Assembly (NCBI GenBank): GCA_022606425.2
Contig: JAHDVF020000424.1
Location: 266,210 to 330,209 of the forward strand
Length of the DNA: 64,000 nt
Reading direction: 5' to 3'
Source of the DNA: Lepidostoma basale
Taxonomy: Eukaryota; Arthropoda; Insecta; Trichoptera; Lepidostomatidae
Shown: positions 1 to 64,000 of the stretch, one piece after another
Numbering within the stretch: position 1 is the first letter of the stretch
How the letters are laid out: every line of letters starts with the position of its first letter
Program-made: the position numbers and the translations under genes
Notes under the pieces: generated by a model
Databases searched by the model: none
What the model was told of the DNA's origin: nothing
The model's input: only the letters and a program-made list of their open reading frames with translations

Positions 1-180
1 AACCACTTAACAGTCGTGTTTATTATTATAAATGTATAATAACACTTCTATAAAACAGACGTTTTCACTCTTATTAATTAAAAATATTAACAGCGAACTC
101 TAGTTTGTTCGCGGCTTTTATTTTTTATTCAATTATTTAGTGCGAATCTCATTCAATTTAACCCAGTTTCATTTCACTGA
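1..180. repeat. AT-rich flank with FB2 remnant
   Basis: AT-rich DNA. Bases about 43-87 resemble one arm of the FB2 fold-back family (aacttctagaaaac, acgttttcatt, attaatt in order). Nothing else is recognisable. Confidence 0.4.
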
Positions 181-189
181 ATTTTCCCT

Positions 190-480
190 CCTAGGTTGTG
201 AGATCTGGCGCAAGGAGATGCAGGTAGGAACTGGGCGTAGGTACCAGACTACCGCCAGATAAAGGCATTCCCCGCTGGATTAGTCGGCTGATAGGCCGGA
301 ATGGGGCCAGCGACCTTGGCTCCAGCACCCATATCGGATCATCTCCGCGGAATATGTCACGGATTGACCTAGATGCTATTGTGGGAGATAAATGATTTCT
401 CGATCGGGTGACTCTGTCTATTAGGAGGAGAGATGACACTCGGAGGGCGCGCCCGACATCCATCACTGTCTTCCGGCCTT
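190..480. other. GC-rich block of unknown origin
   Basis: A sharply bounded GC-rich island in AT-rich DNA. Open frames exist on both strands but none carries a family motif I recognise. The abrupt composition change suggests an old insertion, perhaps a retroelement or coding relic, but this is inference only. Confidence 0.3.
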
Positions 481-930
481 GGGCCGCGAATCCTTTATAG
501 ATTTCTTTATGATAATATATTTTATATGTACATCGATATAACAACGGTCTCCGATAAGAAAACAATGCAAGTAAGCGAACATGATAAAAAAACACGCTGT
601 ATATGTGAAGATGTCAAAACATAAAGGTTAATAAAAAATATCGTTCAATATTAGTTCATATATTTTTGTTATGAATTAAAACACTCTTTTATCCACTTTT
701 GAGTATAGTTTTATCGGCGTCAAGATAATATTATATCGTTATCCTGGAGAAGAAGGTATAAAACTGTCGAAACATAATGAAATGTAAGGAAAAAACGTGA
801 ATAACTTCATAGAGTACCTCTTTATAGGATTATACAGTGTAAAAGCATAATAAAGAAAATAATGCTTTTTCTTAATTCACGCATGATAATAAAAGTTTAA
901 ATTAAATAGGTATAACCATTGTTTTCAATG
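481..930. other. AT-rich, with an FB6 scrap
   Basis: No gene seen. Bases 666-712 resemble the outer arm of the FB6 family (tatgaattaaaacac, then atccacttttga), as at 32672-32705 and 45565-45602. Confidence 0.35.
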
Positions 931-934
931 TTTG

Positions 935-1156
935 CGTAGGTACAACAGGTTATTTGAACACAATTACTGTATACCATTTTTTTATCTATTGATTCTCATG
1001 GCATGTGATAGGTAGCCTTTCGCCTTTTTATTGTCAGGTGAATTCTACCAGAACATAAACAGCGAGATTTTATTTGTACACTTTTATTGCCGGAAATCGA
1101 ACCCGGGATTTCGGTGGGGCAGTCTTAGCTAGAGCCACTCTGTCACGAAGGCCTAT
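935..1156 (-). mobile_element. S1 tRNA-derived SINE copy
   Basis: Read on the minus strand: a tRNA-like head with a degenerate A box near 1145, a B box (GGTTCGATTTCC near 1092-1102), then the S1 body (taccagaattcacctgacaataaaa, damaged; CACATG..ATGAGAATCAATA), and the 3' module ttgtgttcaaataacctgttgta. This is the 3' variant with the TTGGGTTCAA motif. Pol III transcription by the internal boxes is expected for the family. Confidence 0.75.
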
Positions 1157-1204
1157 ATTTATTGAATTTTTTCATATTTATTGTCCAATGATATAAAATC
1201 TTAA

Positions 1205-1745
1205 ATAATATTTAAATAAAACGATTTTTTTACAACTATTTCCCCATTTGTCTATTTACGACAGCGGACCGGTTTCGCCAGGCTCGCTGGCATCTACAGA
1301 CTGATAGTTCTATCGGTAGTACCGGTACTGCCGATGCCAGTGAGCCTGGCGAAACCGGTAGCTGTAGAAATAAAGACAAATTTGGAAGTAATTATAAAAA
1401 AAAACATAGTTTTATTTAATTATTATTTAAATAGTCCATTGTTTTGGCCGAAACACTATGATATTTTAACATTTTATAACTGTTAATTCAAAAACTTTGT
1501 TTTATATCACAAATTGTATTTTTTTTAACATTACGACAGTAGTTTCATCAACCAATGTTGACATCATCATGTTTTTGTAACACCTGATGATGTCAACATT
1601 GGTTGATAAAACAGCTGTCGTAAAGTAAAATAAATACAATTTGTGATATAAAACAAAGTTTTTGAATTAACAGTTATAAAATTATTATTTAAAATGAACT
1701 TCCATCAAGAGATTTCAGTTAAATCATTTGATTATCATATAAAAT
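1205..1745. mobile_element. FB1 fold-back element with nested FB3
   Basis: FB1 arms lie at about 1212-1300 and 1330-1431. Both carry the pair CCGGTTTCG/CGAAACCGG and GCCAGGCTCGCTGGC-type hairpins, mirrored around 1310-1330. The FB1 outer tail (aatgaacttccatcaagag) resumes at 1693-1740, after an FB3 copy (1432-1680). The sequence attattatttaaa is present at both 1419-1431 and 1681-1693, a 13-bp target duplication for the FB3 insertion. Confidence 0.8.
1432..1680 (+). mobile_element. FB3 fold-back element, inserted in FB1
   Basis: Near-perfect inverted arms (1475-1522 against 1631-1680). The two hammerhead-like modules point outward. On the plus strand: CTGATGA 1584-1590, extra T, GTCAAC / GTTGAT helix II (1592-1597, 1602-1607), then AAAAC in place of GAAAC, AGCT, GTC. 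A unique end of 43 bases (1432-1474, with ttttggccgaaacac) lies only on the left. That same end occurs at 43205-43250 in the opposite orientation. Confidence 0.75.
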
Positions 1746-2160
1746 ATTATTATATACTTTGTAAGCATTGTCAAAAAGAGGATCACTTCGACGTATACTC
1801 AATTCTGAAGAAGCAATAAATACATTTACGTAAAACGTGTGAGTAGATATTATATACCTTTACGTAAATGGAAGATTCCTCCAAATCCAAAGCCATTCAT
1901 ACGCAGATAGACGACACCACTAGATGTAAATATAAGTACCTACATTATATTGTTATGAATGTAAATACACACGTAAAATCTACACCTACTCAAACCATTT
2001 TCAAATAAGGAATTTCTGATACCTGTAGAATACGAAGGGCTTCATTACGGATGAAAGCTTCTGAATGAACGGCATTCTGACATGTCTGAGGTATAAGTCG
2101 ATATTTTCTCTTAAACGTGATTTTGCCTCGACTATTATTCGGAAAATGGAAAATGATTGG
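1746..2160. other. AT-rich, nothing recognised
   Basis: No ORF with a family signature, no SINE boxes and no fold-back arms seen. Confidence 0.4.
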
Positions 2161-2164
2161 ATTT

Positions 2165-2405
2165 AGAAAATTCATGGTTTCAGCCGAAACACTATGATAC
2201 CTCAACATTATTCAATGTTTTAATTTTGAATTAGTATTATTAAACGTATCATAATTTATTTTAATGAGATTTTCGCGACAGCTGTTTCGCCAATGTATGT
2301 TATCATCATCGGATGTTACCGACAGTTGAATTTGTAATACTTGTTTGCAACGATGATGTCCTGATGATGTCAATAGGTCGGAAGAATCAAAACTTGTGTC
2401 TGACA
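2165..2405 (-). mobile_element. FB3 copy, degenerate
   Basis: Starts with the asymmetric FB3 end (cagccgaaacactatgatac, 2182-2201). It carries a minus-strand module: CCGATGA, GATAAC, then GCGAAAC AGCT GTC at about 2312-2276. The right arm is rearranged around 2350-2390. Confidence 0.6.
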
Positions 2406-2409
2406 TTCA

Positions 2410-2530
2410 CAAAAAATGTGAAAAGCAACGAGAAACTACCACATTAAAAAAGTCGAAATATAATTCTAAGAACCAGCAAATAGGTTAATTAACTTTGTTA
2501 CAAATATTTGCTGTAGGATTGAAAATTAAA
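2410..2530 (+). repeat. S1-associated 3' region fragment
   Basis: Matches the sequence that follows the TTGGGTTCAA module of S1 at 4447-4540 and 21135-21215: gaaa(g)caacg(g)gaaact, ccacattaaa, aagaaccagcaaa. It appears here without the SINE head. Confidence 0.5.
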
Positions 2531-2647
2531 AAAAATTATGAAAATTAACTTTTATACTCTTACTTAAGTTATTGTTACTTTTTGACGTAAACCCAAGAAG
2601 TACATCTGTATATCATAACTTTGTGTATCCGCATATGACGTCAAATA

Positions 2648-3185
2648 ATATCGAGATATTATAACTAACTAACCATCACGCCGTCTCCCCGAAGGGGTAG
2701 GCAGAAAGAATGGACTGCCACACCTTTCTTTCCTGACATATTTCTCTCGCTTCCTCAACATTCATACTTCTTGTCATGCACGCGCGTCGATTTCTCTGAC
2801 TCCTCACATGGCCGACATTCAATATTTGATTTATTTGATCGTGTCACGTTTTCCTTGGTCTTCCTCTATTTCTGGTACCATTTACATCATTAACATATAA
2901 TTTTTTTACCATTCTTTCTTCATTCATTCTTTCCATATGTCCAAACCATCTTAATGATCTTTTCATTATTTTGTTCATGACACCATCATTCGCACCGCAT
3001 TCACTTCTTATATTTTCATTCGACACTCTATCATACACAGAATATCCACACATTCGTCTAAGAGATCTCATTTCTACTGCATTTATTCTACTTTCATCCT
3101 TCCTTTGCCAGTTCCATGCTTCGCTTCCATACATAAGGGTCGGTAGAAGAACACCATTGTGCACTGCCATATCGAGATATTATAA
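2648..3185 (-). mobile_element. LINE-A 3' end with 17-bp target duplication
   Basis: A 5'-truncated LINE-A copy (2665-3168) flanked by atatcgagatattataa at 2648-2664 and 3169-3185, a perfect 17-bp target duplication. The minus-strand frame opens at MAVHNGVLLPTLMYGSEAWNW and runs through RWFGHMERM and RGRPRKT. It then meets one nonsense codon where other copies have W, and continues open through INQILNVGHVRS to AYPFGETA and a TGA at 2678-2676. The (GTTA)n tail follows directly. Target-primed insertion is clear. The element is dead in this copy. Confidence 0.9.
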
Positions 3186-3770
3186 TATTACGTAATACGT
3201 ATTCTCTGCAAAGCACATGATAAACGCTTTTTTACATTTACAGAATTCTTTCACGCTATCCCGCCACAAGCCGAGGCACCCTCCCACCCATTCTCCGGCT
3301 AGGGGTTCACATAGTCGGCTGTCCGGGACCAATCTGAGAAATTCAGAGGATTTCAAAAATGTGTCAGAGAACTATGTAAAATGAGCTGTCCACAGAATCC
3401 TAGAGTCCTAATGGGAATATTAAGAAAGGGCTGTTCCCACGCGCAAACTTGTGAAAGGAATTTGCGAATGGCGATTACCACCACTATACGAGTATACACG
3501 TAGTAGATATTTTACTACCTGCGCAATTTATCATTCAACGGTGTAAAAATGTTTTGGGCAAAATCTGGAAAATTGTAAAGATCGAAAAGATTTCGTGTAG
3601 GTTCTTTATCGCGATGAATAACATAAGGATTTTTATTATGTATTATATTATACAATAGTTAGGTAGGATAAGGTGATCTTTGAATATTTCGGAATAAATC
3701 ACGATGTTCTTCATATTTTTTTCCCGAAAGAAAATAAGATTTATGAATCTAATAAATAGTGGCAATATCT
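3186..3770. other. Unassigned; holds copy 1 of duplication R1
   Basis: A moderately GC-rich patch lies at 3240-3335 with no recognisable product. Bases about 3545-3765 (ttttgggcaaaatctggaaa, aataaatcacgatgttctt, gatttatgaat) recur in diverged form at about 4580-4735. Confidence 0.4.
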
Positions 3771-3774
3771 ATGA

Positions 3775-3885
3775 TTGCCGCGCCAAAAGTCCCGAGTTTG
3801 ATTCTCGGTGATAGCAATGTGATTGTCACAGTATCTTAGTTTGGTGTATAATTCACGGGACAATAAAATGGCGACAGATACAAAA
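3775..3885 (+). mobile_element. S1 SINE fragment
   Basis: Part of the tRNA-like head with B box (GTTTGATTCTC near 3798-3808) and the first body module (gatagcaatgtgattgtcaca, then ggacaataaaatggcgac). The A box is lost and the 3' end is missing. Confidence 0.65.
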
Positions 3886-3899
3886 GTAATGATTTTTAT

Positions 3900-4310
3900 T
3901 TATTAAAAATGCCTTTTAAAATGTATTATTATTCTTCTCTCTGTGTCCTGTCAGGTCTCTCTAACGTTGACTATCACCCCTTTCATTGTGATGACCTGGG
4001 GAAAAATATCCAGAGTGGTATCCCCTTGCCTTCTCTGGAAGATTTTCTGTCGGGGTTACCTTCCCTTAGCTGGGTGTATCCAGTTTTATGGCGCTGGAAG
4101 CTCGCCATTCGTCCTCTCTCTATCTGCTATGGCACTTAGTAATATGTGCCATATTGCCCGGGGTTCGCGGGGTCTTTAAAAAGACTTCTCATGGACGCTA
4201 GAGAGTTGGACTTGATAGTAGTGTTGCTGGTGTAAATGCAACATGGCGCCTTACGACATTTTGTAGAGGCATACTTTCCAGCAAAACATACAAAATGTGT
4301 ACCTATTTAG
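3900..4310. other. Unidentified GC-richer block
   Basis: Richer in GC than its surroundings, with short overlapping open frames (3909-4139, 3943-4179) that have no motif I recognise. It lies between an S1 fragment and an FB1-type module, so a mobile-element relic is more likely than a host gene. Confidence 0.3.
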
Positions 4311-4400
4311 TTAAAATCCACTCATGATTGGGTCTTCAACCGGTTTCGGCAGCTCGCTACCATCTTCTGGATAACAGATTAGCTTACTATCACGTCATGA
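4311..4400 (-). mobile_element. FB1-type module, single arm
   Basis: Minus strand reads CAGAAGA, extra T, helix II GGTAG/CTGCC with loop CGAG, GAAAC, CG, GTT (about 4378-4345). This is the most complete FB1 module in the window. The only core change is A for T at the second position. The second arm is absent. Confidence 0.6.
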
Positions 4401-4590
4401 GAATTAATAGCTTAAAAATGGTATGTATGTATTGGGTTCAAATAACCTGATGTATACAAATGTGGAAAGCAACGGGAAACTACCATATTAAAGGCCCTAG
4501 TAGCATCCCAAGAACCAGCAAAAAATTTACTCTTTGCTACAATTCTTAGGATTAAAATAAGCGAAGGAGAAGGAGAAGAAACGTTTTGGG
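4380..4590 (+). mobile_element. S1 SINE 3' half
   Basis: Begins at the body module gtcatgagaattaatagc, then attgggttcaaataacctgatgta and the longer 3' region with aagcaacgggaaactacc and aagaaccagc. The tRNA-like head is absent. Confidence 0.6.
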
Positions 4591-5045
4591 CGAAATCCGG
4601 AAAATTGTAAAAATCGAAATAATATTAACATTCTGGGATAAATCACAATGTTCTTTAAAGCATTTTCCCAAGAGAAAAAAAGATTTATGAACCTTAAAAT
4701 ATTGACCAAAGGAATCGCAATAAATAGTTTGAAAGTGTTATTTCGTGCCATGTCATCTGTTGTAAGTAATTCAATAATAGACTCCATTTTCAAGGTACAT
4801 TTGATTTTTCTTGCGTAAATGTTACCTCATCCATCATAAATACGGCGCGTAAGATCATTGAAGTGAGTAAAGCTATGAAATCAAATCATCTAAAAAACAA
4901 TAAATTACGCATTACAAAAAGGGAACGTACCTTTTTATATAACAGAAATAATTTTCAAAAAAAATATTTGAAGGTACAGAAGTATACATACATAAAATGT
5001 ACAATTAAACAGAATATGGTGGTGAAACAGAAATAATTAATAAAT
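4591..5045. other. AT-rich; R1 copy 2 at its start
   Basis: Bases about 4580-4735 are the second, diverged copy of the R1 sequence at 3545-3765. The remainder is AT-rich with nothing recognised. Confidence 0.35.
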
Positions 5046-5046
5046 G

Positions 5047-5228
5047 AAACAGAATATCAGACGTGGTGGTCGCAAGAAGGGCGGAATGGGGAATGTTGTT
5101 AACATAAAGCGATCGCTTAACCCAACCAATGACAGGTCATAAGTCCTGTAAACGCCTCGATCACCATATTCTGTTTCCAAAAAACGATTTACATCTTCGT
5201 CTCTATTGAGATACAATTAATCCTAAAA
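5047..5228 (+). mobile_element. T1 inverted-repeat element, right part
   Basis: Shares its core (gaatggggaatgttgtta, aagcgatcgcttaacccaac, gtcataagtcctgtaaacgcc) and right terminal arm (tcgtctctattgagatacaa) with copies at 8670-8865 and 21876-22185. The left terminal arm is missing. Confidence 0.65.
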
Positions 5229-5351
5229 AAAATTATTAACCCGCAATGGGTAAAATCCAGTATTTGTCTACAAGTATTTGTCTACATCCAAAAACAAACA
5301 AGTTTAATTAAAACTTTCGTATAGATGTAAAATACTTCTTTTCAACTACAT

Positions 5352-5506
5352 GTTTTATCCTTGATTATTATTATTATTATTACTATTTTGTTACAGCGCA
5401 AGCCAAATCGATGTAAAGGGTATAACTATTATATTAGTTCTCGTAACATGTGATAGGTAGCTAATTTATCGTCGTTTAATAGTCACGTTAATTCTACGTC
5501 GTTCTA
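5352..5506 (-). mobile_element. S1 SINE, 3' part, (ATT)n-tail variant
   Basis: On the minus strand: damaged body, tcacatgttacgagaac, then the alternative 3' half (tataccctttacatcgattt, ggcttgcgctgtaa) ending in an (AAT)n run at 5360-5383. This is the same tail as in the copies at 27017 and 35119. Confidence 0.65.
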
Positions 5507-5530
5507 GATCGTACATTTCAGAGCGTTATC

Positions 5531-5955
5531 ATAAAGTAACTAAATAACTAACTAACCATGACGCCGTCTCTCCGAAGGGGTAGGCAGAAATAATGGACTG
5601 CCACACTTTTCTTTCCTGACATATTTCTCTCGCTTCCGCAACATTCATACATCGTGTCATGCACGCGCGTCGATTTCTCTAACTCCTCAAATGGCCGACA
5701 TTCAATATTTGATTCATTTGATCGTGCCACGTTTTCCTCAGTCTTCCTATATTTCTGGTTCCATTTACATCGTTAACATATAATTTTTTTACCATTATTT
5801 CTTCATTCATTCTTTCCATATGTCCAAACCATCTTAATGATCCATTCATTATTTTGTTCATAACACTATCATTTGCACTGTATTCACTTCTTATGTTTTC
5901 ATTCGACACTCTATCAGACAAAGAGTATCCACCCATTCTTCTAAGAGATAAAGTA
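5531..5955 (-). mobile_element. LINE-A 3' end
   Basis: 5'-truncated copy flanked by ataaagta (5531-5538 and 5948-5955), a likely 8-bp target duplication. The minus-strand coding relic runs MGGYSLSDRVSNENIRSEY ... RWFGHMERM ... GRLRKTWHDQMNQILNVGH, then frameshifts into the tail. Its 3' end is the usual hairpin and (GTTA)n. Confidence 0.85.
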
Positions 5956-6061
5956 TTTTTCGAAATACTATAAAATAAAATACATACTGTTATTATAATA
6001 AACGAATATCATAAATAATGAAGAATTTTTCATATTGTTTATTGGATGTTATAATAGTTAG

Positions 6062-6212
6062 AATCTTCGAACTAACTAACCATCATGCCAGGCAGAGAGG
6101 ATGAACCGCCATTGCAATCTGTCCTAACATACTCTCGAGTATCTTCTACGTCCACACATCGTTACATGCCCATCGATTTTTCCGACTTCGAATGTAGCCG
6201 GCTTTTTAATAA
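6062..6212 (-). mobile_element. LINE-A tail, highly decayed
   Basis: Starts gaactaactaaccatcatgcc, has lost the hairpin arm, and keeps a diverged version of the last 40 codons. Old fragment. Confidence 0.6.
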
Positions 6213-6360
6213 TTTATAAATTTAAAAATATTAAATAAATATATTTAATCACGGTATGGTTACAAAATATAATTGATGCCAACTAGTTTCGCTTGGACCC
6301 AAGCTTCTTCAGGGCAGTATAACAACTAAATAAAAAACACTAAATGTATAATACTTGTAC
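6213..6360 (-). mobile_element. FB7 element with complete hammerhead-like module
   Basis: The module reads on the minus strand 6316-6277. Helix I TGCC (6316-6313) pairs with GGCA (6280-6277). The core is CTGAAGA (6312-6306) plus one extra A. Helix II is GCTTG/CAAGC around GGTC (6304-6291). Then come GAAAC (6290-6286), TA and GTT (6283-6281). All consensus core positions are present. Only one arm is kept. Confidence 0.7.
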
Positions 6361-7000
6361 ATAAAAAAATAAACGGTGGTGAAATCAGAGGATGGGGTGC
6401 GAGGGGGAAAGGTAAAAACGAAAAAAATGGTTACCGCAATTTTCTAAGAAATGCAAATAAATGTAATTAGTTACAAATATTTTATATAGGATTTCAATGC
6501 GAGTACTTTACATGAAAATTTATAAATTTGATAGTACCATCCTTTATCTTTATCCAAAATAACTTTATCCTATACAATAATTTCACCCAATCAAAGAACG
6601 GAGAAATCTGAGAAACTTCTTTGGTTGCAATATTTCAGGTATTAAAACGCCCAAGATATATGTTAACAGCAAATAAATATAGTCAAGTAAAACATCTAAC
6701 CCAATAAAAAAGAGTGTGGGTCTACAACGGTCCACTCTGAATTTCAGCAAATTAGCGAAAAAAATATAAAGTTTACATAACTGAGTAATAAAATTAAAAT
6801 TATGTTAAACACGTACCTTTTTTTATCAGAGAGAATAAATTAACATTTTGTAATCTGTTTAAACAGCGATATCCCTTAAACCAAGAAGAGCCCAAGAAAG
6901 AAGTTTATCTAGGTACTGAATACAAATTAGTTATTACCGCATTCTATTGATTTTTTGTACGCTTTTTTCGGTGATTAAGTGAAAGTAATGAGAAACTGAA
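6361..7000. other. AT-rich, nothing recognised
   Basis: No gene, SINE or fold-back arm seen. Confidence 0.4.
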
Positions 7001-7029
7001 ATGGGAATAGAAATAACCTACCATATTTC

Positions 7030-7470
7030 GGTAGGCAAGTCTCCGCGTGGCATGACTGAGCATAAGTGCGCCTCCCCCGTCGAGTATAAGGTATGCTCGT
7101 ATTCCTTGCCACTTCGCGCTTCAACTTTCACGCCTTCTCTCTATCGCGATTTTTTCTTTCTTCGTGGACCGCCAACTATCTCGCTATCTTTTCGGTGGCC
7201 AGTCACGTGGTCGGAGACCCTCCCTTAGATTGTCGCGAGCTATCTTTGGGATCCTATTTTCTTGCATACGGGAGACATGCTCGTTCCAGTATTTTCTCAT
7301 TTGGCGCCCCCATCTGACAATGTCTTCATCCTCGCAAATTCTTCTGATTAATGAATTTCTTATTTTTTTCTATATCCTATATTTTTTCTTCATATTTCAA
7401 CCAAATATCCGCCCCATTGAAGGGTATCGGACTCCTCGGTACCTTGCGGGGCCCCGTTCTTTCCATTTGG
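7030..7470 (-). mobile_element. LINE-B type 3' coding relic
   Basis: The minus strand around 7310-7180 reads RKYWNEHVSRMQENRIPKIARDN followed by a decayed RPPKR block. This matches the C-terminal tail of LINE-B copies elsewhere in the window (YW..HV.RM, then a GRPP.RW block). The GC-rich flanks up to 7470 may belong to the same element. Plus-strand open frames here are shadows. Confidence 0.6.
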
Positions 7471-7499
7471 ATCAATTCTCTTTTTAAATTTTACACATT

Positions 7500-8385
7500 A
7501 AAATGTTACGTTACCTGTGTTCCCGTCCCTAGTTTCCGTGACTGTTTTCTCTATTATTATTAACTTAGGATTTTTTTTCATCTTTCCAAGTTTTCTCACC
7601 CCTCCCACACTCCGTTACAATTTTATAACAGGCCATAAAATCATGTACCATATTTTGCTTTGTTTTGTTAGATTGGTTAATGCGTATTAAACACATAATG
7701 GCATTTCAAATTTGTTAAATTTTCTCTTCTCTTGTTTTTGTGTCATGCGGACGTAAATTATTATATTAAAAGTGAAGTGTTTACGATTTCCGAAAACTTT
7801 TATCTAAGACCTACGATGGCTCTTAACTGAAATGCTTCTTCTAAGCTTTCTGACGATGAAGATGCTTCACACGGTCCTTTGTTCCATCCAGGAAAAGGCG
7901 AAACTCTCGAATATGGTCAAAGATAAGTTAATAGTGACGAGAATTGTTTTATTGTCCAATGAATGTTAATTCCCTTATTTAAAGTGTCGTTAATAGGTTT
8001 TCTGACTACGAAAGAATTCAATATACTAACAAAGAATCTTACTTCGCGGAAATTCATTTATCGCGTAGAGTCTGGAACGGATTTAGCCGCGATAAACGAG
8101 GGATTACTGTAAGCGTATGTGGGTACACGGTGCGAGAGCAGGGGATAACCCTGACCTTGGCGCCGCCTCCACATCCCTGGACCATTAGCACGTCCCGTGT
8201 GAGGGAGATCATTTCCTCGAGAGTCGAAGGAAAGCGCGTGACGTTACTTATTTTAAACGTTTTTTTTTGCGAAAAATTATTATTGCATTTTTATCCTCGG
8301 CTTACTCTTCATCGCACGATGTATACATACTAACTATGGTGTTATATAAATTGTACAAGAACCACCGTCTCAAAGAAATGTGTAT
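7500..8385. other. No gene recognised
   Basis: AT-rich, with a GC-richer patch at 8120-8240 (ORF 8130-8333) that shows no family motif. Confidence 0.35.
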
Positions 8386-8389
8386 TAAC

Positions 8390-8465
8390 TTATTGAACGC
8401 TAAGGCATTAACACTGTGGAATTCCAAAGTAATATACTTAGGAAATTTAAAATAACTTTGTTTTT
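8390..8465 (+). repeat. FB5 outer-arm fragment
   Basis: Contains ttgaacgctaaggcattaac, gtggaattc and taatatacttaggaaattaaa, the same outer arm as FB5 at 15306-15365. Confidence 0.55.
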
Positions 8466-8668
8466 TGGTATACAAAAAAAAATCTACAAAAACTGGTACA
8501 AGTTAAAAGCATAAAAATTGGAGGTTCACTCCAGGCGTTATCTAGCAATGTGATAATTGCGTAAAAGCCTTTCACATTGTATTAATAAAGATTTTCTATT
8601 TAATGCTTACAAATTATCTTAATAGATGGCGATAGTGTAGTTGTCCCTTCCAACAGTGAAGTTATTAA
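8466..8668. other. AT-rich, nothing recognised
   Basis: Short AT-rich spacer between the FB5 scrap and T1. Confidence 0.3.
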
Positions 8669-8669
8669 A

Positions 8670-8865
8670 AAATAATCACATATATACAAGTTCAAAAAAT
8701 TGTCTGACGTGGTGTCGTAAGAAGGGCAGAATGGTGAATGTTGTTAAACATAAAGTGATCGCTTAACCCAACCAATTACAGGTCATAAGTCCTGTAAACG
8801 TCTCGATTACCATATTCTGTTTAAAATTATTTACAACTTTATCTCTATTGAGATACAATTAATCC
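8670..8865 (+). mobile_element. T1 inverted-repeat element copy
   Basis: Same core as the other T1 copies (aatggtgaatgttgttaaac, aagtgatcgcttaacccaac) and the right arm ctattgagatacaattaatc at 8840-8860. The left terminal arm is absent. Confidence 0.65.
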
Positions 8866-8868
8866 TTA

Positions 8869-9030
8869 GAAAATAACTTTGTTTAATTCACTATTTAGTA
8901 AAAAAAATTTTTTTAAAACACGACATGTTTTGGAGGACACCTCCATCTTAGATGGAGCCTCCATCTAAGATGGAGGTGTCCTCCAAAACATGTCGTGTTT
9001 TTAAAAAAAAAAAATTGGAGGTATCCTCAA
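8869..9030. mobile_element. FB5 perfect palindrome
   Basis: Two perfect 43-base inverted arms (8915-8957 and 8959-9001) with a single base between them. Each arm holds the FB5 module with helix II GGAGG/CCTCC, ACATGT and GTC. Both arms carry identical core damage: CTAAGA in place of CTGAAGA and AAAAC in place of GAAAC. This points to recent arm homogenisation or duplication. Confidence 0.8.
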
Positions 9031-9205
9031 ATGCTTCAAGTCTGTTCATTGAGTTAACTTTCAAGGTCCATGTTTCACATCCGTACAATAAAACAGACCA
9101 CACATAGCATTTAATCATTCTCTGGCGGAGTTTCAAGTTTACGTTATCATTGCAGAAGAGTGATTTCATTTTATTAAACGTTTCTATCATGATACATTAT
9201 TCGAC
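9031..9205 (-). mobile_element. LINE reverse transcriptase C-terminal fragment
   Basis: Minus strand encodes FNKMKSLFCNDNVNLKLRQRM, then IKCYVWSVLLYGCETWTLKV and NSMNRLEAFE. This is the region after the reverse transcriptase fingers/palm in RTE/CR1-like LINEs (the LLYG.E.WTL motif is characteristic). The FB5 palindrome interrupts it at its C-terminal side. Too short to place in a clade. Confidence 0.75.
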
Positions 9206-9344
9206 TGTAAGCTGTTGGGAGTGCATGTGTGCTCGTATATCTCGCAAGCAACGATGTCAGACAACTCGATCGAACTTCAAAATATTTCTTCAAGTTCCAG
9301 TTTTACCCAGTAGGAAGTGAATCGTAAAATAAATGTATGAATAA

Positions 9345-9500
9345 TTATTGTTTCTTGAACGATGCTGTTAAACTCCATATTAAATAATCTATACGAATGA
9401 AAACATTAGTTTTCTTGAAGTTATATTATATTTTATGTGAACTACATGTTTCGCTATTCTAAGGCATTATCAACACAATATACCTACAAGTATAGACAAT
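9345..9500 (-). mobile_element. FB2 fold-back fragment
   Basis: Outer arm (attgtttcttgaacgatg, aactccatattaaat) and minus-strand module TTGATAAT, GCCTT..., GCGAAAC, AT, GTA (about 9473-9440). One arm only. Confidence 0.6.
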
Positions 9501-9559
9501 ATACCTGTAATATAAATACACTTGTAAATTTGTATTTACACCACTTAATTCATTAATCT

Positions 9560-9860
9560 TCTCAACAAACAACCGGTTTCGCTACCGCCAGAGCTTCGAC
9601 AGGGTTACAAAAGACACTACCTTTTCGTTTTTGAAAAGAAGAGTTTAATAACAAATTTACAAATAATAATAAATTGGATAATTTATAGAGCGCCATGTAT
9701 TAATATTAAATTTAATAATGCCACACCACAAATAAAGTGCTTCATACAGACCAGTCGGTCGATGCCACCGGGCCTGGCGAAATCGGTCGCTGTCAAAATA
9801 AAGACAAAAGTGAGGGAAGTTAAAAAATGTCGTTTTATTTCATTATTATTTTTAATGAAT
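9560..9860 (+). mobile_element. FB1 fragments and CCACAAA..GCTTCATA end motif
   Basis: An FB1 left scrap lies at 9569-9605. Then comes ccacaccacaaataaagtgc/ttcata (9721-9748), a short end motif found next to several fold-back elements. The FB1 right arm (GCCTGGCGAAATCGGTC, aataaagacaaaag) follows at 9755-9850. Confidence 0.55.
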
Positions 9861-10860
9861 GGATACTTTAAATCCCTCGTCTATGTATATTTATCAATAA
9901 TTTTTCAGTAAAGACCTTGCCCTTCTGTTAAATACCTGTAATATTGAATCAAAACTTTCATTCAATCAATCAATTTCAAATTGGTTCCGTAAGATCGAGA
10001 TAGATGAATGAAGTTAAAGAAAATTTGACATTAACCCGGAATTAAAAAGCAATGGACGAGCATCTTACATCCGTGACGGATCAATCATGTCCTCACCATT
10101 CATCTTCATCGTTTACCGCTCACTGCCCATCCCCTACTTCCGCCCACACCACCCCTCCCAGCCCTCTATTGACAGTAACACTAGATATCAGTAGCGTAAC
10201 AAATATTGCTTTCGATGTCGATCTCCTAAATAAGAATTATTCCGATTAAACATTAATATGTTACTTATAATCCAGCAGCGTAGTAAGGAAAAGTGTCAGA
10301 AATAGTATCAAAAGCACTATTTTTCTAATTATAAAATTATTTTTCATGACATTTTTCGAAGGTATTAAACCTTTATTGTCAGGAAAATGATATTATTAAA
10401 TCACAAACACAATAATTTTGGAATTCCAGATTGTTAACGCCGTACGTTTATCAATGTTGTTTTGTTGATTGGCATTCAAATAACATATCTAGATATAAAT
10501 ATATTTATATTTGTGGATAAAATCTATTTATATCATGATCATATATAATTGGGGGTGAATTTTCCTAACACAGCAATGCATTAGAAACCCTTTTTCAAAT
10601 ATACACAAATATGTAATAAAATTCTGCTTTAATTTAATATAACTGTCAAATTTAATTATATATCGCGTTGCTGTCAAAACAAACAAACAAATTGATAAGG
10701 GTTTTTAATTGTTTCTTTTGGATAAGTAAACTTTTGCCTTAACCAATTATTTTATATTAAAAATAAGATCGAAGTTACTAGAGTAACTGTGAATTACTCC
10801 TTATAAAATCCACGATCTCGCGAATAAATGCTTTTAAATTCGGTTATACATAATTTGAAA
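9861..10860. other. AT-rich, no gene recognised
   Basis: ORF 10052-10249 is a low-complexity S/T/P-rich frame without a known motif. Nothing else stands out. Confidence 0.35.
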
Positions 10861-10865
10861 GATTT

Positions 10866-11202
10866 GTTAATTGTTTCTTGAACAACAATGTAAAACTCCA
10901 TATTAAATTATTAATATGTATGAAAACACGATTGTTTTCAAGGAGTTTTATAATAATATATTTTTTATGACATGTTTCGCCCTTCTAAGGCATTATCAAA
11001 TGTGACGAAACTTCAACTTGTTGCAGTTTATATACACTAGTAAATGGAGCAGAATATGGTGATTAACGAAAATTGATGTGACTTTATACATTTTTAACAA
11101 TTAATTATTTGGGTAGGTCTTAGAAAGGCGAAACATGTCATTCATAAATATTATAATAAAACTTCTTGAAAACTAGTTTCATACATATTAATAATTTAGA
11201 AG
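10866..11202. mobile_element. FB2 fold-back element
   Basis: Inverted arms from attgtttcttgaacaacaa (10871) to ttcatacatattaataattt (11178). The left module reads outward on the minus strand (TTTGATAAT, GCCTTAGAAGGGC, GAAACATGTC) and the right one on the plus strand (TCTTAGAAAGGC, GAAACATGTC). Confidence 0.75.
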
Positions 11203-11880
11203 AGTAAATAAGTTAATATTGTTCCTGACTGTCAAAATTTTATATAATATACACTTATATGTATATGTCTCTCTTTGCTACGTTTGCATGTGAAATTTTG
11301 GTAATAATAAATGTGGATATGAACGGTTAGCATCCCATTTTTATTTTCCAGTGATGATATAATAATTAACGCCCAAGATACGCGATACGCCCTTGTGAGA
11401 TCCGCCCTCTCCAGTAGCAGCCCCGCCGCCTAAGATGGGAAGATAGACATTAAAGTTAATTCGGTACTTGGGACGCGAGACCACGAAAAAGGTATATCTT
11501 TCGTTTCCCAATAACATTCTGTCAGTAATGAAAGAGATTAACGGTTCGTCGATTGGTTTAATTATATTGCTCCACACCATACATTTCGTTTGTAAATAAA
11601 GCTTATACAGGGTATCTTGTACTTGTTAAAAATAAACATGTGATATTTAAATGCGTAAAATGCGAAATATGCTGAAAATAATGTCACCAATCTATTTCAC
11701 TTTGATTTTCTGAAAAATATAAAATATAATATTTACATTAAAACTTTAGTAGACTAGAAATGTTAAAACTTTCAGATATTTCTAACTTCATAGATTAGTT
11801 ATTTTTTGTAATATTTTCGTCCTTCAAAATGATCATCAAATAAAGAACAACGCTCACATGGAAAAATACTATTTAAATTT
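11203..11880. other. No gene recognised
   Basis: AT-rich, apart from a GC-richer patch at 11370-11440 inside ORF 11341-11580 (minus), which has no recognisable motif. Confidence 0.35.
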
Positions 11881-11884
11881 TTTC

Positions 11885-12235
11885 TATGTTTTAGATCTAA
11901 TCTTCTTCTTCCTTATTGTAGACCTATGTGGTCTATTCTCCAGAGGGTTGCTCCTCTTGTGAGGTAGATTCCCAGCTGTTCTTCCATCTTTTAGGAGGTC
12001 TTCCACGAGGACGAGTCCCATGAGGCTGATTATGCAATGCAATTTAGGGAAGTCTGGTGGTGTCCATTCTTTGAACATCACCGTACCAGTTCCTTTTTCG
12101 CTGTCTGCTCCATCTTATAATATCATCAACCTCACATATCTCTCTTATTCTGGTGTTCCTCACGCGATCTCTCAGTGCTTTGCCTGCTATCGTCCTAAGA
12201 GAGGATGATATCGTCCTAATATCTAATCTAGATTG
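11885..12235 (-). mobile_element. LINE-B type 3' coding relic
   Basis: Minus strand: RTIAGKALRDRVRNTRIREIC, then EVDDIIRW, a damaged YGDVQRMD and RPRGRPPKRWKNSWES, ending near a GAA-rich tail at 11905-11912. The order and motifs match the other LINE-B tails. It is broken by stops and shifts. Confidence 0.75.
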
Positions 12236-12329
12236 GTTATATTTATCTTGACTGATTTCAGCGATTTTGCAATAATGTCATCGGTTGTTAGATAAAACAA
12301 ACGAAACTATCAAGAAAATTAATATCAGT

Positions 12330-12560
12330 TCATATTTTAAATAAGATATTTTAATAATTAATACGAACGAAAACGTCACTTTTATAGAAGTTTTATTAAA
12401 TTTAATGGGAATGACATGATTCGCCCTTCTAAGGCATTATCAAATGTACTTTAGAATGGTGAAACATGTCATTCCCATAAAATATAATAAAACTTCTAGA
12501 AAACTGACGTTTTCATTCATATTAATTATTTAATATGGAGTTTTACATGATTGTTCAAGA
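12330..12560. mobile_element. FB2 fold-back element
   Basis: Inverted arms (acgaacgaaaacgtcac.. against ..gacgttttcattcatatt) around 12440-12450. Both modules keep GAAACATGTCATTCCCAT, or its complement with one base changed (GAATC). The plus-strand module has lost the TGATAATGCC part. Confidence 0.75.
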
Positions 12561-13364
12561 AAATAAGATATTTTAATCTAAATAAAATATATTTCTAAAC
12601 CTTTAACAAAATATTTATAAAAAAAATATTAGAGGTGGACACCTAAAAGAGCCCTATAAAACACCTTAATAAACTTTATTTCTTTATAAAAGACAGTTTT
12701 TAATATTATTATATTATTTTTTAATTTTAATAATTCTATTAAAAAAGTTTTAATCAAAAGAACATCAAACAGAAATATCAATCCACTAGGTAACCTGATA
12801 TAAAATATCATGATTATTTAGAAGGAAGTTCCATTTTTAAAATGTCATTCTTAAAAAAAATTCTTCAAACTAAATCTTAAAAAGGTCAAGTGGCTAGTTA
12901 TTCCACCCTCTTTAGAATTAGGCATCTGTCATGCTCTATATTTTATGTAAGTGTATAAACATGAGAAGACTAGATAGGTGGGTACTGTCAGCATCTACAG
13001 GTGGCCACTAAAGTTGTCATTAAATTTACGCGAATCCGATAAAGTCAAAGGTTGTCGCCGTTCGTGAGTGGGTAGCGTAATACATTGTGCGAACTTCACA
13101 CTGGACTAAGGCTCGGGTTGGCAGACGAGATGGATGCAAGGTTTCCAAGGGTGAATTGACAATTTTTAACCCAGTAATGTGGAACCGCCACTTTCCACCT
13201 GCTACGGAACAGCTGAACCAAGATACGAACACACGATGATCACCTTTTTACTTCGACCGACGCGTGAAATTTACGTATATTTTTTGCGGTTTATGAATGA
13301 AACGATATATTGTATAGTGAAAATTATTTCATAATATATACATAGTTTAAATCTACTAAGGTTT
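12561..13364. other. No gene recognised
   Basis: AT-rich up to 12900. The patch 13020-13250 is more balanced, with a minus-strand frame (13026-13232) that has no known motif. Confidence 0.35.
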
Positions 13365-13412
13365 ATGACTTCGACCGGTTTCGACAGCCCAGAAGATGGC
13401 AGCGAATTGTAT
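13365..13412. mobile_element. FB1 rearranged module
   Basis: Minus strand gives GGGCTGTCGAAACCGGTCG. Plus strand directly after gives CCCAGAAGATGGCAGCGA. These are the two halves of the FB1 module in opposite orientations, a fold-back junction collapsed to a minimum. Confidence 0.55.
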
Positions 13413-13930
13413 TATTTTTATTATTTACAATGAACTTATATGCAAAGAAATTTCAAATTCGAGAAACAACATTAATATATTTTTTTTTTTTTTACTTTTA
13501 CAAGATATACATTTGATAAAAAAAGTTTATGGACTGTAGTTGTCACACTAGGCATGGCCTGTATTGTGACAACAACATAAAAGAGCATGTTAGTGGAATT
13601 GTTAGTAGGTAACAAAGCGGTTTATTAGTATTTGTTAGGCATCTTATGCTAACATTGGTAAGTGACTTATCGTAACATGATGATATAATTAAAATTGAAT
13701 GCTAGGAAAGTTGTAATAATAAATTTACATACTTGGATAAGAAATCTATTCTAAGATGGTTAGAGAACTTTTAAATTTATTTTTCATTAATTTATTTGAG
13801 ACTCTCAGGAAGACGATTGAAAATATATGGTGCGCGGAAAGGAAATTGTTTTTGGACTAGAGCTGAGCGACAGTGAGAAAATGGAAAATTCTGAGGAATA
13901 TATTATGGGACGGTTAGAGTTATGAAACGA
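13413..13930. other. AT-rich, nothing recognised
   Basis: No gene or repeat arm recognised. Confidence 0.35.
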
Positions 13931-13932
13931 GA

Positions 13933-14170
13933 TATGTATTGTTTCTTGAACAATGATGTACAACTCAATATTGATAATTAATCCAAATGAAAACGTCCGT
14001 TTTCAAGAGGTTTTATTTTATTTTATGGGAATGAGATGTTTCATCTTGGAACAGCTTTACCAAATGCTTTAGCAAACTTTTGATACTTTCTTAGCAAAGC
14101 TAAATATACCCATTTTATAAATTAAAACTTCTATATAAAAGACATTTTCATTCCAATCAATTATGAAACT
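13933..14170. mobile_element. FB2 element, diverged
   Basis: The left arm begins tattgtttcttgaacaatga. The module is decayed to gatgtttcatcttggaacag. The right arm ends aacttctatataaaagac, ttttcattcc. Confidence 0.6.
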
Positions 14171-14281
14171 TGACACATTTTTCAATTATAAAATTCTTTT
14201 TAATTAAAAATATAACCAGAGACAGATTATCAGACTCTAAGATGACAACTAAAAGCACTAAAAAAATTAGTGGAGTCTTAC

Positions 14282-14540
14282 ATTTTTAAATAATAATTAA
14301 ATAAAACGATGTTTTTTTAACTACTTCCACTTTTGTCTTTATTTAGACAGCGACCGGTTTCGCCAGGCTTGCTGGCATCGACAGACTGATGCCAGCGAGC
14401 CTGGCGAAACCGGTCACTTTCTAAATAAAGACAAAAATGGAAGTAGTTAAAAAACATCGTTTTATTTAATTATTATTTAAAATGAACTTCCATCAAGAGA
14501 TTTCAGTAAAATCATTTGATTATCTTACATTTTTCATTAT
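14282..14540. mobile_element. FB1 fold-back element, complete
   Basis: Long inverted arms (about 14293-14385 and 14386-14478) with back-to-back modules. Left reads GACCGGTTTCGCCAGGC on the plus strand; right reads CTGATGCCAGCGAGCCTGGC then GAAACCGGTC. It ends with the FB1 tail aatgaacttccatcaagaga. The module has CTGAT directly joined to helix II GCCAG/CTGGC, so the two last core bases are missing in this subfamily. Confidence 0.8.
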
Positions 14541-15295
14541 ATTATATTATATTTTTATTCTTAAATTATTCTTACAATACAGCAAAATAAAAAAAATATC
14601 CGTCACGAATTCTTCCATTTGAATAGAGAGAATAATTTATTTCAACTCAAATATAACATTGTTCTCTTAACAAATTTTACGAGATTGTTTAAAATGACAT
14701 CTATCGTTGTAAAATATAAGCTCGGTCCAGAAATCAGCACCGGTCTTAAATTTTCTAACAAATATTGTATATTGGATTGGATTCCGTATAATTGTTTTAA
14801 ATAACGTACGTATGCTGTTTGTTCATACATTTCCTTCCGAAATGTCCTCCTCACAGGCATTACCAGAGTCAGAAAAGGCATTAAATGTCAAAGCTCTCGG
14901 AGAAAAATTACTAGGAACAAAAGCATTAATGCTTTTAAAAATGTTGATTCCCCTCAAAATCCTCAGTAAGTTTTCCTGTTATTTTATATGTATTTAAATT
15001 TGGTTCCTGTCGTCCTTACGAAATACCATTAGCACACAAGAAAAAGCTTTTCACGCCTATCTATGTACGTCTTTGACTTTGCAGCTAATACAATGTGTAA
15101 ACGAATATACATATTTATATTTATGTGTATGCTTATGTGAACTCTCCTAATCCCAAGGGTATGGCAGCCTTTCTAGCTCGTATCATAAAGGGCCTCAGGA
15201 TCTGAGAAAACTTCTTGTCATTAATTACCCCTTAAAAGTCTTTGAAACTTAACCAGCCTAGTGTCCTTGCTTACTATTTCCAAGTTTTCAAATAT
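14541..15295. other. No gene recognised
   Basis: Short frames on both strands (14619-14997) without known motifs; no repeat identified. Confidence 0.35.
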
Positions 15296-15296
15296 A

Positions 15297-15585
15297 CATA
15301 TTTTTATTGAACGCTATGGCATTCACACTGTGGAATTCTATAGTAATATACTTAGGAAATTAAAAATTACTTTGTTTAATCCACAAAATATTTTAAAAAT
15401 ATTAAAAAAAACAAGACATGTTTCGGAGGATACCTTCATCTTCAGGTGTAAAAATACAATGATTTATATTTTTACACCTGAAGATGGAGGTATCCTCCGA
15501 AATATGTCGTGTTTTTAATATATTTTTAAGAATTAGTGGATTTAACAAAGTTATTTTCAATTTCCTAAGTAAATATACATATTTT
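15297..15585. mobile_element. FB5 fold-back element, complete
   Basis: Two modules back to back. Plus strand: helix I ACAC (15474-15477) with GTGT (15509-15512), CTGAAGA (15478-15484), extra T, helix II GGAGG/CCTCC around TAT, GAAAT, AT, GTC (15506-15508). Minus strand: CTGAAGA 15445-15439, helix II GAAGG/CCTCC, GAAAC, AT, GTC (15417-15415). Outer arms match at 15306-15410 and 15518-15580. Confidence 0.8.
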
Positions 15586-16020
15586 TATTCAACCACCGTT
15601 CTTTTGCAATTATATTGTTTTTTACATTGAATGGTTAGATTTGAAATATTTTTAATTACACAAATAAAAGGGTCGTTAATGTATTAGAATTAATGTTTTA
15701 TGTCAAATACATTTTTTTTTCAATTTGCAGTTAAATGAATTCGAATTTATTGTATGTTTTAAGGACATTTATTATAAATATGTACAAAAGTGTAACACTA
15801 TTTTACTAATTTTTTTAAAAGGCTTTTCTTTTTTGAAGCTGTGGTCCAGGATAGGTGAGGAACTTTTGGTATAGACTCTTGCAACTGATGTTTAAATAAT
15901 GTTTTCTCCAATTCAAATTGGTCAGACTCAAAATGCAAAATAATTTACGTCATGAATATTTTAATACTACACACGCGTTACTTATAGTTTAAAATGAGAG
16001 ATATGAAAAAATAAAACTCT
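15586..16020. other. AT-rich, nothing recognised
   Basis: No gene or repeat arm recognised. Confidence 0.35.
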
Positions 16021-16200
16021 TATTATTTAACTACGGTATAAACGGTAACTATGGTTATTATAACTGATTCCAACTTGTTTCGCTTGGACCCAAGCTTCAT
16101 CAGAGCAATTTATTATATTGCCCCGATGAAGGCTTGTTACTTTATAAATTTGACTTTAAAATGTCTAACCACAAAGTGAGTACTTCATAAGCAAAACTTA
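16021..16200. mobile_element. FB7 element
   Basis: Minus-strand module: CTGATGA (16103-16097), extra A, helix II GCTTG/CAAGC around GGTC (16095-16082), GAAAC, AA, GTT (16074-16072). Helix I pairing is weak here. A truncated second module on the plus strand (CCGATGAAGGCTTG, 16123-16136) faces away. It ends with the end motif ccacaaagtgagtacttcata at 16169-16189. Confidence 0.7.
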
Positions 16201-16620
16201 TAGTTTAGCTACGTACGCGTAACCATGTATCCCAAAAATCAGTTTTTCTTCTGCGTTTAATGTAAAAATCGATGCTGTGAATATAATATATATAGGGTCC
16301 GCAATATACGTTATGTTAATTCGCCTTCCATCCCTTATAAACTAGTTAAGAGTGGTGTAGTTAAGAGAGGTATAGTTAAGAGTGTCCTTGTTGAGATTTG
16401 GCGACTAATTATTTATCATTACTCTCCCGTAATCTGCGGTGCGGGGGCTGATATCGGATTAGCACTGACCTACATTAGGGTGAACAGATGGGACGCGAAC
16501 TCAAGGTTTTCAATACCGGACAAGAGTATCACACATTATTAGTGCTTGTAATTATATCAGCCCATACACGGACATTCAATGCAAGATGAAAATCTTATGA
16601 AAATGTTAAAAATGAGACTT
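16201..16620. other. No gene recognised
   Basis: Some GC-richer sequence at 16430-16500 without motif. Confidence 0.3.
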
Positions 16621-16621
16621 G

Positions 16622-16828
16622 AAAAAATATTTGGCAATGAGACCATTTTCAGTAATTAATACAAATGAATTATTTTTTTATGTGAATGACATATTTCGCC
16701 TGTCGTCAGGCATTATCTAATGTCATTCGATAATGCCTTAAACAGGTGAAACATATAATTTTCATAAAAAATAATAAAATTTCTAGAAAACATACGTTTT
16801 CATTCGTTTTAATTATTTAATTAGAAAT
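16622..16828. mobile_element. FB2 fold-back element
   Basis: Inverted arms with modules at 16690-16720 (minus) and 16725-16755 (plus: GATAATGCCTTAAACAGG, GAAACATATAA). The right arm ends directly before a LINE-A fragment. Confidence 0.65.
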
Positions 16829-16831
16829 GAG

Positions 16832-17222
16832 ATCTCTTAGACGAATGTGTGAATACTATGTGTATGATAGTATCGAATGAAAATATAATAATAAAATGCG
16901 GTGTGAATGATGGTGTTATGAACAAAATAATGAAATGATCATTAAGATGGTTTGGACATATGGAAAGAATGAATGAAGAAAGAATGGTAAAAAAGAGTAT
17001 ACGTTAACGATGTAAATGGAACAAGAAATAGAAGAAGACCGAGGAAAACGTGGCACGATGAAATTGATCAAATATTGAATGTCGGCCACGTGAGGAATCA
17101 GAGAAATCGAAGCGCGTGCATGACACGATGTATGAATGTTGAGGAAGCGAGATAAATATGTCAGGAAAGAAAAGTGTGGCAGTCCATTATTTGCGCCTAC
17201 CCCTTCAGGGACACGGCGTGAT
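16832..17222 (+). mobile_element. LINE-A 3' end
   Basis: Begins in EMRSLRRMC and runs through SLRWFGHMERM, YVNDVNGTRNRRRPRKTWHDEI, to a damaged tail (cccttcagggacacggcgtga) without a tetranucleotide array. Several frameshifts and stops. Confidence 0.8.
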
Positions 17223-18104
17223 TATCTTTATTAAATTAATGATCTTTTTCAATGAGGTGGGATTAGCGAATTCAGGAAAAAATTTTAATAGACATAATTT
17301 TGCTAACCACCTCAATTTTGCGTCACTCTGTATATCCAAAGTTTTTTTGTTTGAGCATATACTAGCAAGCTTACTACTATCCGCACGGAATGAACGTTCA
17401 GCGTTGGTTGCTATGTAAAATATACTGCTGTCGGAGGTTTTTAGAAAATCGTAAAAATATGACGATGTCATCACATGTGCGTCCGGAGCCCGGGGCGATC
17501 TCATCTCGCAAGATCAGAGTCCGCACATTACCCAAGGCGTGAGGGCATTTGCAAATTTATCGAAAATGGCAATTTCCTTTTGCGATGTCATCAACCCCGG
17601 ATCGGATCCGCCATTCGCCGGGCCGTGGGGACGACATATCTTGTTATTAGCGCGCTGAAGCTGTGATCTGAATCTTTTTGCGTAGAATAATATTCTCTAA
17701 TTCTTAAAAATCTATTTCACGCGAGCGAGCGACGAGCGCTTTGAAATTTTCACGGTTAAACGCTGCATCGATTCAACCATGGTTTAATGTCTGGAATTTG
17801 GCTCCTCACACAAATCATTATGGTACGTAAGTTCCTTTCTAGCGCTGGTCTATATTGTTCATACTAAAAGTGCCACTAAAACTACAGAGACAAGTGGGGA
17901 AGACGTTGTCTGAATCAAAAGCCGTAGTTAATATATAATACGAGCTATCAGACGATTTCATTAATTTCTTCAACTTTTCGTACTGCATTCTTTAAAACAT
18001 TATCGAAATACTAAAGTAATGTAAATAAAATGGTATATGTACAATAATACAAAATTTGGGTTAAAAAGTTTTTTTTTAATATTAAAAAAACATTTACAAA
18101 CAAC
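17223..18104. other. Unassigned; GC-richer block 17440-17680
   Basis: Contains overlapping frames on both strands (17205-17504 minus, 17475-17666 plus) with no recognisable motif. The rest is AT-rich. Confidence 0.3.
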
Positions 18105-18105
18105 A

Positions 18106-18575
18106 ACAAACCATCACGCCGTTTCCCCGCAGGGGTAGGCAGAGAGAATGGACCGCCACACTACTCTATCCTGGCAAACCTCTCTAGCTTCCTCCACATT
18201 CATACAACGAGTCATACGCGCACGTCGATTCCTCCGACTTCTAACATGACCAACCTTTAAAATTTGATTAATTTGGTCATGCCATGTTTTCCTCGGTCTG
18301 CCTCGACTTCGTACCCCATTTACATCATTAACGTATACTTTCTTAACCATTCTTTCTCCATCCATGCGTTCCATATGTCCGAACCAACGCAGCGATCCTT
18401 TCATAATTTTGTTCATAATACCTTCTTCCGCTCTGCATTCCTTTCTTATATCAGCATTTGAGATTCTGTCGTATATCGTTCTACCACACATACGTTTTAG
18501 GGACCTCATCTCTACCGCATTTATTCTACTCTCATCCTTCTTCTGCCAGTTCCATGCTTCGCTTCCATACATTAA
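18106..18575 (-). mobile_element. LINE-A 3' ORF end, uninterrupted, GTTT subfamily
   Basis: The cleanest LINE-A reading frame: 152 codons (18572-18114) from MYGSEAWNWQKKDESRINAV through RTIYDRISNADIRKEC, SLRWFGHMERMDGERMVKK, RSRGRPRKTWHDQINQ, VRSRRNRRARMTRC, to SILSAYPCGETA and TGA. This is the part downstream of the reverse transcriptase. In related non-LTR elements it is a basic C-terminal tail of unassigned function. The catalytic domain and everything upstream is missing (5' truncation at 18575). After the stop come tgg and then (TTTG/TTG)n, unlike the GTTA tail of the other subfamily. A relic, not a host gene. Confidence 0.85.
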
Positions 18576-18589
18576 ATATGTTCAGAATA

Positions 18590-18908
18590 TATTATACAAA
18601 ACATGCAAAAGGCCTACACTGACATAGCACGGAGATCAGAGCGGATACCACAAGAACGAAGACTGAAATGCGGGTGGCAGAGATGCGGACGCTAAGGATG
18701 GTAGCAGGAAAGACTCTTCGAGATAGAGTGAGGAACACGCCTATGCAAGGTGGAAAATATCTTAAGATGGGGCCGACAACGTAGAAGATACTGGAATGCG
18801 CATGTGCAAAGGATGGATCCCTTTAGAATCCCGCACGTTGTGGCGCATCAGATTCCTGTTGGCTGCCGTCCCTCCGAAGACCGCTAAAGAGAATGAAAAG
18901 AATGAAGA
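18590..18908 (+). mobile_element. LINE-B 3' coding relic
   Basis: Plus strand encodes VAEMRTLRMVAGKTLRDRVRN. After frameshifts come RRRYWNAHVQRMD-like, then SRRPLKRMKRM. It abuts the 5' end of the LINE-A copy and is followed by an FB1 arm. C-terminal portion only. Confidence 0.75.
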
Positions 18909-18914
18909 AAATCG

Positions 18915-19060
18915 CTGGCATCGAGAGACTGGTCGATGCCAGCAAGCCTGGCGAAACCGGTCGCTGTCGAAATAAAGACTAAAATGGAAGTAGTTATAAA
19001 ACATCGTTTTATTTAATTATTATTTGAAATGAACTTTCATCAAGAGATTTCATATAATCG
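18915..19060 (+). mobile_element. FB1 right arm
   Basis: TCGATGCCAGCAAGCCTGGC, GAAACCGGTCGC, aataaagac, aacatcgttttatttaatt and the tail aatgaactttcatcaagaga. No left arm. Confidence 0.7.
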
Positions 19061-19550
19061 TTTGTTAGTTAGTTAAATGTAATATAATATAACTGAAAAA
19101 ACATATATAATCACATAAATATAAAGTTTTATTAATGTGTGACAATTCATATACATACATAGCATATATTTCACAAAGATTCGCTTCATATGCGTTAAAA
19201 GATGAACAAATAATATATCTTTCTAAAAATATATAGATTCGAATATTCAAAATCTTTATGATGCTCCATTGTTTTTCGTTTCATTTTAGACCCCAAAATC
19301 AAACAGTATCAGGTTCACGTCTATATTAAGACGCAATTATTCGGTTTTCTTAAAATTACTTAACTAAATAAACACCTGAAGATGAATAATGGCGCGCAAA
19401 CTCCCTTAATGGGGCGACGAGAATACTTTTAGGAAAACTTCACTCTATTTCCCCCTCCCCTGCCTAGGTCTACCATATTACCAAGCATTTTCCGTTTATT
19501 GACACTTCTTTACATTTTGTATACACTATATTACAGCTGTATTTTGTAAG
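19061..19550. other. AT-rich, nothing recognised
   Basis: No gene or repeat recognised. Confidence 0.35.
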
Positions 19551-19559
19551 GTATTGAAT

Positions 19560-20130
19560 TTTATTTCGTTTTGATATATTCGTACATCGTGTCATGCACG
19601 CAAGTTGAATTCTCCTACTCCTCGCGTTGCCGACATTCAATATTTGATTAATTTGATCATGCTGCATTTTCCTTTTTCTTTCTCTATTTTTAGTTTCATT
19701 TACATCAGAGGTTCCCAAACATTTTTGTGCCGTAGATCCCTTACCGATTTTATCTATTTTGTGTACCTACCCCCTGCTTTCGTAATTGATTTTTTGCTGC
19801 CGAATTCTACTAGCCGGAAATCGCTGTCGAGCTGAAAAAATAATCGCCAACGATTTACAGCGTCCCAAAAAAAACGTCGCCAACGATTTCGATATTCGTT
19901 TCAATATTTTGCTTCAATTAAGTTGAACCATCTCGTGGACCCCATTTTCATCTCATGGATCCCCAATTATTTTCGTCTGTCGTAGACCCCTTGCAATTTG
20001 TCGTGGATACCGGGGGGGGGGGGTCTATAAAGACACCTTGGGAATCACTGATTTACATAAAAAAATTTAGCATTCATATTTCCATTCGACGCTCTATCAT
20101 ACTAACGTATATCTTATTTCTATTCTGACG
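19560..20130 (-). mobile_element. LINE-A fragment interrupted by a hAT-like element
   Basis: Minus strand: NVGNARSRRIQLACMTRC and KRKMQHDQINQIL on the left (19560-19697), NENIRS-like remnants on the right (20059-20125). The break is the insertion at 19706-20050. Confidence 0.75.
19698..20058. mobile_element. hAT-type non-autonomous element with 8-bp target duplication
   Basis: Element 19706-20050 (345 bp). Flanks are ATTTACAT on both sides (19698-19705, 20051-20058), the 8-bp duplication typical of hAT transposons. Termini CAGAGGTTCCCAA and, inverted, CAGTGATTCCCAA. A G-only run sits at about 20011-20022. There is no transposase reading frame, so it would depend on an autonomous partner. It is inserted in LINE-A. 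Confidence 0.9.
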
Positions 20131-20885
20131 TAATCAAACGTGGATATATACTTTACGAATATGCGTTTTTTTAGAGATGAGAAAATATATTGAACACCTT
20201 TTATACAATAAAAGGACGTAGCATTGCTGAGATATATTCACTATCCTACACGTATTCATTGTGAAGTGAAGTTACTTTGTAAACCCCGTCTGGGCCGGAA
20301 GAAAAAGAGCGTTGAACTCTTGTGAGAGCATTGTGATCAGTGATTACATTAGACACGGAGATAACTTTGACTCCGTTGTGTAATTCCACTAGTGGTAATG
20401 ACCCAGTTGGGGATACTAACTAATTTCTTTACCAAAGAATCAAGATTAAAGAATAACGAAAATGCAAAAATATTTCTAGTTTTCTAAACTAGGTTGAATA
20501 AACGCCTGGACTTGGACTTCATTCGGTTAACTAGCTGAACAACAAAGCGTTTCAATTATGTGAAACTTTTGTTAACCCCTTCAGTGCGACTGGCTACGTT
20601 TGCAGTCTTTCGAACTCTGGCAGACTACATTTGCAGCTCATATTTGAATATATCTTATAAATCTTTTTTTTTACTTTAGTTCCTAACTACTAAATTGTAC
20701 GTAATTTCAAGATGATCTATCTGAGTTATATATGTAGCCAACTACAGTTGGAGACCTTTTTTTTACTGCAAATTAAGACAGTGGTACATTGGAGGTAAAA
20801 CTAGCTGTGTTGTTCTACCGTTATCGCGTCTAACAAAAGCAATAGAGAGCCCAGACCACATTTAATCTAATTTCTCATTAACATA
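20131..20885. other. No gene recognised
   Basis: AT-rich. At 20590-20755 a short motif, (ac)tacgtttgcag / actacatttgcag / aactacagttgga, recurs loosely. Confidence 0.3.
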
Positions 20886-20952
20886 ATGGAGGGACAATTG
20901 GACCTCATCATCCCAGAAGACATAATTTCTGTGTCAAAGATCTCTCGTGACA
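20886..20952 (+). mobile_element. LINE-B tail scrap
   Basis: Encodes LDLIIPEDIISVSKISRDN, resembling the sequence after the LINE-B GRPP block at 25635-25690. It runs straight into an S1 head. Confidence 0.45.
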
Positions 20953-21240
20953 ACCTTCGTGGCAGATTGCCAAGAGCTTTGACTGCCATACTGAAGGTCC
21001 CAGATTCGATTCTTAGCGATGGCAGTGTGATTGTCACGCTGTCTTTAGTCTGGTGTAGAATTCAAGTAACAATAAAATGGCGAGTTTCAATAGTTAAAAA
21101 ATGTAAACAGAAATTGGGTTCAAATAACCTGCCTTATACAAATGTTGAAACTAACGGAAAACTTCCACACTAAAATCCCAAGTGGCATCTCAAGAACCAG
21201 TAAAAAATTTTACACTTTGTCTGCAAAGTAATTCCTTGGA
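20953..21240 (+). mobile_element. S1 SINE, TTGGGTTCAA-tail variant
   Basis: tRNA-like head with weakened A box (GTGGCAGATTGCC, 20961-20973) and B box (GATTCGATTCTTAG near 21004-21017). Then tgtgattgtcacgctgtctt, the damaged gtagaattcaagtaacaata, aaatggcgag, attgggttcaaataacctg and the long 3' region ending aagaaccag. The most complete copy of this tail variant. Confidence 0.8.
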
Positions 21241-21469
21241 TTTAAACCAGCAAAAAAGAAGATCATTAGATCTATTATTATTAGATACTAGAGTTGTATA
21301 TCTACGGGCTAAGCTTAATACAACTTAACTGGTTTTTATATTATTCATTTTAATTTTAAAACAAAATAGCAACAGTTTTTCGCACTTATTATCCATTCAG
21401 GCTACTCTCAAAACCTTCCTGGGATTAATAAGAATAAACTGTGATATTCTCGGAGAAAAAGGCTTAGCA

Positions 21470-21790
21470 ATCTTTGAGAAAATCAAAGACAAACAGACAA
21501 CCATTCATTTGAATATATTGAGTAAAAGAAATAGAAGAAAAATATAACCATGAAATATTATTGTATGTCTGCTGGACAGTCTTCAAAGCGCTACATGGAA
21601 TGGAAATAAAGTTATATATCTGAACTCTGTATAACGGACAGCCTAAATACAAGGAAATCCACACTTCGCTCGGCGAACTCGTACAAATTTCGGGGATCAA
21701 GCGTTCGCGGTAGCCGGTCCATCAGCTTCACACCTCAGATGCATAAATGATCCGACTAAACTGAAAACTCATCTTTTTCATATTTCATAC
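21470..21790 (+). mobile_element. CR1-like LINE C-terminal relic
   Basis: Plus strand near 21684-21785 reads NFGDQAFAVAGPSASHLRC, then INDPTKLKTHLFHI. The (R)AF.VAGP.. ...K..LKTHLF signature closes the reverse transcriptase ORF of CR1/Jockey-like LINEs. Upstream frames are broken. Confidence 0.7.
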
Positions 21791-21875
21791 TCAATTTAAA
21801 CATTTATACTTTGTTCTACTATACTTTTTAACCGATCGCGAAAATCAGATGAAGCGTTCAAATTTAGATTTTTAG

Positions 21876-22185
21876 TTTTATAAGGATTAATTGTATCTCA
21901 ATAGAGACGAATATGTAAATTGTTTTCTGTAGTGTAGAGTGAATTTAAATATGTAAAGATAGGCGTGGAATCCTACCATATATACAAGTTCCAAAAAATT
22001 GTCAGATGTGGTGGTCATAAGAAAGAAAAAAAGTGGGAATGGGGAATGTTGTTAAACATAAAGCGATCGCTCAACCCAACCAATGACGGGTTATAAGTCC
22101 TGTAAGCGCCTCGGCCACTATATTTTGTTCCCAGAAAACAATTGACATCTTCGTCTCTATTGAGATACAATTAATCCTTATAAAA
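21876..22185. mobile_element. T1 inverted-repeat element, complete
   Basis: 310 bp with 54-base terminal inverted repeats (21876-21929 and 22132-22185; taaggattaattgtatctca... with a few mismatches). The core carries aatggggaatgttgttaaac, aagcgatcgctcaacccaac and cctgtaagcgcc. Non-autonomous, no ORF. Two partial copies lie at 5047 and 8670. Superfamily not determined. Confidence 0.75.
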
Positions 22186-22925
22186 TAAAAAAAAATTATC
22201 CGCAATGGGTAAAATCCAGCATTGGTCTACAAGAATTTGTGTACATTTCAAAATGTTAGATTTTTAGATTAAAACGCGTCTTAATGCGCCCTTGAGGTGA
22301 TAACATCACAAAAACGGCGCTTTAAAAGTTAGCATATTATTATGATTATTATTATTATTCATCTCCGAAACGTTTGACGTAAAATGTTATTACAACACCC
22401 TGAGCTGTCGGGACCCTCAGACTATCAGACTAGGATCAGCGAGAATGCTGTGGCCACTTGACTTATTTCCTGAGCACATTACCTCCGCGACATATTTATG
22501 GCCCATTGACCTGGAAACCCCTCCGGAGTCAACAGCGGAAGGGCCAGAGAACAGAGGGAAGGGAAGGGACTATTTATTACACCTGGCACATTTTTTGTAA
22601 CATTCACTCCCCGCTTCCCCCCAAAGTACTTTATCATAGCACGAATTCAAATTTATTATTTCGACGAAATCAGTTCACTCCTACATATTTTCAGCAGGTA
22701 CCCATTGAGTAATGTATTGAATTAAATTACGCATTTCTCGCCTTTCGCAAAAAGTAGCACTTTGGTCTGCGTAGGCAGAATCCAATCACATAATGTACTC
22801 TTAGATTTATCACAAATATCTAGATCTCGGGAATCATATTGAAAAAATCAAATAAATTGTCTTTGTAATCTAAATTATATTAAATATTTCTAATACAACA
22901 CAAATATACAAAATACATTAGAGAT
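22186..22925. other. No gene recognised; GC-richer patch 22400-22600
   Basis: The patch has a plus frame (22458-22712) without a known motif. The remainder is AT-rich. Confidence 0.3.
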
Positions 22926-23380
22926 ATGGCCGTTCACAATGGAGTTCTGATCCCAACCCTAATATATGGAACTGGCAGAAGAAGGATGAGAGCAGAATGA
23001 ATGCGGTAGAGATGAGGTCCCTAAGACGTATGTTTGTAATAGAACGATATACGACAGAATCTCAAATGCTGATATAAGAAAGGAATGTAGAGTGGAATGA
23101 TGGCTCCGTTGGTTCGGACGTATGGAGCGCATGGTTGGAGAAATAATGGTTAAGAAAGTATACATTAATGATGTAAATAGAGTACGGAATAGATGCAGAA
23201 CGACGAAATTAATCAAATTGTAAAGGTTGGCCATGTTAGAAGTCGGAAGAATCGTCGTGCGTGTATGTCTCGTTGAATGAATGTGGAGAAAGCTAGAGAG
23301 GTATGCCAGGATAGAGTAGTGTGGCGGTCCATTTTCTCTGCCTACCCCTGCGGAGAAACGGCGTGATGGTTTGTTTGTTT
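22926..23380 (+). mobile_element. LINE-A 3' end, GTTT subfamily, deleted
   Basis: From MAVHNGVLIPTLIYG through a deleted middle (SLRWFGHMERM region shortened) to cctacccctgcggagaaacg, gcgtgatgg and (TTTG)n. Multiple frameshifts. Confidence 0.8.
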
Positions 23381-23454
23381 ATTTTGATATTGAAAGAAGG
23401 TTGGGGCAGGCAACAAAGTGAAAGATGTACTTAAAGTTGTCATCGAAAACAAAA

Positions 23455-23816
23455 GGCAATTCAAAAAAGCTAAAATGGCAGTGTACGGTGTTTGTACCAA
23501 CTCTTATGTACATAAGTGAAGCTTCGAACTGGCAAAATAAGGATAAAAGTAGAAGAAATGAGATATCTTAGAAGTATGTGTGGAAAAACTGTGTCGAATG
23601 AAAATATAAGAAGTGAAGGCGATGCGAATAAAATTGTTGAAAACAAAATAACGAAAGGAATATAAATATGGTTTGGACACACGGAAAGAATAAATTAAGA
23701 CAGACAGAAAAACAGTATATGTTAACGATGTAAATGAAACAAGAAATATAAGAAGACCGAGGAAAACGTGGCACCACCTAATTAATCAAAAATATTGAAT
23801 GTCGGTCACGCGAGGA
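23455..23816 (+). mobile_element. LINE-A fragment, tail-less
   Basis: Runs from gctaaaatggcagtgtac through MRYLRSMCG, WFGHTERI and RNIRRPRKTWHH to VGHARGV, then stops at 23816 without the hairpin tail. It joins head-on to an inverted LINE-A copy. Confidence 0.75.
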
Positions 23817-24210
23817 GTCGAACACTCGTCGATTGTTCCTACTTCGAACATGGCCGCCTTTCAGTAATTGATTTATTTGGTCATGCTTTGTCTTCCTTGG
23901 TCTTCCTCGACTACTTTTCCTATTCACACTACTTGTATATATTTTTTTAACCATTCTTCCCTCATCCATTTTTTCCATAGGTCCGAACCATGACCCTTTC
24001 TTAATTTATTTATCACGCATTCATCCGCCTTACATTCCTTTCTTACTTCATCATTAGATATTCTATTATACATTGTTTTTTCGCACATTCTTCTTAGTGA
24101 CCTCATTTCTACGGCATTTATCCTACTTTTATCCTTCTTCTGCCAACTCCAAGCTTCACTTCCATACAAAAGGGTCGGGACTTGAACTCCATTGTGCACT
24201 GCCATCTTTA
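23817..24210 (-). mobile_element. LINE-A fragment, inverted relative to its neighbour
   Basis: Minus strand: MAVHNGVQVPTLLYGSEAWSW, KTMYNRISNDEVRKECKADE, a frameshift, then EKMDEGRMVKK, RKSSRGRPRKTKHDQINQ, VRSRNNRR. A third subfamily by sequence. It ends at the same part of the ORF where the plus-strand copy ends. Confidence 0.8.
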
Positions 24211-24830
24211 CTTCAGTCGATATATTTCAATTTCTATTATATAAATAGGAATCAATTTAAAAACTAAAGAATTATGTAGCTCTTATGATCTGTGGAATTT
24301 CAGGTTTTTTTTATATACCAAAAATAATTAGTTTGCAAATAAGTATATAGATGGCCTATATTCCTCTTCATCTACGATATTATTTAATTTTCTTTTCTCT
24401 ACAATACTACATACATATTATAGCAGTTATGTGTATAATCTGTATCGAAATATATAAGAATATTATTCAGCATCTAGTGTAATAAGATATCTCCCCAGGG
24501 CCACTTTATTTCCAGTCCGGCCCCGTTAAAGAGCGCAAAAGTGGGGTCAAGTCTTTGCTGAATGGAGATTCCTTTAATTAAAAAGATTTTTAATAACAGG
24601 TACCTATCTACATACATAGGCATTAGCCTAAAACTCTGACCTAAAAACCCATTTTTAACAATTGTAAAAGTATAATTTACATGATAAACGTTCATTTTTC
24701 TTTCGATTCTCTTTTCAACGATATTTTAAAAACAATGATTTAAAAAGTTCTTCACAGGAAATTAGCTCTAACCGCTATATTTACAAAGAAGTTTTCCTTG
24801 TTTTATTTGTTATATTATCAGCTGCCCCTG
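24211..24830. other. AT-rich, nothing recognised
   Basis: No gene or repeat recognised. Confidence 0.35.
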
Positions 24831-25200
24831 TTCGAGGTAGATGGCCTTCACGATTGTAGGTCCTCGTGTGGCTAAAGAGACGAATCCTGGACTCACAAAC
24901 TCTGGGGCAATCTAGAGCAGGGCAAAGAAACCGCCACCGTCATTCGTTAGTCTATCCTTTCGCTTCCTCTTCCCGTGGCGTCGTCCCTCCGCTATGCTTT
25001 AAAATCCTGGGTGCCTATATGTACTGATATTTTCTTTCTAGGTCTGTCGTCTGCGGTGTTTTACTTGCATGTGCTCCCTTTGCCTTCCCTTTATCCTCAC
25101 CCAATGACCACCTTTACCTCGCTTTAATCCAGCCCTCCGCATTTTTCCTCTCTCTCTCCCTCCTCCAGAATGTTCCGTCTTCCTCATGTAAAAAAAACAA
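24831..25200. other. GC-rich, pyrimidine-rich block
   Basis: Starts ttcgaggtagatggccttca, with a CTC/TCC-rich second half and no clear reading frame. A LINE 3' UTR is plausible because a LINE-B copy follows, but this is inference. Confidence 0.3.
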
Positions 25201-25214
25201 AAAGTTCGTTTATA

Positions 25215-25715
25215 CTGAAGTACGATAACAAGTCAGTAAAGCCTCTGCCATGTCAGGGTGTCTGAAGAATCTGTTCTGGAAGAACAAGCACATGGGTAAC
25301 GACAGCAATACCAGAATTTATAAGACACGCAAGCGACCTATAATGACGTACGCTGTAGAGACTCGGGCTGACACTGTGCGAACCAAGGGTCTACTAAAAC
25401 ATCGGAGATGAAGGTCCTAAGATTAATTACTGGAAAAACTCTCCGAGATCGTGTCCGCAACGCAGACATAAGAAAAACTTGCAAAATAGAGAATATCGTT
25501 CAGTGAAATAGATCCAGAAGAAGATACTGGAGGGACCATGTAGCCCGAATGGATAGTGACAGACTTGCATATACAGCCGCTTATGAAATCTCCTTCCGGA
25601 CACCGCCCACCTGGAAGACCGTCTAACAACTGGAGCTGGACCTCATCATCCGACGAAACATGATTTCTGTGTCACAGATAGTCAGATCTATTAAAAGAGG
25701 AAGCAGATTATTTAT
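25215..25715 (+). mobile_element. LINE-B 3' coding relic, longest copy
   Basis: Reads CLKNLFWKNKHMGNDSNTRIY, KTRKRPIMTYAVETRAD, then MKVLRLITGKTLRDRVRNAD and IRKTCKIENIVQ. A stop precedes RSRRRYWRDHVARMDSDRLA; then YTAAYEI and, after a shift, GHRPPGRPSNNW. It is the C-terminal part of an RTE/CR1-like ORF with TYA.ET and the basic GRP tail. About four disabling changes are visible. The minus-strand frame 25423-25629 is its shadow. Confidence 0.8.
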
Positions 25716-26015
25716 TTGTGAATTTCAGCAACGCTGAAAACTGATCAATATTTCGCACGCTTAATAGAACACTGGCTTAACTCAAAAAATCAAGTTTTGC
25801 TCAATCTGTCTTGAGTCATGTTTTAACAAAAACAGTCGAAACACACATACGAATGGATAACGTTAACATTGTGAACGATTATCGTACTACGAATGGATAG
25901 CGTTAACATTGTGAAAAATAGATGGATAGCGTTAACACAAGCCTCTGTCTAATGTTAACTCAATTGTGACCTAAACCATAATCGGTCAGTTAACTATTAA
26001 GCGTACGATTTATCA
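25716..26015 (+). repeat. Short interspersed direct repeat, three units
   Basis: The motif (acga)atggata(g/a)cgttaac with attgtgaa occurs at about 25851, 25891 and 25921, at uneven spacing (40 then about 30). A SINE-like B box (GTTTCGATTCCC) lies at 26052-26063, just downstream. Confidence 0.5.
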
Positions 26016-26690
26016 ACAGATGAAATACACGCCCCTAAACCAAAGGTCGCAGTTTCGATTCCCGCTGGTGTCATTTTGAAAATCGTTTCATTGCGTTTAC
26101 ACAAAATCAATACTTAAAATTACATAATTTTATTCAAATTGATCAATTCAGCTTCTGCGGGGACCCATTTTAGGCAGAAATGCCATTTTTTATTAACAGT
26201 CGACCCCCGTTTCCTATTTTCAATTACCAATACTATTGTGCTTCCACTTTCACCATCAATGTATTGTGTTCTGCCAAGATATTTACCCTCATCCGTGAGA
26301 ATTGAAATATATACAGAAAAGGGCTTTGAACGCTCTTTTGCAGTACGAAAAATGAACGTATTTTGCTTTTTCAATTTTCTAGACATATTTATTCTTGAAA
26401 CGAAAAATTGAAACGACGTTTTACTTTATACTTTATTCGCCATTAAAAAATATTTAATGAATTACTGCACTTTTTGCACAAAAAATATTTAATGAATAAA
26501 TATAATTGCACATGTAACCCGTATGTTTTAGTGTCATAAAAATTGTGTATTTTTTAGTTGCATGAAAACGCAAAAATCGATTTCATTAAATTATGAATTA
26601 ATCACATATAAAGATGAATTTGGAAAAAAAAATCTCAATTTGTTTCTAAAGTAAAATTAATAAATAATTAAAACCTAGATTGATGAATAA
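26016..26690 (-). CDS. Unidentified 88-codon open frame (26386-26120)
   Basis: Minus-strand frame MSRKLKKQNTFIFRTAKERS ... YISILTDEGKYLGRTQYIDG ... STVNKKWHFCLKWVPAEAEL. Composition is protein-like (mixed charge, W/Y/F spaced regularly) and it lies in DNA of low GC, where chance frames are usually richer in K, N, I and stops. I do not recognise the family. No splice signals or promoter stand out, so it may be an exon, a transposon scrap or chance. The rest of this interval is AT-rich and empty. Confidence 0.25.
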
Positions 26691-26739
26691 GTACTGGCCA
26701 CAGATACCTGGGCAGATAAAAATCATGATGGTCTCATAA

Positions 26740-26850
26740 AAAAAGACAGGATGTCAATGACACAGAATGGCAAGGGATGAGTTGTGGAAGTCGGTAATGG
26801 AGGCCTATGTCCAACACTAGACGACTAATAGCTGAAGAAGATGATAATTC
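26740..26850 (+). mobile_element. LINE 3' tail scrap
   Basis: Encodes RMARDELWKSVMEAYVQH, followed by gctgaagaagatgat. This is the end of an RTE-type ORF with a GAA-rich tail. A related end lies on the minus strand at 45800-45890 (gacaaaggcctcctcc). Confidence 0.55.
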
Positions 26851-27016
26851 TTTTCAAATTTTTTGTCTGAAATTGATGATCCAAAATTATAACTATGTTT
26901 TATTGATTGCTTTAATGGTTTCCGTGGCGAAAACTTTTATAATTATTTTTATTAAAAAAAAAGACCACGGATTTTAATAAACGATATTTGAATTTATTTA
27001 ACACTCTTCAATACTT

Positions 27017-27222
27017 GACGACCTTCGTAGCCGAGTGGTAAGTGCTTTGACTGCAACATCGAAGGCCCCGAGTTCGATTCCTGGCGATGGCAGTGTGACA
27101 ATAAAATGGCAATAGATTAGCTACCGACGACATGTCACGAGAATCAATATGATAGCTATACCCTTTACATTGATTTGGCTCGCGCCGTAATGATGTAAAG
27201 AGCGACTCAAAATAATAATATA
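27017..27222 (+). mobile_element. S1 SINE, (AAT)n-tail variant
   Basis: Head GACCTTCGTAGCCGAGTGG (A box) and GAGTTCGATTCC (B box). Then gcagtgtgacaataaaatgg (internal deletion of the tgtctttggtctgg module), tcacgagaatcaatatgata, ttacattgatttggctcgcg and a short AAT tail. A good copy of the second tail type. Confidence 0.8.
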
Positions 27223-27305
27223 AACAGAAAGGAATCGTGTCCAGACTTGAACCCATGTCCACTGAATCAGGAGCCAAGCATTCTATCCCCTAGACCACCA
27301 CCCCA
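27223..27305 (-). mobile_element. S2 tRNA-like SINE copy
   Basis: Minus strand: GGTGGTCTAGGGGATAGAA (A-box like), GGCTCCTGATTCAG, GGGTTCAAGTCTGG (B-box like), acacgattcc. It matches copies at 56795 and 51478. The missing tRNA cloverleaf 3' half argues against a working tRNA gene. Confidence 0.65.
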
Positions 27306-27748
27306 TTATAGTTAATACTCGTATTTATAATCTTCTACCTGCGTTTTATCTGAGCTGGGGAGATATTTGATTTTGATTACTTTTACTACGATCATTACAA
27401 ATTATTTAAATCCGTACAAAAAACTTTCATAAATAAAGATTCTTATTTCGTTATTGGTGAGCTTCAATTAATCAAAATCAGATTCTTTATAATACGACAA
27501 AAGCTCTTAAGTATCATCCTAATTCACATTTGGGCATAATACAATTCCCATCGCTTTGTGATCCTTATTCTAAGCTAAGTAATTTAGATGAATAGCGAAA
27601 AAACAATTCTTCTTCGAAAATATAATTTCATCTCTCTGGACCCAATTATCGGAAATATTCCATTAATATTTCCTCTAATTGTACACAACGGATAACAATA
27701 TTCTGATTCAATATGTAATGTACCTCTCGCCTCTGGTTTCATGACATA
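27306..27748. other. AT-rich, nothing recognised
   Basis: No gene or repeat recognised. Confidence 0.35.
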
Positions 27749-28528
27749 TTAACCGTCGCGTTGCCATGTGGTCAATTGAGTTTCCACTGCCAATTTAAAG
27801 TTGATTTTCTTAAAACCTATGGACCCTTATATTATAAAAAAAATTGTTATCCTCCATTGAAGTGTTTTTAATATTTTGTAATTAAATAAAGCAATAAATT
27901 ACTTCCTTCATCCCAAAAATAAATATTTTTTAAGACTGCCCTCACCTTCATTCGTGTTAAGGTAGAATTTGTTTTGCTAATATTTACAACTTTATCAAAA
28001 GTGACAAATACTTACTCGCTGTTTTAAACGTATTATAAATTATATGTTTGGCCTTTTCTCATACGTAATAATACCGATTGTAGACGGAAACGCAGCACGC
28101 AACTTAATAATATCAGAACTGTGAAAATATTAACACTTTACCAAAAGGGACAAATATTAATACGTACTCGTTGTCTTGAACGTAGTATACATTTTGCCTA
28201 GGTGCCTTTATCATACGTAAAATTATAGCGCCACGGCGCGGCGGGGCGGGACAAGTTCATACTTGGTGTCAGTTGTTCATATGCTGTCTCGCATTCTATA
28301 TCAGAAATCGCATGGTTCCAGAAAAAAATTAATAATGATATGTTTTTCAAATAATCCATATATGTTATAGATATCGATCTGTTTCTAATGAAATTCCCTG
28401 CAAGATAACATAAATTAAATTTTGATTCATAGAGTCATATGCTTGATATTTAGATAAAGTTAGCGGTAAACTGAATTGACCACATGGGAGCGAGCGTTTT
28501 GTTTTGAACACGGTACGTTAAGGGTTAA
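27749..28528. mobile_element. piggyBac-like non-autonomous element
   Basis: TTAA lies on both sides (27749-27752, 28525-28528). The left end starts CCGTCGCG and the right end (inverted) CCCTTAAC. A longer inverted repeat, ccatgtggtcaatt(g/c)agttt, sits 12 bases in on the left and 37 bases in on the right; such uneven placement of an inner repeat is known from piggyBac ends. Inside, a diverged direct repeat of about 100 bp (27975-28070, 28130-28225) is visible. No transposase. Confidence 0.55.
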
Positions 28529-28544
28529 ACGCTTTCAATCAATA

Positions 28545-28680
28545 TTATTTATTGTTTCTTGAACCGAGATGTAAAATTCGTTTGTTTTAAATAAGTTTGA
28601 TAATATTTTATGGGAGTTACATATTTCGCCTTGCTGTGGCATTATTATCAAATATAACATTGAACCTGTAATTCGATTAA
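28545..28680 (-). mobile_element. FB2 fragment
   Basis: ttattgtttcttgaaccgag (28550), then a decayed minus-strand module (GATAATAATGCCACAGCAAGGC, GAAATATGTAACTCC). Confidence 0.55.
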
Positions 28681-28814
28681 CGATAATTTTCAATTTTTTA
28701 TTCGCATTTTGTTAACACATAATTCTTAAAACAAAATAACTATTGACACTGAAAGTATATTTCATTCAATGATTGGAAGTGTCACGTGACATACCCTGCT
28801 TGAAAAGGTACATG

Positions 28815-28940
28815 TAAAATCCTATGAAACGCCAAAAAGGATGAAGTGCCGCATCAGTAAAAGTGTGACAGTTCATTCTTTCTGCCTACCCTTTCGGGGA
28901 GACGGCGTGATGGTTAGTTAGTTAGTTGGTTAGTTATAAC
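28815..28940 (+). mobile_element. S3: short element sharing the LINE-A 3' tail
   Basis: aaaaggatgaagtgccgcat, cagtaaaagtgtgacag, then the LINE-A hairpin tail (cctaccctttcggggagacg, gcgtgatgg) and (TTAG)n. The upstream half is not LINE-A. The same composite occurs at 29735 and 49470. Confidence 0.7.
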
Positions 28941-29735
28941 AATTTAGAAAGTACCCCACTTTTCAAAGCATATAATCAAGAGTTAACATTTGAAATTGAA
29001 AGCTTTTAAGTATGCAAAGTAGGCAACAGAAATCAAATAAATGTTTAACATCTTCGGGGCGGCAATTCGAAATTCCGTCGTCTGACACACTTCACAGGGA
29101 ACACACAATTTTCCAGCACAAAGCTCGGTGTGTGGCGGGCAAATTCGTGACATTTAAACCTACGAAAGTCACAAAGTGAGAGATTTATTCTATTTAAATT
29201 GAGTACCGAGTAAAAAAATTGATTCTTTATTTGAAAATCACAAAGAAACAAAGTAAGTATGTACTTTATCTTCTAATAAAGCGTAAATAGAGATTGTTAT
29301 TATGTTAACACAGAAATACTAGTTAAAATTTTATTAAACCAGTTTACTGTCATTAATTATGTTAGCCAATCGTTTCTGAGTCCACTAATGCCTCTTTTTC
29401 TTTCTTGTGGTATCCACATCAATATTCTGGGTTCCTATTTTTCCATCCTTTGTCTGGCGACATGTCCTGCGTATTTTTTTTTAATTTACCAATACGGTCT
29501 ATCATATCGACAAACTTTTTCCGGCATTTATTATTTTATAATTAATGTATTTGCGTTTGCGTAAATTAAATGTATGTCCCGGATGGACGAGGACAGGCCT
29601 AGGATGTGTACGAGCGAGGCTGAAAAAAGAGTGCCGCTGCGCCATATAACAGCCTCAGGTATATAGTGGGAACCCTTCTGTGTTCCTCTCTTCTTTAATG
29701 TACTTATAAAAAGAAGTATATTTTGTTTGTTTTGT
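28941..29735. other. Mostly empty; LINE scrap at 29360-29500
   Basis: Minus strand at 29500-29360 reads KKYAGHVARQRMEK, then PRILMWIPQERKRG. This resembles the tail of RTE-type LINEs (AGH.AR ... W.PR..KR). A GC-richer patch at 29575-29690 is unassigned. Confidence 0.45.
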
Positions 29736-29940
29736 TAACTAACTAACTAACTAACTAACCATCACGCCGTCTCCCCGAAAGGGTAGGCAGAAAGAATGGA
29801 CTGTCACACTTTTACTGATGCGGCACTCCATCCTTTTTTTTTCGCTCCGACGCGGTGTGATGGGTTGCGAACCTCATCGCCACCAACATCTCCCGCGCAC
29901 ACTTCGATCGTCCAACACCCACAAAATAATTCAAAAACAA
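29736..29940 (-). mobile_element. S3 copy, longest
   Basis: From (CTAA)n at 29740 through the hairpin (ccatcacgccgtctccccga), agaatggactgtcacac, actgatgcggcactccatcc, an A/T run, and the upstream S3 region (cgacgcggtgtgatgggtt, caccaacatctcccgcgcac). The minus frame 30048-29812 crosses it but shows no motif. Confidence 0.65.
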
Positions 29941-30164
29941 ATAATATAAAATACAATGATATAAAATAAAACAACAAAATAAAAATAATTTAACACAAAA
30001 TGTTCTTTTTAGATGGTATACATATTGAATATTTAATTTATGTTCCACGAATCCACCATTTTGTTTTGTTTTGTTTTGTTCTTATATTTGATTATAACGA
30101 AAATATATTTTAATTATATCACCTGAGCCTACTACAGAATAACAAAAAATACATTAATAAAATT

Positions 30165-30345
30165 TTCGTATGAAGCATTCACTTTGTGGTATTTGTATTT
30201 AAAATAAAATAAAATAAAAACATGTTACAAAACTGTTATTACGAAGCCCTGAGGAAGCTTGGGCACAAGCGAAACTAGTTGGCAATTAAAATAACCGCAT
30301 AGTGGTGACAAACAAAGTGCAGTGTTTTTATTTATTTATTTTTTA
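30165..30345 (+). mobile_element. FB7 element with complete module
   Basis: Preceded by the end motif tatgaagcattcactttgtg (30172). The module has helix I GCC (30246-30248) with GGC (30281-30283), CTGAGGA (30249-30255), extra A, helix II GCTTG/CAAGC around GGCA (30257-30270), GAAAC, TA, GTT (30278-30280). All core positions match. Confidence 0.7.
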
Positions 30346-30359
30346 AATAAATAATTATA

Positions 30360-30755
30360 AAAATTAATACTTAAATAGTACTTTATACGAATGAAAACGT
30401 CTGTTTTTTAAGTTAAATTATGATATGATTCGACCGTTTAAGGGTTTATCATTTGATAATGCTTTAAAAGGGTAAAAAATGTTATTCTCATAAATTATAA
30501 CTAAACTTATAGAAAACATATAGTAGAAAACGTTTCACACTATCATTTGTTAATTGTTAACTATTATTTTATATTTGTGGTAGCATGTAATTGGCCTTAT
30601 TTTAATTATTCTAAATGTTTTATTATAAATATGTTATTGATATCCCTGTATGTTACCCTTAATAAATAAAGCAAAAGCAAAAACATTCATTTTCATTTGT
30701 ATTAATTATTTTATATGGGTGTTATATTACATCATTGTTCATGAAACAATAAATA
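30360..30755. mobile_element. FB2 copy plus remnant
   Basis: Fold-back copy at 30365-30530 with decayed modules (gattcgaccgtttaagggtt; TTTGATAATGCTTTAAAAGG). A second right arm at 30683-30752 ends catcattgttcatgaaacaa. Confidence 0.55.
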
Positions 30756-30799
30756 CATAAATAGTACCTAAAATCAACCCTATTGCCCGGCCTTTTAAA

Positions 30800-31050
30800 T
30801 ATGTACAAGGCTCACTGATGAAATGGAAAAATCCGTATCCAGAGATACGGGGATCGGTACCGCGCCCTGCAAGAGAGGAGGGCGATCCCGCCCTCACAGA
30901 ATGGAACAATCCAACCCCCGGCGCCCCCCGCAGGATATAGGTCACGCTTGTTGCAGCCCGCACCGAGCAGCTGAGATCGGCCAGGTGTGTGTCTCTAGAT
31001 CCCTTGACCCGGCGCGTCGTAAGCTCCTATTCCTCTTGTATCAATAATTA
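30800..31050. other. GC-rich block of unknown origin
   Basis: Sharp-edged GC-rich block. It opens with a 7-bp hairpin (CCGTATC, CAGA, GATACGG at about 30825-30844). Overlapping frames on both strands lack known motifs. Confidence 0.3.
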
Positions 31051-31114
31051 ATAAACATTTTTTTTAAATAATTTAATAGCACTTAATATAAATATATAAA
31101 TAATAATGAAATAA

Positions 31115-31325
31115 TAAGATGTTTAAACTGCCTCCACATTTATCTAAATTTTGACAGCAACCGGTTTCGCCTGGCTTGCTGGCATCGACAGAGCGAGCCT
31201 GGTGTAACCTGTCGCTGTCGAAATAAACACAAAAATGGAAGCATTTGAAAAACATCGTTTTATTTCATTATTATTAAAATGAACTTCCATCAAGAGAATT
31301 CAGTAAAATCATTCGATTAACTTTT
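31115..31325. mobile_element. FB1 fold-back element, short
   Basis: Left CAACCGGTTTCGCCTGGC, right GAGCGAGCCTGGTGTAACC, aataaacacaaaaatggaag, tail aatgaacttccatcaagaga. The right module is inactive by sequence (GTGTAACCTG for GCGAAACCGG). Confidence 0.7.
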
Positions 31326-32639
31326 ATATTTTATTTTTACACAATTTTTATAGTTCTAAATCATTTCAATTTTAAACTTCGTTAGGGTTGCAGAAACTTT
31401 CTAATTGATAGTAAAAAGAAGTGTACATGTTGGAAGTTGTTTTGTTGATATTTTGACAGCTACCAAAGTATTCACGTGAACACATGAATCAATTAAAATG
31501 TTTCTATGACTCTGGTGAGAACGAAACCGTTTGGTTCATTAAAACCAATAAAGCAGTGAAAAACAAAATATAAAAGTGTTTTCAAATTATTTTAATAAAG
31601 TTACACCACAAATTAAGTGCTTCATACAAAGGTATGAGCAGTTTTGAATAATTGTACAAACTATTTAACTGAGAAATCGAAAACAATGTTTCAGAAGATC
31701 AAAAAGGGAATTGAAGGGATTTATCACTATTAACTAGTAATAAATATTGGTGAATACGTCAGTTATCTAGAAGTTTTATAATTTTAAAAGAGAGTGACAT
31801 TATTCGCTTTGATAGTGCATTATCACGTGATTATCCTTTCGTATGCTCTCATTGCATGATCATTTTTCTATAATTGGACTAAGGTGTACGAGTATATATG
31901 GATCTTCTGGCATATAGAAGTTCCATTTACGTATGATTTAAATATTGTTATTACCTTTCTGTCATTTAATGAAGAAATCAATCTTTCTAAAGATCATATA
32001 ACATAAATCATGAAAATTTACTTTGGTGATGTATACATATGAAGACTCTAACATTATTAATCATTTTTCATACTAATCGAGAGATCTTTGTATTAATATT
32101 TTTTATCTGATCAAAGTCCAGACACCGCCTGCGCCTGGTGGATAATATTCTAGCAATTCTGACTCATTTGGACGAAAGGGAAGCAAGGAGATTGGAATAA
32201 TATCACTAAGGAGGCTGAAACTCTTCAAGAGTTGTAGGACCACCTGATGAAAGTAAGTTATTAAGGTAATATTTATCAAAAATACTCGGTCTTGTAGAAA
32301 TAAAATTCTAAAATTTCGTAACTTCTTTAACGACAATTTTCTTTTCATAATTTAGCGAAAGCTAAAAAATAGATTTTTTTGCGAAAAATTCAGTTCCTCA
32401 TTTACATATACATATACCTGAAAGTTCACAAGAAAAATAAAACTTGTTCAACACATTCCAAAACTGAGAAACCTTTACTTCTAAGTGGGCGTTATTAAAA
32501 TTATACAAAAGAAGAATTCAAATGTCTTCCCTTATTTCAATCGTGCATTAATAAAAATACGGTTAAAAATGGCTGCTTATTTTTTATACACTATAAAAAT
32601 AATTATTATATAATATGATATAATTTTAGATAAATTTAA
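31326..32639. other. Mostly AT-rich; FB2 scrap at 31735-31830
   Basis: End motif accacaaattaagtgcttc at 31605-31623. A decayed FB2 left arm (gtcagttatctagaagtttt) at 31757-31776. 32103-32348 has a minus frame without motif. No gene recognised. Confidence 0.35.
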
Positions 32640-32845
32640 GGTGCTGTGGAATTCCATAATGACGATTTTTTTATGAATTAAAACACATTTATTCCACTTT
32701 TGGATTTATTTTTCTCGACATGTTTCGAAGGCTTTACAACTTCATCATCGGGAGAAAGATACAAAACCGGTTAAACTTTATATCGTTCCCCCGATGATCG
32801 AGTTAACAGTGGAAAAAAACAGTGTTTTAATTCATTAAAAATCGC
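32640..32845 (-). mobile_element. FB6 element with strong helix I
   Basis: Minus-strand module. Helix I TTTCTC (32757-32752) pairs perfectly with GAGAAA (32716-32711). Core is CCGATGA (one change, C for T at the second base), extra T, helix II GAAG/CTTC (32743-32740, 32730-32727), GAAAC (32726-32722), AT, GTC (32719-32717). The outer arms (tatgaattaaaacac / tgttttaattcatta) invert around it. The right module is truncated (CCCCGATGATCGAG, 32788-32801). Confidence 0.7.
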
Positions 32846-32975
32846 ATTTAATGTTTTTTGAACAATGATGTTAAATGAATGAAAACGTCTGTTATCTAGA
32901 AGTTTCATTATAAAAATTGGGAATGACATATTTCGACTTTCTAATGCATTACCAAATTTAGTTACATAAATGTTG
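32846..32975 (-). mobile_element. FB2 fragment
   Basis: ttgaacaatgatgttaaatg, gaaaacgtctgttatctaga, then GACATATTTCGACTTTC. One arm. Confidence 0.5.
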
Positions 32976-33630
32976 TCATTAAATTTTTTTTTCATTTTGC
33001 AAACCTTTATTCGAAGTCACAAAAAGGAGATAGCTGTCTATCAAATGTCGAATAAATTACTTTCGTTACTGAGATGTGAACATAGGCAAATAGCGACATC
33101 TCCGAGTCGGTAAACTACCGGAGAACACTCACACGTGATGAGACCACTTAAAAAATATATTATAATAAAGTGTACGCTTATCTAAAGTGTAAAATGTCTC
33201 ACGTTCTCAGATTTTTATATGTAAAATGCCTTTGTAAAAATCTTGCTTCGGTACGTTTTTATTTTAACCTAATTCTAAATTGATGAGGCGTGGCGTGCTT
33301 GGAGCACTTTAAAACACGCGATTATTTTATAGTATTGCATCATTTTCAATAAATAATGCTCTTTCGCATCTTTACGAACAATATAACACGTTATTATTTA
33401 TAAATAAACTCTTACAGACTTACAAGAAGAGGGCACGACTTGGAAAATTTACTTCAGACTGTAATTTTGCAAGATTAAATAACTCCCTAAAAGTCATTGA
33501 TAGTCAAAGTGAGAAAGCGTAATACCCAGCCAATTTTAAACAAAAATCATTTAAACTTTTCATCTTATATAGTAGAAATTTCGCTACAAGCTCCAACAGT
33601 CAAATTGCTAAGGGGGTAAGTTACTTTGAG
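32976..33630. other. AT-rich, nothing recognised
   Basis: No gene or repeat recognised. Confidence 0.35.
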
Positions 33631-33639
33631 ATGATGGTG

Positions 33640-33862
33640 ATGGTGAAAAGCGAAGTCGAGGAAGACCGAGAAAAATATGGCATTACCAAATTAATCTAAT
33701 TGAAAAGATCGTCCATGTTAGAAGTTGGAAGAATCAACGTGCTTGTTTGACTCACTGTTGGAGTGGAGCAAACTAAAGGGTGTATCGGGAAAAGCAAGGC
33801 GGTTCATTTTATCTGCTTTTCTTTCGGAGAAACAGCGTGATGATTTGTTTGTTTAAAATATG
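33640..33862 (+). mobile_element. LINE-A 3' end, old, GTTT subfamily
   Basis: RSRGRPRKIWHYQINLI and HVRSWKNQRACLTHC, then a decayed hairpin (ttttctttcggagaaacagc), gtgatga and (TTTG)n. Confidence 0.7.
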
Positions 33863-33924
33863 TTAATAATGTTAACATGAAAAATTATAATATAAAAATA
33901 TTTACAGTTGAATATTTATAGAAA

Positions 33925-34620
33925 GTAAAAGTACTTGCTTTTGAACAATGTTTACACCAGCTTTATTGTAATAATTCAAATTAAAAAAAACAAATGTGTT
34001 TCGGATGCAGAAGCCTTTCATCAGTGTAAGAGCTCTGACTGTTATACCGAAGGTCCCAGGTTCGATTTACGGCGATGGCAGTGTGATTATCACACTGTCT
34101 TTGGTCTGGTGTAGAATTTACGTAACCATAATATGGAGATAAATTAGCTACCTATTACATGTCATGAGAATCAATATAGCTAAAGACAATTTCGTACAAT
34201 TTAAAACAAGAACAGCTAAAAACAATTTGTATACATAATGAAAACAAAAAAAAATTGATAGAAATTTTCTTTATTATTATATATTTAGGTGTGATGACCA
34301 GAAGATGCCAGAAAGTTATCGAAACCGGTCGACGATAAACACAAGTGGAAGCACACTAAATATATAATAATAAGGAAATTTTGAATCAAAAATTTTTTGT
34401 TTTCATTATTTAAAATGAACTTCTACCAAGAAATTTCAATTAAAACAGTAATTGGGTTCAAACAACCTGTTGTACACAAAAAAGTTATAACACTGATGAA
34501 AGACTTCTGATTCCGAAACATGCTTTGTTTTTATTTAAACTATTCTAATAAATTTCGTGTTGTATAAAAAATTTAAAAAAACATTGTTGTGGAATCCGAA
34601 ACACAAAGATATGGCGAATA
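33925..34620. mobile_element. FB9 fold-back element split by S1 and FB1
   Basis: Left arm: minus-strand module CTGATGA, extra A, ...TTCTGCATCC, GAAACAC at about 34024-33990. Right arm: plus-strand module CTGATGA, extra A, ...TTCTGATTCC, GAAACATGCT at about 34491-34530. Between them lie an S1 fragment (34026-34185) and an FB1-like module (34300-34440), which later insertions would explain. Confidence 0.55.
34026..34185 (+). mobile_element. S1 SINE, head truncated
   Basis: aagagctctgactgttatac, B box (GGTTCGATTTACGG), gcagtgtgattatcacactg, tctttggtctggtgtagaat, then the body to atcaatatagcta. It starts inside the FB9 arm. Confidence 0.7.
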
Positions 34621-35115
34621 TAGAAAAAGTACTTGCTACTTTTTCCTAGAAGCATTTATTTGAAAAATGACCCTTCATGCCTAGTACTCGCATGTAGTTT
34701 TAGTTCGATGACTCAGCCGGGGGTATACCACAGTCTGCAGCAATACGTGTAGCTACAGCGGTGTGCGAGAGAGTGCGATTGTGTATGTAAATAGAGGTAG
34801 AGATAGGGATGGAAAATGATTTTATAAGTAGGTAGATAAACTTACAGTCCATTCCGCGTAATATGTTCAACATTTCCACTTCATTACGTCCTTATTGGCG
34901 ATGTTATGACTGGTTATGTGAGTGTTATAAGTTGAAAAAGTAATATTAAAAATTGCGGAAACATTCTTGAATAAAAAGGGTAGTATTAAAAAATAGCGCT
35001 TTAAAAATTCGTAGTTGAACGTACGTTTCAATAGCGTTCATTTTTGTATGTAAATTAATTTGTGAAAGTTTATATTTATGAATCAATAAATTTTTATTTG
35101 TTATTATGTAAATAA
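34621..35115. other. No gene recognised
   Basis: AT-rich. Slightly GC-richer at 34690-34790 without motif. Confidence 0.35.
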
Positions 35116-35118
35116 TGA

Positions 35119-35411
35119 ACGACCTTCGTGGCCGAGTGGTCGGTGCATTGACTGCCACCCCGAAGGTTCCGGGTTCGATTCCCGGGGAAGGCAATGTGAT
35201 TGGCACACTGTCTTTGGTCTGGTGTAGAACTAACGTGACAATAAAATGGCAATAGATTTGCTACCTATCACATGTCACGAGAATGAGTCACTATGATAAC
35301 TATAGAGTCACTATGATAACTATAATACCCTTTTCATCGATTTGGCTCATGCTGTGATTTAACAGAATAATAATAATAATCATTAAAATAATAATAATAA
35401 TAATAATAATT
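35119..35411 (+). mobile_element. S1 SINE, best-preserved copy
   Basis: Intact A box GTGGCCGAGTGG (35129-35140) and B box GGTTCGATTCC (35172-35182). Then gcaatgtgattggcacactg, tctttggtctggtgtagaac, gacaataaaatggcaataga, tcacatgtcacgagaat, a 21-bp tandem duplication in the body (gagtcactatgataactata twice), catcgatttggctcatgctg, and an (AAT)n tail to 35410. The head resembles a class II tRNA (Ser/Leu type A box), so a tRNA origin is likely. Confidence 0.9.
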
Positions 35412-35439
35412 GAGTATACAATGTTTTGGAAATATTATT

Positions 35440-35800
35440 TATTTATTTATTGATCCTTGAATAATGATGACTCTGTATTAAATAATAAATATGAATGAAA
35501 ATATCTGTTTTCGAAGAGTTAAATTATATTTTATTAAGAAATTAGTTGGCATTAATTATAATAATCATTGTGGTTACATTTAAAGTGTTTTATTATTTTA
35601 TATAATATCTATGAGTTTACAATGTCTAACCACAAAGTGAGTGCTTCATATGAAAATTAAATTCCCGCGAGCACAGCTGATAAGCAAAAATATACAAAAA
35701 CTTTTCAATAAGATATGTTTTTGTTTAGTTATTATACTGCCCTGGTCCAAGCGAAACTACTTGTCATCAGTAATTGATGAGACTAGTAACATTCCGTGAA
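35440..35800. mobile_element. FB2 scrap and FB7 degenerate copy
   Basis: FB2 outer arm at 35447-35535. FB7 parts: aattagttggcattaattat (35540-35559), the end motif aaccacaaagtgagtgcttc (35629-35648), and a deleted module CTGCCCTGGTCCAAGCGAAAC (35739-35759) that lost the CTGANGA and the 5' half of helix II. Confidence 0.55.
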
Positions 35801-35859
35801 TAAAAATAATGTGTATTTTATGTCCAAAATATTAATACGATTTTACTTTTAATGTTTTG

Positions 35860-36115
35860 AACTATTAAATAAAAAAACTTTGTTTTATGTATCACAATTT
35901 TTTTATTTTTCGCGACAGCTGTTTCGTCAACCTATGTTGACATCATCAGGTGTTACAATAATATATCATTTATATTTTCCACCTTTAATATTTTCTCCTA
36001 TAAACAGTAACAAACCGTTCATTTAATTAAAATAATTAGGTTTATTAAACTTTTTTTTTAATTTAACAGTTTATAATGTTAAAGTATCAGTGTTTTGACA
36101 GAAGCAATGAACTTT
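35860..36115 (-). mobile_element. FB3 element with well-paired module
   Basis: Minus strand: CTGATGA (35949-35943), extra T, helix II GTCAAC/GTTGAC around ATAG (35941-35926), GAAAC (35925-35921), AGCT, GTC (35916-35914). Helix I is short (C-G, mismatch, C-G). The asymmetric FB3 end appears at 36068-36110 in decayed form. Confidence 0.65.
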
Positions 36116-36299
36116 TAAAGTACATATTTCACATTAGAAATTTCACAATTAACGACACCAAATTGTTCTTTGTCATACAGCAAAAATCAGAATACAATAA
36201 TTCAAAAACCTTCTCGTGCATTTCGAATTACTTTCGGAAAGAATGTAAGGATTCCTCTTTCCCTCTCTTGTATTCAAAATATTCCCGTACTCTTCCTTG

Positions 36300-36925
36300 A
36301 CCGGATGGACGCCATACTGCTTTGTTCGGACATACCTACATACCCTAGATTTCTCTTCATTCATAAATCGTAACATGCTTGCTCGTCGATTTTTCCGACT
36401 TCGAATGTTTTCCTTGGTCTTACACGGTTAGTCCTTCCACTCACACTGCATGTATACAACATTTCAACCATTCTTCTCTCGTCCATTCGTTTCACATGTC
36501 CAAACTATATCAAGGATATTTTTTTTATTATTTTTTTTTCCTTGTATACAAGAGGTCGTTTTGAACCCAATTGCAAATGATAGGTAGCCAATCTATCGCC
36601 ATTTTATTGTCACGTAAATTCTACACCAGACCAAATACAGTGTGACAATCACACTGCCATCGCCGGGAATCGAACCCGGGACCTTCGGTATGGAAGTCAG
36701 AGCTCTTACCACTCTGCCACGAAGGTTACTTATGATGCAATCATCTACCTTACATTTATTCCTTTTTTCGTCGTTCGGTATTCTATAATATCATATATAG
36801 TTTTCCCGTTCTCATTTGTAAGGCAGGTATCCTTTCATATTTTTTTGCCAGCTCCAAGCTTCGTTTCCATACATAAGGGTAGGCACTAGAACACTATTAT
36901 GTACTGCCATCTTTGTCATTAATAA
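36300..36925 (-). mobile_element. LINE-A fragment interrupted by S1
   Basis: Minus strand: MAVHNSVLVPTLMYGNEAWSW (36909-36850) and a decayed middle to 36729. S1 is then inserted, and the relic resumes as a damaged FGHVKRMDERRMVEML and GRTNRVRPRK to about 36400. A third-subfamily sequence. Confidence 0.7.
36531..36728 (-). mobile_element. S1 SINE inserted in LINE-A
   Basis: Minus strand: AACCTTCGTGGCAGAGTGG (A box), GGGTTCGATTCCCGG (B box), gcagtgtgattgtcacactg, tttggtctggtgtagaattt, acgtgacaataaaatggcga (one base changed), then TTGGGTTCAAAACGACCTC, ttgtatacaagg and an A-run. Clean TTGGGTTCAA-tail variant. Confidence 0.85.
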
Positions 36926-37200
36926 GTTGGCTAGAATAAAAGCTGTAGGGAAGTACGTGAAGAAAGGGACGGAGGACATGACCCGCTGACCCTCGGGGCG
37001 AACGGCCAGCGGCCTCGTGCCCCAGTTTCTTCCCCCTTCCACCCAGGCCATCACCCCAGCCAGTGCAGTGTGGATGGACGCCCCTTGTACAGAACACAGA
37101 CAGCGTGGCTACCGGCAGCCGCTGGCCTGAGACAAATAATCAACTGCTCAAATATAAAACGCTGTTTATAGTATCACATTTTTTTTTTGCTATATAAATA
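36926..37200. other. GC-rich block of unknown origin
   Basis: 36945-37135 is clearly GC-rich, with a minus frame (37054-36812) that continues into the LINE-A relic. No family recognised. Confidence 0.3.
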
Positions 37201-37203
37201 ATA

Positions 37204-37530
37204 ACTAAACTAAACTAACTAACTAACTAACCATCACGCCGTCTCATCGAAGGGGTAGGCAGAATCAATGACTGCAACACTTTTCTTCCCTGACATATTT
37301 CTCTCGCTTCCTCAACATTGATACATCGTGTCATGCACGCGCGTCGATTTCTCTGACTCCTCACATGGCCGACATTCAATATTTGATTTATTTGATCGTG
37401 CCACGTTTTCCTCGGTCTTCCTCTATTTCTGGTTCCATTTACATCATCAACATATATATTTTTTTACCATTCTTTCTTCATTTATTCTTTCCATATGTCC
37501 AAACCATCTTAATGATCCTTTAAAATTTAT
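37204..37530 (-). mobile_element. LINE-A 3' end
   Basis: (CTAA)n, hairpin tail with one arm changed (gtctcatcgaaggggtagg), then the usual codons back to LRWFGHMERI. Ends where an FB3 fragment begins. Confidence 0.8.
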
Positions 37531-37534
37531 AAAA

Positions 37535-37690
37535 TTATTGTAACACCTGATGATAACAACATCGGTTGATGAAACAGCTATCTCGAAAATTTATAAAAAT
37601 GGCGATACCATAAACAGCGTTTTATATTTTAACAGTTTATTATGTTGAAGTATCGTAGTGTAATGGCCATAACAATTGACTATTAAAACA
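37535..37690 (+). mobile_element. FB3 right arm
   Basis: CTGATGA (37547-37553), AACAAC..GGTTGAT, GAAAC (37571-37575), AGCT, ATC in place of GTC. Then the asymmetric end (ttgaagtatcgtagtgtaat). Confidence 0.6.
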
Positions 37691-37850
37691 ATAATCACTT
37701 TCAATAACTGAGTAGATTTTCACGGTTGGTATCATTCTGTATTTTGGGATCATAACCATTCTGGAGATGGAGACTGCAATGATCTCCGAAACGTCGGTCT
37801 AGAAAGACGAGCTATACGGATTTTTCCAATATCAATCAATATAACATCTT
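37691..37850 (+). mobile_element. FB8 module
   Basis: CTGGAGA (37761-37767; G for A at the fourth base), extra T, helix II GGAGA/TCTCC (37769-37773, 37783-37787), GAAAC then GTC (37788-37795). Here helix III would be the bare palindrome ACGT. A partner family member is at 58585. Confidence 0.6.
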
Positions 37851-38045
37851 TAACTTTATAACATAAATCTTTAGAACATCTGTCAAAACTGATCATATTT
37901 ATAAACAATTTTATAATATTTTAAATATCTTTATAATATCACTGAGGAAGGACCGGGTTGTCCGAAACATATTTGATATTTAATTTTAATTTGTTTAAAA
38001 AGTTTGTGTTGTATACAAAGTATACAAAAAATAAAAATAATCATT
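37851..38045 (+). mobile_element. FB4 half-element
   Basis: Helix I ATATCA (37936-37941) pairs with TGATAT (37974-37979). CTGAGGA (37942-37948), extra A, helix II GGAC/GTCC around CGGGTT (37950-37963), GAAAC. The GTC position is ATT (37971-37973), so this copy has lost the expected cleavage triplet. Confidence 0.65.
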
Positions 38046-38099
38046 TAACAATATAGCACAACATCCCTCTCATGACTTTTATTATCCTAGTCACCTATT

Positions 38100-38235
38100 T
38101 GTTGTTTGTGATATAGCCGCAAATAAAGTACCGGAAGACCACACAAAAGATGGCGAGACAGTTGGACATCTTAATCCCAGGAACAGGCTCCTAGAAATAA
38201 CAGGACGCATTCCTAAATAAAGCAGAAGAAGAAGA
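38100..38235 (+). mobile_element. LINE-B 3' tail
   Basis: caaataaagtaccggaagac, cacacaaaagatggcgagac, agttggacatctta, aataacaggacgcattccta and gcagaagaagaag. Same end, opposite strand, as at 46715-46830. Confidence 0.65.
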
Positions 38236-38690
38236 CGTACAATAACCTTTACAGTTCTTCAGACAAATTGCCAACAAAATATAAAAACAAAAGGTCAATG
38301 GAGAATTAGATAAGATTTCTTAGTTTATACTCGAACCAGTTCATAGACTAGGGTATAATGGCGTCAACTCATTAACATTTTCCGGAACATAAAACATTAA
38401 AAGATTTGAATACACGCAATACCATAATTTCGTTAAATTGAACATGATTAGTGTAGCATAATAAAAAGATTTTTTTAGATAGGTTTTCACAAATATAGAA
38501 ACAAGAACGTAAATACTCGTATAATCTTCAGACGCAAAAAAAATGAAATTGGAAATTTCGCGATCATATCAAAATGAAAAGCATTAACTCCAAAAACATT
38601 TTTGTTTTGATACATTCTTACGTAATTCTTTATCTCCAAATATCATTTTCAAATACTAATATTTAATACGTTTCTGTGTTAAAAAAAAAC
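38236..38690. other. AT-rich, nothing recognised
   Basis: No gene or repeat recognised. Confidence 0.35.
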
Positions 38691-38691
38691 A

Positions 38692-38930
38692 GAAAATATT
38701 TCCAGAAGTTTCATTATATTTTCTTATAGTTGTAACATGTGCTGCCTTGCTAAGGCATCAACAAATTACAGCTTAAACGTATGATAATGCCTTAACAAGG
38801 CAAAACATATCATTCCTATAAAATACAATGTAACTTTTAAAAACAGACTGTTTCATTCATATTAATTAAGAAAGAACATGTCATTCTTATTAAATATAAT
38901 ATAATGAATCTTCAAAACATATACTTTTTC
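38692..38930. mobile_element. FB2 fold-back element
   Basis: Left module (minus) with GTAACATGTGCTGCCTTGC. Right module (plus) TATGATAATGCCTTAACAAGGC with perfect GCCTT/AAGGC helix II, AAAACATATC. A repeat of the right end follows at 38870-38930. Confidence 0.65.
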
Positions 38931-38935
38931 ATATC

Positions 38936-39335
38936 TACCTAGCTAACTAATCATCACGCCGTCTCCCAAAAAGGGTAGATAGAAAGAATGTACCGCCACA
39001 CAATTCTTTCCTGACATACTTCTCTTGTTTCCCCAACATTCATACATCGTGTCATTCACGCGCGTCGATTTCGCCGACTCCTCAAGTGGCCGACATTTAA
39101 TATTTCTGTTTATGATAGTGTCAAATGCAAATATATAAGATGTTAATGCAGTACTATTGATAATTTTATGAACAAAATAATAAAAAGATCATTAAGATGG
39201 TTTAAACACCTGGAAAGAATGAATGAAGAAAGAATTTTAAAGGAAGTAAATGTTAACAGGGTAAACAAATCTAGAAATAGCGGAAGACCGAAGAAAACGA
39301 ATGGAACGATCAAATCAGTTAAATATATTTGACTT
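38936..39335. mobile_element. Inverted pair of LINE-A fragments
   Basis: 38938-39104 is a minus-strand tail (hairpin lost; atcatcacgccgtctcccaa). From 39105 a plus-strand fragment without tail runs VYDSVKCKYIR, RSLRWFKHLERMN, RNSGRPKKT. The join falls within the reading frame of both. Confidence 0.75.
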
Positions 39336-39361
39336 TTTTTCAATATTTAATATTTAATATG

Positions 39362-39775
39362 GAGTTTCTTCTATGTTCGCCATACTTTGTGTTGTAGATG
39401 TTATATTTGTCTTTTTCTTTTTTATATACTTTGTATATACAACATTAACTTTAAAAAATATATATCAGACATGCTTCGGACAACCCGGTCCTTCCTCAGT
39501 GATATTATAAAGATATTTAAAATTGTTTAGAAATATGATCAGCTTTAACAGATGTTATAAAGATTTATTTTGAATAAATCTTTATAAAATCCAAAATAAA
39601 TCATAAACATCTGTCAAAACTGGTCATATTTGTAAACAATTTTATAATATTTTAAATATCTTTATAATATCACTAAGGACCGGGTTGTCCAAAACATGTC
39701 TGTATTTTTTTTGTTTAAAGCTAGTGTATATACAAAGTATATAAAAAAGAAAAAGACAAATTAAATATAGAATTT
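39362..39775. mobile_element. FB4 fold-back element, complete
   Basis: Outer arms mirror (tttgtctttttcttttttat at 39406 against ataaaaaagaaaaagacaaa at 39738). Left module on the minus strand: helix I ATATCA (39505-39500) with TGATAT (39467-39462), CTGAGGA (39499-39493), extra A, helix II GGAC/GTCC (39491-39478), GAAGC, AT, GTC (39470-39468). Right module on the plus strand (39670-39702) is shortened: CTAAGGACCGGGTTGTCC, AAAACATGTCTG. Confidence 0.8.
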
Positions 39776-40195
39776 TAGTATTCACTTTTCAAGAAATTAC
39801 AACTTAACTTTTAATGAGACAATAAAATTGGCAAGTTTTATGAAATAATTCAATTGAACTTTTATTAAATAGTACTCAAAAAGATGGTTCCTTGCGAAAT
39901 TGAAACGCAAGTATAATGAATGCAGCAGGCTTTAAGTAATAGGATGGTAACTGTAAACGTAGAATAGAGTAACAATCGATTAGATTAGTATTGCATGCAA
40001 GAAGTCTTCCTTGACACACTTCCCACTGCCTGCACATGCACTACGCCTTACCTGCACCAAGACAAGGTGCTTTACCCAACCTGCGATGGAAGCCACTGTA
40101 TTATTCATTACGAAATATTAAACCAACTCCCTTTAACGATCGAAATACTTAACTGTGCCTTTCCGATACATTTCTGATGTGTTAGTTTCTGATGT
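39776..40195. other. No gene recognised
   Basis: No motif in the short frame 39995-40177. Confidence 0.35.
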
Positions 40196-40345
40196 ATTCA
40201 TTGTTAAACAATGACTTAAAACTCCATATTAAATCATTAACGATTAAAACCGTCTGTTTTTTTTTAAGTTTTATTATAATTTATAGGAATGACATGTTTC
40301 GCCTTTCTAAGCTATTATCAAATGTCATTTAATAATGCCATGTCC
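40196..40345 (-). mobile_element. FB2 fragment
   Basis: gttaaacaatgacttaaaac, tccatattaaatcattaacg, then GACATGTTTCGCCTTTC. Followed by the start of the second arm (caaatgtcatttaataatgcc). Confidence 0.6.
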
Positions 40346-40414
40346 ACTTAAAGGGCAATCAAACCAAAGCTGCACAGTAAAACAGTTTTTTAAATTAATG
40401 TTAATAATTGGATA

Positions 40415-40775
40415 ATTTTTGGACCCACGCTGGAGGATGGGACTTACAGAATTAAAAGAAACCTTGAACTTGAAGTACTCATTAACCAGGAAACAATAGT
40501 GAGATTCTGTAAGTCTCAACCCCTATGGTGGGCTAGCCATATGGAAAGAATGCCAGAGGGTAGAACACCAAAAATTATATTCAGATGGGTGCCTCGCGAA
40601 AAGAGACCAAGAGGCAGATCGAGGAAAAGATGGGCGGATTGCGTGGAAGAAGACTGGGAGAAAACGGAAAGAGCTGGGGAATGGAGAGAGATGGCCAGAG
40701 ACAGAAGTCAGTGGAGGTCCGTTGTGGAGGAGGCTTAGTACCACACCGGGATGAAGCACCGAAAAATAAATGAAA
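40415..40775 (+). mobile_element. LINE-C 3' coding relic
   Basis: Reads GPTLEDGTYRIKRNLELEVL, then INQETIVRFCKSQPLWWASH, MERMPEGRTPKIIFRW, EKRPRGRSRKRWADCVEEDW and RDRSQWRSVVEEA. This is the C-terminal tail of a non-LTR retrotransposon from a different family from LINE-A and LINE-B. One frame (40439-40738) is intact to the stop. The reverse transcriptase is missing. Minus-strand frames here are shadows. Confidence 0.85.
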
Positions 40776-40782
40776 GAATGAA

Positions 40783-41130
40783 TTTGATAATTAATACGAA
40801 TGAAAACGTCAGTTTTCTTGAAGTTTTGTTATATTTTTTGGGAAAAACATGTTTCGCCCTTCTAAGGCCTTTGATAATACATTTGATAATGCCTTAGAAG
40901 AGAGAAACATGTTATTTACATAAAATATAATAAAACTTCTAGAAAATTTTACGTTATATTTAAAAATTATTAAACACATATAAACAACAATATAAATATT
41001 TAATATGAATGAAATCGACAGTTTTCTAGAAGTTTTATTATAATACATTTTATGATTATTACATTTTACGTATTAATAATATCATATTTAATATGGACGT
41101 TTACATCACTGTTCAAGAAACAATAAAAAA
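40783..41130. mobile_element. FB2 fold-back, with an extra arm
   Basis: Arms at 40789-40870 and 40880-40950 with modules GTTTCGCCCTTCTAAGGCC (minus) and TTTGATAATGCCTTAGAAGAGAGAAACATG (in two parts, plus). Another arm pair fragment runs 40995-41130 and ends catcactgttcaagaaacaa. Confidence 0.7.
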
Positions 41131-41575
41131 TATAAAAGTAATAATATATGTGGTCCATATTTGCCTTCTAAACTAAATCAGAAATACGATATTTGTTTTA
41201 CATTATAATAAATAATATGATTTAGGTCACATAACAGATTTTTTGTACTAATTCCACAAATTCCCCTGTAAATCACCAGTGTCCCGAAATTCCTATTCAA
41301 AACGCGCAAACTCATCGTAATAACTCCATTGTGTCCCCTAAACGGTTATTCATTGGTAAAGTTTTGATTAATTACTACATCAGAAGTGACCTAACCAAGG
41401 ATCGGAAACTTTGCATTATTTTATATAGTAGAGCATCCTAACAGCTATATGGAACAGTTAATAGGTCTGGTGCATAGGTTCCCAAACATTTCTGACTAAC
41501 CACCCCGTTTGGTTTTAATATCGAGATAAATTGGCAGTGAACAATAGTCTTATTGAACTCACCTTTACGTATGGA
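41131..41575. other. No gene; hAT end scrap
   Basis: ataggttcccaaacatttct (41475-41494) matches the left end of the hAT-type element at 19706. The rest is AT-rich. Confidence 0.4.
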
Positions 41576-41660
41576 TAATTAATACGAATGAAAACGTCAG
41601 TTTTATTATATTTTATGGGAATGACATGTTTCGCTCTTCTAAGGCTTTATCAAATCTCGC
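41576..41660 (-). mobile_element. FB2 left arm
   Basis: acgaatgaaaacgtcagttt, then GACATGTTTCGCTCTTC, TAAGGCTTTATCAAA. Cut off by the minisatellite. Confidence 0.65.
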
Positions 41661-41894
41661 GTATGGAAGTGGATGGAAGTGGATGGAAGTGGATGGAAGT
41701 GGATGGAAGTGGATGGAAGTGGATGGAAGTTGATGGAAGTTGATGGAAGTGGATGGAAGTGGATGGAAGTGGATGGAAGTGGATGGAAGTGGATGGAAGT
41801 GGATGGATGTGGATGGAAGTGGATGGAAGTGGATAGAAGTGGATGGAAGTGGATGGAAATGGAAGGAAGTGGATGGAAGTGGATGGAAGTGGAG
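41661..41894 (+). repeat. 10-bp minisatellite (ggatggaagt), 23 units
   Basis: Twenty-three consecutive 10-bp units, from gtatggaagt at 41661 to 41890, with only a few single-base variants, then ggag. All overlapping frames stay open (for example SGWKWMEVDG on the plus strand), so the long ORFs called here on both strands are artefacts. The first unit (gtatggaagt) and the flank after the last (ggagcaaagaactggcaaaa) together match the LINE-A codons for YGSEAWNWQK. The array appears to have grown out of that sequence. Confidence 0.9.
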
Positions 41895-42312
41895 CAAAGA
41901 ACTGGCAAAAGCAGAATAAAAGTAATAGCACTACCATATAGTAATAGCAGTAGAAATGAGATCTCATAGAGGAATCTACGATAAATATACATACATAAGA
42001 TAGAGTATGAAATGCAAATTTAAGAAGTAAATTTAGTGCGAATGAAAGTGTTATGAACAAAATAATGTAAGGGTCGTCAAGATGTTTTGGATACATTTAA
42101 ATAATTAATGAAAACAGAATGGTAAAGAAAGTATATGTTAACGCTATAAATAAAGGAAGGCCGAGGAAAACGTGGCACAATCACATCAATCAAATATTAA
42201 ATGCCGGCCACGCGAGGATTTGAATGTTGCTAATGCGACAGAATCATGTCAGGAAAGAAAAGTGTAGCGATATATTATTTCTGCTTATCTTTTTGGAAAA
42301 ATGCGTTATTTA
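41891..42312 (+). mobile_element. LINE-A fragment right of the minisatellite
   Basis: ELAKAE*K-type remnants, a damaged EMRSHRGIYDKYTYI, then KVYVNAINKGRPRKTWHNHINQ and AGHARI, and a decayed hairpin end (tttctgcttatctttttgga). Many stops. Confidence 0.7.
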
Positions 42313-42389
42313 GCTTGTTTTAATATCCATTTGATGCTCACCCATTGCTATATATTTTACAAAAAATAAAAATATATATAATCTTTCGC

Positions 42390-42550
42390 GTTACACTACT
42401 TTATTTAATTTTTAGAACTAAGCGGTTTGTCTTCCACCGGATCTCTGTCAGAATAACACAACAACTGTTTTGTTATCCTGGCTAGAGGTCCGGCAAGAGC
42501 GAAATCGATTAGTTCTAAAAAAAGTGGTATAAAAATAAATTTTCAGTAAA
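42390..42550. mobile_element. FB10 fold-back element
   Basis: Left arm inverted reads CTGACAGAGATCCGGTGGAAG. Right arm reads CTGGCTAGAGGTCCGGCAAG, AGCGAAATCGATTAGTTCT. Arms mirror around 42450-42480. The core is more diverged than in the other families. Related single arms lie at 43735-43785 and 55480-55545. Confidence 0.55.
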
Positions 42551-42649
42551 AAAATTAATTGTTCAACTTTCAAAATGCGTACGAAAATGTAAAGGGAAAA
42601 CGGTGGAAATAAAGACGAATACTCGTACATGATAATTACTTTTAATGGG

Positions 42650-42990
42650 GTTTAAAGATCAGATATAAAAAGACAACGCAGTATAAAAGAAGGCATAATG
42701 ATAAGAGGATCATTAAGACGATTTGGACACATCAAAAGTAAATGGTAAAGAAAGTACACGCTAACGGGATAAAATGCAAAAAACGTGACAAAACCAAATT
42801 GATCTAATTTAAAATTTATTGATTGTTTCAGATTTAATATTATGGAATATTTTATGTGAAAATAACTCATTAACTAACTTACTCTCACGCCATCACGTTG
42901 AAGGGATAGGCAGAAATAATGTACTGCCATACTTTTCTTTCCTGACTTACTTCTCTCACTTCTTCAGCATTCACGCATCGTTTATTACGT
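42650..42990. mobile_element. Inverted pair of LINE-A fragments
   Basis: Plus-strand remnant at 42680-42815 (IMIRGSLRRFGHIKS, then KVHANGI). Minus-strand tail at 42870-42985 (actcacgccatcacgttgaa, ggataggcagaaataatg). The same geometry as at 23455 and 38936 but tail-to-head. Confidence 0.6.
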
Positions 42991-42999
42991 TAAAATTTT

Positions 43000-43258
43000 A
43001 ACAATGTTATAATATCACAATTTATTTTTATTCACTGAGAATGTCGCGATAGCTGTTTTGCCAACCGATGTTAGCATCATCAGGTGTTACGAAAAACCAC
43101 AAGAGTTTTTTTGTAACAGCTGTCGCGATAGTAATAATGACTAAAATGAATAAAAATAAATTGTGATATTATAACAGTGTTATACTCGTTATTTTAAACA
43201 GTAATAATGTTGAAGTATCACAGTGTTTCGGCCAAAACAATGGACAATTTCATCGATA
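43000..43258. mobile_element. FB3 fold-back element
   Basis: Left module on the minus strand: CTGATGA, T, GCTAAC..GGTTGG, CAAAAC, AGCT, ATC (43083-43048). Right module truncated (TTTTGTAACAGCTGTCGCG). Asymmetric end (agtgtttcggccaaaacaat) at 43222-43241. Confidence 0.65.
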
Positions 43259-43690
43259 TTGTTTAAATAACCCAAACGCCCCATCAAAGGTTAAAAAGCA
43301 TATACAGGGAGGATTGGAGGCGTTTTATATTAGCCACGGGCATCTTCATGGATCAGTAATGACGAAACGAAGAAAGAAGAAGAAAGCATATTTGCTATCT
43401 TGAAAGAAAAATAGTCCATTTTGTATATTTTCATAACGGAGAGTGAAATTGACAATATCAGTTTGAGTGCCGAACCTGCATCGGATAGGTGTTGGTGTGA
43501 AGTACACTTATACATATAACACTCGTACAATATGGGGTGAAGTGCAGTTAGCCCCTTGTGCAACGCAAGAGCGACCGTGGCCCGTAGACTGCTCCGGAAA
43601 ACGGAACATCCCATTCCGTCCTTTACCCACAGGGTGCACATGTTGTAGACACCTAAAACACTGATTTTATTAATATTTATTATTTTAATT
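43259..43690. other. No gene; GC-richer patch 43540-43640
   Basis: Frames 43330-43641 (minus) and 43467-43664 (plus) overlap and lack motifs. Confidence 0.3.
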
Positions 43691-44120
43691 GTAAAATTTT
43701 GTATTCTGGTCGCGTAACAATAAAAAAACAGTTTATTTTGTTACCTAGAAGAACTGGGTTGGGAACAACACCGGTTGATTCTAAAAAAAATGTTCTGTAA
43801 AACCAAATCCGATAAGTACATATTTTAAATTTTTAGTATTGCCACACCACAAATTAAGTGCTTCATACTCGTACAAAAACATCTGAAATTATCCTTATTC
43901 CACTTTGATATCTGTGAAGCTTATCTTTTTGGAAAAGTCAGGATTTGGTAAAAATATTTATTTTACTCAAAATATGTTCACCTCATGTTTTGAAACAGTA
44001 TATTTCTTCTTTTTTTTAATAATCATATATATGGACGAGTCCACCATATGAAGTGAGTAAATAAAATATTGTAAGTGAGTAAGTGAAGTCATCAAAATAT
44101 TTCTAACAAGTATTGAGAAA
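43691..44120. other. FB10 scrap and AT-rich DNA
   Basis: 43735-43785 (CTAGAAGAACTGGGTTGGGA, ACACCGGTTGATTCT) is an FB10-like arm. The end motif accacaaattaagtgcttca lies at 43847-43866. Otherwise empty. Confidence 0.4.
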
Positions 44121-44125
44121 AAACC

Positions 44126-44690
44126 AACTACCTAATCATCACGCCGTCTCTCCGAAGGGGTAGGTAGAAAGAATGGACTGCCACTCTTTTCTTTCCTGAC
44201 GTATTTCTCTCGCTTCCTCAACATTCATACATCGTGTCATGCACGCGCGTCGATTTCTCTGACTCCTCACTTGGCCGACATTCAATATTTTGAGAAAATA
44301 AACTGATTGGATTTGACTGATTTGCCTGAATATTTGGTTAATTTGATCTTGCCACGTTTCCCTGGGTTTTTCTCTATTTCTATTTCCATTCACATCGTTA
44401 ACATATCCTTTTTACAATTCTTTATTCATTCATTCTTTCCATGTGTCCAAATCATTTTAATGATCCTTTCATTATTTTGTTCATAACACCATATTCGCAC
44501 CGCATTCACTTCTTATATTAAATTTTCATTCCACACTCTATCATACACAGAGTATCCACACATTCGGCTAAATGATCTCGTTTCTACTGCATTAATTTTA
44601 CTTTCATCCTTCTTTTGCTAGTTCCATGCTTTGCTTCCATATATAAGGGTCGGTACAAGAACATCATTGTGCTCTGCCATTTTAGCTTTT
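44126..44690 (-). mobile_element. LINE-A copy with a short internal insertion
   Basis: Good 3' tail (ctccgaaggggtaggtagaa) and codons for ILNVGQVRSQRNRRACMTRC. About 45 bases at 44290-44335 separate this from QINQIFRQ and the rest, back to GSEAWN and MAEHND. Many changes. Confidence 0.8.
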
Positions 44691-45530
44691 TTGGGTAGGT
44701 TTTGTTTGCGATGACAACTAAAAAAAAACATTATAATAAATATGTTGCGAGCAGCATGTTATAAAAAAACTGTACACATTTCATAACAAATGGATCACAA
44801 TTTCTTTGAGTATTAATTTGATTTCAAATTAATTGTGCCAAACATTAGTTTATTTGTTTGAACAAGATTTTTTATATACTAGTACTTAAAGTTCCTAAGA
44901 ACGTTAAATTTTTTAATATTTTAAATTTCTCTTTAATTATTTTTTTAATAAATTAAAGAAACATAAAATTACTCGTAGATAACAAATAATATCCTGATCT
45001 AAGATAAATAAACATAAAACTATTATACTAAAAAAAAATCTTACCTCCTTTGTGACGTTTTTTTCCCTTATGGACAAAGTTTTATCTTTATGGCTATCAT
45101 TTGATTACACCTATTTAAGTACTACGCAGGGGATCCCTGTAGCGATAGATACGAACGTACTATGGATAGATAAGTAGGCACACACTTAAACTTTACTAGG
45201 CGAGTGCCAATAAAATATATTTTTCTTAAAGCTATCCTTGCCCGCATATGTCCCAAACTAATAAGATAAAGAGAGCTTTTGGAATTTATTTGCCATAAAT
45301 TCTGATTCAACTTAAAAACTCACCCTAATTGAATTGAATATTAAGGGCGAATTTTTACAGAAATCATTTTAAAGACTCAAGTTTGTGGAGTAAATCAAAA
45401 TTATATAATCGAAGATATCTAATCTCTTTTTTTAGATAATAAAAACAATACATTACAATACTTCAACATTGTTACATGTTCAAATTTGACACCTGTTACA
45501 AGTAACAGTCCTTTTTGTAAATAAACTTAA
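44691..45530. other. AT-rich, nothing recognised
   Basis: No gene or repeat recognised. Confidence 0.35.
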
Positions 45531-45531
45531 G

Positions 45532-45680
45532 GCGTTAACACCGTGGAATTCCATAATGAGGATTTTTTATGAATTAAAACATTGTTTTTTCTACTTTTGA
45601 AAAATTCATCTATAGTTCTTTGTAACACCTGATGATGCGAACATAAGTTGGCGTAAATTGTGATACACGTACAGGTATTA
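45532..45680 (+). repeat. FB6 and FB3 scraps
   Basis: gtggaattccataatgagga and tatgaattaaaacattg (FB6 outer arm), then tgtaacacctgatgatgcga, acataagttggcg (FB3 module start). Confidence 0.5.
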
Positions 45681-45799
45681 AATATTACATATATATGTGA
45701 GATATCATACTAATTGGCGTAGCTTTCTATTATAATAAGTTTTTTAGCATTGTTTATAGTCGTTGCGTAGTATTACATATCAAGTTACTCCTTAGTTGT

Positions 45800-46030
45800 A
45801 ATTCTTCTTCTTCTTCTTCTTTAGCCTATTTCCGTCCACTTCTGGACAAAGGCCTCCTCCATTCGCTACCATGTCACTCTGTCCTGTGCAGACTGCATCC
45901 AGGTTATTCCGACGTATCTGTTCAGATCTGTCTCCATGTCCACTTTTCATCTGAGCTTCTGGCTACGTGACCTGCTCATTGCCATTTTAGAGTCGCCACC
46001 CAGTGGATGATATCGTTTTTTCTCTCACCG
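45800..46030 (-). mobile_element. LINE 3' end, RTE-like, GAA tail
   Basis: (CTT)n at 45805-45822. Then on the minus strand the end of a coding frame (VATEWRRPLSRSGRK-like, around gacaaaggcctcctcc), with no intact frame further in. Confidence 0.5.
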
Positions 46031-46700
46031 TATTTTGACTCTGTCTCTTAGGTTTATTCCTAACATAGCTCTTTCCATAGCTCTTTGGGTCAGCGGGAGT
46101 TTCTCGGCACTACTTACACTACTAGTTGGAATTACTGATACAAAATGTATGTTTCTTCTTCTTCTTCTTCTTATAATAAATCTGACGATCTGTGCCACAG
46201 TAATCATGTCTCCTGCGTTAATGAGGTGTCCGGAGGGGACTTCGTAAGCGGCTGTATATGCGAGTCTGTCACTATCAGATCTGGCTACATAGTCCTTCCG
46301 GTATCTTTTTTTTTTTTTTTTTTTTTTCTCCTTGTATACAACAGGTCGCTTGAACCCAATTACTGTGTACAATTTATTTTAGCTATTATATTGATTCTCA
46401 TGACATGTGATAGGTAGCCAATCTATCGCCATTTTATTGTCACGTGAATTCTACACCAGACCAATGACAGTGTGACAATCACACTACCATCGCCGGGAAT
46501 CGAACCCGGGACCTTGAGAATGGAAGTCGGAGCTCTTACCACTCAGCCACGATTTCGGTCTTCTTCTAGATATACTCCACCTGACGATATCCTCTATTTT
46601 GCTAGTTTTTTTCTTATGTCTGCGTTACGGACACGACCTCACGGTACTGGATCTTAGGACCTTCATCTCAGTATTCTTGGCAGACCTCTGATTCGTACAG
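46031..46700 (-). mobile_element. LINE-B copy interrupted by S1
   Basis: Minus strand, right part (46690-46557): a damaged LRDRVRNADIRKK relic. Left part (46300-46150): RKDYVARSDSDRLAYTAAYE and VPSGHLINAGDMITVAQIVR, then a (CTT)n tract at 46152-46172 that is part of the GAA tail. A second decayed LINE end (46030-46140) follows. Confidence 0.75.
46302..46556 (-). mobile_element. S1 SINE inserted in LINE-B
   Basis: Minus strand: GTGGCTGAGTGG (A box), GGTTCGATTCCC (B box), agtgtgattgtcacactgtc, attggtctggtgtagaattc, acgtgacaataaaatggcga, tcacatgtcatgagaatcaa, attgggttcaagcgacctgt, tgtatacaaggag and an A-run of about 20. A near full-length TTGGGTTCAA-tail copy, so likely young. Confidence 0.88.
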
Positions 46701-46714
46701 ACATGGCTCATATT

Positions 46715-47040
46715 ATACTTCTTCTTCTTCTTCTGCTTTATTTAGGACTGTGTCCTGTTATTTCTCGGAGCCTGTTCCTGTCCAACTGTCTCGCCATCTT
46801 TTAGGTGGTCTTCCTGCAGGTCGATTTCCTGTTGGTACTTTATTTGCGGCTATATTTATCACTCTTTCAGAACATGCTCTTTCCACATAATCTCACATGT
46901 AGCGTCTTTTCAGTTTTTCCCATCGCACGACATCTTCTACATTGCAGATCTTTCTTATTTCAGAACTTCTTATTCTGTCTCGGAGTGTCGTTCCCGCAAC
47001 GGATCGGAGAGTCTTCATTTCTATGGTTCCAGAATTAATT
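46715..47040 (-). mobile_element. LINE-B 3' coding relic
   Basis: Minus strand: ETMKTLRSVAGTTLRDRIRS, SEIRKICNVEDVVRWEKLKR, then RACSERVINIAANKVPTGNR and RPAGRPPKRWRDSW, and the (GAA)n end at 46719-46732. One or two frame changes. Confidence 0.8.
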
Positions 47041-48335
47041 TATATCAACTATTTATATTTGTACATATTATGTACACATTAAATAAATAAAGCGACAATT
47101 AGTATACTGAAATGCCATTTTTTACGATGATATTGATTTTGCAAACTCTCCACCAACGAGAAACAGAAAACAGAGCAATTATATTGCGATAATAATTACT
47201 TACTGCGATGGTAAGATTGTACGAGTATAAGCCGAAACGCTGGTCTCGCTTTTTATTATCTGACTCGTACAGAAGCCGGCATTTTAGCTCGGAATAATCT
47301 ACCAGCAGACCTCAAGTGAATTGACAGCCCTTCATAGTTTAGATCGAGAGATAAAACGCACCTTTTCTAATAATCATATCCTGATGTAAATGTTAATTGA
47401 CTGGGTCAGACGCAGCTCTAATACTAATTATGTATAGTTTTAACTCTTCACACTCCTTAATAATTTATTTTTTACGTACCACTAACTGTTTAGTTAATTT
47501 ACAAAAAAAGACTAAATGAAGAACTCTCCATAAAATGCGGCATTCGGAAAGTGTAGAATGTGATATAATTATAATAAGTATTTATTTTTAAAAATAGTAG
47601 GTCGACATAGAAGTTGTTGTAAAAAACACTATATTGAGTCACATTCGACATTGGAGTAGAAAGGGTTAAACTAGGTGATAGTAGCTTTTTTACTAGGTTC
47701 ATGGAATTTTTTAACAGAATTTTTAAGAGGGTGATATATAAATATGGCGTTTAAATAAATCATACAATAAATTATGAAATAATATTATTTTTTTAAAAGT
47801 GTTGTAAAGGGGCAATTTTAAGATATAGATCATTTTATAAAATCCCTCGAAAAAAATCAGCAATTATGTTTGCAGAACAAACTTTTTTTTAATAACTAAA
47901 AGTCCTGGGAGATGAAATTGTGTGGGGATCGTAGTTGGGAGGTTAATGCTCCCGGCGACTGCAGCGCTCAATATCCGCTCAAGCACTACCTCTACACCAG
48001 ACTCAGTAGGTACTGCACGCTAGGGTAGCGAGCATGCACCATACTAACACCCCTTTACCGGGGGGATGAACAATTTCCCAAAAACATAACATTCGCAATA
48101 ATGCATTTTCGATTTAATAGTTACAGTTTTACCAAAGACATTTCTCAAGTACCGCATCTATTTACCTTCATCAATATTACTACTATTATATCTTGCTAAA
48201 TACCTGTTAAAAATTACATAAAGTTGAGCATGTTTACAAGGGTTGAAAAACAATTGAGAATGTCAACGAAAAAAAAATTGGTGCTGGGAATAAAATAAAT
48301 GGCGCTCTCAAAGTCATCACTGCAAAAATATATCC
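47041..48335. other. No gene recognised; GC-richer patch 47930-48065
   Basis: The patch (gtagttgggaggttaatgct, ..tttaccggggggatg) has no reading frame of note. The remainder is AT-rich. Confidence 0.35.
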
Positions 48336-48339
48336 ACTA

Positions 48340-48845
48340 AATCAAAGATACAGTACATAATGGAGTTCTAGTACCAACTCTAATGTAAGGAGGTGGAGCT
48401 TGGAGCTGGGACAATAAGAATGAAAGTACGATAAATGCTGTTAAAATGAGATTACTGAAAAGAATGTGCGAGAAAACAATATATGATAGAATATCGAACG
48501 ATGAAATATGCAAGAAATATAATATAAGGCGGATTATTGCATCATAATATGTATTTTCTGACTTTTTTTTTAATAGAGAAAAACGGTGAAATTGTTTATA
48601 CATGAAATGTAATGTGAGTGGAAATAGAAGTCGCGAAATACCAAGAAAAGCATGTCATGACCAAATTTATCAAGTTTTAAAAGGCGATCACTTTTAAAGT
48701 CAGAAAAATCCACGAACGTGCATGTTACGGTGTATGAATGTGGAGGAAGTGCGAGAGGTATGTCAGGAAAGAGCAGTATGGTGTTCCATCCTCTCTGTCT
48801 ACTCCTTCGGAGAAACGACGTGATAGTTAGTAAGTTAGTTTGTTT
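48340..48845 (+). mobile_element. LINE-A copy, old
   Basis: VHNGVLVPTLM, GAWSWDNKNESTINAVKMRL, LKRMCEKTIYDRISNDEI, an AT-rich insertion, a damaged RGIPRKACHDQI, TCMLRCMNVEEVREVCQE, then ttcggagaaacgacgtgata and GTTA repeats. Confidence 0.75.
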
Positions 48846-49440
48846 TAATGTTGAAATATCCCTTATCGGAGAGTACCTATAATATCTTTACATTGTTAGA
48901 ACATCCCTTCCCCACCCATTGCAGGGCCGGTTGCACATAAACATCCAGGCCCATTCGGGACCTTGTGGCGCCCCTAATAACTTCCTAAAGCTGTCAATAG
49001 CACAGTGTTTAGGAAAACATATTATCCTATTCCGATTCCAGGAATACTCAGCTTTATGGTTCGGCAAAGAAGCCTATAAACTATGAAAATGTACTCGGAT
49101 AATACAAAAGCGAATACCGAAGAACAATATACGATTTAAGAACATGGATTGGAAACCAGCAGGGTCGTGATAAATAATGTTGATGCCTAGTTAACCCTAC
49201 ATTGCATGGTTTAGCAAATTTCGGGTCCACTTGTATAAGTACTAAATATTTTAATTTCGTACATATTATATTTGTACTCTACACTCTACATTCCCATCTG
49301 ACTAATAAATTACAGAAGCCATTGCTATTGGCGATAGTTTACATAATCAATTCTACATATTTTGATATTTGATTAAATTGATGATTTGATGATTGATTTG
49401 TTAAATATATAACATATTTAAGATGTTAATTTGGACATTT
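48846..49440. other. No gene recognised
   Basis: A GC-richer patch at 48900-48985 (gcagggccggttgcacataa) without motif; otherwise AT-rich. Confidence 0.35.
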
Positions 49441-49444
49441 TTAT

Positions 49445-49700
49445 CAATATAACTAACTAACTAACTATAGAGAAGGATGGAGTACCGCATGAGTAAAAGT
49501 GTGACAGTTCATTCTTTCTGCCTACCCTTTCGGAGAGACGGTGTGATGGTTTGTAAGTTAGTTAGTTAACTAACTAAACATCACACCGTCTCCCCGAAGG
49601 GGTAGGCAGAAAGAATGGACTGCCACACTTTTCTTTTCCTGACATATTTCTCTCACTTCCTCAACATTCATACATCGTGCATGCACGCTCGATATGTCAT
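49445..49700. mobile_element. S3 inserted into the (CTAA)n tail of LINE-A
   Basis: Order: (AACT)n 49450-49466, S3 on the plus strand (gaaggatggagtaccgcat .. ggtgtgatgg), (GTTA)n, then (AACT)n and the LINE-A tail on the minus strand from 49580. The two 3' tails face each other in the palindrome gttagttaactaac (49558-49571). Confidence 0.75.
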
Positions 49701-49985
49701 CGAAATAGGTATGTAAGTAAGCAAAATTATTTTTCCTATATTTTGCTCTGCAATAAATAAATAAAATACCATATTTTTTACAATTTAAGAAATCATGCAA
49801 TTAAAGCTCAAGGATACGAGAATGATTTTAATAGTGTAATAGTATATTTTTTGTGGAAGAAACAGTTAAAATAAGATTCCAATACGAATAACATTACAAC
49901 ATTTATATTAATTAGTATTTTTTTTATAATTATTTGTAAGTTGATTTCGTGATAAATCTAAGTTTATTCACACGGACTTCATTAT
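49701..49985. other. AT-rich, nothing recognised
   Basis: No gene or repeat recognised. Confidence 0.35.
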
Positions 49986-49989
49986 GATC

Positions 49990-50200
49990 TGTCATATTCT
50001 CTTCAATTGATTTACGATTTACGATCCTGCATGACATATGATAATAAGGTATAACAAGTCTATCGCTATTTTTATCGTCGCATGAATTCTATCTGACTAA
50101 AGGCAGCATGAGATTTTTCACACTGCTATCGACGGGAATAGAATCCGATCCTTGTATCAGTCATAGCTGTTGCCACTCTACCACGAAGGTCGCCAGTGTT
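49990..50200 (-). mobile_element. S1 SINE copy, decayed
   Basis: Minus strand: GCGACCTTCGTGGTAGAGTGG, a damaged B box (GGATTCTATTCCCG), gcagtgtgaaaaatctcatg, ctttagtcagatagaattca and the rest of the body. Confidence 0.7.
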
Positions 50201-50581
50201 GATGTTTTAAACTTGTAAATCCAATGTTCGTTTTACTGAAAAACTTAAATCGATCGATTATGTTCCGAGAGAACCAATCTTCTAATTATTTCTATTTTTA
50301 TACAATTAGCATAAGTGCTTTACCAATATAAGATAAAAATAAGAAATAACTGTGCTTATAAGGATGAACCAGCTCTAAATGAACCTGCCTAAAAATGAAC
50401 CTAACTTAAATGAACCTATGTCAGCTATTATTTCCTATAATCTTGGAAATATCCATGTCTCGTAGTATACACTCGGTCTACGTTTCATTGATCGTTATAG
50501 ACTGCATTTTCGTTTCGTTAAACTGTATAACGCTCTGCTTTTTAACATGGATCAGAAGCCAAACTTTAGATAACTATCAAC
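50201..50581. other. No gene recognised
   Basis: The 85-codon plus frame 50410-50667 is hydrophobic but AT-driven and overlaps the tandem duplication. Not supported as a gene. Confidence 0.3.
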
Positions 50582-50753
50582 ATATTTTATTCCTACCACT
50601 TATAGAATTTCTAACAATTATTTTATTGAATTATTACAAGTGCAGGTATCAAATTTTAAAATCATAATATTTTATTCCTAAAACTCACAGAATTTCTTAC
50701 AATTATTTTATTGAATTATTACAAATGCAGGTATCAAATATTCAAAACATAAT
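50582..50753 (+). repeat. Tandem duplication, 85-bp period
   Basis: 50582-50666 and 50667-50751 are near-identical (atattttattccta.. acaattattttattgaat .. gcaggtatcaaat), with about ten differences. Confidence 0.85.
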
Positions 50754-51475
50754 ATGTAATACAATAACTTGAAGTATCGATAGCCAACAATATCGATGGT
50801 CAATGTATAAAGTTGTAGTTAAATGTACTGTGTTTAATATTATAAATGATTTCTGTAGGTGGCTATAAATTACCCCTTAGGTAATATTTCGGAATTTTGT
50901 ATCTCTATGGTTCAGTATTGTCTATGAAGATTTCTGTGTATTAATATTCATCCCACAATTGTTCCAAATAATTACATGAGATTAATAATCGCCCTACTAA
51001 AGTCAGATAAATATTCATGAATGAATATTTTATAATAAAAGTGTATCTAAAATAGGGGTCGGTAAAGTTGAGACCAAAGAGAATAAATGGTGGAGGGTTT
51101 ACCCAAAAAATAGACGCCAAATAAAATATCACATTGACCCAAAAATATTATTCGCAAAAATAACAACATTCTAATGTACGAGTTGATGATGGTATAATAC
51201 CTTCAAAATTTACCTAAAAATTCGAAACAGAAGTGGAAAATTTTCAGTACTTAAATTCATAAAATAGGTTCATTGTGGAATTCCACAATATTAAGTTTAT
51301 CAAAAAGCAAATATTTAACAAAAAATATTTTTTGTAATGATTTGATGAAGTATATGTGTGTTCATTTAAATGATTAAATGAATATACAATCATTTTTAAA
51401 GATTTAAAATAAGTAATCATATCAAAGTTATTGGAATTCATTGTACAATCTCCAATTGAGCATTATTGTGAAAAA
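50754..51475. other. AT-rich, nothing recognised
   Basis: No gene or repeat recognised. Confidence 0.35.
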
Positions 51476-51477
51476 TA

Positions 51478-51560
51478 AACAGATCCTGTCTAGGATAGAA
51501 CCCAAGTCTCCTGGATCTGGACCCAAACTTCCTGTCTTATAGATCACCAGCGGATATATT
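51478..51560 (-). mobile_element. S2 tRNA-like SINE copy, decayed
   Basis: Minus strand: GCTGGTGATCTATAAGACAG, GGGTCCAGATCCAGGAGAC, TTGGGTTCTATCCTAG. Matches the S2 order with a weak B box. Confidence 0.5.
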
Positions 51561-51885
51561 ATAAATATAATTTTCATATTATGTAGGTTCATTTACACGA
51601 ATGTTAAAAGGTTTAAGATTTTCTTTATAAATAAATACTGAACATGATTAATAATTTTAATTTTCTAATCACAAGAGTGTAGGAAAATAAATTTGAATTT
51701 TGATTTTTTATCAATCTAAGGTACTCGTACTGTAGAAATCCATGTTTTTAAATTCAAACATTGTGTTTTCCACTTTTAAGATTGAAAAACCAAATTAAAT
51801 ATTTTCCAATTAGTGATTAGTCAAACAAACGAATAGCTTCCAGTTTTCACAGTCACATCTGCCACCCCAGCCAAATAATTCTGTA
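51561..51885. other. AT-rich; FB6 scrap at 51735-51785
   Basis: taaattcaaacattgtgttt and tccacttttaagattgaaaa recall the FB6 outer arm. No gene. Confidence 0.35.
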
Positions 51886-51889
51886 ACTA

Positions 51890-53058
51890 CCATAATGTAA
51901 CTACTCAAGGGGAGAAAACAATTCGTCTCATACGGAATTTTTCAATCGGAACATTTTCTTGTATATTTAGGGGTGCCACAAGGTTCAAACTTAGGGCCAC
52001 TCCTCTTCACCATCTTCATAAATGATATTGCGAAGGTGATAAACTTCTCGCGATTTCTTTTATTTGCCGATGATCTGAAATTATTCCTGGAAATTAAAAA
52101 TCCTGAAGACTGTCTTCGCCTCCAGTCGGACATCAATAATATTGTTAACTGGAGTCACAGTAATCAAATGCAATTCAATGTCTCCAAATGCGTTATGCTA
52201 TCATTTACTAGAGCATTGAGAACTGTATATCATAGATACACAATGAACAACCAGCAACTGTCACATGTATCTACGATGAAGGATCTCGGAATCATCTATG
52301 AGAGTAGGCTGACTTTTCGTGCACATATCGAGAGGATTTGTGGCATTGCACTGAGGATGTTGGGGTTCATCGTCCGGACCGGAAGGGTTTTCAGGGATCC
52401 CAATGTGCTCAGAGTCCTATACAACGCATTGGTTCGGAGCAGGCTCGAAAGTGGTTCTGTGATATGGAGTCCTAACGAGGCGAGATATTCCGTTATGCTG
52501 GAGAGGGTTCAGAAAAAAATTCTGAGGTATCTCTACATGAGGGAGTATGGTAGCTTTCCGTGGCTCTATTCCACGGCATTTCTTCTAGGAATGCTCGGAA
52601 CCAATTCTTTACAGCTTCGAAGAGATGGACATCTAATAACCCATTTCTTCAGATTAATTAGGGGATACTTCGAGAACTCGGCCGTACTGGAGGATGTTGG
52701 TCTTTTTGTCCCCGATAGATATCTCCGACAGTGACAGCACAGATTGTTTTACCTACCGGCCGCCAGAACCAATCTGCCTCTGGTGACACCGGTGGGAAGA
52801 GCAATTAGTTTGCTGAACGCGGTCTCTTCGGAGATCGACGTCTTTCATGTTAGTGAAAGTACGTTCAGGGGGCAAATTCTATTGACTTTGGAAAGTATCT
52901 TGTCTGCCTACTGTCGAACCATCTCTAATGCGTTCCTAGTACTTTGTTGTATTTTTATGATATTTTTCCTGTACTTAATAGATGCCTTAAACATTTTCCT
53001 ATTTGTAATGTCTATTGAGTTAATAAACTGATTTGAACTGATTTGATTTGATTAAATA
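51890..53058 (+). pseudogene. Jockey/CR1-group LINE reverse transcriptase, C-terminal half, one stop
   Basis: An almost intact frame from KGRKQFVSYGIFQSEHFLVY (51905) to 53031. It shows GVPQGSNLGPLLFTIFINDI (RT block 4), RFLLFADDLKLF (block 5, the FADD catalytic aspartates), NQMQFNVSKCVML (block 6) and HVSTMKDLGIIY (block 7). The family C-terminal domain follows with ALVRSRLESGSVIWSP and VERVQKKILRYLY-like segments. A single in-frame TGA (52732-52734) precedes LPAARTNLPLVTPVGRAISL and the end. The endonuclease and RT blocks 1-3 are missing (5' truncation). The 3' end is tgatttgaactgatttgatt, a short pentamer-like tail. It reads as a recent insertion, inactive. Confidence 0.9.
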
Positions 53059-53955
53059 AAAACTGCATTTTATTGCAAAAGGGAATATTTCTAAAACTTT
53101 TACATACTCGTATTGCACAAATCTTTGGTTTTGTCAACAGTCATAAAATAGCGAACTTAAACATAGCAAAACGTGAATGATATGTCAAAAGTCCGCTTAA
53201 ATCCTATATGTCATTAAAAGCTCAATGTCATTAAAAACTCTACACTATTTTCAAACAGGGATTTTTGGAACTTCCTAAAACTTTAAAAACCTCTCCTGTA
53301 TATTGTGAAAACATGACATGTTTGCTTTTGGTAAATAAGTACCAAATTATTCTCTATAAATTCAGCTTAGATCATTAATACTGTTATCTGATTCTCACAA
53401 CGCAAGTACCTATCAATCAAGCTAGAATCATATTTCATTATCTTCGAGGTGACTTCAAAGGCATCCACACAAAAGTATCAGAGGTTCTCTCTGTTGATAT
53501 ATTTCGTGTTTCGTCCACGGCAGGGACCATGTATGGGTAAATTATAAATATTCATGCTCTTTAGGTCATTCCAAGTGACTGGATTCAATCCTTTTTCAGC
53601 CTTCCCATATTTCCTTCGCCCTCTCAAGTTGCCGAATAAACTCGCGTCTTATGTCCCAAGCCTAGAATTACTTAGCTTCCCATTTAGTTTAGAAAGATTT
53701 CCTCTCACGTTAAATGTGTTTTGTTTTTATTTGAGGGACTCAAGTGTTACTATCTCAAATTAAATCGGATTCCGAGGGAAAATTTCATCTACTTTAAGGA
53801 GACATCGATCATCAATAAAGTATACATTTGAATAATAATACCATTAACGTGTTTTGATTTTTATGAAATACGAGACACGTATATTTTATGATAGATATAA
53901 ATTAAACTCTTACATGTTTTGTTATAACACTACTGCCATTTAAGTTTTTTCATAT
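53059..53955. other. No gene recognised
   Basis: AT-rich. The frame 53554-53763 has no motif. Confidence 0.35.
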
Positions 53956-53957
53956 CC

Positions 53958-54345
53958 TAACGACCAGATTTATTCTTAGCGCTCTACATTCCTTTCCAAT
54001 ATCAGCAATTGAAACTGTCATACATCGTTTTACCACACCAACCAAGTTTAGTAATATTCATATCTTCATCAGGATAATAAAGGCGATCACTTGAAATTGC
54101 CCTGAAAATTTGAAGAGTATGAAATCCTGTCGGCAAAAAAATGCAGTAGTTAGAGGCATTAAAAATACTTCATCAATAGGTAGTTTTAACAAATGTCCAC
54201 AAAACTGATAGTAAAAAAAATGAATATTTTATCGAATGTTTAAATTATTTATAACTAACTAACTAACCATCACATCGTCTCTCCAAATGGGTAGACAGAA
54301 AGAATGGACCCCACACTGTTCTTTCCTGGCAATATTTATTTACAA
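53958..54345 (-). mobile_element. Two LINE-A scraps
   Basis: 53965-54038: a damaged RFNC and IGKECRALRINL. 54255-54335: tail (actaaccatcacatcgtctc, tccaaatgggtagacagaaa). The sequence between them is AT-rich. Confidence 0.55.
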
Positions 54346-54920
54346 TTCATTCGAATTAACTTTAAATATGGATTTGAAAATTATCAACTACACGCTATTA
54401 TCTATTTCTTCTGCATGTTTGTATAAAAAGTTTAAGTGATTGTAATCTTAATTTATATTTTTACTCCGTTCACCCAGTTAGTTTATTTCATAGAATCACA
54501 ACAATAAATAAAAATGTACATTTTTTATATCATAACCGTTTTCAAGACTTTTTTCTACACTTAAAGTCAAATATCGTGACTGAAGTAGGCGCTTAATACC
54601 ATTTTTATGTTAATATGAATATTAATGGGCATAAAAAGGCAAATTTATATGTAATAACTCAAGTATGTTAAAAAGGTCAGTTTTGTTTTCTGGAAATCAG
54701 TGCATTAATCACAAAACTGATATCCTTCGTTAATGAAAAACAAACTTTTTTTGTTAATTTATAAAGTGAAAAATTATGTGCCGAAAAGCAATAAAAACTC
54801 GTTAAATTTTTAATGAGAAAAGATTAAATAATTTAAATTACGAACGCTTCAATTCAAATTCAAATAATCGTACAACAATAATGAATCATTTTAACTGACT
54901 CAAAATGTAAATAATAATAA
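54346..54920. other. AT-rich, nothing recognised
   Basis: No gene or repeat recognised. Confidence 0.35.
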
Positions 54921-54925
54921 ATTAT

Positions 54926-55085
54926 ATTTATTGTTTCTTGAACAATTATGTAGAACTCCATATTGAATATTTAATTCGAATGAAAATGTCAGTTTTCTAG
55001 ATGCTCTATTATATTTTATGAGAATGACATGTTTCTCCCTTCTAAGGCATTATCAAATGTGACAAAACATTGACTGACATTCGTC
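54926..55085 (-). mobile_element. FB2 left arm
   Basis: tattgtttcttgaacaatta, aatgtcagttttctagatgc, then GACATGTTTCTCCCTTCTAAGG, CATTATCAAATGTGAC. Minus-strand module TTTGATAAT..GAAACATGTC with GAG for GCG. Confidence 0.65.
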
Positions 55086-55590
55086 TTAATTAAATAATAA
55101 ATCCGATGAAAAACATATAAAAACGGGTTTGTCATTGAATGAGCAGGAAACTTGAAACAATCCGATCATTTGATTCTAAATTATTATCAAAATAATGATT
55201 CTTTCGTATGAAGCACTTGATTTGTTATGTAATATGTTAAAAATTAATGAAAAACTCCCTTATATTTTGTTTTAACCGCTAAATTCCATTTTTTTTAAAC
55301 AACTAACAGTTTTTGCTCCATCTGAAACTTAATCAGTGTAACAAAAAAAACTTTGAAAACAGCTTTATTTGTTTTATAACGCTGACCCTGACCATGAAAA
55401 TATAATAAATAAATATATAAACATTTATTTTACTTATTTATACACCCCTACATTTAATTTACTTATTTTAATAACTAATCGGCTTCGGTCCTTGACGAAG
55501 CTCCGTTGGAAGCAAAACCGTTTGATAATTTACAAAAAAAACAAGATGAAATATAATTTTCAATTCAGAAATGTTCAGTGTTTTAACTTA
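55086..55590. other. AT-rich; FB10-like arm at 55480-55545
   Basis: tatgaagcacttgatttgtt (55217-55236) is the end motif. 55489-55530 reads TTGACGAAGCTCCGTTGGAAGC (in two parts) AAAACCG, an FB10-type module with CTGANGA seen as TTGACGA. Confidence 0.45.
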
Positions 55591-55592
55591 CT

Positions 55593-55745
55593 CACTCACT
55601 AACATAATCTCATCGGATAGGCAGAAAAAATGGACCGTCACATTGTACTTTCCTGACATATTTCGTACGCTTCCTCAACATTTATACATCATGTCATGCA
55701 CGCACGTCGATATCTCCGATTCCTTACGTGGGCGTATATATCTTT
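55593..55745 (-). mobile_element. LINE-A tail fragment
   Basis: actcactaacataatctcat, cggataggcagaaaaaatgg, then codons back to CMNVEEAYEICQESTM. The hairpin arm is lost. Confidence 0.65.
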
Positions 55746-55892
55746 GAATCAAACGTTTTTAGCACTTTGATAGATTTCCCTAGCGTCATCGCCAGACGCA
55801 GGTTAATTGTGTTAGCTTGGGATAATATATCTCACATCTGGAACATATACTCTTTTTCGCAGATCTATTTACGATGTTCAATAGCGAAATAT

Positions 55893-56200
55893 TTTGCTAA
55901 CTAACTAACCAACACGCCATTTCCCTGAAGGAGGATGGGTTAGGTGGCGAAAGAATCTACTTCCACACATTCCTTACTGACATACTTCTCTCACTTCCTC
56001 AAAATTCATACATCGTGTCGATACGTGGCCGATATTCAATATGTGATGTATTTGAATCGTGCCGTGATCACATCGTGCCTTGTATTCCTCGGTCTTCTTC
56101 TATTTCTAGTTCCATTTATATGGTTAACATATACATTTAACCCTTCTTTCCATTTATCCAAATTATCTAAATATTCCATTATTTTGAATACTGAAAAATG
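55893..56200 (-). mobile_element. LINE-A 3' end, decayed
   Basis: gctaactaactaaccaacac, then a rearranged hairpin, and codons back to VYVNHINGTRNRRRPRNT and LDKWKEG. Confidence 0.7.
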
Positions 56201-56793
56201 TTGCTAGTAAAATAAACTTTTAAACATTTTTAAAAAAACATGAGAAATGTTTTGATATTGTAGTTAACCGTTTACTTTGACGCATGGATTAACAAATATT
56301 TAAAACGTGCTTTAATTCTTATCAGAAACAAAATTGCAGATATTCCCCGAAATACCAAATTTTGTAAGTTTAATTATAAATCTGTAGTTATTAACTATCA
56401 CAACCCACTCTTAAGATTCTGTTATAATTCGGTCCGCAACTAGAAAAGCTGCCGCAAAACAATATAAAGTATAAAAACGTTAATAATTAATATTGGATTT
56501 ATCTAAAAATATTCACCGACGGCATTAGCAGTACTTAAAACTGCGACGATAACTTATCGATGATACATATCAGCATATGTACTAAAGCTCAATTTTTTTA
56601 TGAAGACTTTCCGTAATTATATGTATGTTAATTAAAAAAATAAATAAATAGGTATAAAAGTAATCAATATTTGGAAAATATTTCCGTTTACATAAGAACC
56701 TTTTTTTTTGTTAAAAAAAAGACTCACACCAAAGATTTAAATCAAAGGTTTTAGAGTTTATATTACAATATTCGATTTGAGCAGGAAATAGCT
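56201..56793. other. AT-rich, nothing recognised
   Basis: No gene or repeat recognised. Confidence 0.35.
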
Positions 56794-56794
56794 C

Positions 56795-56890
56795 CTTATT
56801 ACGAAAGAAGGAATCTGGTTGTGTCCAGGCTTCAAGCCCCCTGGATCAGGAGCCAAGTGTTATATCCCCTAGACCACTAACCGATCGAAT
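56795..56890 (-). mobile_element. S2 tRNA-like SINE copy
   Basis: Minus strand: GGTTAGTGGTCTAGGGGAT (A-box like), ACACTTGGCTCCTGATCCAG, GGGGCTTGAAGCCTGG (weak B box), acacaaccagattccttc. About three quarters identical to the copy at 27223. Confidence 0.65.
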
Positions 56891-57011
56891 GTGGATGTGC
56901 ATTTTAAATAATAAATACAAGCACATATAAAATTATCAAGCGATAAAACAATTAAAAAATGTATTAATTATGTAACTGTTTTTTAATTTTTTGTTAATTT
57001 TTTTACGAAAT

Positions 57012-57535
57012 GTTTCGAATAAAACTAACTAACAGAAGCAGTAGGCAGAAACAATGGACTTCCACTTTTCTTTTCTGACATATTTCTCTCGCTTCATCAA
57101 CATTCACACATCGTGTCATGCACGCGTGTCATTTTCTCTGACTCCTTACGTGGCCGACATTCAATATTTAATTTATTTGATCGTGCCACGTTTTCTTCGG
57201 TCTTCCTCTATTTCTGGTTCCATTTACATCGTTAACATACCCTATTTTAACCATTTTTTCTTCATTCATTATTTCCATGTGTCTAAACCATCTTAATGAT
57301 CCGTTCATTATTTTGGTCATAATTCGCACGGTCATGACGCGTCATTCGCACCGTATTTACTTCGTATATTTTCATTTGATACTCTATCATACACAGAGTC
57401 TTCTCACAACTCATCTCTACCGCATTTATTCTGTTCTCATATTTCTTCTGCCAGTTATGCTTTGCTTCCATATATAAGGGATGGGACCAGAACTTGAATT
57501 GAATTGTGAATGGCCATTTTCGCTTTCATTGATAA
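57012..57535 (-). mobile_element. LINE-A copy
   Basis: Damaged tail (aacagaagcagtaggcagaa), then codons back through VGHVRSQRK, RNRGRPKKTWHDQIN, NGSLRWFRHMEIMN, to NAVEMSCEKT and KWPFTIQFKFWSHP. The frame is broken at several places. Confidence 0.75.
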
Positions 57536-57990
57536 ATTCTTGTTTCCAATAACTATTTCTAAAGTTATATTCACTTTGTTACCCGCACCAACCCGCAAGA
57601 ATATATTAAATAAACACATATATTATTTGTAGGAATGGAGAGGTACACGATATATTTGGCAGGAGCTAACTCCCCGAAGGAGAGTGAACGCACCTGGTCC
57701 AAAATAAACTTTCCTCCCCGGACACTATCTGTCCTGATGAGTAAACACCTTACTAAAGGTACCATTGGGAAAGATAACACTTTTCGCCGAACATGAAAGG
57801 GTACTCGAACAGATTTTTTTGTGTACGCTTACTATGTTTAAAAACCATTCACTTTTGTTTCATAAAAAAAATCTTTTTAAAAATCAGGCAATCAGTAATA
57901 AATATCTAAAATATTTTATTTATTATAATGGGGTTTGATTAGTACTATCCGTTCATTGCTAATAATGAATTAAAATATATTTTAAGAGTT
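57536..57990. other. No gene recognised
   Basis: The minus frame 57571-57780 is short with no motif; the rest is AT-rich. Confidence 0.35.
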
Positions 57991-57994
57991 ACTC

Positions 57995-58450
57995 AAGTAA
58001 ACAATCAAACAAGCAAACCATCACGCCGTTTCGCCGCAGGGGTAGGCAGAGGGAATGGACCGCCACACTACTCTTTCCTCTAGATTCCTCCACATTCATA
58101 CAGCGAGTCAAACACCCACGTCGATTCTTCCGACTTCTAACATGACCAACCTTTAAAATTTGATTAATTTGGTCATGCCATGTTTTCCTCGGTCTGCCTC
58201 GACTCGGTACTCCATTCACATCATTAATGTATACTTTCTTAACCATTTTTTCTCCATCCATTCGCTTTATATGTCCGAACCAACGCAGCGATCCTTTCAT
58301 AATTTTGTTCATTCTACATTCTTCCGCTCTACATTCCTTTCTTATATCAGCATTTGAGATTCTGTCGTGAATCGTTCTAACACACATACGTCTTAGGGAC
58401 CTCATCTCTACCGCATTTATTCTGCTCTCATCCTTTTTTAACTTCAAGCC
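57995..58450 (-). mobile_element. LINE-A 3' end, GTTT subfamily
   Basis: Second-best LINE-A frame: KKDESRINAVEMRSLRRMC, VRTIHDRISNADIRKEC, GSLRWFGHIKRMDGEKMVKK, VPSRGRPRKTWHDQINQILK. A 19-base deletion near 58080 shifts the frame before the tail. Then gtttcgccgcaggggtaggc and (TTTG)n. Close to the 18106 copy. Confidence 0.85.
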
Positions 58451-58836
58451 TCCGAGACATGAAAAATAGAAAATGCTTCAAATAAGTTAATAAAAAATTT
58501 CAGAGCGACTGATTAAAATGTATAAAAGAATTCAATAATTGAATAATGCGTAGATATTCACGGCTGGTAACAATACATGTTGCGATCTTGGGAAAATCCA
58601 TGTAACTTGTCTCCCTCAACCGACGTTTCGGATATCGTTTCAGTCTCCCTCTTCAGGAGTGTTATCTATAAACAGGATAGTTAGTCATAACTACCCTAAA
58701 TATGGAAATTGAAACAATCTCTGAAACGTCGATCGATGGAGATATTATATTATAATTTAACCAAGATCCCAAAAAACCTATTGTACAATCGATTCAGATT
58801 TTGTTTTATTCCTAAAATATGTTTAAAAATCTCATT
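58451..58836. mobile_element. FB8 element
   Basis: Minus-strand module: CTGAAGA (58656-58650), extra G, helix II GGAGA/TATCC (58648-58644, 58634-58630; four of five pairs), GAAAC (58629-58625), GTC (58624-58622). A right-hand remnant lies on the plus strand (ATCTCTGAAACGTCGATCG, 58718-58736). Confidence 0.55.
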
Positions 58837-58837
58837 T

Positions 58838-59046
58838 ACAGTTTCTTGAACAATGATGTAAAACTAAATATTAAATTATTAATATGTATGAAAAAAGGAT
58901 AGTTTTCAAGGAGTTTCTTTGAAATATTTATGTATGACATGTTTCGCCCTTGATAACGCCTAATAAGGGTGAAACATGTCATACACAAGTATTTTAATAA
59001 AACTCCTTGAAAACAATCGTTTTTTCATACATATTAATAATTTAAA
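58838..59046. mobile_element. FB2 fold-back element
   Basis: Arms of about 95 bases (cagtttcttgaacaatgatg .. ; .. ttcatacatattaataattt). The modules have shrunk to GACATGTTTCGCCCTTGATA (left) and CCTAATAAGGGTGAAACATGTC (right, in two parts). Confidence 0.75.
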
Positions 59047-59292
59047 AAATCTTATTGCGATGGCAATGTCGACTGATGCTAAAAAAAATAAAGAAGAATG
59101 TGTATTTTTTAAATGACACTCGTAAAATGATAATGTATGAAATTAAGAGATTTTTTGATACACTGCATTTATAGAGCGGGTTACCCCGTTGGAGAGTTAT
59201 TAAAACCATGACAAAATAAATAAATAAATAAAGTTGTTGGAGAGTCTTTGAATATGAACGGTCTTATGATGCAAGTATGGAAAGGGACTCAC
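59047..59292 (-). other. Start of the receptor intron
   Basis: Follows the exon on the minus strand and begins GTGAGT at 59292-59287. AT-rich, with no repeat recognised in this stretch. Confidence 0.7.
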
Positions 59293-59620
59293 GGACGTAA
59301 ATGTTGGACATGAGCGTGGCGGGCAGGCAGAACACGATGACCAGGATATCGGCCACGGCCAGGTTGACGATGAAGAAGTTGGTGACGGTGCGCATGCGCG
59401 GCGAGCGGAAGACCACGGCGATGACGAAACAGTTGCCGACCAGGCCCACGGCGAACACCAGCACGTAGGCCACGCAGTACACGGCCGTCATGGCCGCGCT
59501 GTGGCGGTAGTACATGTCCGCGCCCGCGCTGGCCGCCGTCGCCGCCGCCACCGCCGCGCTCGTGGCCCCCGGCGCCCCCGTCAGGTTGGCCGCCAGCAGC
59601 GGCTCCTCGGCGGGAGACAT
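59293..59620 (-). CDS. SIFaR: SIFamide-receptor-like GPCR, first coding exon
   Basis: Partial gene: 109 codons plus one base, from ATG at 59620-59618 to 59293, where GTGAGT gives a consensus phase-1 splice donor. The encoded N-terminus is short and Ala-rich (residues 18-34). It has one N-glycosylation sequon, NLT at 12-14. TM1 spans about 46-70 (GN at 62-63) and is followed by the loop [15 protein letters not shown]2 spans about 82-104 ([12 protein letters not shown], with D91 and P100). The exon stops at NIYV; the next base, C, would begin the conserved Pro codon. This loop and TM2 are characteristic of insect SIFamide receptors, plasma-membrane peptide receptors of the neuropeptide FF/GnIH receptor group. 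An allied receptor of that group cannot be excluded. No later exon was recognised in the window. The frame upstream stays open, but this is the first in-frame ATG I found. The exon is far richer in CpG than its surroundings. Confidence 0.82.
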
Positions 59621-59880
59621 TACCTGGGCATCGCTCCTGCACTCACTAAACCCGACGGCACTTATACACAGCTCCGGCTTCAGCGCGACTAACTTCTCGA
59701 AACTTCCAACACTTCCGAAACTTGCGAAACTTTGCTTGCTGGGCGGGTGGCCGGAGGTGGTGTGATCGCGGCGGAGTCCCGGCGCTGAGTGCTGTCCCTA
59801 GTCCTAGTGCAAGTCTCCCTAGCCTCCGCCTGGTACTACAACCCTCCGATACAATAGCGCATGCGCGAGCTCACCCCACC
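59621..59880 (-). promoter_or_regulatory. CpG-rich 5' flank / 5' UTR of the receptor exon
   Basis: GC-rich DNA directly upstream of the receptor start, ending abruptly near 59880. It contains GCGCATGCGC at 59858-59867, the palindromic core of NRF-1-type sites (erect wing in Drosophila). There is no clear TATA box. A run of (a)cttc(c/g)aaact-like repeats lies at 59697-59733. Whether transcription starts here, or an upstream non-coding exon is spliced in, cannot be told from sequence. Confidence 0.4.
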
Positions 59881-62430
59881 CCTGATTTACTTTATCAAAC
59901 TTTTCCTCGATGAACTTATTCAAAAAGTTTCTACTTGATTTCTACCGGAACATTTCAAAAACTCGTAGAATTCCTTTTTAATCTACACAATTCGTACAAA
60001 GTTAAATTGACTTGAAAATGGAAATGCTGGCTACTTATATTATTTATTAAAAAAAATAATAGGCAAAAATCCGAATGTAATCAAAAAATAGTACGAGAAT
60101 ATTTTGAATACAAGAAAACAGAAAGGAATACTTTTTTGGATTTTTGTTCTGATTATTTTTACAGATTCTGATTATTATGACAGAAGTGTACAAAACAAAA
60201 GAAGATCAAATTGGTGTTGCTAATTGTGAAATTTTAACGAGTGTGAAAAAAATATTTACATTGGAAGTTACAACTTGATTACGATTGTACAGTGAACCAA
60301 GTTTTTCAAAAATAGAAAATCTTTACTTCCGTGAATATTTCACGGGTTGCAACTAGTATTATTTAAATTGCCTTTAACAAATCATAATCAAAGCTGTGAT
60401 ATTTTGCATCACTATTGAAATATCACGTCTTACAATCGAAACTTGTAATTATCTTATTAAATCATGTTCTTTCAGTTAATTATCTAAAATTATATTAATT
60501 TTAATAAGTGTAAGTTATTTTTCTCGCACAAATATTACTTACATAACCAAAATGTAACAAATATTAATGTTTGTTAATACAACTTTGCGTTAAAGAATAG
60601 CTAATTGTTTGCTGTATATAAATATGTAACAATAAATGTATTACTACCTGAATGACACGGCAAATAATAATTATAAATAATCATAGCTGGCTTGACATTC
60701 CACACCAGATTGCATTCTATATTTAAACGTGTCTTTACGATTAGATCGAAAACAATAACAGGTACAAAAACGACATAATGTCGGCCAAACCTTCCACCAC
60801 AATGGCAAGAGAAGACGAGAGTTATAGTCCTTTTGAGGGTATTTCTTACAGAAGTAGCTGCAATAACATAAAAAAGATGAAGAAGAAGCAGATAAAACAT
60901 ATTTAATAGTAAAAGAAACATTAATCATCAGGTATACTGTTTCATTTATTCAACTGGCTCCTAAGAATATTGGGATTTGTTTAAAAAAAAAATTATCAAT
61001 TTACACGCAGTTTTTTTTCCATTTCCACAACTATATATTTATATCGTATATGTTTATACCGTTGTCTCGATAATGAATGTGTAAATAAATTCGAAATATT
61101 AAAAAAAAATTAACTCACAAGAGGAAAAAGCAGAGTTTTACTTCATAAAAATTCATCATTATAAAATTCCACCTTAGTATTTCAAAAATTAAAAGTTTCA
61201 AAATAAATAACACAATTTTGGGGGATACCTTTCTATATTATGAAAAGTAACACAATTCAATATAATGTATTATTTAATAACAACATACATAAGTAAGAAA
61301 ACATAAAATTATAATGATAGAGAAATTTAAAAGAATGCAGTTTTTAAAACTAAATAAAAGGTTCACATCATAATATAATTTAGATCGTAAGATTTAAATA
61401 ATAATTAATGTAATAATTATAAGAGTTATTTACAATTTCCTATTAAATCAATGCAAGGCTGGGTTTTATACAAATATAATTAATTAAATTATCATTAAAT
61501 ATCATTAATTAAAATATTTGGTTAACTACGATATAATTAGTGAGTATATAGTAGAAATAAGTATACAATTTACAAAATAAATTCTTCAAGAGTTATGTTG
61601 GTAACACAACAGCATCTTAAATTAAATTAATGTTGGTAAATGTGGTATCCATGTTTCACATTACAGATTTTTTAAATCCACAATGTATTTAATTGCACAA
61701 ATATAATCACAATTATTACTATATTTTGGTTAGTAAAGAAACTAAATTATTGAATTTTTTTTTAAATAAACAGGAATTTCTTTTATTGCAATTTTTCCCA
61801 GTATGAGTAAATGATATTACTGCTATTATTTACAAAATATTAATATTTTTTTAATGCAGGTACTCAAATATTTATATACATATCATTAAGTTTCTTTAAT
61901 GAATCTATTGCAAGTATTTCAAGTAGGGAACGTTAAAAATACGGGGATACAGATAAATAACAGTTCTTTATATGTGGTGAGCAAAAGAGAAATTGAAACT
62001 TTCGTTTGAATCCCTGAATGAAAAATGTAATCGACATATTTGAAGCAGATGTTCTGAATGTAATTCCATTCGAAGCCTGTTTTTGTACTTTTGTGGAAAC
62101 AGTTATTTAATATATGCTGGATATTTTTTTCCACAAATGAGAATACTTTAACGTTCTAAAAATACTACTTTTACGTCTCGTCGCAACCTCTACTAAAATA
62201 ATAAGGAACATTAGTTTTAGAATTTTGAAAAACAAAATGGTAATTTAAAAAAATAATAAAACGAAAACAGTGACACAAAAGACCTTATTTGAATCAATTT
62301 TTACTGTTTCTTTGATAACGGCATTATTATGATTTAGATAAATTAGGAAAAAAAAATTACATGTCGAAACATAACAAAAGGCCACATTTTTATATTGATG
62401 TTAACTTAGTAGGTAAATATAAGATTATAC
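59881..62430. other. AT-rich upstream DNA without recognised repeats
   Basis: About 2.5 kb in which I recognise none of the LINE, SINE or fold-back families that fill the rest of the window. Open frames (60601-60928, minus) lack motifs. Confidence 0.4.
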
Positions 62431-62434
62431 TTGT

Positions 62435-63092
62435 ATTTCTTCTATGTTCGCCATACTTTGTGCTGTAGATGTTTTATTTGTCTTTTTCTTTTTTATATAA
62501 TTTGCATATACAACACTAACTTTAAAAAAAATATAATTACACATCAGACATGTTTCTGACAACCGGTCCTTTTCAGTGATACATATTATAATGATACATA
62601 TTTAAAATATATAATAATAAAATTGTTTACTAATATAAAGATTTATTTTGAATGGCGCGTTGAAATTTTGCATGTTAATAATAGATATATAACTTTGAGC
62701 TATCTCGAAATTTTAGAAATTAAAAAAGCGATTAAAAATTAAGAAAATATTGTGAATAATCAAATTAATTTAACGTCAATTCCAATCTTTGATTTCTTTC
62801 CTTTAAATAAGAACTTTAAATTATTATTTTAAATTTTTTATTGATTCATAATATTTGTTATAACAAAATAATATTTGTTAATATTTGTTATAACAAAAGC
62901 AAAAACGTTCCAAAAATAAATCTTTATAACATCCGTCAAAACTGATCATATTTGTTACCAATTTTATAATATTTTAAATATGTATTTATGAAGAAGGACC
63001 GAAGTCCAAAACATGTCTGATATGTATTTTTTTTTTCAAGTTAATGTTGTGTATACAAAGTATATAAAAAAGAAAAAGACAAATTATCCTTA
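62435..63092. mobile_element. FB4 fold-back element, large spacer
   Basis: Outer arms (tttgtctttttcttttttat at 62478; ataaaaaagaaaaagacaaa at 63064). Left module on the minus strand: helix I ATCA/TGAT, CTGAAAA, GGACCGGTTGTC, AGAAAC, AT, GTC (62579-62540). Right module on the plus strand: TGAAGA, A, GGAC CGAA GTCC, AAAAC, AT, GTC, TGATAT (62987-63023). The spacer is about 400 bases of AT-rich DNA. Confidence 0.7.
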
Positions 63093-64000
63093 TATTTTCA
63101 TAACTGATTTTTTTAATTTAAAATATTACTGTCCATAGTCAGACAATATATTATTTTTAAATGTAAACGCAAATATATATAAAAAGGCGTAACTTACATG
63201 TTAATATTATTTCCAAAACAAAAGCTGTTTGGTGGTGTAACCACGCGCACAGTCGAGTTAACTGAGCCCAAATAATACGGCAACGAATTATTCAACTTTA
63301 AATATAATATTTTATGTACACTTACTTAAAAAGAAACAAAGGAGTTTCCTTATTTGAAATACAACAAAAAAACATCCTTGCGTATCAACATTTGGCCCCA
63401 CAGAACTGACACATATTTACATAGATTAAAAATTAATCACCTTTGATGTTTTGTTAGTATTTCTAACACGTGATTAAATTGCTTTTTGCAATTATTGTCT
63501 ATGGTCTATATAATCTTATCACATTTAATGCAGCATTGCCCAGCAAATCATTGAAATAAATTTATTTTAGACATTCAAGTTTTAGTTAACTGATTGTTAC
63601 AATTTTTGAGAGTGGAATATATAAACAAAATAGTGCTTTAAATGTTACAAAAACATTTTTTGAATTTATGAATATTCTTACGAGTAGTATTGAAATAAAT
63701 CGTTTGAGAATGAAAGTGCTCTAATTATTAATATCAAATTTATAATTGTTATTGCCGTAATTTATTCAAAAACAAATTCAAACAAAAATATAATTATAAA
63801 ATATTGCAAACGGTAACGATTTGAGAGTTGATATTAAAAATTCTATAATATCAGAATTTGAGTATAAATTATTTTGTCTTATTTAGTACATAAAAAAATA
63901 TTTTCTTAATCTGGTCGTTTACAACTCAATAATTACTTGTAATTTATAGAATGATTACGACTATTTTTTTTTAATTAGTAAATTTTTTACAACAAAGTTT
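63093..64000. other. AT-rich, nothing recognised
   Basis: No gene or repeat recognised up to the window edge. Confidence 0.35.

Follow-up and report, generated by a model that had tools for sequence, protein, structure and literature searches.

Small type I variants of the hammerhead ribozyme have reportedly been described in Penelope-like elements (PLEs), by Cervera and de la Pena in 2014 and by Lunse, Weinberg and Breaker in 2017. In excerpts from the published work, a minimal hammerhead that lacks most of helix III is placed in the PLE pLTR and is thought to act as a dimer (PMC7761336). The excerpt on PAc, a Penelope/Poseidon element of the green anole, locates the hammerhead at the boundary between leader and ORF, and reports that two RNA start sites bound a genomic tail and that both target strands are cleaved and extended; the work was done in vitro, RNA cleavage appeared only when protein was added, and genomic and RNA-seq ends match the start sites (PMC11167929). 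Penelope elements of Adineta vaga are described, in the portion of the source used here, as head-to-head inverted pLTRs with palindromic junctions, target-site duplications and solo pLTRs, with a 31 bp tail optionally present on one inverted pLTR and with a TATA box and an initiator in the pLTR (PMC3846280). Metazoan non-LTR retrozymes, according to an extract, are short and non-autonomous, have a type I hammerhead with a weak helix III in some, and form direct tandem repeats with RNA circles (PMC7229834). The excerpts of two of these sources treat both the mechanism of PLE insertion and the function of the PLE hammerheads as open questions (PMC11167929, PMC7761336).

The window analysed here is a stretch of 64,000 nt from Lepidostoma basale (contig JAHDVF020000424.1, positions 266,210 to 330,209, forward strand). 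A first-pass annotation had claimed that unrelated fold-back families in it share one hammerhead-like module, and the module itself proved to be real. The pattern CTGANGAN{8,20}GAAAC matched 11 times (two matches overlapping) against 0.31 expected, and none of 100 shuffles reached 11. Covariance model R1, trained on 21 window modules and run on the window with filters off, found 39 modules at E<0.01 (at least 20.9 bits), 18 of them outside the training rows. In 824 kb of unrelated DNA, made of 100 of 119 viral-contig loci pre-picked by a hammerhead-like pattern and searched with default filters, a single match was of such strength (26 bits) and the next reached 17.3. The Rfam hammerhead models gave no match in the window even at E<=10; the Rfam matches obtained at that level were small-RNA look-alikes and tRNA, and were set aside. 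Exact patterns found in viral contigs (2 and 119 stretches) were treated as chance, the patterns being short for such collections, as were those in at least 117 stretches of other genome contigs, where the listed ones were bacterial or archaeal. A search with a GPCR exon pointed to an insect, beetles being among its top named matches.

Helices I and II are backed by covariation in two alignments, helix I being weak in family A. In the alignment of the 21 window modules, in which two family H rows are misaligned in helices I and III, helix II was paired in 90.5% of cells with double changes at five of five pairs, C3-G8 in 100% (CG 17, UA 3, UG 1) and helix I in 62.5%, and the covariation score was 0.717 against 0.217 +/- 0.029 for shuffled and at most 0.156 for slid alignments. 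An alignment from outside the window, fitted to the structure and holding 63 distinct rows from 101 modules at 38 other loci, gave 89.4% for helix II, 67.3% for helix I, and a score of 0.669 against 0.210 +/- 0.018. At these loci the score exceeded that of shuffles; the count of double-changed pairs did not, 493 of 500 shuffles reaching it. Two claims of the annotation, a helix II that varies and stays paired and one extra base after A9 (21 of 21 window rows), were borne out. Its core of CTGANGA, or one change from it, is right in part: CUGANGA...GAAA is present in copies of families C, D, E, G and I, family F has CCGAUGA and family H CUGAAGA or CUGGAGA, B (CUGUCGA, A6U) and J (CAGAAGA, U4A) differ by one change, and A (UUGAUAA) has two, C3U with G8A. 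The outer flanks, said to pair as well, do so in D, E, F and G and poorly in A. The putative helix III is a loopless palindrome of 4-8 nt that could pair only between two molecules, and a putative NUH cleavage site, GUC or GUU, is present. The repeated module looks like a hammerhead-type ribozyme motif of a Penelope-type element.

The link to PLEs comes from the same genome, where 62 GIY-YIG matches lay above cut-off among the 150 of 541 candidates scored, none of these 62 being inside the window. Two fetched GIY-YIG loci look bacterial. Modules of families A, B and E occur about 280-590 nt downstream of PLE GIY-YIG endonuclease matches, a position that corresponds to the pLTR. For family B, whose ORF holds RVT_1 and GIY-YIG, the module model starts 453 nt after the GIY-YIG match. 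Near E and A modules we found GIY-YIG pieces: E modules start 353-397 nt after the match at four loci, and at 541 and 587 nt at two further loci where the module is weak or the match shorter; an A module starts at 276 nt at one locus with a decayed ORF. At least families A, B and E would thus be PLE families, and C, D and F-J are placed in the group by resemblance only. Because A, B and E all adjoin PLE endonuclease matches, the families cannot be called unrelated as had been annotated, and the proposed likeness to the minimal PLE hammerhead, with compensatory variation around a fixed core, is upheld.

The two-armed insertions consist of inverted head-to-head copies with their 3' ends outward; the end points of the two arms differ, being an inner site for one and, 40-44 nt further 3', an outer site for the other, which thereby has a tail. 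Many loci have target-site duplications. The family B fold-back at 1200..1736 (tail right, about 1694-1736; 9-nt flanks ATATAAAAT read by eye at 1191-1199 and 1737-1745) is split by a nested family C fold-back at 1432..1679 (tail left; 14-nt target-site duplication AATTATTATTTAAA). The covariance model placed B modules at 1257-1310 (-) and 1316-1369 (+, E 0.04), C modules at 1526-1581 (-) and 1573-1628 (+), and modules at 14343-14395 (-) and 14376-14424 (+) in another B fold-back, 14288..14522, with its tail right and a 12-nt duplication TCTTACATTTTT. The B fold-back at 31085..31326, tail right, has its sole complete module at 31150-31202 (-) and no core in the opposite arm; a duplication of at least 7 nt was sought there and not found. 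Family E is represented by 15309..15570 (tail left; 19-nt duplication AAATATACATATTTTTATT; covariance-model modules 15406-15456 (-) and 15467-15517 (+)) and by a short fold-back at 8904..9008 with decayed cores (8913-8962 (-), 8954-9003 (+)). Window C and E fold-backs thus combine one tail with a duplication. In those of D and others a duplication was sought and not found; D has one tail, on the left both in the long-armed 39346..39762 (modules 39459-39510 (-) and 39662-39709 (+), helix I UAUCA/UGAUA) and in 62430..63087, where the arms lie about 490 nt apart (covariance-model modules 62538-62587 (-) and 62977-63026 (+)).

Family A fold-backs lie at 12356..12560 (tail right; 17-nt duplication AAATAAGATATTTTAAT at 12339 and 12561; module 12404-12454 (-), opposite arm without core), 16655..16815 (modules 16679-16730 (-) and 16716-16766 (+)), 38700..38870 (38725-38775 (-, E 0.076) and 38770-38820 (+, E 0.016)) and 40781..40960 (40872-40922 (+)). 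Two more have their tails left, the decayed 13935..14170, with no covariance-model match, and 58837..59045, with a weak match only (E 0.13). In the longer fold-back at 10865..11199 (modules 10960-11010 (-) and 11098-11148 (+, E 0.016)) the left arm continues into the pLTR, to about 116 nt upstream of the point where transcription is predicted to start, and the right arm ends near helix II. Window A copies were aligned with loose scoring, which gave spurious upstream starts in several copies, and this alignment was relied on solely for the long arm at 10865 and the printed flanks. A head-to-head pair of family H (GAAACGTC type) occupies 58610..58745, with a module at 58610-58667 (-) and a decayed second one (GAAA at 58723 (+)) that the covariance model did not match.

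The annotation had put the modules on fold-backs; many are two-armed, and a good part of all modules are single-armed. The latter include family F at 32708..32762 (-), with helix I UUUCUC/GAGAAA; family G at 6272..6323 (-), with more copies at 16063-16114 (-) and 30238-30289 (+); and family C at 35905..35960 (-), the window's top score (50.3 bits), with further covariance-model copies at 2269-2323 (-), 37536-37591 (+) and 43040-43094 (-). A family J module with core CAGAAGA lies at 4329..4380 (-), and the model found weaker relatives at 34288-34339 (+) and 9562-9613 (-). The B module at 18919..18971 (+) has a tail on its 3' side and an opposite arm of only about 15 nt; a single-armed A module with a tail was placed by the model at 55017..55067 (-), and other single A copies lie at 9431-9484 (-), 40282-40332 (-) and 41614-41664 (-).

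Copies in the genome allowed the arms to be counted. Twenty-five loci were mapped to the family B element, 15 two-armed and about 10 with one arm only, and in all 15 two-armed loci exactly one arm carried the 44-nt tail, two of the loci (L277 and L278) being probably one duplicated element. The B arms are PLE parts with variable 5' ends, and GIY-YIG ORFs lie inside long copies. Arm identity was 0.989 within loci against 0.979 between loci, a difference as high in none of 5000 permutations (14 loci). Variants were common to both arms in 8 of these 14 loci; in the other 6, with few variants or short overlap, none was common, and locus L267 had six variants on one side and none on the other. The evidence for target-site duplications is strong, with flanks matching over at least 10 nt in 9 of 13 loci, against 0 of 156 mismatched pairs, and a match of 10 nt was absent in 4 of the 13.

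These counts bear on a self-priming or template-jumping origin, in which one target-primed cDNA would be extended by a jump to an antisense transcript or by folding back of the cDNA 3' end. Such an origin has been put forward for Adineta PLEs on the basis of inverted junctions that are palindromic, in the part of the source used (PMC3846280), and snap-back-like filler is present at some B junctions, such as that of L279. Had the first cDNA been copied by folding back, the tail would have been copied too, and the one-tailed arms therefore count against this: in 15 of 15 two-armed B loci the second arm stops 44 nt earlier, at another fixed site. The arms also carry different 5' truncations. The model, which we consider unlikely, could be saved by antisense transcripts with their start precisely at the inner site.

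In families A and B the start of the module coincides with a predicted transcription start or follows closely downstream of it. Family A has a TATA box at -31 and a TCA initiator, and the predicted leader starts at the A of TC/ACATTTG in family A and of CC/AGTCTG in family B, the slash marking the start. Arms begin exactly at +1 in 22 of 42 A arms; the 20 fetched A loci were chosen by similarity to a query that held the fold-back centre, so this sampling favours centres near +1. Not all A copies start there, since the arm at 10865-11199 runs about 116 nt past it. Because short A copies in many cases start where transcription is predicted to, they look like reverse-transcribed leaders. An automatic rule applied to 21 A loci found one tail (about 40 nt) in 16, none in 3 and both in 2, and the last two look by eye like chance extension. 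Target-site duplications, taken as flank matches of at least 9 nt, were present in 12 of 21 loci, against 18 of 420, and a 9-nt match was absent in 9 of 21.

Such small palindromes could also be a non-autonomous unit of their own, a PLE-borne hairpin element transcribed and copied whole. The A copies are very many (a pre-start pattern occurs at 1197 places and its reversed control at 0, and the centre query gave 1122 candidates), and of the 20 A loci fetched, 8 have the junction CAAATGTACATTTG and 5 are identical throughout the 50-nt centre. Private variants common to both arms are almost absent in A (1 of 81 variants, 16 loci), so A loci alone cannot separate amplification of a unit from de novo formation. 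Two cDNAs that both stop at +1 would, however, also yield a recurrent centre. At other A loci the junction is different and one of the arms is truncated, and no two of the 13 B junctions examined are alike. Amplification as a palindrome is thus an unlikely account. Far less credible still is a MITE-like DNA transposon whose terminal inverted repeats contain a hammerhead-like palindrome by chance. It would explain inverted repeats and flanking duplications, but the ends are asymmetric, with a one-sided tail, the duplications range in length between about 9 and 19 nt, and the B arms are variably truncated parts of a PLE whose long copies hold GIY-YIG ORFs; as neither symmetric terminal repeats nor a fixed duplication length was found, this reading was rejected.

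Orientation speaks to the animal retrozymes that had also been suggested, and to viroid-like circular RNAs with hammerheads on both strands. The module does lie on both strands of one small element, and metazoan non-LTR retrozymes carry type I hammerheads, according to an extract (PMC7229834). Retrozymes, however, are direct tandem repeats, whereas same-family neighbours less than 500 nt apart were head-to-head in 21 of 21 cases and direct in none, in a count of 44 window matches and 58 of the 101 matches elsewhere in the genome; different-family neighbours were head-to-head in 0 of 10, and at least one direct pair of A modules occurs among the genome pattern matches listed. The insertion begins upstream of the module and contains it, which sets it apart from a unit cut at the ribozyme site. 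Folding predictions for fold-back RNA (six folds, five elements) bury the modules in hairpins of -85 to -165 kcal/mol. Both circular-RNA readings are very improbable and were rejected, the direct tandem arrangement not having been found among these neighbours.

We therefore favour, with a probability of roughly 0.8, the reading that each fold-back is one PLE insertion made of two inverted head-to-head cDNAs with their 3' ends outward. The PLE protein would cut the DNA in a staggered way, the 3' end on each side of the break would prime reverse transcription of one and the same source RNA, and the ends of the resulting cDNAs would be joined in the middle. For PAc, an excerpt reports a PLE protein that cuts both strands and extends them, starting from two neighbouring RNA sites at the limits of the genomic tail (PMC11167929). 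With priming near the mRNA 5' end, the cDNAs would reach the capped end or come close to it, the product being a short near-perfect palindrome with a hammerhead on each strand; priming at the 3' pLTR copy would give arms that enter the ORF and stop at random. The annotation's alternative, that the fold-backs descend from or parasitise a ribozyme system, stands as to descent and falls as to a separate parasite, the fold-back being more probably the insertion form of these PLEs. Because its modules are predicted to be buried in a hairpin, the ribozyme in fold-back transcripts is probably a passenger.

The hammerhead core lies at +5 in family A and +4 in family B relative to the predicted start, and we tentatively consider it possible, though less likely than not, that the promoter splits the ribozyme, transcription starting in or beside helix I. 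The module at the mRNA 5' end would then be inert because helix I there lacks the greater part of its 5' strand, and a complete module in the 3' pLTR or in read-through RNA could cleave. If so, cleavage at the 3' copy would remove the tail, the site at which reverse transcription begins, and the PLE would thereby have a built-in brake acting on its template. The head-to-head dimers of the leader, which are abundant, would then represent strong-stop-like products of target-primed reverse transcription on two strands.

The L. basale genome offers many copies with clean duplications, and these point to insertion by two cDNAs from one RNA source, each begun at its own fixed site, and to an overlap between the ribozyme motif and the transcription start. 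Both points open the way to specific and cheap tests, and the PLE reading explains palindromic repeats that are easily mistaken for unrelated fold-back families. Small PLE hammerheads are already known; the one-tail evidence for two cDNAs and the overlap of promoter and ribozyme look new. We recognised no description of one-tail counts, one-source arms or leader dimers in the literature searched, which consisted mostly of titles and the starts of abstracts, with few subscription papers.

Compared with metazoan retrozymes, the L. basale elements are inverted dimers with a PLE tail. They share with the small PLE hammerheads a minimal module in the pLTR with helix III mostly missing; here, in contrast, the A, B and J cores are changed (in A, U3-A8 replaces C3-G8), one base separates A9 from helix II throughout, and the core promoter overlaps the ribozyme, differences that the 2014 and 2017 originals may already cover. 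In comparison with Adineta vaga, many copies can be counted here: all 15 two-armed B loci have a single tail, the two arms point to one source, and in the short dimers the arms often start where the mRNA is predicted to begin. Set beside PAc, the loci described here look like the joined in vivo product of two-strand priming.

The module proposed in the first-pass annotation, CTGANGA followed by one base, a hairpin, GAAAC, a short palindrome and GTC or GTT and placed there in many fold-backs, is present in the window far above chance, with 11 exact matches against 0.31 expected. A covariance model trained on 21 window modules found 39 matches with E<0.01 in the window, 18 of them new (filters off), and, with default filters, one match of equal strength in 824 kb of background, a sample that is not hammerhead-poor because its loci had been preselected with a hammerhead-like pattern. 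A search of the window with Rfam returned no hammerhead match.

GIY-YIG is the endonuclease fold of Penelope-like elements (PLEs). We searched the window's own genome (768.8 Mb) for this domain and, with 150 of 541 candidates scored, obtained matches over the cut-off at at least 62 places, none of them in the window. Modules of three families, A, B and E, were linked to such matches. In family B they start some 450 nt downstream of GIY-YIG, and both RVT_1 and GIY-YIG were found in the two longest family B frames scanned. Modules of family E start 353-397 nt after the match at four loci and 541-587 nt after it at two further loci, where the module is weaker or the match shorter; in family A, at one locus, 276 nt separate a module from the decayed match that precedes it. 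Two window ORFs were scanned with Pfam, giving RVT_1 in one (51901-52731) and nothing in the other. Two of the GIY-YIG loci, L282 and L283 (contigs C102 and C729 of the genome), have dense ORFs and a GIY-YIG match within ORFs of 621-623 aa, which we take to be UvrC-like; these stretches look bacterial, whether symbiont or contamination.

The orientation of neighbouring modules was compared for 44 hits from the window and 58 of 101 from other loci of the genome. All 21 pairs of same-family neighbours lying within 500 nt of each other were head-to-head (11 pairs from the window and 10 from elsewhere, including one window pair with a weak family label and two duplicate loci), as against none of 10 different-family pairs. 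The family A pattern TTGTCACATTTGATAATGCCTTAGAAGGGC, allowing at most one mismatch, occurs at 1197 places, with 0 for the reversed control; in contrast to the counts above, about 100 of these places listed included two head-to-head pairs and one direct pair, the latter (G000:C328:40644-40673 and 40848-40877, about 200 nt apart) being the one close direct pair noticed among the matches listed. At locus L289, a module-like match at 8957-9009 has a long helix II and a weak family label, with a self-reverse-complement-like stretch nearby.

For family B, 25 loci were mapped to the reference element, PLE-B, and 15 of them are two-armed; L277 and L278 probably represent a single element that was duplicated. 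In all 15 two-armed loci one arm ends at reference positions 3161-3175 and the other at 3208-3231, and the 5' ends range from 316 to 3114. Arm identity is 0.989 within a locus versus 0.979 between loci, a value reached in 0 of 5000 permutations, and the arms share variants at 8 of 14 loci, the six loci with none having few variants or a short overlap. An exact common word of at least 10 nt flanks the insertion at 9 of 13 loci, versus 0 of 156 mismatched pairs. Junctions between the arms are different at 13 of 13 loci, with filler at several. At L253 (junction 1841-2114) the arms of a PLE-B insertion are separated by 272 nt foreign to them, either captured DNA or a later insertion.

Family A insertions were analyzed at 21 loci. 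The flanks have a common word of at least 9 nt at 12 loci, versus 18 of 420 mismatched pairs, and of at least 11 nt at 7, versus 1 of 420. The tail, an extra 40-44 nt or so on the 3' side of an arm, was scored by rule as one-sided at 16 loci, absent at three and on both sides at two. In the window, target-site duplications of 14, 17, 12 and 19 nt enclose the one-tailed fold-backs at 1432, 12356, 14288 and 15309, respectively, and the one-tailed fold-back at 1200 has a flanking duplication of 9 nt recognized by eye; the remaining window fold-backs tried gave no convincing duplication. One family C fold-back is nested within a family B fold-back in the window.

The insertions consist of a pair of inverted copies that come from two fixed sites, one each, and meet at variable points; a target-site duplication encloses many of them, and at 8 of 14 B loci the arms have source variants in common. 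According to PMC11167929, both strands of the target are cut and extended by a PLE protein, starting from two adjacent RNA sites that bound the genomic tail, and the hammerhead of that element cleaves only with the protein present. In the insertions described here, PLE RNA probably served as template at both ends of a staggered break; leader dimers would result where priming took place near the mRNA 5' end, and long dimers where it took place at the 3' pLTR, the terminal repeat that holds the module. A less likely rival is self-priming on antisense RNA, as proposed in PMC3846280.

Family A copies that extend upstream have the form ...TATATAAAC...GTTTTGTC/ACATTTGATAATG, the slash marking the predicted transcription start (+1), with TATA at -31 and a TCA that is presumably an arthropod-type initiator. 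Among A fold-back arms, 22 of 42 begin exactly at the +1 A, and the longer arm does so in 13 of 21 loci, the rest lying between -10 and +5; this count is biased, as the loci were chosen by a query holding the fold-back centre. In the window fold-back 10865-11199, also of family A, an arm continues upstream for another 116 nt or so. The start predicted for family B, CC/AGTCTG, is preceded by TATAT at -33 and is based on few short copies.

Other features were recorded in the window. A fold-back at 49495-49632 lacks the hammerhead module and consists of inverted copies of repeat family D5, for which 11 copies are listed in the window. An exon of a rhodopsin-type GPCR lies at 59264-59797; its named relatives are orexin-receptor-like or neuropeptide-FF-receptor-like, and all of its named matches come from insects, the closest of which include weevils and other beetles. 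A tandem array with a 10-nt unit (TGGATGGAAG type) at 41613-41943 is open on both strands. Two tRNA-like sequences (36655-36726 and 46485-46556) reach the Rfam gathering score and are Gly by ARAGORN, and two others (27021-27092 and 35122-35193) are weaker; the four are possibly SINE heads.

In the 21 window modules, pairing reaches 90.5% of cells in helix II, where all five pairs show double changes, and 62.5% in helix I, and the C3-G8 pair is CG in 17, UA in three and UG in one; the covariation score is 0.717, versus 0.217 ± 0.029 for shuffled and at most 0.156 for slid alignments. A second alignment, fitted to the structure model and comprising 63 distinct rows from 101 modules at 38 loci elsewhere in this genome, gave 89.4% for helix II, 67.3% for helix I and a score of 0.669 versus 0.210 ± 0.018, and its number of pairs with double changes was not above that of shuffles. 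Family A has the core UUGAUAA family-wide, where U3-A8 replaces C3-G8, a swap that is suggestive only since it may be a single event inherited by many copies. Families B (CUGUCGA) and J (CAGAAGA) depart from the core at positions 6 and 4, so that ribozyme activity cannot be assumed in either. In fold-back RNA the module is predicted to be trapped in a hairpin of -85 to -165 kcal/mol and is therefore likely to be a passenger there. In the boldest reading, the promoter may split the ribozyme, leaving only a 3' or read-through copy able to cleave; cleavage of that copy would then strip the element's own template of the site where reverse transcription starts.

A literature search, with the two most relevant hammerhead papers outside its reach, returned no report of a one-tail count, of one-source arms, of leader dimers from the mRNA start or of an overlap between promoter and ribozyme. 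Both minimal hammerheads in PLEs and inverted pLTRs of which one bears a tail are already known.
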